A stretch of DNA of 55,548 bases, taken from positions 1 to 55,548 of IMG/VR virus record IMGVR_UViG_3300038466_000036; one strand, written 5' to 3'. The notes beneath the pieces are model-generated. The model made no database searches. It saw only the letters and a program-made list of their open reading frames with translations, and was not told the origin of the DNA. Origin of the DNA: a virus. The position numbers and the translations under genes were made by a program. Shown here piece after piece: positions 1-55,548 of the stretch (within the stretch, counting starts at the first letter, position 1; every line of letters begins with the position of its first letter).

Positions 1-99
1 TCGGGAGACGCAGGAAGAAAACCAGACTTCCGGTAAAAATCAAGATCGGGAGACGCAGGAAGAAAACCAGACTTCCGGTAAAAATCAAGATCGGGAGAC
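1..99 (+). repeat. 45-bp in-frame tandem repeat
   Basis: Bases 1-45 and 46-90 are identical, and 91-99 begin a third copy. 45 is a multiple of three, so the repeat adds 15-residue units to the VWA protein. More copies may lie upstream of the window. Confidence 0.95.
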
Positions 100-904
100 T
101 ATCACGGTATTAAAAATTACAGATAATGATACTAAAAAAATCCATTATGTATCTAACCCTAACCCAAAAGATATAGAACCGCGAAATCCAGATGCTGACG
201 ATAATACTGCGAAGTTTGCTGAAGATATTATGAAAAAAGCAAGAATGGTTTGGAATAGCAATTCGATTCAGAGGGGGAGTTTACCCGGAGATATCGTAGA
301 GACTATCGGTAGTTTATTAGATATAAAACTCCCATGGAACGAAATATATGAAAATTCTATAGTCTTTAACAGTACAAACATGACTCGTCGATCATGGATA
401 TATCCAGATATCTACATGAGGACAATTAAATCTCCAGGTGTATTCTATGGATCGGAACCAGCATATTTGTTAACATTTATAGATACGTCTGGAAGTATTT
501 CTACAGATGCTCTCAAGATATTTATAAGTATTACATGTAAAGCAACATCCTATTATAATAAAATAGGAATAGTTATGCATGATATGACGATTAAAAATCC
601 TGTCTTCTGGTTTGACCAGTCGCCAGATGAGATGGAAGTGTTCGAAACGATTAGGAACGTCATGGGACGGGGAGGAACTTCCCATTTAGAATGTTTCGAT
701 TTCGTAGAAACCATCACTGAAGAAAAACAGATAAGTATGGTAACGTTCTTAACAGATTACTATTCCGATGTGGAAGAAATATATCGAAATTATACATGGT
801 TCCAAGAAATCCCAACGACATGGTTGATATCAGGGTCTTTAATCATACCAACGTTTGTTCGTAGAACAGATCCAACATGGATCCATAAAGTAACTCATTT
901 GTAA
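2..904 (+). CDS. VWA-domain (DUF2201-like) protein, 5' end outside window
   Basis: The frame is open from base 2, so the gene begins before the window; the ATG at 230 is only an internal methionine. The visible N-terminal part is a hydrophilic linker with two copies of a 15-residue repeat starting RETQEENQ. The C-terminal part looks like a von Willebrand factor A fold: FIDTSGSIS supplies the metal-site D-x-S-x-S, GRGGTS and a later FLTD fit the other metal-binding positions. This arrangement resembles DUF2201-type VWA proteins, which are often encoded next to a MoxR-like AAA ATPase; such a gene could lie just upstream but is not visible. Role in the phage is unknown. The VWA call rests on motifs only. 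Confidence 0.7.
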   Translation, partial: RETQEENQTSGKNQDRETQEENQTSGKNQDRETITVLKITDNDTKKIHYVSNPNPKDIEPRNPDADDNTAKFAEDIMKKARMVWNSNSIQRGSLPGDIVETIGSLLDIKLPWNEIYENSIVFNSTNMTRRSWIYPDIYMRTIKSPGVFYGSEPAYLLTFIDTSGSISTDALKIFISITCKATSYYNKIGIVMHDMTIKNPVFWFDQSPDEMEVFETIRNVMGRGGTSHLECFDFVETITEEKQISMVTFLTDYYSDVEEIYRNYTWFQEIPTTWLISGSLIIPTFVRRTDPTWIHKVTHL

Positions 905-920
905 ACAATAGGAAATACGA

Positions 921-1340
921 ATGTTTGGCAGCGCCCTACCGGAACTACACCCTATCGATTCGGATAAAGACTCGAATTTTTACAACCTGCTCATTACAAA
1001 TCCGGATTCCGGCGAAGTGGATTCATTAATCCAATATACCGATGAAGAAAGAAATGCCGCGATCTCGCAACAAATGGCTCTAAAATTATCTAATGATGAA
1101 GACCGGGAAAAAATTCCTACGCCCGATTTTGAGAACGCCTTAGAAGGGGCGATTTTCTCGGTATTCAGATATGCATGTTCCTCAAAAGGAAATCGCCTAT
1201 ATACGTATTTACTAAGAACGAACGAGGCAATAGATCCTAGAGACCCGAAGGATCTCGAAGTATTTAAAAAGATAACCAAAAAACTCGGATATGCTGGACT
1301 CAAACAATTCTACCACATGCCGGAACTACCGGCAGACTAA
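921..1340 (+). CDS. hypothetical protein, 139 aa
   Basis: I do not recognise this protein. It is acidic and soluble, with no signal peptide or membrane helix. It follows the VWA gene after 16 bases and is followed by two more small genes in the same direction, so the four probably form one operon. The start at 921 is preceded by an AGGAAA-type ribosome site. Codon use is a little richer in G and C than in the far plus-strand cluster. Confidence 0.75.
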   Translation: MFGSALPELHPIDSDKDSNFYNLLITNPDSGEVDSLIQYTDEERNAAISQQMALKLSNDEDREKIPTPDFENALEGAIFSVFRYACSSKGNRLYTYLLRTNEAIDPRDPKDLEVFKKITKKLGYAGLKQFYHMPELPAD

Positions 1341-1357
1341 ACAGGGAGTAACTAAAT

Positions 1358-1534
1358 ATGGACTTCGGTAAAATTCTGGAATCGCTAAAATCAATAATTG
1401 GAGAAATTGCTATTCATATTGACAGTAAAAGTAAAGATTGCAGTATCCAATCGGAAGCCGTATCGTTTAGCGGACAAGGTAGCAAGATTAACGTATCTGT
1501 CGATACAGATATATTCAGAAAGAAATTCAATTAA
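1358..1534 (+). CDS. hypothetical small protein, 58 aa
   Basis: A short ORF with GGGAG nine bases before its ATG. Its stop overlaps the next start as TAATG, typical of translational coupling. The product begins MDFGKILESLKSIIGEIAIH and ends in a polar beta-like stretch. No family recognised. Its position between two coding genes with tight junctions supports it being real. Confidence 0.7.
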   Translation: MDFGKILESLKSIIGEIAIHIDSKSKDCSIQSEAVSFSGQGSKINVSVDTDIFRKKFN

Positions 1535-1872
1535 TGAAAAACGTTCAGCCTGACTATGACGGAGGCGGAATAGACTTCCAGTCGTTGACAGGATCGAACG
1601 TATCTCAAAAAGAAAAACCGGAGAGGGATATTAATAAAGATTTAGCGAACTTTGTGGGAAATCGTGTCTATGATATTGCGATTTGTCACATGCCTCATGG
1701 GTTGGCCCAAGTCGCGTGTTACGCGACTTACCTCTTAACCTTAAAAGTAGGAGGAGAGTTTATGGGTAGCAAGGGCCAGAAAAGGGAACTCAAAGAGAGG
1801 ACGACACAAACCCCTAACGTCTCATTAACCACAACAATAGAACAGTTCAACACAACCTGTTCTACACTATAG
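1534..1872 (+). CDS. hypothetical protein, 112 aa
   Basis: Coupled to the preceding gene through TAATG. The N-terminal half is polar (YDGGGIDFQSLTG), the middle has a mildly hydrophobic stretch around IAICHMPHGLAQVACYATYLLTL, and the C-terminus is rich in Thr. Not recognised. The gene contains a perfect 9-bp inverted repeat at 1709-1729. It ends ten bases before a terminator-like hairpin, so it is the last gene of this operon. Confidence 0.6.
   Translation: MKNVQPDYDGGGIDFQSLTGSNVSQKEKPERDINKDLANFVGNRVYDIAICHMPHGLAQVACYATYLLTLKVGGEFMGSKGQKRELKERTTQTPNVSLTTTIEQFNTTCSTL
1709..1729 (+). repeat. inverted repeat inside a CDS
   Basis: AAGTCGCGT and ACGCGACTT form a perfect 9-bp stem with a 3-base loop. 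There is no T tract after it, so it is not a standard terminator. It may affect mRNA decay or translation, or be chance. Confidence 0.6.
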
Positions 1873-1881
1873 TCATTTTCC

Positions 1882-1906
1882 GGGAGAGGGGGATATCCCC
1901 CCTCCC
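1882..1906 (+). terminator. terminator-like hairpin
   Basis: GGGAG-A-GGGGGAT pairs with ATCCCCC-CTCCC, twelve pairs with one bulged A. It lies just after the end of the 1534-1872 gene and before a promoter for the next gene. A T-rich run follows about ten bases later rather than directly, so termination strength is uncertain. Confidence 0.6.
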
Positions 1907-1947
1907 TATTATTGACATTTTTTTATCAAAATCCAAAAGTAGTTTTG

Positions 1948-1961
1948 GGACAAATTATAAA
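1948..1961 (+). promoter_or_regulatory. late-type promoter motif GGACAAATTATAAA
   Basis: This is the only plus-strand copy seen of a motif that precedes six minus-strand starts or operons, most of them structural, at 13149, 24878, 27948, 41403, 43942 and 51588. It lies 40 bases before the ATG at 2001. Promoter function is inferred from the consistent placement. Confidence 0.6.
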
Positions 1962-2000
1962 CAAAAAGATACTTGGTTTAATTAATGAAAGGTATATAAT

Positions 2001-3311
2001 ATGTCGGGCAACATTCCAAATAGTAAAAGAGCACTGTATTTCATAACCTGTAAAATTGGAAAATATGATTATACAAAAAATTTACAGCGGGTACGTATCG
2101 TCGGTTCTCTGGCATCTTTATATCATGTATTATTGTTAGAACTTATGATAGAGGGTGAACACTTAGCCAATAGAGAAGATTTTGGTCAGACTGATGTGCG
2201 GCTATCGATAATAAATACACACGATCCGAACGATGTAGGCAATGTTATAAATATGGATCTTTTAGTTATTCATATGAAAAATTTAGGTTTAAAACGAAAA
2301 CCTCAACAGTCGATAAATCAAGATAAAACTTTCTCATCTCCCGAAAAAATATTATTATGTTGTGTACCTAAAAAGAGCTTTGTGAACATGACCACTATGG
2401 TCAATAAATGTTTCCAAGAAGGATTTAGAAAAATACCATCAGAGACAGATCCGAATAAAAAAGTGGATGCTCATACTATAGATATGTTTAAAAAAGTAGT
2501 ATCAGAATTCTTAACAGATATGGATTATAATATAAGTACAAAAGATAAAAATACGAATCTTATACCGAGGACATTTAATATATCCAGAATGAATTTTTCC
2601 AACTTTGTTAGATATTTGGACGGGGATGAATTGGGTGGATTATATAATTCACCCGCTATTATTTTTCATGGTCTTTCTCAATTTTATGTTAATAGTATGA
2701 AGCATGCTATATCACAAGCTCCTGATTTTATTGTTCATTTACTGGCAGCCCCAATGGATGCCACGACAGAGCAAAAGATTATATCCAGATCAACAAGAAA
2801 CGAAAACGAGTTTTATACAAAGATGAATATTATAACAAAAAACAAGGGGTCGTCAAACACCGCAAACTGTGGAGGAAAAAAAGTTGTAACTGTTTTACCT
2901 ACTGACACATTGTATTCCAGATTATACATAGAAGCCGATAAATTAATGGATACAAATGTTCCAAGGGCGGCAAAAAAGTCTTTAGATTATGTTTCAGAAG
3001 TTATAAAAAATATGGAATCCTATGAGTTTACTCCTGGATATGAATTATCTGATAATTTTATGCGTAATAAAATGGCTAAATATTTGGCTAATATATCCGA
3101 AATTCAAATAAAACTTACAAGAAATTTAGTATTAAATAAACTAATAGATCCTGGAAAATGTATGGAATTAAAAACATATTCTGAAGATTATAGTTTATAT
3201 CAAGGTAATTATATAGTAGCCGCCGTAAATATAGAATTAAGACGACAAGAATCCGAATTGTATATGTGCTCTTGTGACATCCGTGCCGTTCGATCAAACA
3301 TCCTAATTTAA
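2001..3311 (+). CDS. unrecognised protein under late-type promoter, possibly virion or baseplate hub
   Basis: A 436-residue protein without an obvious signal peptide. The last third has a pattern often seen in phage tail hub proteins, a conserved YSEDYSLYQGNYIVAAVNIEL stretch with neighbouring cysteines, but the match is too weak to name. It is driven by the GGACAAATTATAAA motif otherwise seen upstream of structural genes, and it sits back to back with a hub-like gene, which supports a late structural role. Alternatives include an assembly factor. The ribosome site is a weak GAAAGG. Confidence 0.5.
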   Translation: MSGNIPNSKRALYFITCKIGKYDYTKNLQRVRIVGSLASLYHVLLLELMIEGEHLANREDFGQTDVRLSIINTHDPNDVGNVINMDLLVIHMKNLGLKRKPQQSINQDKTFSSPEKILLCCVPKKSFVNMTTMVNKCFQEGFRKIPSETDPNKKVDAHTIDMFKKVVSEFLTDMDYNISTKDKNTNLIPRTFNISRMNFSNFVRYLDGDELGGLYNSPAIIFHGLSQFYVNSMKHAISQAPDFIVHLLAAPMDATTEQKIISRSTRNENEFYTKMNIITKNKGSSNTANCGGKKVVTVLPTDTLYSRLYIEADKLMDTNVPRAAKKSLDYVSEVIKNMESYEFTPGYELSDNFMRNKMAKYLANISEIQIKLTRNLVLNKLIDPGKCMELKTYSEDYSLYQGNYIVAAVNIELRRQESELYMCSCDIRAVRSNILI

Positions 3312-3333
3312 CGAAAGGTTTTTCAAAGCAGCA

Positions 3334-3528
3334 ATGAGTTCAGAATTCGACTACATAGATAATTTGATTTCTTCTCTCGGTACTAAATTAATCGATAAAC
3401 TATCCAAAGAAGACTCTGTTAATAAGGCGTTGGATTTAAAATCTAACCCGTTCAAGAATAAAAAATCGGGGAAGAAGAAATCAAAACAACGATTCAAAAA
3501 CGAGAAAAATACATTTTATGATAATTAA
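3334..3528 (+). CDS. small basic protein, 64 aa
   Basis: Follows the 436-residue gene by 22 bases. The N-terminal half is acidic and amphipathic (DYIDNLISSLGTKLIDKL); the C-terminal half is a lysine-rich tail containing KNKKSGKKKSKQ. It could bind nucleic acid or an acidic partner. No family recognised. Confidence 0.6.
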   Translation: MSSEFDYIDNLISSLGTKLIDKLSKEDSVNKALDLKSNPFKNKKSGKKKSKQRFKNEKNTFYDN

Positions 3529-3547
3529 CTATATATATTAAATATTA
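3528..3547 (+). promoter_or_regulatory. AT-rich promoter box (early type)
   Basis: CTATATATATTAAATATT matches the box seen at 24934, 25878, 27991, 51631 and 55366, with a looser copy at 53031. Every copy is on the plus strand and upstream of a plus-strand unit. Here it precedes a miniature transcript of about 200 bases. Confidence 0.55.
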
Positions 3548-3558
3548 GCGTGTCGTTG

Positions 3559-3595
3559 TAAGGGAGTTGGACGCGCCATCGAAAACCCTCCCTTA
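3559..3595 (+). other. 5' leader hairpin of miniature transcript
   Basis: TAAGGGAG pairs with CTCCCTTA across a 21-base loop, between the AT-rich promoter box and the ribosome site at 3611. It may stabilise the transcript or control access to the small ORF. Confidence 0.45.
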
Positions 3596-3620
3596 ACCCA
3601 TTGCCAATCAGGAGGTGAAA

Positions 3621-3686
3621 ATGGGACAAATTTTATGCGGCATTATCCTGTTGATAATTGCCGCCGTAACCGGGGGGGATGCCTAA
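3621..3686 (+). CDS. 21-aa hydrophobic peptide
   Basis: An excellent ribosome site (AGGAGG, six bases before ATG) leads a 21-residue ORF, MGQILCGIILLIIAAVTGGDA. It is almost entirely one membrane helix with a single Cys at position 6. It lies between its own promoter box and two strong hairpins, the first of which begins inside the ORF and contains its stop codon. It could be a small membrane or toxin-like peptide, or a leader peptide whose translation affects the hairpin. No known family recognised. Confidence 0.5.
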   Translation: MGQILCGIILLIIAAVTGGDA

Positions 3687-3700
3687 TCCCCCCCGGTTAC
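3666..3700 (+). other. 15-bp perfect GC-rich hairpin
   Basis: Bases 3666-3680 pair perfectly with 3686-3700 over a 5-base loop, with seven consecutive G-C pairs. The stop codon of the small peptide lies at the loop edge. It has no T tract, so it may protect the 3' end or act with the following terminator. Confidence 0.8.
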
Positions 3701-3701
3701 G

Positions 3702-3747
3702 AAAAAAATCCCCATACCGCAGTTGTTCGCGGTATGGGGATTTTTTT
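3702..3747 (+). terminator. bidirectional intrinsic terminator
   Basis: A 19-bp perfect stem (3702-3720 with 3729-3747) begins with seven A and ends with seven T, so it can work on both strands. It ends the plus-strand miniature transcript and the convergent minus-strand gene that stops at 3751. Confidence 0.92.
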
Positions 3748-3750
3748 AAG

Positions 3751-6246
3751 TTATAAACCATTTTGTTGTAGAGTAGTTAAAACGTCATTAAGATCTGATA
3801 TAGCGTCTTCTAAATGATTAACTTTTAATTGCACATTATCTATAAGTGACTGTATATCATTCGCGATTAAAACGGCTGTAGGATCCAGTGCTAAATAATC
3901 TATAATATATTGGTCGAGAACAGATATTCTCGCGATCGAATTATTTTTTTTGGTCGTAATATAACTGGTTAATGTTTCTAAAATATCCGATGTTAAATTC
4001 ATACTAATCGCTCCAAGCATGTCGCTTATACAGTAGCAAATCTTAAATCTGTCATACGTGAGATTCGTTACAGTGTTTAGAGAATCTTTTGTAGCAGATG
4101 AAAAATTGTTCCATAATAATGTAGCATGGGAAGGCGTATTATTCGTTTTTAACGTTCTGCTTCCTTCCACATCCGTATTTGTTACCAGAATGTTACTCGC
4201 TCCCTCATAGTACGTATCTCCAAGACTATCAACCGTAGTGGAAAGAATTATTTCGCCACCAGACATCTCGACCCTGCATCCCATAATCCCTTCTATTAAG
4301 TTGTTAATTTCTTCCGCTCCGCCATCTAATGCGACCTGAATATATGGTTCGATTCCCTTGGCTACATCCAACACATTCTTTATCATATTTCTATCCATAC
4401 CATTCTTATATATTCCTATCTGCCCTTTTCTTAATGCGTATCCTATATTTGATGGAGATGTACCATTCAAATATGACATCATTACAGAAGGTAAAGCGTT
4501 CTTGGAATTCAATGGTAAATTAGTAATTTTAGATATAAAAGATAAAACATTTGTTCTTATCTCTTCGGTATATCTACCATCAATAGCTTTAGTGATTGAT
4601 GTGTTTAGAAAATCGAGTCCGGATAGTAAAAAACAATCCCTTATTTCACGTATTGCATGTAGAGCAAGAATTTCCGCAAGCTCTATTCGATCGTTTTCGT
4701 CTGGGATATTAGTATTATTCAAAATATCTTGTATGGTCGATTCTATAGACGGATTATCTATTGTCCATTGCACAAGATCTTCATGGAGAGGATTTGTTTC
4801 GTTGTTTAGAATACCCGTATTTAATCTGTAACTAACAGCCGGGCCGGTTATTGTTCCAAATACAGATGGTAAAGAACTAGACATGTCGGCATTCGATGCT
4901 AATAGAATAGTATCTCTTGCAGTATTTATAACGTTTCCCAATTCCTGGGAAGTGGTTTGTTGTGTATCTAAGACAGAAGCGGTTTCTTTATCTGTGCCGC
5001 TTACACGAGGTTCAGGAACAGGATTTGTTTCGGACTGTCTACCGGCAACCGACGATTCACCTCTAAGCGTTTCAGGTGGTGGGGGATCGTCTGTATATAA
5101 ATTTGTTAAATCTATACTCGGGTCGTCTAATAAATTTTGTATATATTTAGACGCAGTATGTCTATCCGGGGAGTTCTCAATATGCGGAGTCATTACACCA
5201 TAAATCTCTCCAAAGGTCATTCGAACATCAACGATACCCGGATGGTGCTTGAAAGATAAATCGTTTGTATCTCCACCCTTAATAACTTCTATACTCTGGA
5301 CATATCCGGCAGGTATTTCCCATAATCCGGTACAATATGCGCGTATTAAAACCGGATGATTATAGGTAAGTCCTGCTCCTTCATCTTTTCTCGGGAGAAC
5401 AAACGCCAATAACTTGATCAATGGAGCTAAAATATATTTACAATAAGACGTTTCATTTCCTGCAAATGGATTATATAATCTACATGTAATAGAATGGGAT
5501 GTGGAAAAAGCAGACCCTCTCCAAATCGATGGAAAATCTACCTTGGAGCCGGACAATAAATTAGTAAGACCGGCGGTTCCCATTGACCTTCCAAGAGCGC
5601 CCACCAGCACTTCATAAATCTCCGCCTGTTTTTGTTTAACTTCCAATCCTACTTGCGCAACAGCCCCGGCAACTGTTCCTAAAACTCCAGAAGTGCCTGC
5701 GCCGAGCCGGTTTTGTAACGCCTGATATGCCTCAGAGCCGCTCTTAGCCCCCGTTAAAAACCGCAGATCATTTATATTTCCCTGCCCTATTCCGGAAAGC
5801 ATTTCCTCCAGAAACGACGGGCCGTAATCCTGACTAAACGATTCTGACGGCGGTCCTTCGTTTAGGTGGGCTACATGTATGGCTCTTAATTCTGTTTGCC
5901 CCGCCTTAATTCTTAATTTCGCCAATTCCGGATTAGTAGCTTCATCTGGAACACATTGCATAACAGTCTTATTATACTCTTTTATACCCGTCGCCGAATC
6001 GAGGGTATAGATATGCAGTCCGTCTGCCGCCTCGTTCTGGGTCGGCATGGCCGGAATAATAGTGACTACTGGAAACGACGCCCTGACTAATCTATTATTA
6101 ATATTTCCAGGGTATCCAAATTCTACAAGGGGAGGTAATCCTATAATATCCTGAGCGGTTCCTTTTGGAGTGCTGGACATCGTAACATTTGTCGCTTTTG
6201 TCGTCTCTGTTCCGAACACGGGAAATCTCATTGGTTCGCTTGCCAT
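3751..6246 (-). CDS. tail hub or baseplate-associated virion protein, 831 aa
   Basis: Lies directly downstream of the tape measure gene on the same strand, where contractile-tail phages usually encode hub proteins. Residues about 240-370 are the most conserved-looking part: an ITCRLYNPFAG segment, a hydrophobic helix ILAPLIKLLAFVLP, then a beta-rich region with SIEVIKGG and DVRMTFGEIYGVM. The middle (about 380-440) is a low-complexity, Pro/Thr/Ser-rich linker. The C-terminal third is helical and ends in a coiled-coil-like segment. The start has GGGGAGAG seven bases upstream. Hub assignment is by position and general character; no catalytic motif is seen. Confidence 0.5.
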   Translation of the reverse strand: MASEPMRFPVFGTETTKATNVTMSSTPKGTAQDIIGLPPLVEFGYPGNINNRLVRASFPVVTIIPAMPTQNEAADGLHIYTLDSATGIKEYNKTVMQCVPDEATNPELAKLRIKAGQTELRAIHVAHLNEGPPSESFSQDYGPSFLEEMLSGIGQGNINDLRFLTGAKSGSEAYQALQNRLGAGTSGVLGTVAGAVAQVGLEVKQKQAEIYEVLVGALGRSMGTAGLTNLLSGSKVDFPSIWRGSAFSTSHSITCRLYNPFAGNETSYCKYILAPLIKLLAFVLPRKDEGAGLTYNHPVLIRAYCTGLWEIPAGYVQSIEVIKGGDTNDLSFKHHPGIVDVRMTFGEIYGVMTPHIENSPDRHTASKYIQNLLDDPSIDLTNLYTDDPPPPETLRGESSVAGRQSETNPVPEPRVSGTDKETASVLDTQQTTSQELGNVINTARDTILLASNADMSSSLPSVFGTITGPAVSYRLNTGILNNETNPLHEDLVQWTIDNPSIESTIQDILNNTNIPDENDRIELAEILALHAIREIRDCFLLSGLDFLNTSITKAIDGRYTEEIRTNVLSFISKITNLPLNSKNALPSVMMSYLNGTSPSNIGYALRKGQIGIYKNGMDRNMIKNVLDVAKGIEPYIQVALDGGAEEINNLIEGIMGCRVEMSGGEIILSTTVDSLGDTYYEGASNILVTNTDVEGSRTLKTNNTPSHATLLWNNFSSATKDSLNTVTNLTYDRFKICYCISDMLGAISMNLTSDILETLTSYITTKKNNSIARISVLDQYIIDYLALDPTAVLIANDIQSLIDNVQLKVNHLEDAISDLNDVLTTLQQNGL

Positions 6247-6269
6247 ATTCTCTCTCCCCTGTTTAGTTG

Positions 6270-9200
6270 TTATGCAAATTCAGCATAAAATAGTTTATCC
6301 AATTTAATATCAATATCATCATATGTTCCGCCGTTATTAGATTGTCTATTAGTATTAGCCATCGAAGGAATATTGGCAGAATTTACATTCATATTCGACA
6401 TATTAATCATATTTATAAGTTGTTGTCCTCCATCATTAAGTTGTTGTATCGCGTCTCTCGTTAATCCATTCATCTGTGCCTCGTGCGATTTATCCGCGAC
6501 AAACTTATTAACAATATCGGTTTTTGTGATAATGGGAGTAGAATCTCCCGATGATTCCACAATTTTATTAGATGATAATGAAGGAGTTGAAGTGGACTGT
6601 ATAGCGGATGTGTTGATGGTAGGATTAGTTGTATTAACTCCAGGTTTCTTTTCAAATCCAAGGCCATATCCAGCGAACCACGCCTCTGGATCTATTGCTT
6701 TGCCATCTTTGAGTATTTCCAAGTGCAGATGGGCAGCCGTCCTACTCTTATCTATCATTCCAGCATTACCGGAAAGACCAAGCAACTGACCGGCACTAAC
6801 ACGATCACCTTTATTCACAATAATACTATCCATATGTATATATCTTGCTTTTGTACCATCTGCCTGATCTACAACCAAAGTGTTGTGTGTACCACCACCG
6901 GCTCGGCTAACAACGCCACCCATAACAGCATAAATCTGTTGACCTTTGTACGCACGAACATCGACGCCCTGATGTATCCCGCGCCCCTGCGGTCTAATCC
7001 TTGTTTCACCAATACCAGAGGTTATAAGTTTTGTCTCTGTTGGATATGCAATATTAAATCCATTGGAAGTATATACTGTATTTGCGGTTTTCCGACCATT
7101 CGAATAAACCGCTGATTTTGCAGGAGCCGCAGTGCTTCCAGTAGCCGCCGGAAGAGTATTTTTAGCTCTATTTATTTTAGATATATAAAAAGAGAATTCT
7201 TTTGCAATCTGCGTGCCTCGTTCCGCCGGATCAACCGCCATTACTGATCCGCCTTTGCCCGCATGATGTCCGCCAGAAGATATATATTGATAGTAATGAG
7301 ATTCAATCTCTTGCGGGGTCATATTTATAAATAGTTTTTTATTCTTTAATAATTCTTCTTCCATCGCAGCAGTGAATATATTTTCATCCCCTTGACTACT
7401 TATCGATGATATCAGACCTCTTTCTTTGTTTATCTTCATGTTTGGAAGCTTCGCTAATGCTGTATATATTCTCCTCTGATCTGTGTCTTCACCGGCGGTC
7501 CTTAACGCTCCTACATATGCGGCGGTTGCTTTTGATGTGACTTGTTCTGCTTTTTTCTGCTCTCTGTCCTGTGAATCAACACCAAGACTTCCGAGAATAC
7601 CACCCGCCGCAGTTCCCAATAGCGGGATTAAAATAGGCCATAGTTTGGACACAAATCCACCGATGGGCGGTCCTATGGTCGACATTCCACCCGTCATCGT
7701 ATTAAACAACATTTTAATCGGTCCTAACAAATCAAATCCCAATACTTTTCTTACATCCTGAAATCTACGTTTTCCTTTTGTTTTTATTTTTATATTCTTT
7801 ACTCCGGGTGTATCATATGATGCAAGTTTCAGTATCTGGAATGTCTTGGTTCCTATTTCCCATTGTTCATCAGCCATTTGTTGCAGATATGCAAACGGGC
7901 CTTCTCCACTCTTGGAATTTCCACCACCAAGATCAAGCTTAACGGGAAGAAATCCATTCTTGAGCGGGATATGCGCTTCGGGGGCCTCGGATATAGCAAG
8001 TCTTCCTCCGGTACTTACTGAACCCGGAGGATCATCGTGTACACCACCGGTTCCTTTCTTCTTTAATATACCGCCAAGGGCACCCAGTCCTTTCGAACCA
8101 AGCATTTTTACACCGGATAAAACATCATGCGCTTGAGAAGCAACAGCGGACGCTGTTTTCCGGTAAGAACCCCTCATCTCGTCCCAAAGTCCGGAAGGTC
8201 CGCCCATTTTCTTAATAGATTTTAATCCCTTACCTATAGTATTCAGCATACCTGGACTATTTTTATCAAAGCTATAAATAGGACCTATAAATTTCTTACC
8301 AGCTTCTTTAAATCTACCTTCTTTTGGACCATACTGACCGCCCCACTGGAACTGTTGTCTGAGACCGACATGTTCAGCGGGTTTAGGTAATCCACCAAAA
8401 GAAAAAGATCTTTTACCACCAGATCCTTTTGTTATTCCTCCAATCTTAAGCATATCTCTTCTTGATGACGGACCTTTTACTAATGTCCATAATCCGCTCG
8501 CGGTTGATCCTATTGCGTTCATAAAGAAAAACAATTTCTGCATCATCAAATCAACACCAGAATCAACAACTTCTGCCGCTCCTGGAGTCAGGTATTCCTT
8601 AGTCGCCTCTCTAACTATGTCTCTTGCAGAATCAAATAAAGCCATATCTTTTCTGCTTATACCAAGAACATTATAAAATAAAAGATCTCCGCCCATTCTA
8701 CCAAAAGCCTTAACCGGTTTGTTATAAACAGCACTCGCCCCGGCTTTAACTTTATTCCAGGCTCCGGTCTTCCCTTCCATCTTGCCTTTATAATGAGATT
8801 TAATATCAAAAAAAGAATCAAAGAAAGATATCATTTTTTTATGGAAAGGAAATAGTAACTTATTGAACATCGCATTCGTAAAATGAACAGACGATTTCCG
8901 TATCCACATAGGAATCATATTTTTCATTATACCAAAAAATGATTTTTTATCATCGGTGTCGGTCAGCTTGGTGTTAAATTCATTTAACGTACCACTCATC
9001 TTATCAACTATTCTCGGAAACCATCCCGTTTTTTCATCGGTTAACAATCCACGGGTTTTACCGAATATACCTTTCTTATTCTCCGGATCAAACTCTCTTT
9101 TAAGATCGTCCTGAACGGTATTCATTACACCAATAAGCCCGGATTTAGACTTGGACGATCTTATATTCTCATATGTAGATTTAGCACCTTCATATACGTT

Positions 9201-10895
9201 CTGACCATATAGAATTCCTCCTATAATAGCATTCTTAGCGCTCTTACCGGCCCACTCCGGATCCGCTTCTTTTTTCTTAGCTATATACGAAGATACTTTC
9301 CTTCTAACAGCTTTTCCAAGCGCTTCCGCACCACCACGGGCACGCGGCTTTTTCATCTCTCTATCAATCTTAAATCCTTCCCTCAGATAATCTCCTATTT
9401 GATACAACATAAAATTGTTTTCCCTTGCGGAAAATCTTGATGAAATATATAACAGTCCTAATAATTTATATATAGAACCCATAAGACCGGATTTTGCCGG
9501 ATTTGGTATATCAGAGGCGAATCCTGCTCCCGTCCACGATGGAAACGCATATCCTATAATCTTCTTAGGAGCTAAAGTTCCAGCTAATTGATTAAAAATA
9601 CCCGACGCCTCGTCTTTAAAATCATCCATCCATATTTTAGAAGCCTGATAAACTTCTCCTTTAACATCACCAGTCGCCATGGCTTTCTTTGCGGCTCTAC
9701 CAAGACGTGTTCTTGTCGGCATCGCTGTAAGAGAAGTACCAAACACCTGGGCAGTCATAAATTCAGATTGGGACAACATAGTTGAATATATCTGGGATAA
9801 TATTTTCGTTTGTTGTGTATCTGTTGGGGCGGCAGGTATGAAATTGAGGGGCCTGTTAGTAAAATCTGTCATAATATTTTTATTCATATGATACTTTTTT
9901 AACCCTTGGCTAATCTTTTCCTTATGTTCTTGACTTAGATGATGTCCGGGGGTCGTATAATAATCAAACGGAGTTGATTCCCCAGGATCGATATTAGAAG
10001 GGGCAGAGTAACTATATGCCCTACTGTTATTATCCGTATACGATATATTATGAGATCTTCTTCCGGCAAGCATGCTGTACGCTTTTCTTGCCGGAGCAGT
10101 AGCGGCGCTACCGAATCTTCCAGTTGTACTATAAGCACGATCAATATATTCTCTACGGTCTAATTTTCTTCTCGGACCGTCTTCTTGATCATATCCTTCC
10201 CTCTCATCTCTCTTCCTCGTAAATACAGACAATCCGGTCTGTCTGGCATGAGAACCTACTATGCCACCGCCAAGGGCAATACTCATTAATTTACCAAAAT
10301 CTTCTTTGGTTGTATCTCCTTGTCTAATCTGGTTTCTCATATTTCTACCAAATTCTCTTCTGGCATCTCCACCGGTCAGAGAATCCGCAAGACGATACGG
10401 AGCAGTCACCCCACTCCACGCAGCCCGGCGTATTCTATCCTGCGCATAAGAAATATTACCAATTAATCCTGATGCTGTTCTATGCAATCCACGAACAGAT
10501 GTTGAAAACGCCCGCATCGCCATAGAGTTCTCTTTTGATGCTCTTATATAATCCTTAGTAATCGAGGTAAAGTTATCCATACTTTCCGACAGACTTGCCG
10601 CACTGTCATCAAATGTTTCCATTGATTCGGCAAGCCCGTCGGAACCGGATCTGTTATTTAGAGAGTTAGATCCTAACGATCTGTTACCAGTCGCATTAAA
10701 TGCTCTATAACTCGACATCTTGGTGGCATGAGAACTATTTCTAATATCAGACAGGGTTTTATCGAGTCTTGTGAGTACATTATAAATCTGTTTTTGCTGT
10801 TTTTCTTCACCCTGTTTCTTAATATTCATCTCATATAAAACATCCGCAATACTTTTTCCTTCTTGTTTTGTATTGTTATCGTTAGGATTGTCCAT
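6270..10895 (-). CDS. tape measure protein with C-terminal M23 peptidase
   Basis: At 1541 residues it is the longest gene in the window. The N-terminal third has coiled-coil and Gly/Ala/Lys/Arg-rich helical stretches, the middle contains several hydrophobic segments (for example around IGPPIGGFVSKLWPILIPLLG), and residues about 1280-1420 are a lysostaphin-like M23 endopeptidase with HQGVD and HLHLE zinc ligands. Tape measure proteins set tail length and can carry cell-wall hydrolases that help DNA cross the envelope. The order hub, tape measure, small proteins, terminase is consistent. The M23 domain is confident; the tape measure role follows from size, helicity and context. Confidence 0.82.
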   Translation of the reverse strand: MDNPNDNNTKQEGKSIADVLYEMNIKKQGEEKQQKQIYNVLTRLDKTLSDIRNSSHATKMSSYRAFNATGNRSLGSNSLNNRSGSDGLAESMETFDDSAASLSESMDNFTSITKDYIRASKENSMAMRAFSTSVRGLHRTASGLIGNISYAQDRIRRAAWSGVTAPYRLADSLTGGDARREFGRNMRNQIRQGDTTKEDFGKLMSIALGGGIVGSHARQTGLSVFTRKRDEREGYDQEDGPRRKLDRREYIDRAYSTTGRFGSAATAPARKAYSMLAGRRSHNISYTDNNSRAYSYSAPSNIDPGESTPFDYYTTPGHHLSQEHKEKISQGLKKYHMNKNIMTDFTNRPLNFIPAAPTDTQQTKILSQIYSTMLSQSEFMTAQVFGTSLTAMPTRTRLGRAAKKAMATGDVKGEVYQASKIWMDDFKDEASGIFNQLAGTLAPKKIIGYAFPSWTGAGFASDIPNPAKSGLMGSIYKLLGLLYISSRFSARENNFMLYQIGDYLREGFKIDREMKKPRARGGAEALGKAVRRKVSSYIAKKKEADPEWAGKSAKNAIIGGILYGQNVYEGAKSTYENIRSSKSKSGLIGVMNTVQDDLKREFDPENKKGIFGKTRGLLTDEKTGWFPRIVDKMSGTLNEFNTKLTDTDDKKSFFGIMKNMIPMWIRKSSVHFTNAMFNKLLFPFHKKMISFFDSFFDIKSHYKGKMEGKTGAWNKVKAGASAVYNKPVKAFGRMGGDLLFYNVLGISRKDMALFDSARDIVREATKEYLTPGAAEVVDSGVDLMMQKLFFFMNAIGSTASGLWTLVKGPSSRRDMLKIGGITKGSGGKRSFSFGGLPKPAEHVGLRQQFQWGGQYGPKEGRFKEAGKKFIGPIYSFDKNSPGMLNTIGKGLKSIKKMGGPSGLWDEMRGSYRKTASAVASQAHDVLSGVKMLGSKGLGALGGILKKKGTGGVHDDPPGSVSTGGRLAISEAPEAHIPLKNGFLPVKLDLGGGNSKSGEGPFAYLQQMADEQWEIGTKTFQILKLASYDTPGVKNIKIKTKGKRRFQDVRKVLGFDLLGPIKMLFNTMTGGMSTIGPPIGGFVSKLWPILIPLLGTAAGGILGSLGVDSQDREQKKAEQVTSKATAAYVGALRTAGEDTDQRRIYTALAKLPNMKINKERGLISSISSQGDENIFTAAMEEELLKNKKLFINMTPQEIESHYYQYISSGGHHAGKGGSVMAVDPAERGTQIAKEFSFYISKINRAKNTLPAATGSTAAPAKSAVYSNGRKTANTVYTSNGFNIAYPTETKLITSGIGETRIRPQGRGIHQGVDVRAYKGQQIYAVMGGVVSRAGGGTHNTLVVDQADGTKARYIHMDSIIVNKGDRVSAGQLLGLSGNAGMIDKSRTAAHLHLEILKDGKAIDPEAWFAGYGLGFEKKPGVNTTNPTINTSAIQSTSTPSLSSNKIVESSGDSTPIITKTDIVNKFVADKSHEAQMNGLTRDAIQQLNDGGQQLINMINMSNMNVNSANIPSMANTNRQSNNGGTYDDIDIKLDKLFYAEFA

Positions 10896-10920
10896 TGTGT
10901 ATTCCTTTTGCTAAAAAATT

Positions 10921-11589
10921 TTATTCATCGAATTGTGAAAATATACTTTCAGAAACTGTGGAATGTTCTTTAGCGTGGTCTTTATACTTGTCATATAACT
11001 TCTTTCCACCATATCCAAGACCAGCAACAGTAGCAGTCCCGAGGGCGGTTATAGCTCCGTATTTGCCTGCTTTCCTGGCAGTCTTACCTGTCTTGGTCAA
11101 TGCGTTCTTAACCTTCGGATATTTCTGAAGTATATCTTCCACTGTTTCAACAGGATGTTTGATCTTTTTCATTCCAGATTCTATAGAGGTTTTTGCTTTT
11201 CCAGAAATGTAATCTGAAATCATAGGTCTTACTTCCGATCTGACCAATTTCAAAATAGTATCCCGTGTACCAATATCACCATACTTCTTATCTCCAAGTT
11301 TTCTGATATATTCGGGAAATGAGAATTTACCCTGTAAATATTCATTAGTAATATTCTGCGCGGTCTGGCTTTTAATTTTTGGGAGTTCTTCCTGTACTAC
11401 CATGTCAATCATATGATCTAAATTTCTGGAGAAAATCTCGTTTTTTTCAAGATCTAACAGTTTAGACCATATATCCTCAAAAGAACCACTAAAGAATTTT
11501 CCAAGTAATCTTTCATCTTTAGGAAATATCGATTGTATAGCCGTTAACGCGCCTTGGGATTCGTTCAAAAATGTTTGTACATAATTCAT
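10921..11589 (-). CDS. tagged helical protein with C-terminal membrane segment, 222 aa
   Basis: I place the start at the second ATG (11589), with AAAGGA twelve bases before it; the ATG at 11610 lacks a ribosome site. From this start the product opens MNYVQTFLNES, matching the shared tag that ends in [IL]-x-E. The body is helical and charged; near the C-terminus is a Gly/Ala-rich hydrophobic stretch (GAITALGTATVAGLGYGG) that may insert in a membrane. It lacks the paired cysteines of the related tagged family. It precedes the tape measure gene in the operon. Packaging into the head is an inference from the tag. Confidence 0.6.
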   Translation of the reverse strand: MNYVQTFLNESQGALTAIQSIFPKDERLLGKFFSGSFEDIWSKLLDLEKNEIFSRNLDHMIDMVVQEELPKIKSQTAQNITNEYLQGKFSFPEYIRKLGDKKYGDIGTRDTILKLVRSEVRPMISDYISGKAKTSIESGMKKIKHPVETVEDILQKYPKVKNALTKTGKTARKAGKYGAITALGTATVAGLGYGGKKLYDKYKDHAKEHSTVSESIFSQFDE

Positions 11590-11628
11590 AACGAAAATAC
11601 GTCCTTTCATTACGATAGAATTTATAAT

Positions 11629-12198
11629 TTATTTGTATTTGTTTACCATCTTTGATAAACGGCTTACTTCTTTATGTAATTCTCCATTGGATGGATCCGC
11701 ATCAAGAGCATGTTCAGCCAATCTTAATTGTGTAATATAATAATTTTTTCTACATGCGGTATATTTATCGCCGGAATAATTATTACATACTTTATTCATC
11801 TCTTCATGCATCTTTTTATGTAAATACGCATATGCGGCAAGAACAGTGGCTGTTACAGGTATGGCTACCGACGCGGTTCTTGCCATATTGATAAACCGTT
11901 TCTTTTTGAATAATGTATCTAAGTCGCCCACCCGAACATCGGGTTTAACCTCCTCTAAACCAAGTATCGACTTAACTCCTTTTAAAATTGATCCTAATTC
12001 TCCGAACAAAGGACTTTCCAGTTCGGCTTTCGGTTTTTTCTTTAAATTAGCTTTATAAAATTCTTTAGCGCTTGAATATGGTCTTTCTGTATTCGGATTT
12101 ATCTCCTGTGTAACATCCTTCTCGATTTCTCCAATCTTGGCTTTAACATCAGCCATATCTTTTTTCCACCAATCGGCAATACCTTCGGAAATAAACAT
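11629..12198 (-). CDS. tagged dicysteine membrane protein, 189 aa
   Basis: Begins MFISEGIADWW, a member of the tag set, though the protease-site Glu is replaced (IAD). A polar region of about 100 residues is followed by a membrane helix (ASVAIPVTATVLAAYAYL), then C-x10-C, then a helical tail with DADPSNGELHKEVSRL. The last part aligns by eye with five other proteins between 36 and 42 kb. Function unknown. The shared architecture suggests a paralogous family of small membrane-active proteins that may be packaged with the DNA. Confidence 0.65.
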   Translation of the reverse strand: MFISEGIADWWKKDMADVKAKIGEIEKDVTQEINPNTERPYSSAKEFYKANLKKKPKAELESPLFGELGSILKGVKSILGLEEVKPDVRVGDLDTLFKKKRFINMARTASVAIPVTATVLAAYAYLHKKMHEEMNKVCNNYSGDKYTACRKNYYITQLRLAEHALDADPSNGELHKEVSRLSKMVNKYK

Positions 12199-12202
12199 GT
12201 GT

Positions 12203-13132
12203 CTATTGCTCCTTAAATTTTAAACTGTTTATGAGTTTTATGTTTCCGGAATTCAAATTGACTGAATTGAAAATACATATAATTTCACTTGGAAAAATCA
12301 TTTCCTGACCAGGGGTGGTAAAAGATAAAAGGTTTTTTACCCCCATATCATCATAAGTTTTTTCATATAAATGTAATAAATTTAAATATACTTTTTTCAT
12401 TCCGGGTTCTGAAACAGAACTGTTTTGTGTTATTACCCGAAATGGTAAATAAAACAGACTAAGATAAAGATCAGCATTTTTCGGATCTGTTACTGTAAGA
12501 AATAATTTTTTCCATATATTGAAAGTTCCAATAACATTCGGCTGATGTGTAAAATTACTGTCGTTTAATTTCGATACTTTTATAATCGCGTCCGAAATAT
12601 CTTCTTCCTCTAAGGTTCTTAAATTTTTACTTATACCGTTAAAAATGGATTTATAAAACGGGATCAGTACAGATTTGAGATTAATATCCATAAACGTTTT
12701 CCATTCCATCACAGAACATAGATGGGTTAGTTCATGAATAAGATAAGGCCCTAAATCCCGCATTACATTACCAAACAAATTGACATTCTCATCAAGAACA
12801 ATAGCTATTTGTTTATCCACTACAGAAATATATCCAGCATAACCCTTTTTAGGATCTCTATGGTTAAAATCCCGCCATCTGGTTCCTATAAAGTTAAACA
12901 GCCCACCATCCTCATATCCTATAAGTATAATTTGTTTATCCATACCTTCCATGATTTTCTTATAGATTTTGGAAATGGATTTATCTGATGAAAGGACATT
13001 TAGAACGTGATTTTCTATCCGTTCGTTTGATTTTATTTTCGTCCCGTCTATTATACCTATAGGACTGAGGTTGAATGGTATTAAGTGGACAAATTCATCT
13101 AATAAAACATCGTAAGAAATTGAATTGCTCAA
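12203..13132 (-). CDS. HExxH metallopeptidase-like protein (TTG start)
   Basis: The frame continues to an ATG at 13147, but that ATG overlaps the ribosome site: GGAGG lies eight bases before a TTG at 13132, and the late promoter motif ends two bases upstream of the ATG. I therefore choose the TTG, giving 309 residues. Around residue 135 is YLIHELTHL, the zinc-binding HExxH motif of metallopeptidases. A third zinc ligand is not obvious. It sits directly downstream of a late promoter, between terminase and tagged small proteins. It could be a virion or maturation protease, or have lost activity. Confidence 0.55.
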   Translation of the reverse strand: MSNSISYDVLLDEFVHLIPFNLSPIGIIDGTKIKSNERIENHVLNVLSSDKSISKIYKKIMEGMDKQIILIGYEDGGLFNFIGTRWRDFNHRDPKKGYAGYISVVDKQIAIVLDENVNLFGNVMRDLGPYLIHELTHLCSVMEWKTFMDINLKSVLIPFYKSIFNGISKNLRTLEEEDISDAIIKVSKLNDSNFTHQPNVIGTFNIWKKLFLTVTDPKNADLYLSLFYLPFRVITQNSSVSEPGMKKVYLNLLHLYEKTYDDMGVKNLLSFTTPGQEMIFPSEIICIFNSVNLNSGNIKLINSLKFKEQ

Positions 13133-13148
13133 AATTAATTCCTCCATA

Positions 13149-13164
13149 TTTTTATAATTTGTCC
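13149..13164 (-). promoter_or_regulatory. late-type promoter motif GGACAAATTATAAA
   Basis: Minus-strand copy of the motif, only about 20 bases from the TTG start of the HExxH gene, implying a very short leader. It lies in the gap after the terminase stop and would drive the operon running down through the tape measure gene. Confidence 0.65.
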
Positions 13165-13183
13165 TTTTGATACTTACTTATAA

Positions 13184-15004
13184 TTAGAATTTCCTAAACA
13201 CGTTATAATTATCGACTATCGTTGTAGGATCAAAACAATTTCCGGCGTACTTCTCGAAGTTATCTCTAATGAGTTTATCGAGTTTATCCATCTCTTTATT
13301 CACATTTTTAGTATCCAAATGAATCATTCTATTATCAGCGTTAAATCCTTGTAACCAGGAATCATTATTCTCGCCTATATTGTTTTCCACATCTTTTGCA
13401 TCCATCTGTTCCGGAGCATTATTAATCGATGTGGACATAACCGATTGGGAATGTACTATGGTTTCTTTAAGGTACATTCTTGCATAACAACAAAAAGCAT
13501 AAGCCATTACCAAGTCGTCTGTATATCCAAAATCAGCCTCTACCTTTTCAGACTTACTTCTCGAACTCTGATTTAAAACAAGTCCTGTAAGTTCCATGGC
13601 AAGACCTTCGGATTTTATACTATGTACATTTTCCACAACATATTTATATAATGCGTCTATTATCAACGGTCTATACTTAGTGTTGTTATTTATACCAGGA
13701 ACAAACATTTTCTTTCTTGGGACTGACGAGTTTCCCTTATTGACCTTTTTTCTCATCCGAGAATCGACTTTTTTCTCCTGCCATTTTCCATATACATTAT
13801 ATGAAAACAAAGCATCATCATACATCTCTTCACACACCTGATTACCACAGGAGTTGTTTTCTATTAAAAGCAGATTCTTCGGGACAAGTTTGGCGACCGC
13901 CTTCACAACATCAACGAATTTCTTTACGGTAAGTTTTCCTCTAAATTCAAGAATCTGATCCATATTTTCATAATCAAGAACTTGTATGGTTGAAAAATCA
14001 CTTCCATACTCTGTAGCTGTATCAACACCTATAAGATAGAATTTATCTTTATTTACTTCCGCATACTGGTAGATATACGAATCCTCATTTATCCTAATTT
14101 TATGAATAATATTACTTTTAACAGATTGGAGTGTTGTATAAATATGCTCCGGAAAAATACCCCCCTCGGGAACAAATTGTAACTCAAGTTCCTGGGCTAT
14201 TTTCTTGGGATTATTTCCTAAAATTTCACATTGGTTTCTATACCAGTCTGGGTCGTTAGCAAAAGCCGGAATTTCTTTCCAATGTACCTTTTGAGGTTTC
14301 CATAATCCATCCGGATTTATCGTGGATTGTGTCCATCTATCAAAAAACCATTTACCAATACCTTCAGTTCTATTTGGAGTCGATAATACAATGGTTCCAA
14401 ACGGAATATTATTAATTCTGGCATCCATATGTCCTTTAGACATGGCAGGACCGACACCTTCCCATGCCTTGTCCATATTAATTATATGTGCAGCCTCATC
14501 TATTATCAGTATCGTAAGGGTTTTACCCCGGAATACAGCACCAGGATTCTGAGGGGAGACAGCGGCAGACCACAACTGACATCCTGTGGATGTTTTAAAA
14601 CTTTTCGCATTTTTAAATCCACCCTTAACAGGACTAAAATCCGGAGTCATCCACTTTGGCAGTTTTTCCAGTATATCAATACATTTTCTGTTAAAATCAG
14701 CAGACTCATCCGCGTTTCTGGATATGATACCCATAACCACATTCTTATAAAATGTAGCCATGTGAGCAACAATAATCTGCGAAGCAGTAGAAAATCCTGT
14801 CTGTCTCGATTTTAATATTGTAAGATAATGATACTTGTTAAACTCATTTATTACTCTTCGTTGGGCATCGTGTAAGCAACATAATTGATCTCGCCCTCCT
14901 ATGGGAAGATAGACATATTTTTCCGCCCAATAAATTAAATCGTTCTTACATTTCAACCATTCCTGTGCTCTTAGTATATCCTCGTGTGTTATATTTTTTC
15001 CCAT
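13184..15004 (-). CDS. terL: terminase large subunit
   Basis: 606 residues, the usual size for T4 gp17-type packaging motors. The N-terminal ATPase has a variant Walker A around residues 64-74 (LKSRQTGFST), Walker B with catalytic Glu (ILIIDEAAHI), and a coupling motif STPN. The C-terminal RNase H-like nuclease has GVDTATEYGSD, a central LLIENNSCG and a late Asp in ADFGYTDDLV. It cuts and pumps DNA into the prohead through the portal vertex. The small subunit and portal genes are not recognised in this window. Confidence 0.95.
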   Translation of the reverse strand: MGKNITHEDILRAQEWLKCKNDLIYWAEKYVYLPIGGRDQLCCLHDAQRRVINEFNKYHYLTILKSRQTGFSTASQIIVAHMATFYKNVVMGIISRNADESADFNRKCIDILEKLPKWMTPDFSPVKGGFKNAKSFKTSTGCQLWSAAVSPQNPGAVFRGKTLTILIIDEAAHIINMDKAWEGVGPAMSKGHMDARINNIPFGTIVLSTPNRTEGIGKWFFDRWTQSTINPDGLWKPQKVHWKEIPAFANDPDWYRNQCEILGNNPKKIAQELELQFVPEGGIFPEHIYTTLQSVKSNIIHKIRINEDSYIYQYAEVNKDKFYLIGVDTATEYGSDFSTIQVLDYENMDQILEFRGKLTVKKFVDVVKAVAKLVPKNLLLIENNSCGNQVCEEMYDDALFSYNVYGKWQEKKVDSRMRKKVNKGNSSVPRKKMFVPGINNNTKYRPLIIDALYKYVVENVHSIKSEGLAMELTGLVLNQSSRSKSEKVEADFGYTDDLVMAYAFCCYARMYLKETIVHSQSVMSTSINNAPEQMDAKDVENNIGENNDSWLQGFNADNRMIHLDTKNVNKEMDKLDKLIRDNFEKYAGNCFDPTTIVDNYNVFRKF

Positions 15005-15012
15005 GTTTATAC

Positions 15013-15693
15013 CTACTTTATAATTGCATCCGTTCTTTTAAATTGTTTCAGGTTTGATATCTCCATAGCCATCAGACCATTTCTACATAGGGCGTTTATT
15101 ACTGTATGCGCCCCCCTATACCGCGCTGGAGATGTATCGAGCTTTATTTTGCCCGGTGGCGGCGGATTTCCTCCGAGTACGTATTTATCCGAATATTTAT
15201 TAAGGTTATCGTTTATCCAGTCATAAACTTCATTTAACGGAAAATCTTTTTTCAAATAAAAATATACATGATAACCTTCGGCGGAATTTACAATTTTATG
15301 ACTATTAGCTGCCTTTGTAAAATCTTTATCGTTTAGTAATTCAGACACGCAATTTTTCATATCCTGCTCATTAACATTATTTCCTTTGTCTATATCTATA
15401 ATCATATAATTAGTCATTAGTTCTCTTTCCACCGCGATCGACAGTGTTCGACCAGATACAACATAATCATAATTAAATTTATCAAGAGTCAAATATCCAT
15501 ATTTTGTTTTCCGTTTGACTATTGTATCATTTAGCTTGGGAACTATAAATAAAAGAATAAATCTAAGATCAATCTCGTTAACAATTTGTTTTTTATATTT
15601 CTGATAATGATTCCAAATCTGAAGTTCCGTTAGTCCCAGGGAATAATAGTTATTTTTAACAACAACCGAAGTTGGATTTTGTGGATATGGCAT
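15013..15693 (-). CDS. archaeo-eukaryotic primase-like (AEP/LigD-type) small protein
   Basis: 226 residues. Three motifs in order resemble the AEP polymerase core: MIIDID (paired Asp), NSAEGYHVYF (Gly-x-His motif) and IKLDTSPARYRG (third Asp). This pattern occurs in LigD polymerase domains and phage primases. The protein is short, so it may be a minimal catalytic domain or a derived, non-catalytic version. It lies tightly between terminase and an unknown protein in a packaging and tail operon, an unusual place for a primase. The fold call is by motif only. Confidence 0.45.
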   Translation of the reverse strand: MPYPQNPTSVVVKNNYYSLGLTELQIWNHYQKYKKQIVNEIDLRFILLFIVPKLNDTIVKRKTKYGYLTLDKFNYDYVVSGRTLSIAVERELMTNYMIIDIDKGNNVNEQDMKNCVSELLNDKDFTKAANSHKIVNSAEGYHVYFYLKKDFPLNEVYDWINDNLNKYSDKYVLGGNPPPPGKIKLDTSPARYRGAHTVINALCRNGLMAMEISNLKQFKRTDAIIK

Positions 15694-15694
15694 A

Positions 15695-16765
15695 TTAACA
15701 TATCCTGTTCTTTAGATAAATAGTTATATAATGACAAAAAAACATTAATAATTGTTGCTCGTATATATTTCTATAAAGATATGAATTAGGTAACTTTCTA
15801 ATCAAATTTAAAATCTGTTCCTTTACAGAATAGTCGTTTATTTTCATACCACTGATCATCTTGCGTATTAAATTGTTTCTTTTAGTCTCGACACATACAT
15901 TTTTTAATCCGGACGGCGCGGCCATTCTATGTGTAAGTATCAATATGAACCGCACGTCTTCCTTAAATTCAGATCTTAACAAATCCGCCATTATGGAAGA
16001 ACCGATTTCTTTACGTATTCCTGATTTTGCAATTGCCTGTTGTGCCGCAACTGTGTCATTCTGTCCATATACACACATATTCATAGCGATTTTATCTATA
16101 GCCATTTCTATTCTATCCATGATTTCAGGATCTTTTCCACCAGATTTATCCGGTGTTGCCGATACCTCATAATAAATTTCCGCAAACGATCTTATAGACT
16201 GCGTAATTCTCGTTCTAAGCATATATATAATCTTTACCAAATCATCGTCCGTGAATGTCGTAGAAGCTAAAATAGCTTTGTTTTTCTTGAATTCTTCGAC
16301 CGACAGATATTTGAGAGAAGATGCCACCCCGCCATGAGCCTTATATAAATGCTTATGGGATAACTGATCCAATGCTACAAGAAATGCATCCGGGTTACAA
16401 AATTGAAAAAACTTATGCATACTGCTCGCATGGAATTTTAATGTAATCAGATTAAACCAATAATACGCATAAGCATCCTGACCTTTTCTTAATAAAGCGA
16501 TAGTACACATAATAAGAAATATTGTAAAGTCATCATTTAATAACGAAAAACTTTTATATTTTTCACTTATGTTTTTATTTTTAAATTCATTTACATGTAC
16601 CCTGTTTATATGGACACTTTCCAGTAAATCGTTATAATATCTATTAAGTTTTCCGTAATAACACGCCTTGTCTGAGTTTACCATTTCACTACCACTAATC
16701 ATCAACATTTTTTTATGTACTTTTTCATCGTAATATATTGGCGGTAAATAAGTTAATTTAGCCAT
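15695..16765 (-). CDS. hypothetical protein, 356 aa
   Basis: I do not recognise it. It is mainly helical, with hydrophobic helices (FTIFLIMCTIALL and, near the end, QLLMFFCHYITIYL) too short for confident membrane spans. It lies one base from the primase-like gene and 14 bases from the gp6-like gene, inside one operon with structural genes, so it may be a tail or head completion protein. No catalytic motif seen. Confidence 0.6.
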   Translation of the reverse strand: MAKLTYLPPIYYDEKVHKKMLMISGSEMVNSDKACYYGKLNRYYNDLLESVHINRVHVNEFKNKNISEKYKSFSLLNDDFTIFLIMCTIALLRKGQDAYAYYWFNLITLKFHASSMHKFFQFCNPDAFLVALDQLSHKHLYKAHGGVASSLKYLSVEEFKKNKAILASTTFTDDDLVKIIYMLRTRITQSIRSFAEIYYEVSATPDKSGGKDPEIMDRIEMAIDKIAMNMCVYGQNDTVAAQQAIAKSGIRKEIGSSIMADLLRSEFKEDVRFILILTHRMAAPSGLKNVCVETKRNNLIRKMISGMKINDYSVKEQILNLIRKLPNSYLYRNIYEQQLLMFFCHYITIYLKNRIC

Positions 16766-16779
16766 TCATATCCTCCCAT

Positions 16780-19323
16780 TTACTTTATATCTAAAACGAT
16801 TGTTGATGTGTCGAAATACACTAATTCCGGAGTATATTCTAATAGTTCCTGTTGTGTTAGATCTTCATATACGTCGTATTCAAAGAATATATCGTGTGGT
16901 GGAGATAATAGTTCGCAGTGGTCTACACCAGTAACAGATTGGATAGTGCTAATAATCTCACTTCGATATATAGGTTTATCATATCCAAATTTAGAATATA
17001 ATTCACTAATAAGTTCATCTTTTATTCTTTGCGATAGAGTGTTCGATGTTATACTCGATCCGGATTGTCTCCATACGACCGCATGTATATTAAATGGTAT
17101 AGACATTAATGGTTCGACCACATTATCTCCTGTAAATATATACAATTTAAGTTCATCATCGTCATAAATCAAATCATTGACATATAGTCCGTTTCTTATC
17201 CATGAAGAGGATATAGCCTGCCATTCCGCCACACAAATCGGATCAAACCCGAACACGTTCAGCGCTCCTGTAACCAGATACTTGTCACCATCCGCAGGAG
17301 TAACGGGCAGCGTAATAGGATCTGTAGATTTAACGGTAAATCGTCTTTCATTATAATACATATTTCGTAAATATCCGGTACTGTTCGCAAATTTTAAATT
17401 AATAAAGTCTGTAAGCATTCGATACTGTGTTACATCAAAAGAAATAATTTTATACAATATTTGATCATTAAAATGTACTTGATCGATTGTATCATAATAT
17501 GCTTTTTGAATTACAGGTACATCGTATACACAATTTTGATAATATGGCGCATCCGCCGATGTTTTTACAGCACTATACATAAAATCAGATAAGTCCCGTT
17601 TGATTATAGCGTTAACGGTAGCAGTGAAATAAACAGTTACCGGTGTAGGAGACTGAAGGGAGAATGTTAAAACTCTTTCACCATATCCAATTTCCTGCAC
17701 AAGATAAGTTGTTGAAAAGTAATTAAGCGTACTTCCTGAAGAGTAGTGATGAACCATATCTTTCGTTTCATAATCCCAATCATTTGTAATTTTACATTCA
17801 GCGATAGAATAATCGACACTACCGTCATCATTTACTATTTGGTAATAAAAATCGATAGTTACGTAATCGTCATTCGGGGTGTTTGATCTCGTGATTGTAA
17901 ATTTTGCATAAACGGGAAGAACTTTTAAACTCGATACGCCGCTGCTCAACAATGACGCGGTAATCTCTGCTTCATCCAAAAGATAAATATATTTACATTC
18001 TTTATTTGCTAAATCTATCTCCATGTCAAACAGGGTCTTGTATTCTTCCCCGTCTATAGTAACTTCTTCATATGCGGAAACATATGTTAAATTCGATGAA
18101 TCGAGAACCAACCGGGTATTTCGCATAGGAACAACGCTATCATCATAAATCAATTCCGTAAATAAAGAGATCTCGTTTGTTTTAATATCAGATCTTTTCA
18201 TAACCTCAATAGAAGTGTTAACGGGAAAATCCTCTACAATATACTTCATATTTCTATAATCTTCCATAGTAACAAGTCTTTTTGATGAAGATACATTCGC
18301 CAGTGCAGCGGCTCTAATATCGTCTATTGTAGGAGCGTCAGTTCCTCCGGTAACCGGAGCCGTGTTAATAACTCTTAATTTTATTGGTTTATTAATCGAG
18401 TTATCAGATACGTACAGCTTATCGGTTTTAACAATAGAACCCGCGATAACATTTCCTTTGGCTCCAAGGGTCTTCCCTATAGTAACCTTGCACTGATAGT
18501 TGGATTTTGGTTGTACTCCAATAACCCCATTTCCAAAAGAAATCCTTCCACCGGAACCAGTGGTTCTATACGCAAATCCTTTAACACCAGATGGTACTAA
18601 AAACAATGAATCATACTTGGTCCAAATATCTTCAGTGGATTCTGGGGAGTCCTGAAATGTTACTACTGCCAGAGAAGATAACGAACCAGTAAATGTAAGA
18701 TCCACATGATGAAACTCATAAGGCTCTAAAGAAGGTATTGAAAATTCAAGGGTTTCAAATTCTTCTTGAGAAGCTGTAACTGAAAAATAAACAATATTTT
18801 TGTTGTCGTTTAATCTATAAGGAATATTCTTAACAAGATTGGTTCCTGTGCCTACCTCTTCGATTTCCTGTACCCGTATAATTAGACTATTCGGATCGTT
18901 GGGATTCGTAATATCTATCTGTACAGAATTATTTTGAGTGAACACTGTATTATCAGCCGTATAATATTTAAATCCCGAAGGTATACTAATAGATACATCG
19001 TCAGAAAAATCAATTGAAATTGCTACCATTATCTGAGCCTGGGCGGTAGTCGCAAATGGAGGACTATATCCAAGCATAGATGCCAAATTTAAAACGGATT
19101 CTTTCTGTATAGCTTTGGTGATAAAAAATTCTCTTGATACCGAAGCGTTATAATATAACAAATTCGAAGTCATTGCTGAAATAATATTAATAAGGTATGA
19201 TAAGTATGAAGAGTATGATAAATCTATATTATCCATTTCTAAATAGTCTTTGGCATATTCGATGATCTGCGTTCTAAGTTTATCTCTATCTGAGTAAATT
19301 TTAATTGAGGATTCATCAAACAT
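16780..19323 (-). CDS. baseplate wedge protein, T4 gp6-like (baseplate J family)
   Basis: 847 residues. The N-terminus matches the gp6/J pattern: a helical region with SAMTSNLLYYNASVSREFFI, then SMLGYSPP, then a beta domain with SIPSGFKYYTADNTVF. Further on come VKNIPYRLN and SFGNGVIGVQP, also typical of this family. gp6 forms the ring of wedges around the hub in contractile tails. A terminator-like hairpin lies between this gene and the upstream HAD gene, so it may also be transcribed from an unseen start. Confidence 0.85.
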   Translation of the reverse strand: MFDESSIKIYSDRDKLRTQIIEYAKDYLEMDNIDLSYSSYLSYLINIISAMTSNLLYYNASVSREFFITKAIQKESVLNLASMLGYSPPFATTAQAQIMVAISIDFSDDVSISIPSGFKYYTADNTVFTQNNSVQIDITNPNDPNSLIIRVQEIEEVGTGTNLVKNIPYRLNDNKNIVYFSVTASQEEFETLEFSIPSLEPYEFHHVDLTFTGSLSSLAVVTFQDSPESTEDIWTKYDSLFLVPSGVKGFAYRTTGSGGRISFGNGVIGVQPKSNYQCKVTIGKTLGAKGNVIAGSIVKTDKLYVSDNSINKPIKLRVINTAPVTGGTDAPTIDDIRAAALANVSSSKRLVTMEDYRNMKYIVEDFPVNTSIEVMKRSDIKTNEISLFTELIYDDSVVPMRNTRLVLDSSNLTYVSAYEEVTIDGEEYKTLFDMEIDLANKECKYIYLLDEAEITASLLSSGVSSLKVLPVYAKFTITRSNTPNDDYVTIDFYYQIVNDDGSVDYSIAECKITNDWDYETKDMVHHYSSGSTLNYFSTTYLVQEIGYGERVLTFSLQSPTPVTVYFTATVNAIIKRDLSDFMYSAVKTSADAPYYQNCVYDVPVIQKAYYDTIDQVHFNDQILYKIISFDVTQYRMLTDFINLKFANSTGYLRNMYYNERRFTVKSTDPITLPVTPADGDKYLVTGALNVFGFDPICVAEWQAISSSWIRNGLYVNDLIYDDDELKLYIFTGDNVVEPLMSIPFNIHAVVWRQSGSSITSNTLSQRIKDELISELYSKFGYDKPIYRSEIISTIQSVTGVDHCELLSPPHDIFFEYDVYEDLTQQELLEYTPELVYFDTSTIVLDIK

Positions 19324-19364
19324 ATTTTATTACCTACCTTTACCTCGTTTTGGGTATATAGTAA

Positions 19365-19401
19365 AAAATAGGCCGGATATGTGGTATATCCGACCTATTT
19401 T
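19365..19401 (-). terminator. intrinsic terminator
   Basis: CGGATAT/ATATCCG and AAAATAGG/CCTATTTT form a 15-bp stem with one mismatch and terminal A and T runs. It lies after the HAD gene stop (19413) and before the gp6-like gene start on the minus strand. The A/T ends mean it could work on either strand. Confidence 0.8.
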
Positions 19402-19412
19402 AATACAAGTCA

Positions 19413-20177
19413 CTACCGTCTTAAAAGAGCGGCCAATCTCGGAGAAAAACCTTCCGCAAAATTTTCAAATGTATCCTCAATATCAGCAGGTTGCCTGGGG
19501 CCGTTATAAGTGCTCTCTCCGGCCTCATCCATGTCATCTACCACTCTGCGATATCCGTATTTAATGGTAGGAAGTTCCTGCGAATTGTAGAAGTTGTCAG
19601 CCGGATCTCCAGCTACATCTTCGGTGTATCCTGCCTCGTCCGGTCTCTCGAATCCTTTGGGACCGGCGACAGAACCTTTGGCGTAAATAGGCATGGCGTT
19701 TATATCATCGTCATTCAAACCATCCTCACCAGCGGCCTCACCTTCATATTCCCACTCATCATCGCCAATTTCCATTTCACTAAGCATCTCATTTAGAACG
19801 TCGCGATAAAAACCCATAGTTGGTCCTCCAGTTACATTTTCTTGAATAATGTGTGAATATTTACTCAACAGCTTTCCAGTATTCTTTTCTACCCCAACCG
19901 CCCTATCGTCGATAAACAACACTATATCCGGAGTTTTAACATTAGTAACTTCAAAATCACCCAATCCATTTTTTCTTAACCATTCTTTTACAACAGGAAT
20001 ATTCTTTTTATTATTTGCCCTGGCTGTAAAAATTTTTATCTTATATCCCTGTGATTGAAATTTGTTTATTAAATCCACCATAGGTTTTATAGGAGCGCCA
20101 ATCTTATTAAATCCCGCATATCCCGTTTCATAAAATGCCAGAGTTCCGTCAAGATCTACTGCTATACTTTTATTCAT
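19413..20177 (-). CDS. HAD-superfamily phosphatase with acidic C-terminal extension
   Basis: The N-terminal 130 residues have HAD motifs: DLDGT (nucleophile Asp at about 8), FTARAN (motif II Thr) and VLFIDDRA (motif IV acids). The remaining 120 residues are a low-complexity, acidic extension not typical of soluble HAD enzymes. HAD proteins hydrolyse phosphate esters, often of nucleotides or sugars. It overlaps the upstream pyrophosphatase-like gene by 8 bases, suggesting linked function in nucleotide or phosphate metabolism. The extension may attach it to another protein. Confidence 0.8.
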   Translation of the reverse strand: MNKSIAVDLDGTLAFYETGYAGFNKIGAPIKPMVDLINKFQSQGYKIKIFTARANNKKNIPVVKEWLRKNGLGDFEVTNVKTPDIVLFIDDRAVGVEKNTGKLLSKYSHIIQENVTGGPTMGFYRDVLNEMLSEMEIGDDEWEYEGEAAGEDGLNDDDINAMPIYAKGSVAGPKGFERPDEAGYTEDVAGDPADNFYNSQELPTIKYGYRRVVDDMDEAGESTYNGPRQPADIEDTFENFAEGFSPRLAALLRR

Positions 20178-20709
20178 TTTGGCTACCCAGATTAAAATAT
20201 TTGTTTGTAATCGGAGTATTAAATTTATTATTTTTTAACCATAATTTAAAGTCGTCAATAGATAATCTATGAACCGACATTACATTATTCCAATCTCCAG
20301 AATAACAATCAAAGTATCCTTCAGTAGCATCTCTTAATGTATTAAAGAATAAAAGAATTTTATGTTCGTCAAAAGAATTTTTAAAATTTATCTGATTGAT
20401 CACATATACGTTTTGGGATTCCACATCCGGCCCTAAATATACATCCAAATGATCTCCATCTTTTCCCAAAGTATTCTTAATATATCCATAATGATGTTTT
20501 AATACATTATAATTTAGTTTACCATCAGGATTTTTCCAGAATCTTTTAGATCCTCTCGGATTTTCAATAGCTATATCCAACCCTAAAACCCGAATGTGCC
20601 CTTTTTTATAATTGCCGGGTTCTATCTGATTTTCGGTAGGACGATTGGAAATATTCGTAGAAGTTGCCGTTTGATTAGCTTTTTGATCCATAATAGATTT
20701 ACTTATCAT
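20170..20709 (-). CDS. inorganic pyrophosphatase-like (InPase, polyvalent-protein type) domain protein
   Basis: The frame is open to a TTG at 20763, but an ATG at 20709 overlaps the previous stop and has AAGGTGG upstream, giving 179 residues that begin MISKSIMD, similar to the shared tag. The domain reads HYGYIKNTLGKDGDHLDVYLG, followed by VYVINQINF and DEHKILLFF. This matches the InPase-like domain found in phage and plasmid polyvalent proteins, which can be delivered with DNA. Acidic positions of the GDHLD motif are intact. Tagging and the polyvalent connection both suggest delivery to the cell, which is inference. Confidence 0.6.
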   Translation of the reverse strand: MISKSIMDQKANQTATSTNISNRPTENQIEPGNYKKGHIRVLGLDIAIENPRGSKRFWKNPDGKLNYNVLKHHYGYIKNTLGKDGDHLDVYLGPDVESQNVYVINQINFKNSFDEHKILLFFNTLRDATEGYFDCYSGDWNNVMSVHRLSIDDFKLWLKNNKFNTPITNKYFNLGSQNE

Positions 20710-20956
20710 CTTCGCTCTTTCCACCTTCACGCTCGGTGGATATTTGGCGCCTGTATTGTTCAATCCGTCTATCAGTCTCCTTTATATCTATCATAATAGC
20801 ATCCATACCACGACTATCCCGTTGTAGTTTAAGATTGGCATAATCAATCTTTAATTGAGATAATCTGTTTTCAGCTTTAGCTTTTTGTAATCTCAAATAA
20901 TTGATCCACTGCTTTCTTCTTTTAGTAGACTCATTTAAAATAAAATAACTGATCAT
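20699..20956 (-). CDS. tagged coiled-coil protein, 85 aa
   Basis: Opens MISYFILNES, a clear member of the shared tag ending ILNE-S. The rest is a charged coiled coil rich in Arg, Lys and Glu. It overlaps the InPase-like gene by 11 bases. No known family. Confidence 0.6.
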   Translation of the reverse strand: MISYFILNESTKRRKQWINYLRLQKAKAENRLSQLKIDYANLKLQRDSRGMDAIMIDIKETDRRIEQYRRQISTEREGGKSEDDK

Positions 20957-20973
20957 TTCTTCTATGCCCCCTA

Positions 20974-21252
20974 TTAAATTTTGTATCTTAAAGGAGCAGG
21001 ACTATATCCAGGTTTCTTCAATTGAGTCTTTTGTAAATTTTCCTTTGCGTTATTTTTTATCTCTTGGTGTTCTCTCTTTTTCTCTTCCATTTGTTGAATC
21101 AACAGTTTCATTCTATTAATCTTTTCATCGACAATTCTAATATTACTATCAGCATTTACCATCTGTCTTTGCATCCCTGTCTGTCTGGAGAGATTATAAT
21201 CCGGAGCATCTGTAACAGACACTGCTTCCATAATTTGTTTACTTATACTCAT
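20974..21252 (-). CDS. tagged coiled-coil protein, 92 aa
   Basis: Opens MSISKQIMEAV, with IME fitting the [IL]-x-E tag end. The central part is a coiled coil (IRIVDEKINRMKLLIQQMEE), and the C-terminus is basic and Pro-rich. It overlaps the upstream tagged gene by 14 bases. No known family. Confidence 0.6.
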   Translation of the reverse strand: MSISKQIMEAVSVTDAPDYNLSRQTGMQRQMVNADSNIRIVDEKINRMKLLIQQMEEKKREHQEIKNNAKENLQKTQLKKPGYSPAPLRYKI

Positions 21253-21517
21253 CTGGATTTTTCTCCCGTTTCTTTTTCACCCATCCCGCCAGAGCGGTTC
21301 TTTTATTCTCCGCTTTGGCAGCAACATCCGGATGTTTATTTTTATTGAATATCTTCAGGGTGTTTAATTGTTTGGATAATTCGTTCCACGACTTCCCACC
21401 TCTTAACTGATCTTTATACTTTTCGAGCGAATCATCCAGTCCAAGCCCAAGATCTCCAGGTTTAATTTCAATCCTTACTTTTTCTTCGTTTAGGATCTTT
21501 TCAGAAATGAATGTCAT
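21239..21517 (-). CDS. tagged small protein, 92 aa
   Basis: Opens MTFISEKILNEE, one of the best matches to the shared tag. The body is polar with a basic C-terminal helix (KKKREKNPDEYK). Its ATG shares a base with the stop of the upstream baseplate gene at 21517. No known family; packaging is inferred from the tag. Confidence 0.6.
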   Translation of the reverse strand: MTFISEKILNEEKVRIEIKPGDLGLGLDDSLEKYKDQLRGGKSWNELSKQLNTLKIFNKNKHPDVAAKAENKRTALAGWVKKKREKNPDEYK

Positions 21518-22185
21518 TACGATACCCCCTGTAGATAAACACCAAGAGGATGTTTTAATTCTACTGTAGATTCTGCGAGTGCTGTATGATTCGACTGTAT
21601 TTTTAATAGAACACTCGCAGTGTCCAAGTCATGGATTTTTTGTGTTAGTTCCAAATACATCAAATGTTCTGATATTTGATTCTCTACTTTTGTTGTACCT
21701 GAACCAGTTCCGACCTTTATGGATAACTTATAATAGTTTATATCTCCAAACGTTGTAAATCCAATATTTTTAACAACAAACACCAAAACTTCATCAGATC
21801 CTCGAAACATAAAGTTCTGGTGAAACTTTATGATATCGAGTTCGTAAGGTCTTACATTATACGAAGTTGGTATACATATACTACCATGCAAACTATCTTG
21901 AACCGTTAAACCTTTTTCTTCCGCGACCTTCTCGGGTATTAATTGCTCTACCCAATAAACCGGAAGCATTTGAATCTTTCTCCATACCATTCCAGATAGT
22001 TGCCCTACTCCATATTTTTCGTAAGCACCAGCTTGAAGTTTCTCATTGTCATAAATACTGTTTTTCAAATCAATGTTATAATAAGTTACCGGATATGCCG
22101 GAACATTTAATTTTGAAACATACGTATTCTGAGTGGTGTAATAATCAGATATATAATTGATTTTTCTTATAAATTCGTGTGTCAT
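21517..22185 (-). CDS. baseplate-associated structural protein, 222 aa
   Basis: Lies between gp25-like and tagged genes. Features common to a baseplate protein set in large T4-like phages: VPAYPVTYYNIDL near the start, GMVWRKIQMLPVYWVEQL, then CIPTSYNVRPYELDIIKF and a beta-rich half. It may correspond to T4 gp53 by position beside gp25, but I cannot align it confidently. No membrane segment or catalytic motif. Confidence 0.55.
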   Translation of the reverse strand: MTHEFIRKINYISDYYTTQNTYVSKLNVPAYPVTYYNIDLKNSIYDNEKLQAGAYEKYGVGQLSGMVWRKIQMLPVYWVEQLIPEKVAEEKGLTVQDSLHGSICIPTSYNVRPYELDIIKFHQNFMFRGSDEVLVFVVKNIGFTTFGDINYYKLSIKVGTGSGTTKVENQISEHLMYLELTQKIHDLDTASVLLKIQSNHTALAESTVELKHPLGVYLQGVS

Positions 22186-22189
22186 TTAT

Positions 22190-22612
22190 TTACCCCACCA
22201 CAGTTCTAAGTAAAGATTCATCTATGGTAATAGTAGTCTTCCTTTTTTCTCCACGGAACGATACATATATATTGACTATAAATCCATCTTGATTTCTCAT
22301 AAAAAATACGTCATAAGTTATAACCGCACGATCTTCGAATAATTTTACAGATTTTGTTAATTCATTGTATATATCATTTCTTGTGATCTCGTCATGCGGT
22401 TCAAATATGTATTTATATAATTCACTTCCATAATCCGGCTCCATCAAATACGTTCCTCTTGGAGTAAGAAAGATATTGATAATACTTCTCATAACAACAT
22501 CTATATTTTCCAATCTTTTAAAATCACCGGAGGAATCTATAACAGCATCTATATCCCTAATCACAGAGCGTTTTTCTGGAACCTCTTTAAAAAACCTTTC
22601 TATATAGGACAT
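22190..22612 (-). CDS. baseplate wedge protein, T4 gp25-like
   Basis: 140 residues, the usual size. Typical gp25 features: IDVVMRSIINIFLTPRGTYLMEPDYGSELYKYIFEP, where PRGxxxxxPxxGS is the family signature, then a helix with NDIYNELTKSV and a closing beta sheet. gp25 joins wedge proteins to the sheath ring and starts sheath polymerisation. AGGAGG lies seven bases before the ATG. Confidence 0.85.
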   Translation of the reverse strand: MSYIERFFKEVPEKRSVIRDIDAVIDSSGDFKRLENIDVVMRSIINIFLTPRGTYLMEPDYGSELYKYIFEPHDEITRNDIYNELTKSVKLFEDRAVITYDVFFMRNQDGFIVNIYVSFRGEKRKTTITIDESLLRTVVG

Positions 22613-22635
22613 AAATTCCTCCTTTATATTATGAT

Positions 22636-22821
22636 TTATCTACTATATTTGGAATTCTTTTTCCTAAGCGCCCTTTCAGTTTTACCCTTATCTATCAAGT
22701 TAATCTCTTTTTCAGCTTTTCTTTTCTCATCATCAAGATCTCTTTTCCATTTTAAATCTTTAATAAAAAATCCATATGGCATCTCCATTATTTGTTCCCA
22801 AGCTACGTTACGATATTCCAT
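22636..22821 (-). CDS. downstream frame of gp26-like gene, possible +1 frameshift extension
   Basis: The first ATG (22821) gives 61 residues with VAWEQIMEMPYGFFIKDLKWK and a charged C-terminal helix. No ribosome site precedes this ATG. The same frame is open for 25 further codons, to 22896, and those codons look coding (KRSEKRDQFEKKLDEDIHAY). They run into a T6 tract inside the end of the gp26-like gene. The frame may be reached by +1 frameshifting, like the extended chaperone products that follow tube genes in many tailed phages. Independent translation from ATG or a rare start is the alternative. Confidence 0.6.
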   Translation of the reverse strand: MEYRNVAWEQIMEMPYGFFIKDLKWKRDLDDEKRKAEKEINLIDKGKTERALRKKNSKYSR

Positions 22822-22879
22822 ATAAGCATGAATGTCTTCGTCTAATTTTTTTTCAAATTGATCTCTCTTTTCAGAACGT

Positions 22880-23950
22880 TTAGGACATAACCATTCGAAA
22901 AAACAAGTCGAGCATATTTAAAACTAAAGGCTCTACATGACCGCATTTAGTACAGGGAAAATCTGTTTTTAAAGAAATTCTATATTGCCCGAAATTCTCA
23001 GCATAAATATCATCAATTTTCTTCGTATCCATCCAATGTAATTCCTGATAGGCGAACATAATGTCCTCTTTCGTATTATAAATACGGGTAGAGTTTACAT
23101 TATTAGGATCGGCCATCTCTTCAAACCTATCTATAGGCATTATCTCATATAAAACTTCCAAATCCTTTTTACTTAAATGTGATAAATTTTTAAGCGTCAT
23201 TTCTTCATCATATAATGTCGGTTGTTTAATCACACACTTTACAGTGACCATTACGGGCAATTCGATATTAATGCGTTCATCGATTATTGATTTTGAAGTG
23301 CTGACCGCCACCTGCTCGACGGGCGGTTGTTGATGCACATTGCGTGGTTGTTCTTTTGGTTTTCTTTTAGGGACTTCCTGTTCATGAAAAAGAATACCAT
23401 CTTCTTCTCCAGCATCGTCATATGAATTAGATTTTCGAGATTCTGGAATCTTATCAATAACTTCTGTTTTTATATTTCGTTCGAAGATAGCTCTTTCAAT
23501 AGTATCGTCCTTAATTTCCGGTCCATTAATAGCTTTGGATATTACATAAGAATTAATGATATTGTCAGATTTTGGATATGCGTTCATACTAAACATCTTT
23601 GAAATATCAACTTTAATGTTACCAAATTCTTCTCCACAATTCTGACACTTATTCGAAAAATCCAGTTCATCTCCAAAAGTCATATGATAAATTCCGTATA
23701 GAATAGCCTCCCTATCCAGCAGAGTTACCTTACGTTTAAAATCTTCAATGGTATTAATACCATCTGGAAATCTTTGAATACATGTGAACATCGTGTTATT
23801 AATCGCTTCTGGGGCGGCGGATGGAATCGGATGAGAAGTTTTTAACGCACGAATCTCTCTCGTAACCAACGCCCTTACATCAAAAGAAAGGCCAGATTGC
23901 GGAGTTATTACTGTATAGACCGGAAACTTAAACTGAAAGCCTGTAAACAT
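22880..23950 (-). CDS. T4 gp26-like / tail assembly chaperone candidate with zinc-binding cysteines
   Basis: 356 residues following the tube gene. The N-terminus (PVYTVITPQSGLSFDVRALVTREIRAL) and the segment DREAILYGIYHMTFGDELDF followed by CQNCGEEF resemble the T4 baseplate-assembly protein gp26 family. A second CTKCG pair near the C-terminus may complete zinc sites. Residues about 190-225 are a polar linker. Position after the tube, together with an overlapping open frame reached from TTT-TTT-C near the 3' end, also fits a tail assembly chaperone. A +1 shift would give a fusion of about 437 residues. GGGGGAA serves as ribosome site. Confidence 0.6.
   Translation of the reverse strand: MFTGFQFKFPVYTVITPQSGLSFDVRALVTREIRALKTSHPIPSAAPEAINNTMFTCIQRFPDGINTIEDFKRKVTLLDREAILYGIYHMTFGDELDFSNKCQNCGEEFGNIKVDISKMFSMNAYPKSDNIINSYVISKAINGPEIKDDTIERAIFERNIKTEVIDKIPESRKSNSYDDAGEEDGILFHEQEVPKRKPKEQPRNVHQQPPVEQVAVSTSKSIIDERINIELPVMVTVKCVIKQPTLYDEEMTLKNLSHLSKKDLEVLYEIMPIDRFEEMADPNNVNSTRIYNTKEDIMFAYQELHWMDTKKIDDIYAENFGQYRISLKTDFPCTKCGHVEPLVLNMLDLFFRMVMS
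22896..22904 (-). other. candidate +1 frameshift site
   Basis: On the minus strand the sequence is G-TTT-TTT-C-G, five codons before the zero-frame stop. Slipping a Phe tRNA from TTT to TTC moves the ribosome into the frame that continues as the 22636-22821 ORF. The following zero-frame codon is CGA, often a slow codon. Confidence 0.45.
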
Positions 23951-23999
23951 TTAAAATTCCCCCAATGAAAGTAAAAGTTGAAGTCCGCGAGTCAAAACA

Positions 24000-24710
24000 T
24001 TAACCTTGTGGTTTATATCCTGTAAGAGGATTAGACCTATCGGAATTAAGAGCAGACATATAAGTCTGGCATTTTGTTTTTACCCATGGTTCGTGATATC
24101 TCCAATGTACGTTAAAGTCGATATCAATCTCAACTTTGTCGTAGGTGGTGATATCAGAGCCAAACAGGTCGGCAGGATCTCTCAACGGAAAAATACCGGT
24201 AAAACAGGAATAGTATTCTATCGTCTGACCATCCGGTCTGGTAGTCCAGTAATACATAGCAGCGGCGTAAGAAGAATGTGTATATTCATCCCTTAAAAAT
24301 TCAGCCGTTCCTGTACGGTAATCCCGGATCAGTCTTACCCATCCGTGCATAATAGAGTATATCGGTAGACTTGAGAACTCCAGAAATCTGCATGTAATTG
24401 TATTATCTTCATCCACGTTTGTAGGCACTGCCCATCTTGTTCCACCTAATCCGGTAAACTCGGCACGGTTTACAGTAGACGCGGGATTCGAAACAGAAAG
24501 GCATGTAGCTTCAAGTATCTGGGCCACATTTGTTCCACCACCAACACCGGCGTTATCTCCTGGATGTCCAATAGCATCACCAAGATTTGGAGGTAGATTT
24601 ACCCAGCGGGTAAAAAAATGACCGGTAATATAAGGATCTACGGCTCCGAGGTTGCCGCTCCATTTACGGGAAAATTTATTGTTTACAATCGGAGCGAAAC
24701 TGTTGTTCAT
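24000..24710 (-). CDS. tail tube protein (T4 gp19-like)
   Basis: 236 residues, encoded with its own late promoter, upstream of a chaperone-like gene and near the sheath gene, which is the usual tube position. Features include ATCLSVSNPASTVNR near residue 75, RFLEFSSLPIYSIMHGWVRLIRDYR, a CFTGIFPLRDPADLFGSD segment and a final DFNVHWRYHEP strand; similar IFPxxxP and beta-strand patterns occur in tube proteins of T4-like phages. It would stack as hexamers inside the sheath. The identification rests on these patterns and on context. Confidence 0.7.
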   Translation of the reverse strand: MNNSFAPIVNNKFSRKWSGNLGAVDPYITGHFFTRWVNLPPNLGDAIGHPGDNAGVGGGTNVAQILEATCLSVSNPASTVNRAEFTGLGGTRWAVPTNVDEDNTITCRFLEFSSLPIYSIMHGWVRLIRDYRTGTAEFLRDEYTHSSYAAAMYYWTTRPDGQTIEYYSCFTGIFPLRDPADLFGSDITTYDKVEIDIDFNVHWRYHEPWVKTKCQTYMSALNSDRSNPLTGYKPQG

Positions 24711-24795
24711 TTATTTGAACCTCCTGTGTTAACTTATATATTAAAATGACCAATAAAAAAATAACTTCTTTTGTTTCCAACCCGGTTATGTGTTC

Positions 24796-24821
24796 GTGTG
24801 GGGGCATGATAACCCCCACAC
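24796..24821. other. hairpin in tube mRNA leader
   Basis: GTGTGGGGG pairs with CCCCCACAC across an 8-base loop. It lies between the late promoter at 24878 and the tube ATG on the minus strand, so it would be in the 5' leader. It may protect an abundant mRNA. Confidence 0.7.
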
Positions 24822-24826
24822 TACTG

Positions 24827-24860
24827 TCGACGGGGCGAGGGGTTGGTTAATACCCGTCGA
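24827..24860. other. second hairpin in tube mRNA leader
   Basis: TCGACGGG pairs with CCCGTCGA across 18 bases. On the minus strand it is the first structure after the late promoter, just ahead of the hairpin at 24796-24821. Confidence 0.6.
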
Positions 24861-24877
24861 GCATTACAAGAATTCTA

Positions 24878-24893
24878 TTTTTATAATTTGTCC
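24878..24893 (-). promoter_or_regulatory. late-type promoter motif GGACAAATTATAAA
   Basis: Minus-strand copy of the motif, about 170 bases before the tube ATG. It diverges from the AT-rich box at 24934. Confidence 0.65.
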
Positions 24894-24933
24894 TTAACCC
24901 ATCATATAAATATCTGTTTTAATTTGAGTTTAT

Positions 24934-24952
24934 ATTATATATATTAAATTAT
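24934..24952 (+). promoter_or_regulatory. AT-rich promoter box
   Basis: ATTATATATATTAAATTAT matches the recurring box. It lies about 40 bases before the small membrane protein gene at 24990. Confidence 0.55.
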
Positions 24953-24989
24953 AGATCGTCATTAATATCTTTAAAAAAAAGGTAAAACA

Positions 24990-25178
24990 ATGTCAACTAT
25001 TGGTTGCGCATTCCTAATCCTGATTGGAATTGTTCTTTTTAGTCCGTTAGTTAAACTTATATGGGGATTAATTTTTACATCCTTGATGGTTGTCGTGGTT
25101 GTATTGATTATATTGGGAAGTTTGATATCAGAGTATCTTAATAAAAAGGATAAAAATGATAATACACGCAATCGGTGA
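24990..25178 (+). CDS. small membrane protein, 62 aa
   Basis: Two hydrophobic helices (CAFLILIGIVLFSPLVKLIWGLI and TSLMVVVVVLIILGSLI) and a short charged tail. AAAGGTAA serves as ribosome site. It overlaps the metallophosphoesterase by 23 bases, suggesting joint expression. Function unknown; it could recruit the esterase to the membrane. Confidence 0.65.
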   Translation: MSTIGCAFLILIGIVLFSPLVKLIWGLIFTSLMVVVVVLIILGSLISEYLNKKDKNDNTRNR

Positions 25179-25869
25179 TGTACACGGAGAATGGAACCAT
25201 CTGAATAAACACATAGATATCTACAAACCAGATATTCTTTTTATCTGTGGCGATTTCGGATGGTGGCCCCATTTTCACGGTAGTACAAAGTTTGATGGCT
25301 CGGGTAAGCCATGGAACCAGTATGGTATTATAAATCCAAGTACCAAGATTTACTGGTGTGACGGCAACCACGAAAACCACGACGATTTGGATAATCTGGT
25401 ATCAAAACACGGAATAATTCCGATTGAAATCATGAAAGATGTTTACTATATGCCCCGTGGATCTGTATTAACAATTAATAATAAAAATGTTTTATTCTTT
25501 GGCGGCGCAAACAGTATTGATAAAAACTCAAGGATTCAAGGGGTAACGTGGTGGCCCCAGGAAGTTATCTCTTATACAGATTTTCAAAGAATAGGAGATA
25601 TCTATACGGAAATAGATGTTGTTGTTTCTCATACCTGTCCCGAATCTGTATTCGATCATGATGCGTTTAAAAAGAAAGTTTCGCATTATGAACTGGAAAA
25701 CGATCCCAGCAGAACCGCTCTACAGGCAATATTGGAAATCTATCACCCAAGCGTTTGGGTATCCGGTCACTGGCATGATAATATGAATATGCAAATAAAC
25801 AACACATCCTTCCATATTATCGATTGTATCTATACAAATAACTATTTAGATATTAGTAGCTATTTTTAA
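25156..25869 (+). CDS. calcineurin-like metallophosphoesterase
   Basis: 237 residues with the complete set of metal-binding motifs in order: GDVHG near residue 8, CGDFG near 32, GNHE near 73, a conserved His in VVSHTCPE and GHWH near 205. Such enzymes hydrolyse phosphomonoesters or diesters of proteins, nucleotides or nucleic acids. It is expressed from the AT-rich box at 24934, separate from structural genes. Substrate unknown. Confidence 0.88.
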   Translation: MIIHAIGDVHGEWNHLNKHIDIYKPDILFICGDFGWWPHFHGSTKFDGSGKPWNQYGIINPSTKIYWCDGNHENHDDLDNLVSKHGIIPIEIMKDVYYMPRGSVLTINNKNVLFFGGANSIDKNSRIQGVTWWPQEVISYTDFQRIGDIYTEIDVVVSHTCPESVFDHDAFKKKVSHYELENDPSRTALQAILEIYHPSVWVSGHWHDNMNMQINNTSFHIIDCIYTNNYLDISSYF

Positions 25870-25877
25870 AAATCCGG

Positions 25878-25904
25878 TTTTATTATATATATATTAAATA
25901 ATAA
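25878..25904 (+). promoter_or_regulatory. AT-rich promoter box
   Basis: Copy of the AT box with an extra AT dinucleotide in the TATATA run. It begins nine bases after the esterase stop and precedes an apparent RNA transcript rather than a normal gene. Confidence 0.55.
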
Positions 25905-26000
25905 GTATAAGTATTTAACTCTTATCGCTTCTCACCACCGCACCGGCCAGACGAAACTCGGCGAAACACGGCAGTAGAAGCGGGAAAGGAGGTCTCCGCT

Positions 26001-26024
26001 ATGTATTTTAGCGGCTTTGCGTAG
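26001..26024 (+). CDS. 7-codon ORF with strong ribosome site
   Basis: AAGGAGG is seven bases before ATG; the peptide would be MYFSGFA. The start lies inside a small hairpin. It may be a leader peptide or only a ribosome-binding decoy. It resembles the tiny ORF at 3621 in having its own promoter box and terminator. Confidence 0.35.
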   Translation: MYFSGFA

Positions 26025-26071
26025 TTAGGATGCAAATAGACCTACATTGCGACGACAAGCGCCACGCCTTG

Positions 26072-26140
26072 GGGGGTAGGGACATCGGGGAAGCGCATCC
26101 GTCTAAACGGAAATGTGACTACCGATTTATCCCTACCCCC
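26072..26140 (+). terminator. terminator-like hairpin with large loop
   Basis: GGGGGTAGGGA pairs perfectly with TCCCTACCCCC over a 47-base structured loop, followed by TCTTT. It ends the RNA-like transcript and lies 43 bases from the convergent sheath gene stop. Confidence 0.6.
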
Positions 26141-26182
26141 TCTTTAACATCCACAAACATCTTAATTATTCTTTATCATTTT

Positions 26183-27865
26183 TTACTTAATGTAGAAGTT
26201 CAGATCGATCTGTCTGGTCGTCGGGGTCGGATACAAGGTAACATTCACATGGAATTTTTCCTGCTTTAATTCGTAATCCGTAGCACTGACTTCGACATCG
26301 AAATTCATCAATCCGCGTTTTTCTTTAATCTGTGTCAAGAAAATAGAAATCTCGTTGGATACTTTTTCCCATGTATAAGAATCGTTTTGTTCCCAGATAT
26401 AGAATTTACAGAATTGTTCCAATGCTCTCTTAATATATAACACTAACATCATAATATTAAATGATTGTAATTTACTTGCTCTCTTCTGGGTTGTTTTCTG
26501 TTCCCACACAGTATAACCAACATTGAATTTCACAATGTAGTTCAACTGTGCAAGGGTCATATTCTCTCTATCGCCAAGAAGAGGATTAAATCTAAGTTCT
26601 TTGATACTGTCGATAGTCGCCCGGTTATAACCGGCGGGAGCATACCAAAGTTCCGCATTGTTTACCGTATATGGTATAATACTCGCCATATGATAAACAG
26701 GACTGACCCAAACATCTTTTCCTGTCCAAGAGTCAAAGATCTTGGAGTATGGTTCCCATAGACCCATGTACTTGGAATTAAATGTATGTGTATCTGTACG
26801 TTTGGTAAGCGCCTGGGTAACAGAGTAGTTATCGCCATTATCCATAACAGCCATACAATCAAGTCTTGACGCAATAAGAGCGGCAATACCAAACTTTTTG
26901 ATATCACTTGGATAACCACCATCTAAAACAATATTGAAATAATAATTATCAGTATCCAGAACTTCCTGTAGAAGTTCTCCGTTGGTTTTGGTAAGCTCGC
27001 CTTTATAAGCGGATGTGATAATAGAATCCGCTGTGGTGGTATTGATTGTTCCGTCGCCATTAAACAGAGAACCGGAAGAACCGTTGGATAAACTTACCGG
27101 ACCTGCTTCAAACGGCTGTGAGAAATTAGCACCGTCAGTAATAGCCTGTAAGAGAACCTCTTTGTTAGCCATACACCGAATGTATCTTTCAAACCGATTG
27201 ATAACATCTTCTATAAACATAGATTCGCCAGAATCATCCAAGTCGCGATAATCAAACGATACTTCATAGGTGTTGATAATCTCGTATTGATCATTTCCGT
27301 CTTCATCTTTTGTGGATTGTTTCTGATAAATATCCATTAGATAAATATTTTCTTTTGTTACATCGGGATGTTCGGAAATATCAATCTGGAAATTGTTGTA
27401 GAATTCTCCTCTTCCAATACCGTAGATAACAAAACCGTTATTGGGATTTGCGCCAACAGTAACTAATGTTTCAAGTTCATTTTGAGTTCCAATAGCCGCC
27501 TCTGAAGAGACATTAACGTCGGAAGTACCATCCGGCCCAAGATTTCCGCTTGTCTCCACGGACAAAATCATATTCGCATAATCAGCATCATCAGGAAGCG
27601 GTCTAATAACATACAGGTTGTCGGATTGGGTTAAAAACGAAGAAGCGATGAGCGTGCCCTGCCCATATGCTTTTCCAACATAATTAATATTCGGTTTACC
27701 GAAATCCAGATAGTAATCTCTTGCATTCGTAGCAATCAGTTTATTATCTTCGCCTTGTTCAGAAATAACAACTATAAATCCAATGGTGCTTGGCACGTTT
27801 TGTACATAATCAGAAAGATCAATGATTTTAGTTCTTATACCAGGAGAAACATTGATAGATGGCAT
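26183..27865 (-). CDS. tail sheath protein
   Basis: 560 residues. The N-terminus MPSINVSPGIRTKIIDLSDYV is the classic sheath start, followed by STIGFIVVISEQGEDNK and LTQSDNLYVIRPLP. The C-terminal domain has QLNYIVKFNVGYTVWEQKTTQ, SKLQSFNIMMLVLYIKRALEQF and a final beta hairpin EKFHVNVTLYPT that would form the inter-subunit mesh. The sheath contracts to drive the tube into the cell. It has its own late promoter and is separated from the tube by plus-strand genes. Confidence 0.92.
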   Translation of the reverse strand: MPSINVSPGIRTKIIDLSDYVQNVPSTIGFIVVISEQGEDNKLIATNARDYYLDFGKPNINYVGKAYGQGTLIASSFLTQSDNLYVIRPLPDDADYANMILSVETSGNLGPDGTSDVNVSSEAAIGTQNELETLVTVGANPNNGFVIYGIGRGEFYNNFQIDISEHPDVTKENIYLMDIYQKQSTKDEDGNDQYEIINTYEVSFDYRDLDDSGESMFIEDVINRFERYIRCMANKEVLLQAITDGANFSQPFEAGPVSLSNGSSGSLFNGDGTINTTTADSIITSAYKGELTKTNGELLQEVLDTDNYYFNIVLDGGYPSDIKKFGIAALIASRLDCMAVMDNGDNYSVTQALTKRTDTHTFNSKYMGLWEPYSKIFDSWTGKDVWVSPVYHMASIIPYTVNNAELWYAPAGYNRATIDSIKELRFNPLLGDRENMTLAQLNYIVKFNVGYTVWEQKTTQKRASKLQSFNIMMLVLYIKRALEQFCKFYIWEQNDSYTWEKVSNEISIFLTQIKEKRGLMNFDVEVSATDYELKQEKFHVNVTLYPTPTTRQIDLNFYIK

Positions 27866-27947
27866 ACCTTATATACCTCCAAAAGTCAAAATTAAGAATT
27901 ATATATTCTTTACCAATAAATTGTATATATACCTTATATATACATCC

Positions 27948-27963
27948 TTTTTAAAATTTGTCC
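27948..27963 (-). promoter_or_regulatory. late-type promoter motif GGACAAATTTTAAA
   Basis: Minus-strand copy about 85 bases before the sheath ATG. It diverges from the AT-rich box at 27991, with exactly 28 bases between the facing ends, the same arrangement as at 51588/51631. Confidence 0.65.
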
Positions 27964-27990
27964 TGATCGTAAATACAAAAAAATAAGCTA

Positions 27991-28014
27991 TTTATTATAT
28001 ATATTAAATAATAA
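27991..28014 (+). promoter_or_regulatory. AT-rich promoter box
   Basis: This copy and that at 55366 are identical over 28 bases (27991-28018 and 55366-55393). It drives the zinc ribbon and GC-rich genes. Confidence 0.6.
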
Positions 28015-28016
28015 TC

Positions 28017-28036
28017 ATACGGAATTAATTCCGTAT
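28017..28036 (+). promoter_or_regulatory. 20-bp perfect palindrome after promoter box
   Basis: ATACGGAATTAATTCCGTAT is a perfect palindrome starting three bases after the AT box. It could be an operator for a dimeric regulator or a hairpin at the 5' end of the transcript. Confidence 0.55.
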
Positions 28037-28090
28037 AATGTAAGTATCAACCCACACCATGTTTTTTTAAAATGAAAGAATGGTGAAAGA

Positions 28091-28387
28091 ATGCCTGTAA
28101 TAGTTATCTGTCCGGGATGCGGTAGTCGTGTGTACGATAATAGATTCTGTGAAATCTGCGGAACCTTTTTAACCGATTCGCCCACAGGCACTCCTCCTAT
28201 CGTGTGCGCGTTTTGTGGAGTATTTGCGCACAAAGAGGAAACCCATTGTGGACAATGCAGTTCGCCGTTATATAGGATATGTGGCGGTTGCGGGAAGTTC
28301 TGCTCTTTCCGCGTCAACTATTGCGGATTTTGCGGAAAACAGCTAATCGAAGGACAAGTGAAAAACCAAATCCTTGCCGGTGTTTAA
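28091..28387 (+). CDS. zinc ribbon protein with three paired-Cys modules
   Basis: 98 residues with six C-x2-C pairs: CPGC and CEIC, CAFC and CGQC, CGGC and CGFC. These make three consecutive four-Cys zinc ribbons. Such small proteins bind nucleic acid or RNA polymerase. First gene after the AT box at 27991, so probably expressed early. The partner is unknown. Confidence 0.8.
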   Translation: MPVIVICPGCGSRVYDNRFCEICGTFLTDSPTGTPPIVCAFCGVFAHKEETHCGQCSSPLYRICGGCGKFCSFRVNYCGFCGKQLIEGQVKNQILAGV

Positions 28388-28414
28388 GGTCAAACCGGAA
28401 CGAAGGAGGCTTGC

Positions 28415-29197
28415 ATGCAGGACGCTCAAAAAGTCGACTGGATGATTATTTCCAATGGCACAAAAGAGGTCATCGGAAACATGACTGCCGCCCGTAAGGG
28501 TGTGCAGGACGGAATCCTCGAACTCGGGTTCCCGAGTTTCCTGGATCCGGACAGCAATTTCTGTGACGAGACGATCGCCGAGGCCCGAAAGCTTCGGATT
28601 CGGCAGATCAAACTCGCCACGTTCCCCGATCGTGCCGGGAGGACATGGGCCGTCGAAAAACCCAAGGAACGCGGTTACGAGGTTCTCGGAGAAATCCGGA
28701 GGAACCTGGAAGCGGCGGCCATGACGGTGTGCAACGCCATCGGGTACAAGGCGTGGGTGGTCGAAGAGGCCATGCACACACCCATCTACCAGATCGGCCC
28801 GGAAGGGTTTTCCGCTTTTCTGCACAAAAAGGGGATTACCAAAACCCCGGCGGAAGCCATTGGGTGGGTGAAGGACAAGCTCCGTCCGAATTGGCTCCCG
28901 GACGAGGGCGCCATGTACAAAATGGCGGTATCCGGACCCGTCGAAAGACGGACGGTTTTTACCGCCGAGGAAACCGGAGAGAAAATCGAAACCCCGGAAT
29001 TCGGGGAGTCGTTATATCTAGTTGACCCGGATCCGAGACGCCGGGACAAATCCATCTTCGGCGGCCCTCTCAGGCTTACGATGGCGGGGGTCATCATGAC
29101 CCCGAAGTCGCCGAAAGCCGGAAAGGATACGATACTTCTCTTCCAGTCCCTTGGGTTGGATGTTGTCCAAGGTTCCCGTTCGTCCTACATTCACTAA
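28415..29197 (+). CDS. GC-rich hypothetical protein, 260 aa
   Basis: GGAGG lies six bases before the ATG. The product is soluble, with alternating helices and strands, and has no motif I recognise. Base composition is clearly more GC-rich than neighbouring genes, with C- and G-ending codons favoured. The truncated gene at 55465, after an identical promoter box, has the same look. This could reflect recent transfer or codon selection for strong expression. It ends just before a strong terminator. Confidence 0.7.
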   Translation: MQDAQKVDWMIISNGTKEVIGNMTAARKGVQDGILELGFPSFLDPDSNFCDETIAEARKLRIRQIKLATFPDRAGRTWAVEKPKERGYEVLGEIRRNLEAAAMTVCNAIGYKAWVVEEAMHTPIYQIGPEGFSAFLHKKGITKTPAEAIGWVKDKLRPNWLPDEGAMYKMAVSGPVERRTVFTAEETGEKIETPEFGESLYLVDPDPRRRDKSIFGGPLRLTMAGVIMTPKSPKAGKDTILLFQSLGLDVVQGSRSSYIH

Positions 29198-29204
29198 AAT
29201 CACC

Positions 29205-29241
29205 ATCCGGGGGGATTCCAAATCATCGGATCCCCCCGGAT
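29205..29241 (+). terminator. intrinsic terminator
   Basis: ATCCGGGGGGAT and ATCCCCCCGGAT form a perfect 12-bp stem over a 13-base loop. A T tract starts about 20 bases later. It separates the GC-rich gene from the convergent minus-strand gene ending at 29265 and may serve both. Confidence 0.75.
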
Positions 29242-29264
29242 CCGGAACACCACTCTTTATTTTT

Positions 29265-30017
29265 TTAGAAAAATATATACCAAGTAAAAATCAATTCTCT
29301 TGCGCTGCTTTTTCTAATAGTTGAAAAAGTACATCTTGCGAAAATATTAATATCCGCGTCCAAATAACCAGCCTGGGTTTCGGAACAGAACAAGCCAACC
29401 TCGTTCAAATCAAGATAACCACTACCATTACCTTCGGTAGAGTCAAGAGTAACCTGAATCAAACCAACCAAATAATTATCTCCATAGTAATCAAGCCCGT
29501 CTACAGGATCTGTGGTTAAATCGTCTGTACAAAGAACTTCCGGTCCCACAGGAACATCAGGATCATGTATAAACAATGGGTATCCGCCATCAAACGCCTT
29601 GTATTGATATCCTCCGTCTGTGGTTTCCATATAACTCAATCCTCCAATATCTTCATGAGCGGCAAGACTACAATCTACAAGTTCTGGAGATGCGATATCA
29701 AGGGGATCTCCTCCTACAGGAGTTCCTCCGGTTCCAATACCAAACCATTTAATAGTCCTGTTATACCAATCGGGTCGTACTCCAGTAGCCATATCCATAC
29801 CAAATGCTCTGGACATCAACCAGTTTCTTCCTCTATAAACAATCAAATTTGACTTATCAGTTATAAGTTTAAAATTTTGTTCCCCTTTATCTCTTCCATG
29901 TATCACTACCCGCCCTTTAACAGAACTACGGTTTGATGCCATAGATTTGCCGCTTAGTCTATCTTTAAGATATTTTCTCATATTATCTCTTAAAATGATC
30001 GTCTTAACTTCAGACAT
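29265..30017 (-). CDS. virion structural protein, 250 aa (baseplate or fibre)
   Basis: The second half is beta-rich and contains YLDLNEVGLFCS and a final ARELIFTWYIFF, the kind of ending seen in phage fibre-attachment or baseplate periphery proteins. The start of the mature fold has KWFGIGTGGTPVGGDPLD. It is the last gene of the operon that includes the 1279-residue baseplate-like protein. The precise role is not known. Confidence 0.5.
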   Translation of the reverse strand: MSEVKTIILRDNMRKYLKDRLSGKSMASNRSSVKGRVVIHGRDKGEQNFKLITDKSNLIVYRGRNWLMSRAFGMDMATGVRPDWYNRTIKWFGIGTGGTPVGGDPLDIASPELVDCSLAAHEDIGGLSYMETTDGGYQYKAFDGGYPLFIHDPDVPVGPEVLCTDDLTTDPVDGLDYYGDNYLVGLIQVTLDSTEGNGSGYLDLNEVGLFCSETQAGYLDADINIFARCTFSTIRKSSARELIFTWYIFF

Positions 30018-30043
30018 TAAAATTACCTCCTGCGTTTTGGATT

Positions 30044-30286
30044 CTATAAAACCTGAACCCCCGGTATAGAAACAAGTTGTTGTATCAAAACGTCATCGTC
30101 GGAATATACAATAATTGTTACAAATTCATCATTTATATCAGGTACACAATCCAACGCCCACGACACATCCGGCTTAGTATATGATAAAATATTACCTTCA
30201 TCGTCCACAAAATTTGGTATATCCGGAAGTCCGGAAAAATCCGGGGCGTTATTTTTCCATGGAAACCATAAGCGCGTTTCTCTCAT
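30044..30286 (-). CDS. small virion-operon protein, 80 aa
   Basis: Acidic, Pro-rich N-terminal half (DFSGLPDIPNFVDDEG) and a beta-like C-terminal half. It lies between two structural genes with short gaps and in the same direction. No family recognised. Confidence 0.55.
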   Translation of the reverse strand: MRETRLWFPWKNNAPDFSGLPDIPNFVDDEGNILSYTKPDVSWALDCVPDINDEFVTIIVYSDDDVLIQQLVSIPGVQVL

Positions 30287-30304
30287 AACCAGTTCTCCTA
30301 TGAT

Positions 30305-33300
30305 TTACCATATAGTAAGGTCGTCAATTCCACCATGGTATGTGCCGAACGTGTTATATTCGGACTGTGAGAAATAAATTCCTCCGACATACATCATACC
30401 ATAATTAGTATATGCGCCTAATCCGCCAATTGTTTGGTCTGCTCCTATCTTGGCATTATTATAATATAAAGCATAAGTATCCAATCCAACATCTCTGATT
30501 TCTATATAGGCCCAATTTACTTTGGCGGTTGCAACTGTAACGAGAGTTGTCCATGTTCCGGATACAACCTTCCTCATTTCAACTTTTCCAGTTATACCAT
30601 GATAGTAAGCTATTATACCGTTCCGCGGATTTGACGGGTCGTCGAGATGAGAAACAACACCAAGCAACTCACTCGATGCAACATATATCTTAGCCTTAAC
30701 ACTCTTTCTTCCGGTCATCTCTTTTACGGCAAACACATCTGAAGGACTGATCTTATAATATGCTATAGAATCGTACAGGGCTTTTTTCCCGGCTTCACCA
30801 CCAAGCCCAGGGTTTATTACCAATGCGGATGTCGATGTTACAACTTGTCCGGCGGTTTTTCTTCTCTCATATACGGTTGTTAAACTGAATGTAATATAGT
30901 AAATACCGGCAACGTTGGTATAATCCAATACTACATACGGAGTCACGGCATCTATATTTCTACACGCCGCAGAAAACAAATAAAAATCTCCGGCGGTACA
31001 ACTCATAGGGACGGATTGCGCTACAAAATTATACGCACCGCGTGTACCCTCAAGCGCATAAGTACCATGATAGGACGTGGTGCTTAAAGCTATCGAACCG
31101 TACACCACACTCCAGCCCGTTGTAGTACCTGTTTCAAAATCTCCGTTATTCACTAAGTTGGTTACAGTTCCTTCGTCTCCAGGAGGACTTACGTAATTTG
31201 TGTCATAGAGAGTCAATCTGGCATAACCGTCTTTCAACACCCAACTGGAAGACGCATTTATTAGATTAGAGTCAACCACAGGAGATGCGTTCGTTCCGGT
31301 AAAATCAAAATAAGCATATTCATAATCAAATACTTCAAGGTCATCTATTCCTCCGGCCATACCATTACCAGTACCATATATATCGTCATAGTATTCATAT
31401 TCATAACCGTATACTCCGGAAGGATATATTCCACCAACATACATAGAACCATATCGATCGTAAATATTCATTCCTGTAATCGTCTGGGTAGTGCCTATTT
31501 GGGTATCGTTGTAGTACAAAGCATACTGATCGTGTCCGACATCCCTAATCTCTATATACGCCCAATCAACATATGTTACGGGAGTGTCAATAAGAGTTGT
31601 CCATACAAACGATTCAAGTTTTCTCATCAGAATTCTTGCGGAATCTTCAAAATTATCCTGTTGGATATAAGCAACTATACCATTCGCGGGAAATGTGGAA
31701 TCCATATGTGATACTACTCCGCCCAAATCTCCATATCCAACACATATTCTAGCCTTAACGCTTTTTCTTACCCCGGCCCGCTGTGTATTATACACCATAT
31801 CGGGAGTAAACCTGTACACACAAATATTATCAAATTTAGCATTATCTCCAGGATTAAACGGAGGAGTAGCCGAGTATAAAGACAGAGTACATGTCAGGCT
31901 GCTGTCACTTTCAATCAAATAAGAACCGCACATTAATTCAAAATTTACCGTATCGACAGCAGTCATTTCTTTTGTAAACGTTGAACCGCTTACAGATATT
32001 TTAGCCGGAACAATACCCGCTTTCGCATATCCTGTTATTTTAATATACTCCATTCCCGGAGAAACTATAGTAACGGTGTCTTCAGCCTTTACTTCGGGCA
32101 ACGATGGAAAATTGGCTGTAAGTGTAACTCCATACCCATCTATACCAGGAGCAAAATCATTATTAACAGACATGCTTCCATTATCCATCCACCCGCTGGT
32201 ATTACCACTTTCAAAAAATCCATTTGTTATTTCATTTTCAATTATATAAGGAGCAGCTCCCCTGGGAATTAAATTATTATCATCATACATTAAACTCTTG
32301 GCATAATCGTTTTCAATAACCCAGTTTGGTCCAACATCCAAACCGCCAAAAGATTCATCGTCGAAATCATACAGAAAGTTCCCATATAATTCGGTATTGG
32401 TAATCTCCAAAACATCCCGCATATAAGCATCCAGAATGTTATCATCATGAACTATACTCTCAAGTTCTATGTATATTTCTGTATTTACAATTTCGTCATT
32501 TATAGTTGTCAATCCGTCTAAAAATATCTCTGACGGAGTTACAGACAGGGAGTCGGTAATATCCAACTCATTATCCATTAATAACTCTGTCTGTCCTACA
32601 ACTAAAATATCCATCATATAATGATCAAAATTATTTTCCCTGTGTACATAACTAATTAAATCACCTACAACTATGGTCTGCTCTATATAATCATCATTAA
32701 ACTGATCCCATGAATTGTTACATATATTGTTAGCCGTAGACCATAATTCGTCTTTTTCAAGCTGTGAATCTCCAAGAGGATCTCTAATCTCAAATAATGT
32801 AATAAATTCTTTAACCCTTACTCTATACGGTTTAAAAAAATCTAATACTGGTTTTATACTTTTAATAAACGCTGTTCCTAAAATAACATAAGACAAATAT
32901 GTATCCGAGAAATTATAAATATACACGAATTTGTCTATAGCCAAAAATAGATCTTTAAGAATGAGATCAGGGTCAACATTAGCCGTAAGTTCATCGGTTA
33001 TACTTGTGTATAGAGTTGGATTTATTTCTTGTAGATATTCTGTCCATTTGCCTGATTCATCTAAAAAGAAATCCGGAGCATATCCAAGGAACTTATCCTT
33101 ATGCCCGGCCATAAGTATTTTTTGTTCATCTTTAGTAACCGGTCTTTTCATCACATTGTTGTATTCGGTCATTATAGCCGAAGAATCTATGTTTGGAGTA
33201 CCGTCATCATTGATTAAATTTTCATAATATAAATACATATATTTTGGAAGCGCGGCTACTCCTTCGGGTTCTCCATAATTAAACACGTACAAAACCGATA

Positions 33301-34144
33301 GATACAATTCTAAGAAAGATACTGATAAATTATATCTGCTAAGTGTATATGGTTGATATAATGTTCCCCCGGTGGACCAGTTATCAAATTCATCTTGAGC
33401 AAATTTGTTAATAACAGAAAGTGCCGGATAAATATTAGATAATGATAACGACCCGCTAAGAGAAATATAAGGTGTAATCGATGGTAATGCAATAACTGAT
33501 TTATTATAGTAATCTTCAAGTTCCGCTAAAGATATTTGCCATAAAGGATCCTCAGATACAAAATATTCATAATCTAAAGATATTTGTCTCTCATTGGAAT
33601 TTAAAGGCCATACTACTTTGTTTTTAGCTACAAAATCGCCGTTGTTTATTTTATGTATCCACCATTCATATATCTTAATATTATTGAGGCCGAAAAATTC
33701 CAATACACTGGCAAGGGTTCTTGGTGTACCTTTTTTATTATAAAAATTCACGAGTTCCTGTAAAAACGTTATTTTATCATCCGCCTCTACTATACGATCC
33801 GCATAAGGAAAACCAAATCCTTTTATCACCTCGTTTATAGCGTCATCGGAAAGGTTATACGGATCGGAATAATATCTCGATTGTCTTATCAACGCTTTAT
33901 GAGTGGAATACCAATCGATTAAAAATTTTCTTACTCTTTTATGGTCTGGAGTAAGAGACGCTACCTGATCTATAATATTTCTAAAAAAATGATCGGTTTT
34001 CCCTTTTTCAGAAAAAGCCATCTGTTTAAGTTTATCATCCAAATTTCTATTTACAGGATTATCACTCGTTCTAAGACTTTCAAGAAGATCAAAAAATAAT
34101 TTAGTTCTCTCATGAACTTCATTGCTATTCAGGAGGGATGGCAT
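30305..34144 (-). CDS. large baseplate wedge-like protein (gp7 type) with duplicated LamG-like C-terminal domains
   Basis: I choose the ATG at 34144, preceded by GGAG six bases upstream, over the GTG at 34171; this gives 1279 residues. The N-terminal region contains YNLSDDAINEVIKGFGFPYADRIV, FYNKKGTPRTLASVLEFFGL and IKIYEWWIHK, a pattern found in large-phage baseplate proteins resembling T4 gp7. From about residue 640 there are two related halves of about 300 residues, each with a jelly-roll-like domain ending in MYVGGIY and GGIDDL, like LamG/concanavalin sugar-binding folds. These halves probably bind the cell surface. It overlaps the upstream gene by 20 bases. Confidence 0.55.
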   Translation of the reverse strand: MPSLLNSNEVHERTKLFFDLLESLRTSDNPVNRNLDDKLKQMAFSEKGKTDHFFRNIIDQVASLTPDHKRVRKFLIDWYSTHKALIRQSRYYSDPYNLSDDAINEVIKGFGFPYADRIVEADDKITFLQELVNFYNKKGTPRTLASVLEFFGLNNIKIYEWWIHKINNGDFVAKNKVVWPLNSNERQISLDYEYFVSEDPLWQISLAELEDYYNKSVIALPSITPYISLSGSLSLSNIYPALSVINKFAQDEFDNWSTGGTLYQPYTLSRYNLSVSFLELYLSVLYVFNYGEPEGVAALPKYMYLYYENLINDDGTPNIDSSAIMTEYNNVMKRPVTKDEQKILMAGHKDKFLGYAPDFFLDESGKWTEYLQEINPTLYTSITDELTANVDPDLILKDLFLAIDKFVYIYNFSDTYLSYVILGTAFIKSIKPVLDFFKPYRVRVKEFITLFEIRDPLGDSQLEKDELWSTANNICNNSWDQFNDDYIEQTIVVGDLISYVHRENNFDHYMMDILVVGQTELLMDNELDITDSLSVTPSEIFLDGLTTINDEIVNTEIYIELESIVHDDNILDAYMRDVLEITNTELYGNFLYDFDDESFGGLDVGPNWVIENDYAKSLMYDDNNLIPRGAAPYIIENEITNGFFESGNTSGWMDNGSMSVNNDFAPGIDGYGVTLTANFPSLPEVKAEDTVTIVSPGMEYIKITGYAKAGIVPAKISVSGSTFTKEMTAVDTVNFELMCGSYLIESDSSLTCTLSLYSATPPFNPGDNAKFDNICVYRFTPDMVYNTQRAGVRKSVKARICVGYGDLGGVVSHMDSTFPANGIVAYIQQDNFEDSARILMRKLESFVWTTLIDTPVTYVDWAYIEIRDVGHDQYALYYNDTQIGTTQTITGMNIYDRYGSMYVGGIYPSGVYGYEYEYYDDIYGTGNGMAGGIDDLEVFDYEYAYFDFTGTNASPVVDSNLINASSSWVLKDGYARLTLYDTNYVSPPGDEGTVTNLVNNGDFETGTTTGWSVVYGSIALSTTSYHGTYALEGTRGAYNFVAQSVPMSCTAGDFYLFSAACRNIDAVTPYVVLDYTNVAGIYYITFSLTTVYERRKTAGQVVTSTSALVINPGLGGEAGKKALYDSIAYYKISPSDVFAVKEMTGRKSVKAKIYVASSELLGVVSHLDDPSNPRNGIIAYYHGITGKVEMRKVVSGTWTTLVTVATAKVNWAYIEIRDVGLDTYALYYNNAKIGADQTIGGLGAYTNYGMMYVGGIYFSQSEYNTFGTYHGGIDDLTIW

Positions 34145-35072
34145 CAACATCTCCATTCGGGTAACAAGCACACCCGCTTATGTATTTTATTGGTTCGTGT
34201 GAATAATAATCCAAAATTATAATATAACCAGTAGCTATATCCACCAGATCGCCCCATTCTATATAACAGTTGGTATGGCATGTTAGATCTCCAGAAGTGG
34301 AGTCTAAATACTTTATTTCAAAATTAGAATTGGATTGTAATTCCCCTTCTATAGTAACATACCAATTTAAAGACGTATTAGGCAAGTAACAAAAATATAT
34401 TCTACCAAGCGCCATATCGGGATCTGTAACATACTGCCTTTGCCTAACTGCCCGGTATTTAATTACTCCGGCGTCTATCTGTAACTGCCATGACTCCATA
34501 TCAAGATGTACTTCGTTGAGTATATACAATTCCAATATCACCTCAACGATATTGGTTTGATCGCTAATTAATGTATTTGTATTAAACCAGCTAAAATTAG
34601 CATTTAATTTAAAATCCAAATATCTGTATATGAGTTTAGAAATTGTTGTTGAAAGGTTATCATGGTAAATACCAACTAAAGATGGCATATTTCCTATACG
34701 GTATTGCAACAGCAAATCCATCATCATTAAATCATCAGTTTGTAAATTTAGAATATTTTCTGAGGTGGACCCCATTATTCCACTTGGAGCGCCCTGATAA
34801 ATATGGATTTCAGAACCGGAATATCCTATTCTTTCCTTAATTCCTCTTGGTAGATCTGACAGCGTAATCTCATCAAACAAATAATAATATTCTTCCGAAG
34901 AAAACGATCTGTTAAACAACAAAGAAAAAAGAGAGTTTTTTTCGATAACATTATCTGTCGTCAGGTCATAAGATTCCGGTATGAATATAAAATCGGATAC
35001 TATCTTACCATAATTCATCCAATAATTATAAAAATAATAATTCAATTCTGGAAAAAAGTTGTATAACGACAT
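34125..35072 (-). CDS. hypothetical baseplate-operon protein, 315 aa
   Basis: Aromatic-rich N-terminus (NFFPELNYYFYNYWMNYGK) and a beta-rich second half. It overlaps the gp7-like gene, which implies a joint structural role. Two Cys near the C-terminus (CACYP). No named family recognised. Confidence 0.6.
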   Translation of the reverse strand: MSLYNFFPELNYYFYNYWMNYGKIVSDFIFIPESYDLTTDNVIEKNSLFSLLFNRSFSSEEYYYLFDEITLSDLPRGIKERIGYSGSEIHIYQGAPSGIMGSTSENILNLQTDDLMMMDLLLQYRIGNMPSLVGIYHDNLSTTISKLIYRYLDFKLNANFSWFNTNTLISDQTNIVEVILELYILNEVHLDMESWQLQIDAGVIKYRAVRQRQYVTDPDMALGRIYFCYLPNTSLNWYVTIEGELQSNSNFEIKYLDSTSGDLTCHTNCYIEWGDLVDIATGYIIILDYYSHEPIKYISGCACYPNGDVDAIPPE

Positions 35073-35101
35073 ATAATTTCCTTTATATTATTATTTGTTT
35101 T

Positions 35102-35494
35102 TTATTGACCGTATGAGTCGTCCCCTTCTTCTGCCGGATCATAATAGTCTGATGTTCTATCGAATACTGTTGGAATAACCGGTAGTGAATTAGTTTCAAA
35201 ACCCGGAATACTAAAAGAAGAATTTTCCATAACTTTATAAGCCAACGAACATGTATTTGTCAAAGGTACTTTTCCTACAGACATTTTGTCCAACTTGTTT
35301 GAAAGGCTTTCTATTCCTGATTTAATATATATCTCGCTTGCGTTGGTAAATGGTGCAATTTGCAGATCGTTCAAGCGATTGAGTTCTCTTTGGATACAAT
35401 CTTCGTCATCACCACATCTGCGAAGAATTAGTTTTTGCAGCCTTTCGGAATTATATAATTCAGGCATGATATTTTTATTTAATTGCTTTCTCAT
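35102..35494 (-). CDS. hypothetical protein, 130 aa
   Basis: Helical first half with RRCGDDEDCIQRELNRLNDL and a disordered acidic C-terminus (DPAEEGDDSYGQ). AAAGGAG is seven bases before the chosen ATG. It precedes the baseplate genes in transcription order. No recognised domain. Confidence 0.6.
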   Translation of the reverse strand: MRKQLNKNIMPELYNSERLQKLILRRCGDDEDCIQRELNRLNDLQIAPFTNASEIYIKSGIESLSNKLDKMSVGKVPLTNTCSLAYKVMENSSFSIPGFETNSLPVIPTVFDRTSDYYDPAEEGDDSYGQ

Positions 35495-35507
35495 AATAAT
35501 ACTCCTT

Positions 35508-36215
35508 TTAAATAAATTCTTTATAATCTTTAAAATATTTTTTTAAGAATTTATCTTTTGCTTTTTCTGACAATTGTGTCATTTTACACGTTTTTCTAAT
35601 TACTGATACCGGAGTAATCATTTCCCAATCACCCTTTATAGTTAAAATAATGGTATTCTCTATTTCAGATCTTGTAGCTCCATTCTTGGAGAGGAGTTTC
35701 CTTCTATTGGAATCAAGCCTTCTCATCAATGGCTTATTATACATAGTCCAGTCTATTTTATTCAATACCGTAGAAGACATAATATCTCCGGAACCGAATA
35801 GTTTAAGATATATACGGTATACATCAACAGGTTCTTTTGTAATATCCATAGCAAACGAGTATTGTCCGCCAACAAATAAAGATCCGTTATTCAACATTTG
35901 TAACCCGTTAATCAACCAATTACCGGAAAACCAGTCGTCGCTTCCACATATCATAACCGCGTCAGGAGAGAATTCCCTACATACTTCCAAACCTTTGTTC
36001 ATCTTATAAGACAGCATATTCTCAAAGGGCACATATTCTACCCAATCTTTACTTTTATAATTAGTATCTGTATAATTATCGAAGTCGCCCACTAAGACTA
36101 TTTTTTTTAAATTTTTATTAAAATGTTTAACCAATCTATCTATACATTTTACAACTATTTTTTCCCTCCCAAAGTGTGTAGGTATCAGGATACACGCTTT
36201 CTCATGAGTTACCAT
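35508..36215 (-). CDS. glycosyltransferase (GT-A type)
   Basis: 235 residues opening CILIPTHFGREKIVVKCIDRLVKHF, the nucleotide-sugar-binding start of GT-A enzymes. MICGSDDWFSGNW supplies the metal-binding acidic motif. It lies near a hexapeptide acyltransferase and a GT-B-like gene, interrupted by tagged genes. The target may be virion protein, host surface sugar or DNA; the sequence does not tell. Confidence 0.7.
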   Translation of the reverse strand: MVTHEKACILIPTHFGREKIVVKCIDRLVKHFNKNLKKIVLVGDFDNYTDTNYKSKDWVEYVPFENMLSYKMNKGLEVCREFSPDAVMICGSDDWFSGNWLINGLQMLNNGSLFVGGQYSFAMDITKEPVDVYRIYLKLFGSGDIMSSTVLNKIDWTMYNKPLMRRLDSNRRKLLSKNGATRSEIENTIILTIKGDWEMITPVSVIRKTCKMTQLSEKAKDKFLKKYFKDYKEFI

Positions 36216-36248
36216 TTTCTTTATGGTACTCCCTTGTTTTTTATTACC

Positions 36249-36674
36249 TTAATCGAGTTGAGCTAAACGCTTACGTAATTTATCCACTCTTTTTTTTCTA
36301 TCATCAATTTGTTTACCTATAAGTTCCGCCTGATTTTGAGAAAGAAACATTTTCTCCATTTTTTGTTCTAACTGTCCTATAAGATTAATTTCTACTCTTA
36401 TAGAACATTCGAGTCTCGATTTTTCATCCGGTTTTCTATCACACAAAGAAAGATTATATTTATGATCTTTATATAATCCAATCAGAAATCCAAGACCAGT
36501 GGCAAATAAAGCCGTTCTGTTTCGACCACCAAGAGTCAATCCTATACCTGCTCCCACGGCTGTTCCCAGTTTGGTGTAACTGTGCGGGGAATTGGTTAAT
36601 CTATGAAGGAACGATTTTTTCTCTTGGTCTTCGTTATCTTCGGATTCAGTTAGAATGAGTTCGGAAATGAACAT
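36249..36674 (-). CDS. tagged dicysteine membrane protein, 141 aa
   Basis: Opens MFISELILTES, an excellent tag with ILTE-S. A Gly-rich membrane region (GTAVGAGIGLTLGG and TALFATGLGFLIGL) is followed by C-x11-C and a helical tail. The cysteine spacing and tail align with proteins at 11629, 37153, 37839, 40012 and 41430. Confidence 0.65.
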   Translation of the reverse strand: MFISELILTESEDNEDQEKKSFLHRLTNSPHSYTKLGTAVGAGIGLTLGGRNRTALFATGLGFLIGLYKDHKYNLSLCDRKPDEKSRLECSIRVEINLIGQLEQKMEKMFLSQNQAELIGKQIDDRKKRVDKLRKRLAQLD

Positions 36675-36677
36675 AAT

Positions 36678-37139
36678 TTAATAACCTCCTCCCCGCTCGG
36701 GTGGAAAAACTTTATTAAGTACAGTATTCGCTCCAATTACAGCAAGTCCTATACCGCCTGCTTTCTTGAGTCTTTTCATATTCCGACTTTGAGGTTTTGC
36801 TGTTCCTGTTGTCTCTGAAGAAGGTTGTGCTTCGGGCTTAGGTTGAGCAATCTTTGATTTGACTTTGTTTATAAATTGTCCTGTCCGGGATGGTGGATTA
36901 ACCCTGATTTTATTTATCTCCGATTTCAACCTTTGGATTTCATCTAATCTTCCATTGGTGATTGTTGGATCAATTTTAGCATTGTTTCTTTTAGCCTCAT
37001 CCATATATTCTTGTATCCTCTTAATTCGATTATTAAGATCTTTTATTCTCTCCCAGGTTCGATGTGCTTGATCATACGCTCTTTCCGGACTTCGTTCTCT
37101 TTGCCAAATTTCATTTATTATCGATTCAGAAATAAACAT
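36678..37139 (-). CDS. tagged membrane-anchored protein, 153 aa
   Basis: The frame opens to 37223, but AAGAGG lies just before the ATG at 37139, and the product from there starts MFISESIINE, an ideal tag. This also removes the overlap with the upstream gene. A coiled-coil region of about 60 residues and a Pro/Gln linker lead to a short membrane helix (AGGIGLAVIGANTVL) near the C-terminus. It has no paired Cys. Confidence 0.65.
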   Translation of the reverse strand: MFISESIINEIWQRERSPERAYDQAHRTWERIKDLNNRIKRIQEYMDEAKRNNAKIDPTITNGRLDEIQRLKSEINKIRVNPPSRTGQFINKVKSKIAQPKPEAQPSSETTGTAKPQSRNMKRLKKAGGIGLAVIGANTVLNKVFPPERGGGY

Positions 37140-37152
37140 TTTATTATTCCTC

Positions 37153-37833
37153 TTATATTTTTCTAAGAGCATTTTCTTTATAGTATGATAGCGGTTTACC
37201 ATTGCCATACGGATCCTTATCATTATAGTCCGGATCTATATCCTTAATCTCCTTCACCACTTTCTCTCTTTTCTTCAACAAAATCTCTGAACTTGGTTCG
37301 TATTTTAATGCCTCATCTATTAATCTTAAAGATTCTTTAAATCCAATCAATCTACAATTATTGTACTTCTCATTACTTCTTATATACTGTCTACACTCGT
37401 CCATAGATCTCTTTTTAATTACCAATAATACACTACCTACTAACGCAGCTATTCCAAGAACAGCCGGTATTTTACCTTTTTGTTTTCTTAAATAATTAAC
37501 TAATTTATCTTTAAATATTTTAAGTTGTTCTTTGGTGGATTCAGCTATTTTCGGAATATCTTCTCCTATATTATCCGAGTATATAGAATACTTAACTTTT
37601 CCAGACGGGTCGGTTACATTCACTCTAAATTTAACGTTTTTGGGTTTACTCTTTTCTATTAGAGCTATTATTTTATTATGTAAATCTCTTTCGACGCTAT
37701 TAGAAAATATTTTTCTATTTGGATCAAACTTTTTTCCAAAATTTCTCTCATAAAAATCGGTCTCGGCGTCAATAACATTTTTATAGAATTCGCTGACGGA
37801 TGCCTCTTTAATTATATTCTCACTTATAAACAT
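37153..37833 (-). CDS. tagged dicysteine membrane protein, 226 aa
   Basis: Opens MFISENIIKEA, tag with IIKE-A. A basic helical region, then a membrane helix (VLGIAALVGSVLLVI), then C-x12-C (CRQYIRSNEKYNNC), then IDEALKYEPSSEILLKKREK. Closest in spacing to the neighbour at 37839, suggesting tandem duplication. Confidence 0.68.
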   Translation of the reverse strand: MFISENIIKEASVSEFYKNVIDAETDFYERNFGKKFDPNRKIFSNSVERDLHNKIIALIEKSKPKNVKFRVNVTDPSGKVKYSIYSDNIGEDIPKIAESTKEQLKIFKDKLVNYLRKQKGKIPAVLGIAALVGSVLLVIKKRSMDECRQYIRSNEKYNNCRLIGFKESLRLIDEALKYEPSSEILLKKREKVVKEIKDIDPDYNDKDPYGNGKPLSYYKENALRKI

Positions 37834-37838
37834 ATCTG

Positions 37839-38456
37839 TTATCTTCCGGAAGTTTTAAGATCTTGCAATCTTTGTTTTTCATTTCTTAACAATTGTGAAT
37901 CAGGATTATGTTTTAATCCATTGTCTATCTCTCTTTCGGCAGCTATATATCCTAACATTTTACACTGGTTATACTTCTCTTTATCATTTCTATACTGTCC
38001 GCATCTATCATTAGCTATCTTTAATCTATGATTGGCATACGCGATAGCGGCGGCAACAGTAACAGTGGCGATAGCCGTTCCTATCATCGCGCGTTTACCG
38101 AACTTTTTAGCTTTTGTTTTAAATACACGGACGCTGGCTATGTCGGCTTCTAATTTTTTTATGTTCTCTTCCATGGACTGAATCGATTTTGTTCTATTCC
38201 GCATATGTGTAGATAAGTTATTTCTTAACTCAAATACTTTTTTATCCAATTTAAAATATTCATCATACAATTTTTCATATTTAGCTGTGGACGATTCATA
38301 ATTTTTATAATCAATCTTATAATTTTTCCATGCAGTTTTTGCTGCGTCTGCTTTCTTCGTCAACTCAAGAATTTCTTTTACTTTTTCCAAATCCTTAACC
38401 ATAGTATCTAAAATCATACCTTCATTTAGTATTTTGTATGACAAGGATATACTCAT
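37839..38456 (-). CDS. tagged dicysteine membrane protein, 205 aa
   Basis: Opens MSISLSYKILNEG, tag with ILNE-G. A long coiled coil (about residues 20-120) is followed by a membrane helix (IGTAIATVTVAAAIAYA), C-x12-C (CGQYRNDKEKYNQC) and a helical tail with LKHNPDSQLLRNEKQRL. Lies next to its closest relative at 37153. Confidence 0.68.
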   Translation of the reverse strand: MSISLSYKILNEGMILDTMVKDLEKVKEILELTKKADAAKTAWKNYKIDYKNYESSTAKYEKLYDEYFKLDKKVFELRNNLSTHMRNRTKSIQSMEENIKKLEADIASVRVFKTKAKKFGKRAMIGTAIATVTVAAAIAYANHRLKIANDRCGQYRNDKEKYNQCKMLGYIAAEREIDNGLKHNPDSQLLRNEKQRLQDLKTSGR

Positions 38457-38475
38457 TTATTTATATACTCCTAAA

Positions 38476-39063
38476 TTATTGTTCTATCAATTTGTCGACA
38501 AACTGTAACATATTTTTAGATCTGTCACGAAGTCTCCTTACAGGACTACCGATATATACTCCCCACGGAGCAAGACTTTTAATAATCAGACTATTGGATC
38601 CAACCGCAACACCTTCACCAAGTATTACTCCCGGAAAAACTATACATCCGGCTCCCGTTATCGTGTGTTCTTTAAAATGAATTACTCTTTTATCGACGCA
38701 TGTATATTCTTTTGGAACTGTCGGACCCATAAGATATTCTCCGGAATAATCATCTGACATACTAAACAGTTTTCCGCCATATGATACGTTAGAGAAATTA
38801 TCCAGAATTATTCCACCACCTCCAGCCAATATACATTGACTTGCTATATGTATATAATTGTTAATTTCTATAAATCCTGGAGTTATAGCTGTTAATATAC
38901 ATTGGCTGTCTATTCGTACATTATTTCCTATAGATATATTCTCTAATCCAACTATGGTACATGATTTAGAAATCATTACATTTTTACCAACACTTTTAAA
39001 TCCAAAGTTGACTAATTCATCCTCCCTGTAATAACCTGTATTAAAAGGATTGTTGTTTTCCAT
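38476..39063 (-). CDS. hexapeptide-repeat acyltransferase
   Basis: 195 residues with left-handed beta-helix repeats of [LIV]-G-x4 type: SVGKNVMISKSCTIVGLENISIGNNVRI near the start, GAGCIVFPGVILGEGVAVGSNSLI and WGVYIGSPVRRL near the end. The pattern matches sugar O-acetyltransferases (WbbJ/MaeB-like). It likely acetylates a sugar made or transferred by the neighbouring glycosyltransferases. Confidence 0.82.
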   Translation of the reverse strand: MENNNPFNTGYYREDELVNFGFKSVGKNVMISKSCTIVGLENISIGNNVRIDSQCILTAITPGFIEINNYIHIASQCILAGGGGIILDNFSNVSYGGKLFSMSDDYSGEYLMGPTVPKEYTCVDKRVIHFKEHTITGAGCIVFPGVILGEGVAVGSNSLIIKSLAPWGVYIGSPVRRLRDRSKNMLQFVDKLIEQ

Positions 39064-39084
39064 TGTTTAATTTTACTCCGTTTA

Positions 39085-39873
39085 TTATATATTTAACCAC
39101 TCGTATTTTCTATCGAGGGAATTATATACCTGTTCGGCTAATTCTTTATTTGGTTTACCAATATTTATCACTTCATTAAGTATTGATTCACATATATCAT
39201 CAGCATTTTTCCAGTTTATTACATTCGGTAAATCTATAATATTAGATACACATTTTCTACCTCTTAATCCTAAATCTATTACAGATGTACATCCTTTTGC
39301 AAACTCACTAAGCATTAACCCTATAAATGATTCGTTATAAAATTGATCACATACACCAGAATACCATTCATTCATAGAATAAAACTTATCAGAATATACA
39401 AAACTATAAGGTATTTTCTTCTTCTTTAATTCTTCCATTAATATCCGAATGTGTTTAGTAGGTTTTATCTTGGGACTATGATTATACAAATATATTTTTG
39501 CTCCTAATGGTGTAGGATTGATTTTATTCATATCTATACCGGTAAGACGATCCTCTCTTCTCCCTTCAGGAAGTGTTTTAATAACATTTATACCATTTTG
39601 TATTAATTTATCATATCCTATTCTTAACGCTGTTGTGTGTATAATATCTATATCTTTAAAATATTTAGGACTGCCAAACCGTAAAATATCCGCGCCACAC
39701 CACCGTAAAACAACCTTTGATTTATGACTTTTTATAAATTTTAAATCTTTCGGAGTATAACAACCATACACCACAACCGGTTCTGTTTGAGATATATAAG
39801 GTCCAACCCCAATATGATGCAAAAAATCAAAACTTGAAATTGTATCTGAAATATAACCTTGTTTTACTCTCAT
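39085..39873 (-). CDS. GT-B-like glycosyltransferase
   Basis: 262 residues. VVLRWCGADILRFG, IHTTALRIGYDKLIQNGINVIKTLPEG and FAKGCTSVIDLGLRGRKCVSN resemble GT-B glycosyltransferases, with the last segment in the acceptor/nucleotide-binding half. Directly upstream of the acyltransferase in the same direction. The N-terminal half looks shortened relative to typical GT-B enzymes, so activity is uncertain. Confidence 0.55.
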   Translation of the reverse strand: MRVKQGYISDTISSFDFLHHIGVGPYISQTEPVVVYGCYTPKDLKFIKSHKSKVVLRWCGADILRFGSPKYFKDIDIIHTTALRIGYDKLIQNGINVIKTLPEGRREDRLTGIDMNKINPTPLGAKIYLYNHSPKIKPTKHIRILMEELKKKKIPYSFVYSDKFYSMNEWYSGVCDQFYNESFIGLMLSEFAKGCTSVIDLGLRGRKCVSNIIDLPNVINWKNADDICESILNEVINIGKPNKELAEQVYNSLDRKYEWLNI

Positions 39874-39946
39874 AAGTTACACCAATATTTAAACAAGGGG
39901 TTAACAAATTAGTAATAAATTAAATTACTTATGGGTATATACAAAA

Positions 39947-39982
39947 AACAAGGAGGTGGATATCTCTACCCACCTCCTTGTT
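39947..39982 (-). terminator. intrinsic terminator
   Basis: AACAAGGAGGTGG pairs with CCACCTCCTTGTT, a perfect 13-bp stem. On the minus strand it is followed by a T run and lies after the stop of the 429-residue gene. Confidence 0.9.
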
Positions 39983-40011
39983 AAACACATTATATCAAAT
40001 TGAATAAAAGA

Positions 40012-41301
40012 TTAAGCGGAGTATTCCTGAACCCTGCGGGTCCACTTCTCAACTTCCTTCTGAAGCGGAGCGGACTCGGGATTCTGCCTCGCGGCAGACT
40101 GAGCGTTCTTGAGTGCTTCCATCGCGGCAGCCTTGAGGCACGCTTGTTTCTCATCTCCACTCATACCCCTACAAACACCGGAGTGTTTTTTCCACACAAG
40201 AGCGGCGATAGTAGCAAGTGCGGCAACGCCAACAGCAGGACGACCGGTAATCACTCCGACCTTGGTCTTCCATCCACCACTCTGCCAAGCGGTCTTTCGA
40301 GAAGCAGCGGCTTTCTTTACTCCACCGTAACCAGTTTGAACGCCAGCCCAAGCTTTTCCAGGAGCGCCCTTAACTCCGCCTGCTCCGGCTTGAATACCGG
40401 CCCAGGCTTTTCCAGGAGCGCCCTTAACAGCCTCCCACTTGCCTTCCGCGCGTTTAGCAAGAGCAATGCGCATTCTGCGTATAACCGAAGGGTAAGTTCT
40501 TTCAAAATCGGCTACCAATTGTCTTTTGTCGTTCCGTGCTTTTAAAAGCCCGGCTTCATCTTTAGCTGCTTTGGCGGCTTTAATCCGTTTATTTACTTCT
40601 TCCAACTTCGGTTTAAGCTCGGCGCGCGCAGCCTCTTTAGCAGCTTTAGCGGCAGCAGACTCGGCTTTTTTCGCGGCTTTATCCGGATCCCATTCTTCTC
40701 CAACGATACCTTCCGCTTCCAAAATCAATTCGGCAGCAGTAGACAATCCTTCGGCTTCCGCCAACAGGTTGTAATCAAGTACCATCTCGGCAAGATCAAA
40801 ATAATTAGGAACTATATTAGATCCAAATTTCTCAAGGCAATTCTGCGCCTCGGCAACGACATGTTTCATATCGGAATCGGAAAGATCGTATCCCTCTTTA
40901 ATCTCTGTAAGCGCCTCATAATCGAAACCATCAGCGCCAATAGCCATGGCGGTCTCAAATATAATCATAGGCACATGAACGGCCCTGGAACTTGGGTTAC
41001 CCCACTGTCCGGTGATCTGAATCATAGGAACGATGTTCTCAACCACGAAAGTACCAATCTGCTCTTCTGAAAGATTGGCGGATTCAATAATTCCGAGGTG
41101 TTTGATTTTGGTATCGGCGTCAACACCCTCAGACTCCAGAATCACATTGCGGACAGACGCTTTGGCGGCATTCTCATAGAGCATATCCAAAGAGATGTAC
41201 ACATCGGGACCAGGGCCTTCCTCCAAAGTCTGATATGTATTAACACCTTCCATAGTCTCAGCGGACTCCTGAATTAATTGATCAATAAGGCTGTACGACA
41301 T
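40012..41301 (-). CDS. tagged dicysteine membrane protein with Ala/Lys-rich core, 429 aa
   Basis: Opens MSYSLIDQLIQES, tag with LIQE-S. Residues about 40-200 form a folded, acidic region; about 205-330 are Ala/Lys-rich helices with two copies of a KGAPGKAWAG repeat; then a membrane helix (VGVAALATIAALVW), C-x10-C (CRGMSGDEKQAC) and a helical tail with RQNPESAPLQKEVEKW. It has its own late promoter and terminator and more GC-rich codons than its relatives, all signs of high expression. It may be an abundant internal head protein. Scaffold-like function is another possibility. Confidence 0.65.
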   Translation of the reverse strand: MSYSLIDQLIQESAETMEGVNTYQTLEEGPGPDVYISLDMLYENAAKASVRNVILESEGVDADTKIKHLGIIESANLSEEQIGTFVVENIVPMIQITGQWGNPSSRAVHVPMIIFETAMAIGADGFDYEALTEIKEGYDLSDSDMKHVVAEAQNCLEKFGSNIVPNYFDLAEMVLDYNLLAEAEGLSTAAELILEAEGIVGEEWDPDKAAKKAESAAAKAAKEAARAELKPKLEEVNKRIKAAKAAKDEAGLLKARNDKRQLVADFERTYPSVIRRMRIALAKRAEGKWEAVKGAPGKAWAGIQAGAGGVKGAPGKAWAGVQTGYGGVKKAAASRKTAWQSGGWKTKVGVITGRPAVGVAALATIAALVWKKHSGVCRGMSGDEKQACLKAAAMEALKNAQSAARQNPESAPLQKEVEKWTRRVQEYSA

Positions 41302-41402
41302 TTAGAAATTCCTCCCTTAACAAGTTAAACAACCAAGGTTTGATTCTTTACCTGAATATTTATATATTTGTTTGTTTGAATTGATCACCTATCTATATAT
41401 CC

Positions 41403-41416
41403 TTTAAAATTTGTCC
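41403..41416 (-). promoter_or_regulatory. late-type promoter motif GGACAAATTTTAAA
   Basis: Minus-strand copy about 100 bases before the 429-residue tagged gene. Confidence 0.65.
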
Positions 41417-41429
41417 TGAATCTCATTCC

Positions 41430-41831
41430 CTATTTTAGATCCAATTCTTCGAGTTTTGTTATCAATTTATCCATTTTTTCTTCATATTCCTTCTTTTTTT
41501 CTTTTATTATTATACTATCGGGATATTTATTCGATAGATCTTTTAGTCTTTTAATCGAATCCTCATATATCTTTATTTGACACAATAACTTTGCAGATTC
41601 AGTAGGAATGCGAAAACAATCCCGAATGTTATGTTTTCTATTTTTTATTATAGAATGTAAAAGAAAACCAGCGCCCAACACTACACCGGTAGCGGCGGCT
41701 TCAGATGCTTTTTCTGGGAGTTTTGCCGAAAAATGACTCGCAAAACGGGACATTGGTTTTCGAAATGTCGAAAAGGATATTTCCGATAGATTGCCCCGAT
41801 TCATCATAATCGATTCGGATATAAATGGCAT
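41430..41831 (-). CDS. tagged dicysteine membrane protein, 133 aa
   Basis: GGGAG lies eight bases before the ATG at 41831; the TTG at 41846 overlaps that site, so I reject it. The product opens MPFISESIMMN; the usual Glu at the tag end is absent. A hydrophobic segment (ATGVVLGAGFLLHSII), then C-x11-C, then a coiled-coil tail (YEEKMDKLITKLEELDLK) follow, matching the dicysteine family. Confidence 0.62.
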   Translation of the reverse strand: MPFISESIMMNRGNLSEISFSTFRKPMSRFASHFSAKLPEKASEAAATGVVLGAGFLLHSIIKNRKHNIRDCFRIPTESAKLLCQIKIYEDSIKRLKDLSNKYPDSIIIKEKKKEYEEKMDKLITKLEELDLK

Positions 41832-41889
41832 CTTACTTACTCCCAATTACCGTTTAAAATTATTACTTTATATCTTATATGGTAAAAAT

Positions 41890-41936
41890 GTCTGCAAGGA
41901 GAAAACCATAAATAAATATGATCTCTCCTTGCAGAC
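41890..41936 (-). terminator. intrinsic terminator after major capsid gene
   Basis: GTCTGCAAGGAGA pairs perfectly with TCTCCTTGCAGAC (13 bp). On the minus strand it is followed by ATTTTTACC and lies 13 bases after the capsid gene stop. Confidence 0.88.
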
Positions 41937-41948
41937 TTATATCATTGG

Positions 41949-43436
41949 TTAGTTATTGGGGTAGTTATTCAATGTATCAACGATATTCAGAATTCCTATA
42001 GCTTCCGGACGCACAACCCTTGTTGCGTAACGGGTCATAACTGTCAGGCTGGGGATAGGTCCAAGAGGATAAGGCATTAACAATGCAGGTACGTAAGGAG
42101 CATAAACAAACGCGGCGCGCAGAAGCTCATTAGACCTGTACTTGACAATGACTTTACCCTTCGGAATAACCGAAGATACCAATACTTTCCACAATCCGCC
42201 TTGAACGGTGGCTGAACGGTAACCAACTTCTCCACCATCAACAGAGTTACCAACAAGGTCGAAACCATTGAGGCTCTGGAAGATAGAAGCGTCGAGCGGG
42301 TTACAAGCCAGGGTATTCGCGGAACCCATAAGCGAACTGTTGTAAATCTGAGCAGACAGAGTATTAAGTGTAGGAATAATATTCTCGTACCATTGCTTGC
42401 GTCCGAAGACGAAAGTGCCGGGAGGATTAAGATCGAATGTCGCTGTATGAGAAGTAGAATAAGAAGAAGAAGTAACGGCGGTAAGAAGCTTATTGATAAT
42501 TTCCCTGTCGATATCAAGAGCAAGCTGCTCGCCAATCATATTGATAATCTGCGCCTGGAGGTTAAGATCGAACAGTGCCTTGGCATCCTGCTCGAACGTA
42601 TTGGTCCATTCAGCGGAGATTCTACGATCGACGGTTTTGAAGCTCAGTTTCTCCATAACGAACCGGAGAGTAGGATTAATCCTGTTCTCTTCAAGAGAAG
42701 CATAAGCCTCGTAACGAACCGCCAGAATATTTCCACCAACTGAAGAGGTGGCGAGAGTTCCAAGCTCATAATCAACATGGCCGGAAAGAACATCACTGCC
42801 AACAGTCAAGGAAATGGTCTGGGAGAAGTTGCCATTCACATCGGGAATTACAGAGCAGACGATCCAGGCAGTTCCGTCATATACCGCATTGATATTGAAA
42901 TCCTTCTCAATGTGCGCGTTGTCGGATGTGATGCCGGGGCCGATCTCGGTAAAGATGTTGTGGATGGTATTACAATTGGCCTCTCCAGGAGCGGCGATAG
43001 GAACACCAGGACCCTTGGAGATATCAACATCTACCGAGGGGAACTGATAAGGATGACCTGTATCGACGTAACGGCCAAAATATCCACGAATAAAGTATTG
43101 AACTGGATCTGGCTTATCGATCGGCATAACATTGACAAGCTCTTTCGCAATCAGCTTCGGATAGAATACGCGAAGCAAGGGAAGAGAAAGCGCCTCATAA
43201 GGATGACGAATCTGGGTAACTGAATTCTCCATAAGTTTGATTCTGGTGTTATCAGCCAATTCCCTAAAATCAGACTTTCCCTCTTCGCTCAACCCCTCGG
43301 AAAGAGAGGTGATATATTTAGAGAAGTGTCTGGAATCTCTGATAATTTCCTCAAATCCCCTCATATCCCGTGGATCGTAACCGGTCAAAGTCGTAGTCCT
43401 GTCGTAAGACTCCTTAAGAAAATGTTTTGTAGACAT
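41949..43436 (-). CDS. major capsid protein (T4 gp23-like)
   Basis: 495 residues, similar to T4 gp23. HK97-fold hallmarks: an N-terminal arm leading to MPIDKPDPVQYFIRGYFG, the central spine region with KLSFKTVDRRISAEWTNTFEQDAKALFDLNLQ, and a C-terminal LLMPYPLGPIPSLTVMTRYATRVVRPEAIGIL. It begins MSTKHFLKES, which fits the shared tag with FLKE-S; further [LI]-x-E sites (SLSE, LMEN) before residue 75 could be the maturation cleavage site, as gp23 is cleaved near residue 65. Codon use is GC-shifted, as expected for an abundant product. Confidence 0.88.
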   Translation of the reverse strand: MSTKHFLKESYDRTTTLTGYDPRDMRGFEEIIRDSRHFSKYITSLSEGLSEEGKSDFRELADNTRIKLMENSVTQIRHPYEALSLPLLRVFYPKLIAKELVNVMPIDKPDPVQYFIRGYFGRYVDTGHPYQFPSVDVDISKGPGVPIAAPGEANCNTIHNIFTEIGPGITSDNAHIEKDFNINAVYDGTAWIVCSVIPDVNGNFSQTISLTVGSDVLSGHVDYELGTLATSSVGGNILAVRYEAYASLEENRINPTLRFVMEKLSFKTVDRRISAEWTNTFEQDAKALFDLNLQAQIINMIGEQLALDIDREIINKLLTAVTSSSYSTSHTATFDLNPPGTFVFGRKQWYENIIPTLNTLSAQIYNSSLMGSANTLACNPLDASIFQSLNGFDLVGNSVDGGEVGYRSATVQGGLWKVLVSSVIPKGKVIVKYRSNELLRAAFVYAPYVPALLMPYPLGPIPSLTVMTRYATRVVRPEAIGILNIVDTLNNYPNN

Positions 43437-43478
43437 TGTGAGGTAAACTCCTTTTCAATTTTTATACGGTATTAATAA

Positions 43479-43895
43479 CTACCCATACGTTATTCGCGGC
43501 GTATCTGGCGTATATGTCGATATCCGCTCGTCCCATACCATTAATGATTCAATTGATTGATTATCTATAGTTTCCAATAATTTTAAAATCGTTTGTTTAT
43601 TTTTGCCCTTCACAACACCTTCTTTTCTTAAGGTGTTTAATTTGTCGATTATTTTAGTTTTAAGTTGTAGTTTCTTTTCTTCCAGGGCCATAGCTTCAAT
43701 CTTTTTTCTTCGTTCCCGTAGTTGTGTTTTAGCGTCTTCCAGTTTTATTTTATATTGTTCTGATTCAGTAAATGCCCTTTTAATCTCTTTATCGTTTTGC
43801 GCCAATACAGTCTGAGAAAGTTTAAGGATAATATCTTTTAATGGAAGATCTTTTTCTACAGAATTTGTTGTTGCGTCCACATTCACATAATTCAT
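43479..43895 (-). CDS. coiled-coil protein upstream of capsid gene, possible scaffold component
   Basis: 138 residues, mostly a charged coiled coil (about residues 35-90). It lies 42 bases upstream of the capsid gene behind a late promoter, so both may share a transcript. T4-like phages have core or scaffold genes in this place, but the protein is short and I see no scaffold signature. It lacks the shared N-terminal tag. Confidence 0.55.
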   Translation of the reverse strand: MNYVNVDATTNSVEKDLPLKDIILKLSQTVLAQNDKEIKRAFTESEQYKIKLEDAKTQLRERRKKIEAMALEEKKLQLKTKIIDKLNTLRKEGVVKGKNKQTILKLLETIDNQSIESLMVWDERISTYTPDTPRITYG

Positions 43896-43941
43896 TTACA
43901 CTTACCGCCCCTGATATGAAAGTTTTAACCCGTTCACTTAT

Positions 43942-43955
43942 TTTTTATAATTTGT
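43942..43955 (-). promoter_or_regulatory. late-type promoter motif (GACAAATTATAAA variant)
   Basis: Minus-strand copy with the first G of GGACAAATT replaced, about 50 bases before the 138-residue gene and probably serving the capsid gene too. Confidence 0.5.
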
Positions 43956-43998
43956 CGATATTATTACCTAAAAATATAGTTAAAATATCCACCCTATT

Positions 43999-44286
43999 TT
44001 AATTTTGTAATACATTCTCTAATTGATAGTGTTTTTGCCTATAAGCCGAGTTGAGTTTTTTAACTCTATCCTCAATTTCCGTCAGTATACTATCGGATTC
44101 TTTTAAATACCTCTCGTGTATATCTATCTTCGACTTATAATATTCCTTGGTTGTAATCAACCTTTGGAATTCCAGTTTTTTCGGAAAATTGGTCTTCCTC
44201 ATATATTCTAAAATAATATTCTCCAAATAAGAAGAAGATTTCTTATTCGGGGTTTCATTGTCCAATTCTATAACTGATATGTTCAT
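43999..44286 (-). CDS. small coiled-coil protein, 95 aa
   Basis: GAAGGGG lies nine bases before the ATG at 44286, better than the ATG at 44295, which abuts the ribosome site. The product is helical and charged. It overlaps the helicase gene end by 32 bases. No family recognised. Confidence 0.55.
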   Translation of the reverse strand: MNISVIELDNETPNKKSSSYLENIILEYMRKTNFPKKLEFQRLITTKEYYKSKIDIHERYLKESDSILTEIEDRVKKLNSAYRQKHYQLENVLQN

Positions 44287-46240
44287 ACAAAACATCCCCT
44301 TCGTTTACTGAGTTGTCGTAAAGTAAAGACTCGTACAGTTTAGATGTGGCTTCCACTCCCGAATCTCCTATAATACCCTTAAACATATCTTTAGACCACG
44401 AAACAATATCTTCCATCCTGGTGGATAGATTGGGTTGATTTCCCGTATCTAATATAAAGGTATAAACGAAAACATCTGTATCCTGTCCTATTCTGTATAC
44501 CCTGTTTGCGGCCTGTTCCTGATCAACGAATCTCCAGGGTTGATTTAAGAAAATCACAGTGTTGGCCTCAATCAACGTTACGCCGGTAGACATGGTTTGC
44601 ACAGTTGCTATCAAAGGATTGATTTCAGAATTTGCTCTAAATTTTATTAAATTATCCTTAATTATACTGGATGTCTCTCCATATACCAATATCGGATTTT
44701 TTCCACATTTGGTTCTTACATAATTATCCGCTGTTCTCACCACATCTGTATATGTAGTAAAACATATTGTTTTCTTCAATGATTTATTAATGATTTCGCA
44801 TAAAGGACTATGTTCGATCATTTGTGAAAACATTTCAGATCTCATATTATTCAATAATCCACCAAGAACTTCTCCCATGATTTTCATATCCACATATTTA
44901 ACAACCGCTCTGGATTTATCAAATTTCTTTTTCAGTTCATTGGTTAGATTTGGACGTATTTTATCTCTTTCATATCTGTTCGCCCAGGCAACCCTTTCCA
45001 CCTGATCTCTGTCCATATTGGAATATCCATATCTTTTAAGTTCAGTAATAATTTCATTATATTTGATCATATCCGGAGAATTGGAACCGAGTTTTAAATA
45101 TGCATAAGACATACATTCATTATAGTTATTAACATGCTCTTTAAATGTCGTAGTATAATGAAGTTTTCTTTCTCCGATAAAATCCAATACTTTTGTTTTA
45201 ACATTATCCAATGTATATTTATCGGATCCTGCAAATTTAATCTTAACTTCCATATTTGTTTTCTTTGGAAGTTTCTCCACTTCATCCTTGGTTTTCCTAT
45301 GCATAATCATTCCCAATCTATTTCTCACTATATCAACAGCTACAAGTGTGTTTAATCCAAAAACTTTAACAAATATTTTTTTAGCCTCTTCATCGAAATA
45401 CGGATCGATTAGTTCCAATGTAGGAACAATTTCAGATCCGAGAGCTTTGATAGGCGTTCCAGACAACATCAATATGTCTTTGCATCTGGTGGATTTAGCA
45501 ATACCTAAAAGATTTATTACTCTTTTCGCATCTGTATTTCTAAAGTTGTGAGATTCATCCACTATAATACCAACATTATTAGCCCTGAATACTTCATTCA
45601 TAATAAGAGACAATTTATCTATAGATTCATAATTGGTGATATAGTATTTAGCTTTTTTTGGTTTATCTCCAACCACCCAAATCTCTTGTTTCTGTTTGAA
45701 TACTTTGTCAATTTCATTTTTCCAAACACTTACCAATCCTGTCTTTGGGGCAATGATAATAACCGCGTCTTTTTTAAGCGAATGCATTAATGCAAGAGAG
45801 GTAAATGTTTTACCAAGTCCCATCTCAAACGCAAGTAAATATCCATTTAAATGATATTGTTGTTTTTTAGAATCGTATAATTCAATAAACTCCCTCTGAT
45901 ATAGTTTTAATTTAAATACAAAATCTTTTTCTATCAATGACATATCTGTGATATTTGAATGTGTTCTTATAGTATCATACATCCATGTATTCATTAATAT
46001 TTCATTACTGATTTTTCTGTATATGGGAGCATTTAAATGATAAAGAATATATACCAGTTCAGGAATAAAAAAATGATGCAGCTTGATCGAAGATTTTCCA
46101 AAAAAAATAAATGACGATTCAAACAGTTTCATTAATCTGGATGTCTTAAATACTTTTTGAGCATCATTGGAAAATCTTGAAACTGGAAAATTCTTTATCG
46201 TAATCATAGGCGGATTATAGACAACCTTCGGATCAAACAT
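44255..46240 (-). CDS. SNF2-type superfamily 2 helicase/translocase
   Basis: 661 residues with helicase motifs in order: motif I EMGLGKTFTSL near residue 140, motif II DESHNF (variant of DEAH), motif III MLSGTPI, motif V SEINPLIATVQTMSTGV and motif VI QAANRVYRIGQ. SNF2 enzymes translocate on double-stranded DNA and remodel bound proteins. T4 UvsW is a related idea, but the RIGQ ending here is SNF2-like. No nuclease domain is visible. It lies upstream of the capsid region, without a GGACAAATT motif. Confidence 0.9.
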   Translation of the reverse strand: MFDPKVVYNPPMITIKNFPVSRFSNDAQKVFKTSRLMKLFESSFIFFGKSSIKLHHFFIPELVYILYHLNAPIYRKISNEILMNTWMYDTIRTHSNITDMSLIEKDFVFKLKLYQREFIELYDSKKQQYHLNGYLLAFEMGLGKTFTSLALMHSLKKDAVIIIAPKTGLVSVWKNEIDKVFKQKQEIWVVGDKPKKAKYYITNYESIDKLSLIMNEVFRANNVGIIVDESHNFRNTDAKRVINLLGIAKSTRCKDILMLSGTPIKALGSEIVPTLELIDPYFDEEAKKIFVKVFGLNTLVAVDIVRNRLGMIMHRKTKDEVEKLPKKTNMEVKIKFAGSDKYTLDNVKTKVLDFIGERKLHYTTTFKEHVNNYNECMSYAYLKLGSNSPDMIKYNEIITELKRYGYSNMDRDQVERVAWANRYERDKIRPNLTNELKKKFDKSRAVVKYVDMKIMGEVLGGLLNNMRSEMFSQMIEHSPLCEIINKSLKKTICFTTYTDVVRTADNYVRTKCGKNPILVYGETSSIIKDNLIKFRANSEINPLIATVQTMSTGVTLIEANTVIFLNQPWRFVDQEQAANRVYRIGQDTDVFVYTFILDTGNQPNLSTRMEDIVSWSKDMFKGIIGDSGVEATSKLYESLLYDNSVNEGDVLYEHISYRIGQ

Positions 46241-46662
46241 GACTATATTTTATTCCTCCATGTACTTTTAATTAACCATATTACCATACACAGACATTAT
46301 TAACTTAAGATCGTCCAAGTCTTTTTGTCTACCTCTTGCTTTTTTCCATGCAATAAGATGTAGTAAAAATTATCAGAGTTTGGCATGTATAACATTTCTT
46401 GATAATCTTGAATTGTTTCAAGAAATGCAGTAGAAGGCAGGCTGCTCCTCACTATCACTAAGCGTGGCCGGGCCAAAGCAGCCTGGGAACAGAATGCTTA
46501 TTTTTTTGTCAATTTTAATCTATATAAAATCTATATAAAAATCATTTGTTTATGCTATATAATAAGGTACAATCTGTAAAGCGTCTGTCGTAAACGCAAC
46601 CCCGACCCGTTATGTTGACGAAAAGGAAGGGAAATGCTAATTCAAAGGTTTAATTTTTTGTA
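46241..46662. other. 422-bp gap with inverted repeats and no confident gene
   Basis: The gap lies between the helicase start and the tail fibre stop. It contains a 9-bp inverted repeat (46394-46402 with 46418-46426), an 8-bp GC-rich stem (46438-46445 with 46478-46485) followed by a T7 run at 46501-46507, a direct repeat of CTATATAAAA around 46520-46540, and a TATAAT at 46558-46563 pointing right. A plus-strand mini ORF of 18 codons (46634-46690) has GGAAGG before its ATG. Together these suggest a small RNA or mini-transcript locus, unproven. Confidence 0.35.
46300..46452 (-). CDS. possible orphan ORF, 50 aa
   Basis: A GTG-started frame encoding RSSLPSTAFLETIQDYQEML and ending KKTWTILS. The frame is open for a further dozen codons upstream. 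GAGGAG overlaps the start rather than preceding it, so initiation is doubtful. It looks protein-like and unlike surrounding sequence; it could be a remnant of an inserted gene. Confidence 0.25.
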   Translation of the reverse strand: MRSSLPSTAFLETIQDYQEMLYMPNSDNFYYILLHGKKQEVDKKTWTILS

Positions 46663-49600
46663 TTATGCCGTTGGATACGGTACAACTTGAATGGTCGTTG
46701 AGGTTAGTGCTCTTCCTATTCGTCTGGCATCAGTCCCAGGCCCAGCCACAACAAATCCATCGTCATCCACGTAATAAAAATCTCCAGGTGTCAATCCTGT
46801 ATAATGGGCCGCTGTTCCTCCAGGTATAATTACATCAACATCACTACCAGATGCGGCAGCGGTATTCGCTATACCAATCCAATTATCAGGATCTCCATAT
46901 CCGCCCAACCCGGATGTTACATCGGCATACAATAACACATTAGCAACAGGATAGTTATTTTTTATGTGCGCCGTTATATAAGAATAGTCTGAAGTGACGC
47001 TATCATCATCACAATAAGTTATGCTACAATTAGTATCTTTTCCATAAGATATTCTGTACTCGGCTCCATTGGCTGCGAGTACTCCTGCGTATGTTGTAAA
47101 TTTTCTAACAAATGTTTCTCCTGTAAGTACAGTATACGTCACTATAAGCTGATCGTTAGCGGTATCAATACCTATCGATGTACTGATAGACACCTCGTCC
47201 GAAACTTTAACAGCCGATGCAAAATCATATTGAGCGCCAACATAAGTACATATATTTATATATGTTCCTATATTACCATGATTACATCCCCAAGCCACAA
47301 TCATACTATTGGATGTATAATAAGCCGCACTTAAACCGAAAACATTTACCGCGCTTGTTGGACTGGCTCCGTAATAAAATAATTTCGATGGATTGAATTC
47401 GGCATTCGAAACTGATATAGATCCAGATGATAATGTAATTGTATAATGTACAAAAGTCGACAAACCTACGTATTTAACGATCGCAGCGAATTTTGCCGAT
47501 TCCGGATCTACATAATTTCTTATTTTAGATACAGCCGCACTATCTACTATAAGACCACCCCCCACAGGTCCATACATCCATTCCCCGTCTATGGATGTAA
47601 GGGTTGTATCCAATTCCGATACTGCATACCTATAAATATAAGCAGCAGTTGCTGATTGGTAGCCAGCATTAAAATGATCAGAATAGCTTCCAAGGAAAAA
47701 AATAAATCTATTTGTTGTATCAACAGCAGTTCCACGACAACCGACTTGGTAGGCTAAAAACCCCCAAGTACAAAATGTAGGATTAGCAGAGGCGGCGGAC
47801 CATTTTACTAAACGAAATGCGGTAGAACTGCTATGAGAAGAATAGTTATGATATGAAAAACACTGGAGCATTCTTTGATCAGATATTGGTATATCAAATA
47901 TCGTCGGCGCGCCGTAAGAAACATCAATAGAAGTCGCGCCGGTAGCTACGGCGGTACTCAATGAAATATCTTTGGCGACAGGATCAACCACCCCCCAACT
48001 ATTCCACGCTGCTCCAGTTGCAGATAAATTCCATGAAAATATAGCTCTGTCGTATCCGGTACTGTTTGCTCCGACATGCGTGGTTTTGACAGAAGTGGAT
48101 GGTGTGTTATATATAGGTATATCAGTGTAGCCCTGTGCTTTTTCAACAACACCATCAGATCCGCCGAGCAAACAAACCACGTCTCCGGCAACTATATTTC
48201 CGTATGCCTCAAAGGTAAATATATTACCACCAGAGGGTAGTCCGTTTATATCTCCTAAAAAAGTAATATCTTTATTTATGATTACTTGTTGAACTGCACC
48301 ATCAACAGTAATATAATTACTCATAGAGCCAGCAATCGGATCCCATCCTTGTATATAAATATTATTCGGTGTAACTCTACTTCCAGTAATATAAAAATCA
48401 GTTCCGTCTGAATAAGCGTAACCTTCGCCCACATCTCCCCAAATCATTTCTGAAAGGGTTGCTATACGGTTATTTCTTGGAAGTAAAAACTCATCCGCGA
48501 TTACGTCGACAACAGCATATGCGCGCATTTGCATATTAGTTGAATCATAACCAAGTATATAAATCTTATTAGAAACGTCATGACTTCCAGTAATATAAAA
48601 ATCGGTCCCGTCTGTATACAAATAACCTGCGGCATAATCACCAATTCTAATTTCAGAAGTGTCTGGAATCCAAGAAAATCCATCTTCCACATAAAGATCT
48701 TTGGATATACCAAGTTCAACTCTTGCCTTATCCGCATCTAAAACGAGTATATCTTGAAGGGAACTTGTATATACACTTACGGTCATGTTATGGGTTTTAA
48801 TATAAAAATCATTCGTTGGGGATATTGCATTATTCATTTCCAAATAAATATCTGTTCCATCTGAGTACAAAGCTCCATCATAAATAGGGGCTATAGCACT
48901 ATGACCCAATGTTATTTTTTTATTATCAAACATAGCTAAAGTAGTAGACGTTAAATTTAATAACTCGGTAGCATTGAATTTAAATGCCAGTGCCGTAGAC
49001 ACCCCAGGAGGAGTCGTACCGGTAAAATCTATATTTAAAAATTTAACTACCGGCGGACCACTTTCGGTCGACCATAATAACCGCAATTCGGTTTCCGGGT
49101 TGGATATATAAACCCGACCATTTGTATCTAACATCTCTATTTCAGCTATTGAATACCCATCCCAGACATTTTTTATTAAATAACTACGAGTATCCGTTCC
49201 AAAAGCCATATTATCGTTCGAATTTGTTATCTTAATTGAGTCATAAACTGACAATGTAGCGGCAGTAGTATCCGCAGGATCAACCCACGGAGATGATCTT
49301 ACAATATCATTGAATTTCATATAAACAGTATTTGTGTTGTTCTCAATAAAATGAACCCATGATTCGTAATCAAATTTAACCTCAAATCTCATTTGTGGAT
49401 TATTGTTATACGCATAGTCCAAATCATTGTAATATTTCATTGATATATAATTGGTTCCGGTTTTGGTCTGATCTCCAAAAATCAATTCGGCGTTTTCCGG
49501 AATATATGTGGAACTATATCCAAACTCGCCCTTTGGACCGTAATCGTCATTACAATGGATAGTCCATGCGGCAAGCCCGGTTTCCAGAATGTCGTATATA

Positions 49601-50349
49601 AAGGTAGTATATGAGTAAGGAGTTGATATACCAACGCTATAACTGTCTGTGGTAACACCTTCGATTGTATATGTCGCAGTACCCGAAACTTTTATATAAT
49701 ATGATCCATTGTTATATATTCTGAACTTATCTCCAAGAACAGGAGTATTCGGCGCAGTCAATGTATATCCATCGGCATTTACCACAACCAGTTCACCATT
49801 AAGAATTGCCGCGTCAGGAGTGGCTTTATACTCAGGGGTAAAATCTTTGTTCTCGTATGTTCTGTTAAACCATCTATTACCTTTTACCTGTACAACAATC
49901 CACGATGCGTTTCCAGAATGGTATCCATAATAAACCATATAACAAACAGGCTGATTAACCGATACCGCGTTTAACAAAGTAACATTCGATAATGCGTTGT
50001 TAATCCTTACTCCACCACTTAGTAATCTTACAGTTCCGGAAGTGTTTGTAACTACAATTCGGAAAGAACCGCCAACTACTCCGGTAGGAAGAGTAATATC
50101 AAATGTTCCGCTGGGTATTAAAGCGGTTGTACCATATATAGCTGTAAATGTAGTAGTATAACTTTTGATTGCATAGTTTGGAGCAACATCCAGATTACCG
50201 ATTCGGTTACCACCTTCTGTAACTCCATCCCCAACAAAAAATCTGTCTGTATCCTTTGAGTATGCCGGTTCTCCAAACGCCAGAAGGTGATCTCTAATAT
50301 TTGCTTCATATTCACTTCTCTTAAGTTTTATAAGAATAGGATCTGACAT
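46663..50349 (-). CDS. long tail fibre / receptor-binding protein, 1228 aa
   Basis: The N-terminus (KLKRSEYEANIRDHLLAFGEPAYSKDTDRFFVGDG) is the short attachment domain found at the start of many phage fibres and Mtd-like proteins (GEPAYxxDTxRxxxGDG). The middle has at least three repeats built around YSDGTDIYLE, YTDGTDFYITGS and YSDGTDFYITGS, spaced about 60-75 residues, forming an elongated beta shaft. The C-terminus has beta-propeller-like stretches and ends GDFYYVDDDGFVVAGPG, as in fibre tips. GAGGAGG precedes the ATG. No chaperone domain is visible. Confidence 0.75.
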   Translation of the reverse strand: MSDPILIKLKRSEYEANIRDHLLAFGEPAYSKDTDRFFVGDGVTEGGNRIGNLDVAPNYAIKSYTTTFTAIYGTTALIPSGTFDITLPTGVVGGSFRIVVTNTSGTVRLLSGGVRINNALSNVTLLNAVSVNQPVCYMVYYGYHSGNASWIVVQVKGNRWFNRTYENKDFTPEYKATPDAAILNGELVVVNADGYTLTAPNTPVLGDKFRIYNNGSYYIKVSGTATYTIEGVTTDSYSVGISTPYSYTTFIYDILETGLAAWTIHCNDDYGPKGEFGYSSTYIPENAELIFGDQTKTGTNYISMKYYNDLDYAYNNNPQMRFEVKFDYESWVHFIENNTNTVYMKFNDIVRSSPWVDPADTTAATLSVYDSIKITNSNDNMAFGTDTRSYLIKNVWDGYSIAEIEMLDTNGRVYISNPETELRLLWSTESGPPVVKFLNIDFTGTTPPGVSTALAFKFNATELLNLTSTTLAMFDNKKITLGHSAIAPIYDGALYSDGTDIYLEMNNAISPTNDFYIKTHNMTVSVYTSSLQDILVLDADKARVELGISKDLYVEDGFSWIPDTSEIRIGDYAAGYLYTDGTDFYITGSHDVSNKIYILGYDSTNMQMRAYAVVDVIADEFLLPRNNRIATLSEMIWGDVGEGYAYSDGTDFYITGSRVTPNNIYIQGWDPIAGSMSNYITVDGAVQQVIINKDITFLGDINGLPSGGNIFTFEAYGNIVAGDVVCLLGGSDGVVEKAQGYTDIPIYNTPSTSVKTTHVGANSTGYDRAIFSWNLSATGAAWNSWGVVDPVAKDISLSTAVATGATSIDVSYGAPTIFDIPISDQRMLQCFSYHNYSSHSSSTAFRLVKWSAASANPTFCTWGFLAYQVGCRGTAVDTTNRFIFFLGSYSDHFNAGYQSATAAYIYRYAVSELDTTLTSIDGEWMYGPVGGGLIVDSAAVSKIRNYVDPESAKFAAIVKYVGLSTFVHYTITLSSGSISVSNAEFNPSKLFYYGASPTSAVNVFGLSAAYYTSNSMIVAWGCNHGNIGTYINICTYVGAQYDFASAVKVSDEVSISTSIGIDTANDQLIVTYTVLTGETFVRKFTTYAGVLAANGAEYRISYGKDTNCSITYCDDDSVTSDYSYITAHIKNNYPVANVLLYADVTSGLGGYGDPDNWIGIANTAAASGSDVDVIIPGGTAAHYTGLTPGDFYYVDDDGFVVAGPGTDARRIGRALTSTTIQVVPYPTA

Positions 50350-50395
50350 TATATATTTACCTCCTCATTTCCATTATAGAAATAGTTAGTTGTCA

Positions 50396-50950
50396 TTAAA
50401 TAACTCCTCCGTCAACCTCTATACCTACTCCATAAAATAAACGGTCTTTGACATCTGTGTGCCAGTCGTCATAAGATACGATTCCTCCATCAACCATCGT
50501 TATACCATATCTTCCAAGAATACAAATATACTCTCTGTATTCTTCAACTTTGGCTTCTGTGGCAAGACAAACATATGCGTCCTGATCTCCTATGGTAGGA
50601 TTATAATATACAATCACGTATACATCGTGTGTTCCGTCCGCAGTATATCTTGCGTCCCCAGGAACGATATAATGAGTATCATCGGTAACACTTAATGCGG
50701 TGGTACTGGTAATTTCAATCAAAATACCATTTATAGCACACTTGCCTGTATTTACGGTGACATCAAATGTATTTACAGTTACGTTTAACCAATTTGCACC
50801 AGCTACAACATAACCCTTAAAATCCAAAGCGGTAGGTACTGTGGAAGGATCTCCTATCCTGCTTAACAATACTCTTTTAGCGTTATCCACTCCATTGGAT
50901 GAAAATGGTTCAATCATATACTCTTGAGGCGGCATGGTAATAGGAGCCAT
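50396..50950 (-). CDS. fibre-operon structural protein, 184 aa
   Basis: Beta-rich; KRVLLSRIGDPSTVPTALDF near the start and a C-terminus ending GVGIEVDGGVI. The neighbour at 50953 ends in the related EIDGGEI, so both may share a docking tail. It lies two bases from that neighbour and upstream of the long fibre in transcription order. Possibly a fibre adaptor or short fibre. Confidence 0.55.
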   Translation of the reverse strand: MAPITMPPQEYMIEPFSSNGVDNAKRVLLSRIGDPSTVPTALDFKGYVVAGANWLNVTVNTFDVTVNTGKCAINGILIEITSTTALSVTDDTHYIVPGDARYTADGTHDVYVIVYYNPTIGDQDAYVCLATEAKVEEYREYICILGRYGITMVDGGIVSYDDWHTDVKDRLFYGVGIEVDGGVI

Positions 50951-50952
50951 AA

Positions 50953-51510
50953 TTAAATTTCTCCTCCGTCTATCTCGGTAACAACCTCATCCAATAATGG
51001 AGGAGTGGGTCTGGCAACTCCTCCTCCGATATCCTCGTCGGCTATAGCGTCTATTTCGTATCTTCCGGCTCCGCCATTGTAAACCACATCGGCTATACCT
51101 ATGAATATATATCTATCTGTAAATGGAGTATAATATGTAGCCGTGTCTTTTATGACTTTGAAATACGCCCTTGGCGCTGGAAACGATCTGCTATAAGTAT
51201 ATTCCAATACTATATAATATCTTCCAGCCTCATCCATAGGATTGGAATCATCAACAAAAAAATCCCCATTGGTAAAATCAATGTCGTAAACAGCATTTAT
51301 ATAAATCATGATATCATCTTTGATACATGTTCCGGTTCCGATTCTTACCGTCTTATAGTCTACAAGATTCATAGGAAAACTATATGAGGTAAATATCACA
51401 CAATCGGTAGCGCCTGAAATTGTTCTGGTCATCCTTGTAACAACAGACGACCATCTTTCCGCAGAATACTCATCCAGTGTTCTTTCCTGGGTTGGCGGAG
51501 ACAATGCCAT
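50953..51510 (-). CDS. fibre-operon structural protein, 185 aa
   Basis: First gene after the late promoter at 51588. A beta-rich body (RYYIVLEYTYSRSFPAPRAYFKVI) with a C-terminal VVTEIDGGEI tail like that of the next gene. Same length as that gene, so the two may be old duplicates. Probable baseplate or fibre connector. Confidence 0.55.
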   Translation of the reverse strand: MALSPPTQERTLDEYSAERWSSVVTRMTRTISGATDCVIFTSYSFPMNLVDYKTVRIGTGTCIKDDIMIYINAVYDIDFTNGDFFVDDSNPMDEAGRYYIVLEYTYSRSFPAPRAYFKVIKDTATYYTPFTDRYIFIGIADVVYNGGAGRYEIDAIADEDIGGGVARPTPPLLDEVVTEIDGGEI

Positions 51511-51587
51511 TTTTTGTAACCTCTCTTTTTTTATTGAATTTTCTTATATTGCTGCAATTTACAGAATTTCTTCCTGGTATATAGTCC

Positions 51588-51603
51588 TTTTTAGAATTTG
51601 TCC
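51588..51603 (-). promoter_or_regulatory. late-type promoter motif GGACAAATTCTAAA
   Basis: Minus-strand copy about 80 bases before the first fibre-operon gene. It diverges from the AT-rich box at 51631, with 28 bases between facing ends, as at 27948/27991. Confidence 0.65.
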
Positions 51604-51630
51604 TCATCTTAAACCGAAATTAGTTTCTTT

Positions 51631-51653
51631 TTTATTATATATATTAAATAATA
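51631..51653 (+). promoter_or_regulatory. AT-rich promoter box
   Basis: Identical over 23 bases to the boxes at 27991 and 55366. It precedes the small-gene cluster by about 80 bases. Confidence 0.6.
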
Positions 51654-51718
51654 GTCTTATAGTAGTACCTATACTTAAAATATAATAATATCTTTTTCTT
51701 TCTTGTTAAATTTAATAC

Positions 51719-51733
51719 CTTATGGTTCATAAG
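51719..51733 (+). other. small hairpin before first gene of cluster
   Basis: CTTATG and CATAAG pair over a GTT loop, ending two bases before the ATG at 51736. No ribosome site is seen here, so the hairpin may mark or limit initiation. Confidence 0.4.
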
Positions 51734-51735
51734 AC

Positions 51736-52086
51736 ATGAGAGCATACCTCACGGATAATATATTATGGCACAAATTAAATTTGGTAGATTTGAATTTACG
51801 TTTGTTGGATTGTACTTTTTGTACATCTCTCGATATCATGTTTTGGTACGAAACAAACCGTTTGTATGAGTTATATAAACATGCATATATCAAATCACAA
51901 TTATTATATATCGATTTACTTTATAGCGGATTGACTACATTTACAATAAATTGGGACGATAACCTCATATTTGATTTAGAAAATACTTGTACCGGTACGT
52001 TCGGGAACTGTCAAAAATCCCGTCAGCTTACTATTATATTTGATTCAAGGATCGCATACCTTCCATGGAAAAAATCTGTTTTTTAA
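51736..52086 (+). CDS. hypothetical AT-rich cluster protein, 116 aa
   Basis: First of about twelve small plus-strand ORFs. Rich in Tyr, Leu and Ile, with a helical first half and a beta-like end (RQLTIIFDSRIAYLPW). No ribosome site before the ATG. No family recognised; the location behind an early-type promoter suggests host interaction. Confidence 0.55.
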   Translation: MRAYLTDNILWHKLNLVDLNLRLLDCTFCTSLDIMFWYETNRLYELYKHAYIKSQLLYIDLLYSGLTTFTINWDDNLIFDLENTCTGTFGNCQKSRQLTIIFDSRIAYLPWKKSVF

Positions 52087-52499
52087 TCACAATTGCTGAA
52101 CGGCAAAAATACAAAATAATTATTTATTTTAAAATACCAACCAATAAAGTGACGATCTTTTCCGGATTGTGACGATTAGTGACGATACTGAAATGAATAT
52201 CGTCACCATCTAAGTTATTAATATTTATCACAAAAAGTATATAGGTGACGATAGTGACGATCTTTTTCTTATTCTATATGAAAAAAAAGAAAAGAAGATA
52301 GAAGAAAAAAATAGATGTAAAAATAGATCTAAAAGTATGTGTTTTTTATCGTCACTATCGTCACTGACTGAGTAACTTATTGTGATTACAAGAGATTTTT
52401 AAAATAAACATCGTCACTATATCGTCACTATATCGTCACCGTTAAATAAACATCGTCACTTGGTTGGTATAATTGATCGCGGTTATATATTTTTGACTT
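52087..52499. other. 413-bp non-coding region carrying the GTGACGAT dyad
   Basis: No ORF with a ribosome site is seen. Nearly all of the region is occupied by the 52134-52470 inverted-repeat structure described separately. The remainder is AT-rich. Confidence 0.8.
52134..52470. repeat. iteron dyad: twelve GTGACGAT sites in mirrored arms
   Basis: Forward GTGACGAT starts at 52149, 52169, 52179, 52245 and 52254; the reverse form ATCGTCAC starts at 52199, 52348, 52357, 52410, 52421, 52432 and 52452. Measured from each end the offsets are 0, 20, 30, 50, 96, 105 (left) and 0, 20, 31, 42, 95, 104 (right), so the arms nearly mirror each other, and neighbouring sites lie 9-11 or 20 bases apart, placing them on one helix face. 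The outer ends are ATACCAACCAA (52134) and its complement (52460). The 86-base centre is almost pure A/T/purine-rich DNA. Candidate replication origin, partition site or multi-site operator. Confidence 0.85.
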
Positions 52500-52805
52500 A
52501 TGACACAAGAGGCATTTATGAACGCCAGAGTAAAACATAATATATTTTGGAATGCAGCTAATTATCCAATGATTCGTTTTAATTGTTTATCAAATAATAA
52601 ATATATAGTACATTCATTAAAATATTTGTATAAAATTGTTTATATGTCTGATTATAACGGATTATTTCTTCTGGATAAAACTTTATGTGTATGTATCGAA
52701 GGTTCTGAATTTGTATTAAGTGCGTTTATATCGTCCAAGTTGGAGCATCCCTTAAAAAAGATATGGTGTCTTAATTTAATGTTAGATAAGTTTCCTTTGG
52801 AATAA
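52500..52805 (+). CDS. hypothetical AT-rich cluster protein, 101 aa
   Basis: Begins 30 bases after the iteron dyad. A beta-strand-rich protein with many Tyr, Leu and Lys residues. Its TAA overlaps the next ATG as TAATG. No family recognised. If the iterons are operators, this gene is their most likely target. Confidence 0.6.
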   Translation: MTQEAFMNARVKHNIFWNAANYPMIRFNCLSNNKYIVHSLKYLYKIVYMSDYNGLFLLDKTLCVCIEGSEFVLSAFISSKLEHPLKKIWCLNLMLDKFPLE

Positions 52806-52936
52806 TGTTACTTATCATAAAACTCCACGTAGAATATAACAATGAACTATATATGAAAATTTCGCGTAAAGCAGCTAAATCGCGGGTTTTAGATCCTCAC
52901 ACCCGCTCACTTTTAAAATTGGGTATTGGACGATGA
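52805..52936 (+). CDS. hypothetical small protein, 43 aa
   Basis: Coupled to the preceding gene by TAATG and to the next by ATGA. The product is basic (KISRKAAKSRV). The tight junctions on both sides support it being translated. Function unknown. Confidence 0.5.
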   Translation: MLLIIKLHVEYNNELYMKISRKAAKSRVLDPHTRSLLKLGIGR

Positions 52937-53025
52937 ATTCATATACAGAGGTTTATTCGGATACAGACACTTCACAAACGGCGACACTCATTTTCAGATT
53001 ATATTTAAAATGTTTTGACATATAG
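52933..53025 (+). CDS. hypothetical small protein, 30 aa
   Basis: Starts within ATGA of the previous gene's stop. Ends LIFRLYLKCFDI, a beta-strand-like end also seen in other cluster members. Very short, so it may be a remnant. Confidence 0.35.
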   Translation: MNSYTEVYSDTDTSQTATLIFRLYLKCFDI

Positions 53026-53030
53026 GGTTT

Positions 53031-53051
53031 ACTATATATATTATTAATTAA
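53031..53051 (+). promoter_or_regulatory. AT-rich promoter box, diverged copy
   Basis: ACTATATATATTATTAATTA differs from the other boxes in the second half. It lies about 27 bases before the next ATG and six bases after a stop codon, so it may start a new transcript inside the cluster. Confidence 0.4.
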
Positions 53052-53077
53052 TTATTTATTAAATAGGACTGCTGACA

Positions 53078-53383
53078 ATGAAAATATTCTCTCTTACAAC
53101 CACTCTACCTACTATTTTCACGCCCCCGTTATTCAGGGAAAGATTTTTCTTTAAGGATCCCGGGTTTGGTTGTAAAACAACATGTGTAATTTTCAGAAAT
53201 TTGATATTTGATAATTCTACATATATGGATTTTATTAGTGGGTAATATTCATCTAAAAATCACTTATGTATAAAAAATAAAAGCAATGTATTTATATCTA
53301 AAACCTACGAGGTGTACAGTACAAAGGTTTATGGTAAAAAAATTGAGTGGTTAATCAATATACAAGGACACGTACTAATTTAA
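53078..53383 (+). pseudogene. cluster gene interrupted by an in-frame TAA
   Basis: ATG at 53078 opens 55 codons to a TAA at 53243-53245. The same frame then continues, without another stop, to 53383. The whole would be 101 residues, the normal size of this cluster, and the part after the TAA (SNVFISKTYEVYSTKVYGKKIEWLINI) looks like coding sequence of the same style. Most simply this is a gene broken by a nonsense change. Readthrough is possible but there is no supporting signal, and TAA serves as an ordinary stop elsewhere in the window. Confidence 0.5.
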
Positions 53384-53398
53384 AACTTACGAGGAGAC

Positions 53399-53682
53399 AT
53401 GATCAGGAAAACCTTATTCGAAAATATGATTCCGAATAAAAGAGTATCACATTTTTACCTGTGGCGTACAAAAAAACATGGGCGGCATCTAAAATACATT
53501 ACTTATTCTTTATCTTTAAAATATCCGTCCGCAGATATGCCCGACACACGTATTTTCCATATATATTATTGTATACCGATACAAAAATATACGCTCACAC
53601 CCTAAACTCTATGGAACCTGGATTCGTAGCGTCCTGGTCCAAAACCAGTCCCGATGTTATTTTAGAAATCGATATTTATTAA
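53399..53682 (+). CDS. cluster gene split between two frames at an A7 run
   Basis: GAGGAG precedes the ATG at 53399. The first frame runs to 53605 (68 aa), while a second frame, open from 53461 to 53682, encodes a better-looking C-terminus (SKTSPDVILEIDIY). The two join at ACA-AAA-AAA (53468-53476), a classic -1 slippery site. A -1 shift gives a 94-residue product of the usual cluster size. Programmed frameshifting, a frameshift mutation and a homopolymer sequencing error all fit. Confidence 0.5.
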
Positions 53683-53716
53683 ATTTCCCATTGGTAATAT
53701 ACTAAGAAATCCACAC

Positions 53717-53977
53717 ATGAAAAAATCGGAGAATATTTATCCAATCACAATTAAGGTCTCGACTGCGATATACAAAAGGAAACCACATAAATTTATTATT
53801 TATACTATGAATTATACGACACCATTAAATATAGAATCGTCAGAATTCTTTAGAATAATAGATTGCGCAAAATGTTTACATTTATTTAATGGCGAAAAAA
53901 TATATTCTGATAAACGATTTATGATAACTCCGTTTGTCGATAGCGTCGAGCTTATATTTAGAATGTATGGAATATAA
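53717..53977 (+). CDS. hypothetical AT-rich cluster protein, 86 aa
   Basis: Begins MKKSENIYPITIKVSTAIYKRK; ends DSVELIFRMYGI, the strand-like ending common in this cluster. No clear ribosome site. No family recognised. Confidence 0.5.
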   Translation: MKKSENIYPITIKVSTAIYKRKPHKFIIYTMNYTTPLNIESSEFFRIIDCAKCLHLFNGEKIYSDKRFMITPFVDSVELIFRMYGI

Positions 53978-54009
53978 TTTTATACTCTAAAAATACCGAG
54001 GGGGTTGTA

Positions 54010-54171
54010 ATTAAAAAATACGTTCCCAAACAAACCAAAATTATATTTCATAATAAATTCGAACATAGATATATGGAGGTTTTTATTGAGTATATACCCG
54101 GTTCTTTAAATTTGGATCCGGTTTTAGAAATGGTTAATCATAAGCTAAATCAATCCTTAGTTTATTCATGA
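54010..54171 (+). CDS. possible cluster protein without standard start, 53 aa
   Basis: A coding-looking frame (KKYVPKQTKIIFHNKFEHRYMEVFIEYIPG) ends at 54171. No ATG, GTG or TTG occurs near its beginning; GAGGGGG is five bases before an ATT at 54010. It may use ATT, start at the internal ATG at 54073, or be a decayed gene. Confidence 0.35.
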   Translation: MKKYVPKQTKIIFHNKFEHRYMEVFIEYIPGSLNLDPVLEMVNHKLNQSLVYS

Positions 54172-54178
54172 GGTTTAT

Positions 54179-54481
54179 GTGAGAATTAGCAACATCATTT
54201 TGTTTAATACTACGATACATCATTCCAGTACCGAAAAGACTATTATTAAAAAATTCGATACGTGGTATGGTAAAAAATATTATATGTCTTTATATATGGC
54301 GAAAAATATTGAACCTCTTGTATATAAACCATCTGTTATACTTTCGCGGACATATTATAGATATAAATACCGCATGTTTTATACTTCTTCGCGTACACAC
54401 GGGCTTTCCGATCAGAATAAGATATACAATATAGGACTAACAGTTTATATTTATCCCGCCTGCAACCATGAAATTAAATGA
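54179..54481 (+). CDS. hypothetical AT-rich cluster protein, 100 aa
   Basis: GTG start with GAGG six bases upstream. Tyr- and Lys-rich (WYGKKYYMSLYMAKN), with a late IYNIGLTVYIYP strand resembling the end of the 53399-53682 product. It overlaps the next gene by 14 bases. Confidence 0.58.
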   Translation: MRISNIILFNTTIHHSSTEKTIIKKFDTWYGKKYYMSLYMAKNIEPLVYKPSVILSRTYYRYKYRMFYTSSRTHGLSDQNKIYNIGLTVYIYPACNHEIK

Positions 54482-54755
54482 TCTTTCACTTTTTAAAAAC
54501 ACATTATATCATTCCGGATTTAGAACCCCTTATTTCGGTATAAATACTAACAACAATATTCGATTTAGATATTATTTTATTACACTATCAAACATCAATA
54601 GTATAAATCAGAAAACATTTAGAAATAATCGTAAAATAAATTTATACTGTCCTATTTATAATCTACATATACATAAATTTACGATCAGAAGGGAAATTCC
54701 GGAGTTTTATTCCCTAACAATCAAATTAAAGATATCCTTAATATTGACTTATTAA
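54468..54755 (+). CDS. hypothetical AT-rich cluster protein, 95 aa
   Basis: Overlaps the previous gene by 14 bases. Rich in Asn, Ile and Tyr, ending in a strand-like LTIKLKISLILTY. No family recognised. Its size and composition match the other cluster members. Confidence 0.55.
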   Translation: MKLNDLSLFKNTLYHSGFRTPYFGINTNNNIRFRYYFITLSNINSINQKTFRNNRKINLYCPIYNLHIHKFTIRREIPEFYSLTIKLKISLILTY

Positions 54756-54770
54756 TTATATGTAAAAATT

Positions 54771-55067
54771 ATGAACCATTCAGTTCCTCATAGAAGTCAT
54801 CTCACACGACACAATGTATCTAAATTAGATTTGATAAACAAAAAGATTCGATATAGGGCGATGAATTCAAATATGTTACGGTTGGATATACAAATTCATT
54901 TAATAGACTGTGAAAAAAGAGAAATATCAAAATATAAAGATTCTTATAAAAGAAATAAAATTTATTATAAATTTAGTCCGACGTGGGAACAATATAAGAT
55001 CGTAGATAGTCTACGATGTATAAACAAATATTTTACTGTCTACATGGAATTCAAGTCTTTAATATAA
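54771..55067 (+). CDS. hypothetical AT-rich cluster protein, 98 aa
   Basis: Basic N-terminal half (PHRSHLTRHNVSKLDLINKK), a DCEKREISKYKDSYKR helix, and a C-terminal YFTVYMEFKSLI strand. No strong ribosome site. Function unknown. Confidence 0.52.
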   Translation: MNHSVPHRSHLTRHNVSKLDLINKKIRYRAMNSNMLRLDIQIHLIDCEKREISKYKDSYKRNKIYYKFSPTWEQYKIVDSLRCINKYFTVYMEFKSLI

Positions 55068-55077
55068 AAAAAGAAGA

Positions 55078-55362
55078 ATGTTAACATATGGTACGCTACG
55101 ACTACATTCGGCTCAAATAGTTTTACCCGACATTGATATGATTATAAATCATAATTTAATAGGAGTATGTACAAAGATTCTAACATTTCAATTCATGGAC
55201 GACTCCTACTTATCGGGTTTCCAGACAAAAACCGAAGATCTTAGATATTGGTTTACTATTTATACAAACGGTTTCAAATATATAGAACTTCTAACACAAA
55301 AAGGCATATATATTCCATACGGAATGTGTATGGATAAATGTCAATTATCTGTATATAAATAA
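55078..55362 (+). CDS. hypothetical AT-rich cluster protein, 94 aa
   Basis: Last gene of the cluster. AAAGAAGA precedes its ATG. Beta-strand-rich with FQFMDDSYLSGF and WFTIYTNGFKYIELL. Three Cys residues, two near the end (CMDKCQ). A new promoter box begins four bases after its stop. Confidence 0.55.
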   Translation: MLTYGTLRLHSAQIVLPDIDMIINHNLIGVCTKILTFQFMDDSYLSGFQTKTEDLRYWFTIYTNGFKYIELLTQKGIYIPYGMCMDKCQLSVYK

Positions 55363-55365
55363 TTT

Positions 55366-55391
55366 TTTATTATATATATTAAATAATAATC
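55366..55391 (+). promoter_or_regulatory. AT-rich promoter box
   Basis: Identical to the 27991 copy for 28 bases. It drives the GC-rich gene that runs off the end of the window. Confidence 0.6.
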
Positions 55392-55427
55392 ATTCAGTTT
55401 TATTTTTGTTGATGTTCGATTAAAACC

Positions 55428-55443
55428 GCACCCGAACGGGTGC
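55428..55443 (+). other. leader hairpin
   Basis: GCACCCG pairs with CGGGTGC over an AA loop, about 40 bases downstream of the promoter box and 20 bases before the ATG. Such leader hairpins recur after these boxes. Confidence 0.6.
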
Positions 55444-55464
55444 AAAACCAAAAGGAGATTCAAA

Positions 55465-55548
55465 ATGAAGCAACTCGTCTTAAGGACATGCGGACCGGAT
55501 ATGACCAGCCATTCCGGCTTCAAATGGCCGGAATCCGGTCCAGTATCA
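55465..55548 (+). CDS. GC-rich gene, 3' end outside window
   Basis: AAAGGAG precedes the ATG. Twenty-eight codons are visible, starting MKQLVLRTCGPDM. Base composition is as GC-rich as that of the 28415-29197 gene. No family can be named from so little sequence. Confidence 0.6.
   Translation, partial: MKQLVLRTCGPDMTSHSGFKWPESGPVS

Follow-up and report, generated by a model that had tools for sequence, protein, structure and literature searches.

Why should a series of phage proteins with unrelated bodies, encoded within one stretch of DNA, begin with variants of the same short peptide? The question is raised by a sequence of 55,548 nucleotides from a large T4-type phage (IMG/VR record IMGVR_UViG_3300038466_000036, hereafter the window), in which an initial annotation had listed thirteen proteins with a common N-terminal tag and likened it to the capsid targeting sequence of phage T4. 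T4 packages a handful of proteins in its head by means of such a tag. All thirteen starts are present on the minus strand with the N-termini as quoted (Table 1; genes are designated here by the position of their start).

Table 1. Genes of the window with the shared N-terminus, the capsid gene and its upstream neighbour (^ stands after the glutamate of [LI]-x-E).
Coordinates	Strand	Product	N-terminus	Remarks
10921..11589	-	222-aa basic protein	MNYVQTFLNE^S	FLxES form; probable member; weak ribosome site; fails pairwise test
11629..12198	-	189-aa di-cysteine protein	MFISEGI	exact FISE; without distal [LI]xE
20170..20709	-	179-aa stand-alone InPase (PF18823)	MISKSIMDQ	weak member; Asp replaces the Glu of the others; pairs with 21252
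20699..20956	-	85-aa basic protein	MISYFILNE^S	pairwise test, site form
20974..21252	-	92-aa basic protein	MSISKQIME^A	pairwise test, site form
21239..21517	-	92-aa basic protein	MTFISEKILNE^E	exact FISE, pairwise test, site form
36249..36674	-	141-aa di-cysteine protein	MFISELILTE^S	exact FISE, pairwise test
36678..37139	-	153-aa basic protein (pI 10.3), C-terminal hydrophobic segment	MFISESIINE^I	pairwise test, ribosome site
37153..37833	-	226-aa di-cysteine protein, strong membrane segment	MFISENIIKE^A	exact FISE, pairwise test
37839..38456	-	205-aa di-cysteine protein	MSISLSYKILNE^G	pairwise test; structure model
40012..41301	-	429-aa di-cysteine protein	MSYSLIDQLIQE^S	probable member; top window match of relatives' di-cysteine profile
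41430..41831	-	133-aa di-cysteine protein	MPFISESIMMN	without distal [LI]xE; pairwise test; structure model
41949..43436	-	major capsid protein, Gp23 family	MSTKHFLKE^S	PF07068, E=1.4e-26
43479..43895	-	untagged 138-aa protein		directly upstream of capsid gene; scaffold candidate by position and length

The shared N-terminus is real. Exact FISE occurs in the first residues of 6 of the 41 minus-strand genes (12198, 21517, 36674, 37139, 37833 and 41831), whereas shuffled N-termini predict 0.0075; near the N-terminus it is absent from the 1,067 genes of two further huge phages and from the 46 genes of phage BpSp. A motif modeled on that of the initial annotation matched seven genes, every one of them on the list of thirteen, where 0.07 were expected. 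When residues 2-16 were compared pairwise with a BLOSUM62 score threshold of at least 24, 20 pairs were recovered versus 1 in a shuffle. BLASTP agrees with the earlier claim that the bodies are unrelated apart from one family of di-cysteine proteins; with this family cut to a single member, 9 pairs were left against a mean of 1.57, a number reached in 0 of 400 shuffles, and 2 of these 9 pairs join untagged genes. The serine of FISE is encoded by TCC, TCT or AGT and the upstream DNA is dissimilar; the differing codons indicate that selection works at the protein level, and we rejected on the same ground the idea that the tag is a DNA-level copy of one leader.

Nine members are solid: 12198, counted in by its exact FISE, together with 20956, 21252, 21517, 36674, 37139, 37833, 38456 and 41831. 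Three are lesser members, probable or weak: 41301 and 20709 have weak links to the rest of the set, and 11589 fails the pairwise test and is included, as is 43436, solely through F-L-x-E-S. The last of these, the capsid protein 43436, also fails the pairwise test and has a clade-conserved N-terminus of its own that is related to the tag. The initial annotation had held that three tags appear only once the start is set by the ribosome site; this is good support for 37139 and 41831 but weak for 11589, where AAAGGA lies ~12 bases upstream. The window contains at least nine, and likely twelve, tagged proteins within 33 kb.

The form of the tag resembles that of a prohead protease site. An [LI]-x-E lies at residues 9-12 in 10 of the 13 tags, followed in 8 of those 10 by S, A or G; this distal site is missing from 12198, 20709 and 41831. 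[LI]-x-E followed by a small residue matches T4 gp24 (MAKINELLRE^S) and IPII/IPIII (MKTYQEFIAE^A). The published rule for gp21 is L/I-X-E, the targeting sequence is 10 residues long, and the targeting residues of IPIII are positions 4 and 7 (PMC9026906). At these positions the FISE group has S4 and I7 versus Y4 and F7 in IPIII, so that the two agree only at the hydrophobic position 7.

The 55.5-kb fragment contains neither an S77 protease nor a portal gene, and IMG/VR searches with single capsid, terminase and sheath proteins returned no close relatives. A capsid profile built from three distant phages identified four relatives (G001, G002, G003 and G004) with capsid proteins 45-47% identical to that of the window. 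An S77 protease adjoins the capsid gene in all four, above the cut-off in G001, G002 and G004 and below it in G003 (E=2.7e-6), and a T4-type portal adjoins it as well. The proteases of three of the four start M-S-x-F-[IF]-[IL]-E-S-A-I-x-x-E-A (FIIESAIFQEA-like), and the capsid N-terminus of the window has the same form as that of T4 gp24. The relatives also carry a gene of 137-138 aa in the same place as the untagged gene upstream of the capsid gene. A search of IMG/VR with a DNA pattern of ribosome site plus MFISExI gave five stretches with a single match each in unrelated settings, which we judged to be chance; the exact FISE tag was seen in no other phage by this search.

Among the tagged proteins, Pfam and PHROGs gave no convincing match besides the capsid protein and the InPase 20709. 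The latter matches PF18823 with E=9.4e-44 (149 bits versus a cut-off of 26.8), contains the predicted catalytic D-x-D-x-x-D as DGDHLDV, and has homologues in phages; one phage record labels an InPase-bearing protein 'internal head protein', and InPase domains of the same class were judged likely to be virion-packaged and proposed as injected (PMC5512222). The tagged non-capsid proteins are basic (pI 8.5-10.3 in 11 of 12), a modest contrast (p = 0.014) with a comparison group that was picked after the values were seen. One of them, 11589 (pI 9.2), has a C-terminal segment rich in Gly/Ala.

Six tagged proteins (12198, 36674, 37833, 38456, 41301 and 41831) form one family in which a hydrophobic membrane segment is followed by a C-x(7-12)-C helical hairpin. 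Profile-profile comparison links it to a di-cysteine family of the relatives (probability 91%, E=1.1e-6 for one comparison), whose members have a second Cys pair that is lacking in those of the window, and the relatives' profile ranked 41301 first among the remaining window proteins (E=0.0073). With respect to conservation, on which the initial annotation had staked its reading, di-cysteine homologues thus exist in the relatives but with other N-termini; the tag sequence itself is not kept. In the model of 41831, residues 1-51 have a pLDDT of ~40 and three C-terminal helices reach ~90. Two structure models from the family are helical bundles only, and neither the first against a viral library nor the second against the PDB gave a significant match. 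The di-cysteine proteins gave no tblastn match in the phage collection, and the 429-aa protein found no relative among GTDB contigs. This conserved family of membrane-segment, di-cysteine virion genes is named in none of the family libraries searched.

The most reasonable explanation, which we consider probable, is that the tag is this phage's own, expanded counterpart of the T4 capsid targeting sequence. From these features we infer core binding, cleavage, packaging and ejection, as well as every cargo function. A peptide of about ten residues, M-(x)-F-I-S-E-x-I-[IL]-x-E and variants, would bind the assembling prohead core and bring otherwise unrelated, mostly small and basic proteins into the prohead ahead of shell closure; in most cases a gp21-type S77 protease would then cut the tag after [LI]-x-E, leaving the released proteins to accompany the DNA into the next host. 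The likely cargo would comprise the InPase domain enzyme, the small basic proteins and the di-cysteine family, whose members may have a role at the envelope while ejection proceeds or afterwards. The proposal that the tag is an address label for the prohead is supported by the Gp23-family capsid, the relatives' S77 protease and T4-type portal, the frequency of [LI]-x-E, the small basic bodies, the InPase class, the di-cysteine relatives whose genes fall within the portal-protease-capsid block of L058, and a T4-like tag in the huge phage LR756511 (see below). The accompanying count of a dozen packaged proteins was somewhat too firm: the capsid protein does not qualify as cargo, the case for 20709 and 11589 is weaker, and the distal site is missing from three tags.

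Tagged proteins could instead be parts of the prohead core or scaffold that are degraded or discarded rather than ejected, the tag being a core-assembly peptide. In T4, gp21 acts on the core proteins gp22, gp67 and gp68 (PMC9026906), gp22 starts MLKEQLIAE^A, several of the tagged proteins combine short length with high charge, and in L058 di-cysteine genes occur between portal, protease and scaffold. Yet the InPase is an enzyme domain whose class has been proposed as injected, and scaffolds seldom have membrane segments; we regard this alternative as unlikely. Somewhat less likely again is a tag whose destination is a membrane site or the tail, whether tube lumen, tape measure or baseplate. 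The tape measure gene has two tagged neighbours, four tagged genes are interspersed with baseplate genes, and several di-cysteine genes of G003 and G004 lie between tube, gp26-like and gp25-like genes, so the head is not the sole possible destination; however, the site form is of gp21 type, the tag resembles the N-termini of a head protein and of proteases, six tagged genes sit downstream of the capsid gene, and late phage genes of every kind are intermixed. Finally, descent from one ancestral protein or a coincidence of short length, with no targeting role, is improbable: six of the thirteen are one family and 11589, 20709 and 43436 score weakly in pairs, but the excess outlasts the removal of homologues, and the bodies have diverged past recognition where the tag has not, even as its synonymous codons differ.

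If the tag is an analogue of the T4 signal, do other phages have their own? Two uncultured huge phages suggest so. LR756511 has MKTFxEWLxxKE on many genes, close to T4 MKTYQEFIAE, and LR756508 has the shared N-termini MKLTEKKLRKIIKEE and MKLKDLLxE. By eye, several tagged proteins of LR756508 resemble ADP-ribosyltransferases, a kinase or a ParB-like protein; these assignments had no library support and were not used as evidence. Such tags are not universal across the phages checked: the pairwise test found no excess of shared N-termini in phiM12 or Mel-JY01, AT-rich look-alikes only in PA5oct, IPII-IPIII only in T4 and three genes in immuto. A broader proposal, to which we give slightly less than even weight, is that every large phage with a Gp23-type capsid has a private label, used on as many as dozens of unrelated proteins and evolving in step with the prohead core; packaged cargo could then be listed from sequence alone, and cargo that is conserved, the di-cysteine family for example, would be relabelled phage by phage. 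If the targeting reading is right, a ten-residue signature would reveal the head cargo of uncultured giant phages, which otherwise only proteomics of cultured ones can show, many unnamed genes would become candidate first-minute effectors, and the T4 rule would reach far beyond phages of the T4 group and yield new tags for delivery.

Among known systems, the giant phages SPN3US and phiKZ use a gp21-related protease to remove N-terminal parts of head proteins (PMC5694885), but these propeptides mostly exceed 100 residues where the tags here have about ten. In P1 DarB the N-terminal 30 residues suffice for capsid delivery (PMC9024508); the signal of the window is another, short peptide. Polyvalent proteins bear an InPase of the same Pfam family, which here stands alone. 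LR756511 and LR756508 combine one short N-terminus on many unrelated proteins with Gp23-type capsids and S77 proteases, with tag sequences that differ from FISE. The closest parallel is the T4 capsid targeting sequence of IPI-III and Alt, processed by gp21: there too, about ten N-terminal residues are shared by non-homologous proteins, and common to both are [FIL][ILM]-x-E followed by a small residue, a Gp23-type capsid, basic cargo and an S77 protease (here, in the relatives). The window departs from T4 in the first half of the tag (FISE versus MKTYQE), whose proximal I-S-E is a further possible site, in the larger number of proteins tagged and in a membrane and di-cysteine family unlike the cargo of T4.

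We judge the N-terminus of about ten residues that up to 13 window proteins have in common to be, most likely, a T4-like targeting peptide. All 13 starts named in the initial annotation encode the N-termini it described, and of the three starts that it had adjusted to their ribosome sites, those of 37139 and 41831 (genes are named by start position) are well supported whereas that of 11589 is weak. Exact FISE, the core of the tag, lies near the start of six window genes and 0 of 1,113 comparison genes, the sets being 41 window minus-strand genes and the genes of two huge phages and phage BpSp, whose starts were assigned by a simple ribosome-site rule; shuffled window N-termini give a mean of 0.0075. 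Pairwise comparison of residues 2–16 across 50 window genes yielded 20 high-scoring pairs, against one after shuffling, with 21517, 37833, 37139, 41831, 36674, 20956, 38456 and 21252 as members and 20709 and 41301 weakly so; 12198 carries an exact FISE. When one member of the sole homologous family was kept, nine pairs remained, two of them joining one untagged gene to another; 400 shuffles averaged 1.57 pairs and never gave more than 6.

The window capsid protein belongs to the Gp23 family. Four IMG/VR records (G001–G004), reached only via a profile incorporating two distant huge phages, encode capsid proteins 45–47% identical to it that begin MKELLQEVYKTTKK or similar. In all four, a portal-sized gene is followed by the S77 protease gene, several small genes and then the capsid gene; PF07230 is matched by the portal gene in L056, a locus of the one relative examined for portal, and the protease, beginning MSHFIIESAIFQEAK, MSHFFIESAIMQEAK, MSSFILESAIYQEAK or MGKLIIEGTVLAEAQ, scores above the PF03420 cut-off in three and below it in the fourth (E=2.7e-6). 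A helicase gene occupies the protease's position in the window, which is a complete IMG/VR record and probably a piece of a larger phage. Neither portal nor prohead protease was found within its 55,548 bases, so the key enzyme is either elsewhere in the missing genome or absent.

Leaving the capsid protein out, 11 of 12 tagged proteins have a pI of 8.5–10.3. One is an InPase (PF18823) with its D-x-D-x-x-D motif present; InPase domains occur mainly in phage polyvalent proteins and are likely packaged and injected (PMC5512222). That the tagged proteins are core proteins serving assembly only is unlikely. Six of them (12198, 36674, 37833, 38456, 41301 and 41831) form one family, in which a hydrophobic segment precedes a cysteine hairpin with 10–12 residues between the cysteines; in the structure model of 41831, residues 1–51 are disordered and three C-terminal helices confident. 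The relatives' proteins, with a second cysteine pair, probably though not certainly belong to the same family, as judged by profile comparison (probability 91%, E=1.1e-6 for one comparison); G003 has five of them, G001 has one, and G004 has no fewer than two and probably four. In place of FISE they begin with MDKKELTLLSGIIVTES, MTSKDLKLLAGYLVMES or MSKMVDEYLQVLQDD. The portal-protease-capsid block of G003 holds two of these genes; others lie among tail genes. We consider it improbable that the tag is an address to the tail or membrane. The FISE serine is encoded by TCC, TCT and AGT and the upstream DNA is dissimilar, indicating that the constraint acts on the protein, and a tag without function seems very improbable.

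Shared N-termini also occur in other large phages. YLxxLxE is common to five genes of G001 and three of G003, and was found at 0 of 763 and 0 of 1,273 internal methionines, respectively. In the uncultured huge phage LR756511 (595 kb), a regular expression places MKTFxEWLxxKE on 77 genes, ~30 of them clear by eye; since 19 of 2,845 internal methionines also match, the 77 include chance matches. LR756508 (484 kb), likewise uncultured, has two shared N-termini, together on ~40 genes concentrated in genome parts that include head genes. T4, phiM12, Mel-JY01 and PA5oct are without a comparable excess and only three genes share an N-terminus in immuto, so extensive sharing belongs to some such phages, not all.

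Features observed in the window and in other phages
Record	Position (strand)	Feature
Window	6270-10895 (-)	Tape-measure-like protein, 1,541 aa, M23 peptidase domain
Window	12203-13147 (-)	314-aa protein, LIHELTHL (HExxH zinc-peptidase-like motif), directly upstream of tagged 12198 and 11589; no Pfam or PHROG match
Window	28091-29197 (+)	Two genes in a G+C-rich island (~47% vs 33-40% around), the first a small zinc-ribbon-like protein
Window	35508-36215 and 38476-39873 (-)	Sugar-modification-like genes interleaved with tagged genes; one weakly matches a hexapeptide transferase
G001, L173	4223-4546	Small protein, STYWRGKGK and YLxxLQEA start; similar to that of L162
G003, L162	10162-10593	Small protein, STYWRGKGK and YLxxLQEA start; similar to that of L173
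G004, L146	473-10472	Several genes, mostly one cluster, starting M-K-x-K-x-x-F/Y-V-T-N-S-S-S
LR756508.1	L004, L016-L025	Shared N-termini MKLTEKKLRKIIKEE and MKLKDLLxE, the latter carried by a large family of paralogues that have Y/F-R-G close to their start
Immuto, MW353177.1	1803, 117587, 118588	N-F-[DN]-L-[KR]-x-F-L-x-E-N start; CTS-like (capsid targeting sequence) set

Within the T4-like targeting reading, cutting at the distal site is less certain than targeting, and ejection less certain still. In 10 of the 13 tags, [LI]-x-E closes at residue 9–12, with S, A or G next in eight; the proximal I-S-E of six tags is a possible further cut site. T4 gp21 cleaves after L/I-X-E and has LIE-9 near its own start, and ten residues of IPIII are enough for targeting, positions 4 and 7 acting in targeting and 8 and 10 in processing; Asp at position 10 blocks processing while targeting is kept (reviewed in PMC9026906). 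The InPase 20709 begins MISKSIMDQ, with Asp in place of the other tags' Glu, and could, from its sequence, be targeted yet uncut, or this N-terminus may instead be native to InPases. The T4 record gives MKTYQEFIAE^A for IPII and IPIII, MAKINELLRE^S for gp24, MELITELFDE^D for Alt and MLKEQLIAE^A for gp22; compared with these, the tags of the window match in their second half but not in their first. Ten-residue capsid targeting is already known, and T-even internal proteins have been identified through their signal before (PMC12373910). What is new here is the private tag sequence, how many proteins carry it, the di-cysteine family, and the observation that the label differs between large phages; a search limited to open-licence literature found no paper describing these.
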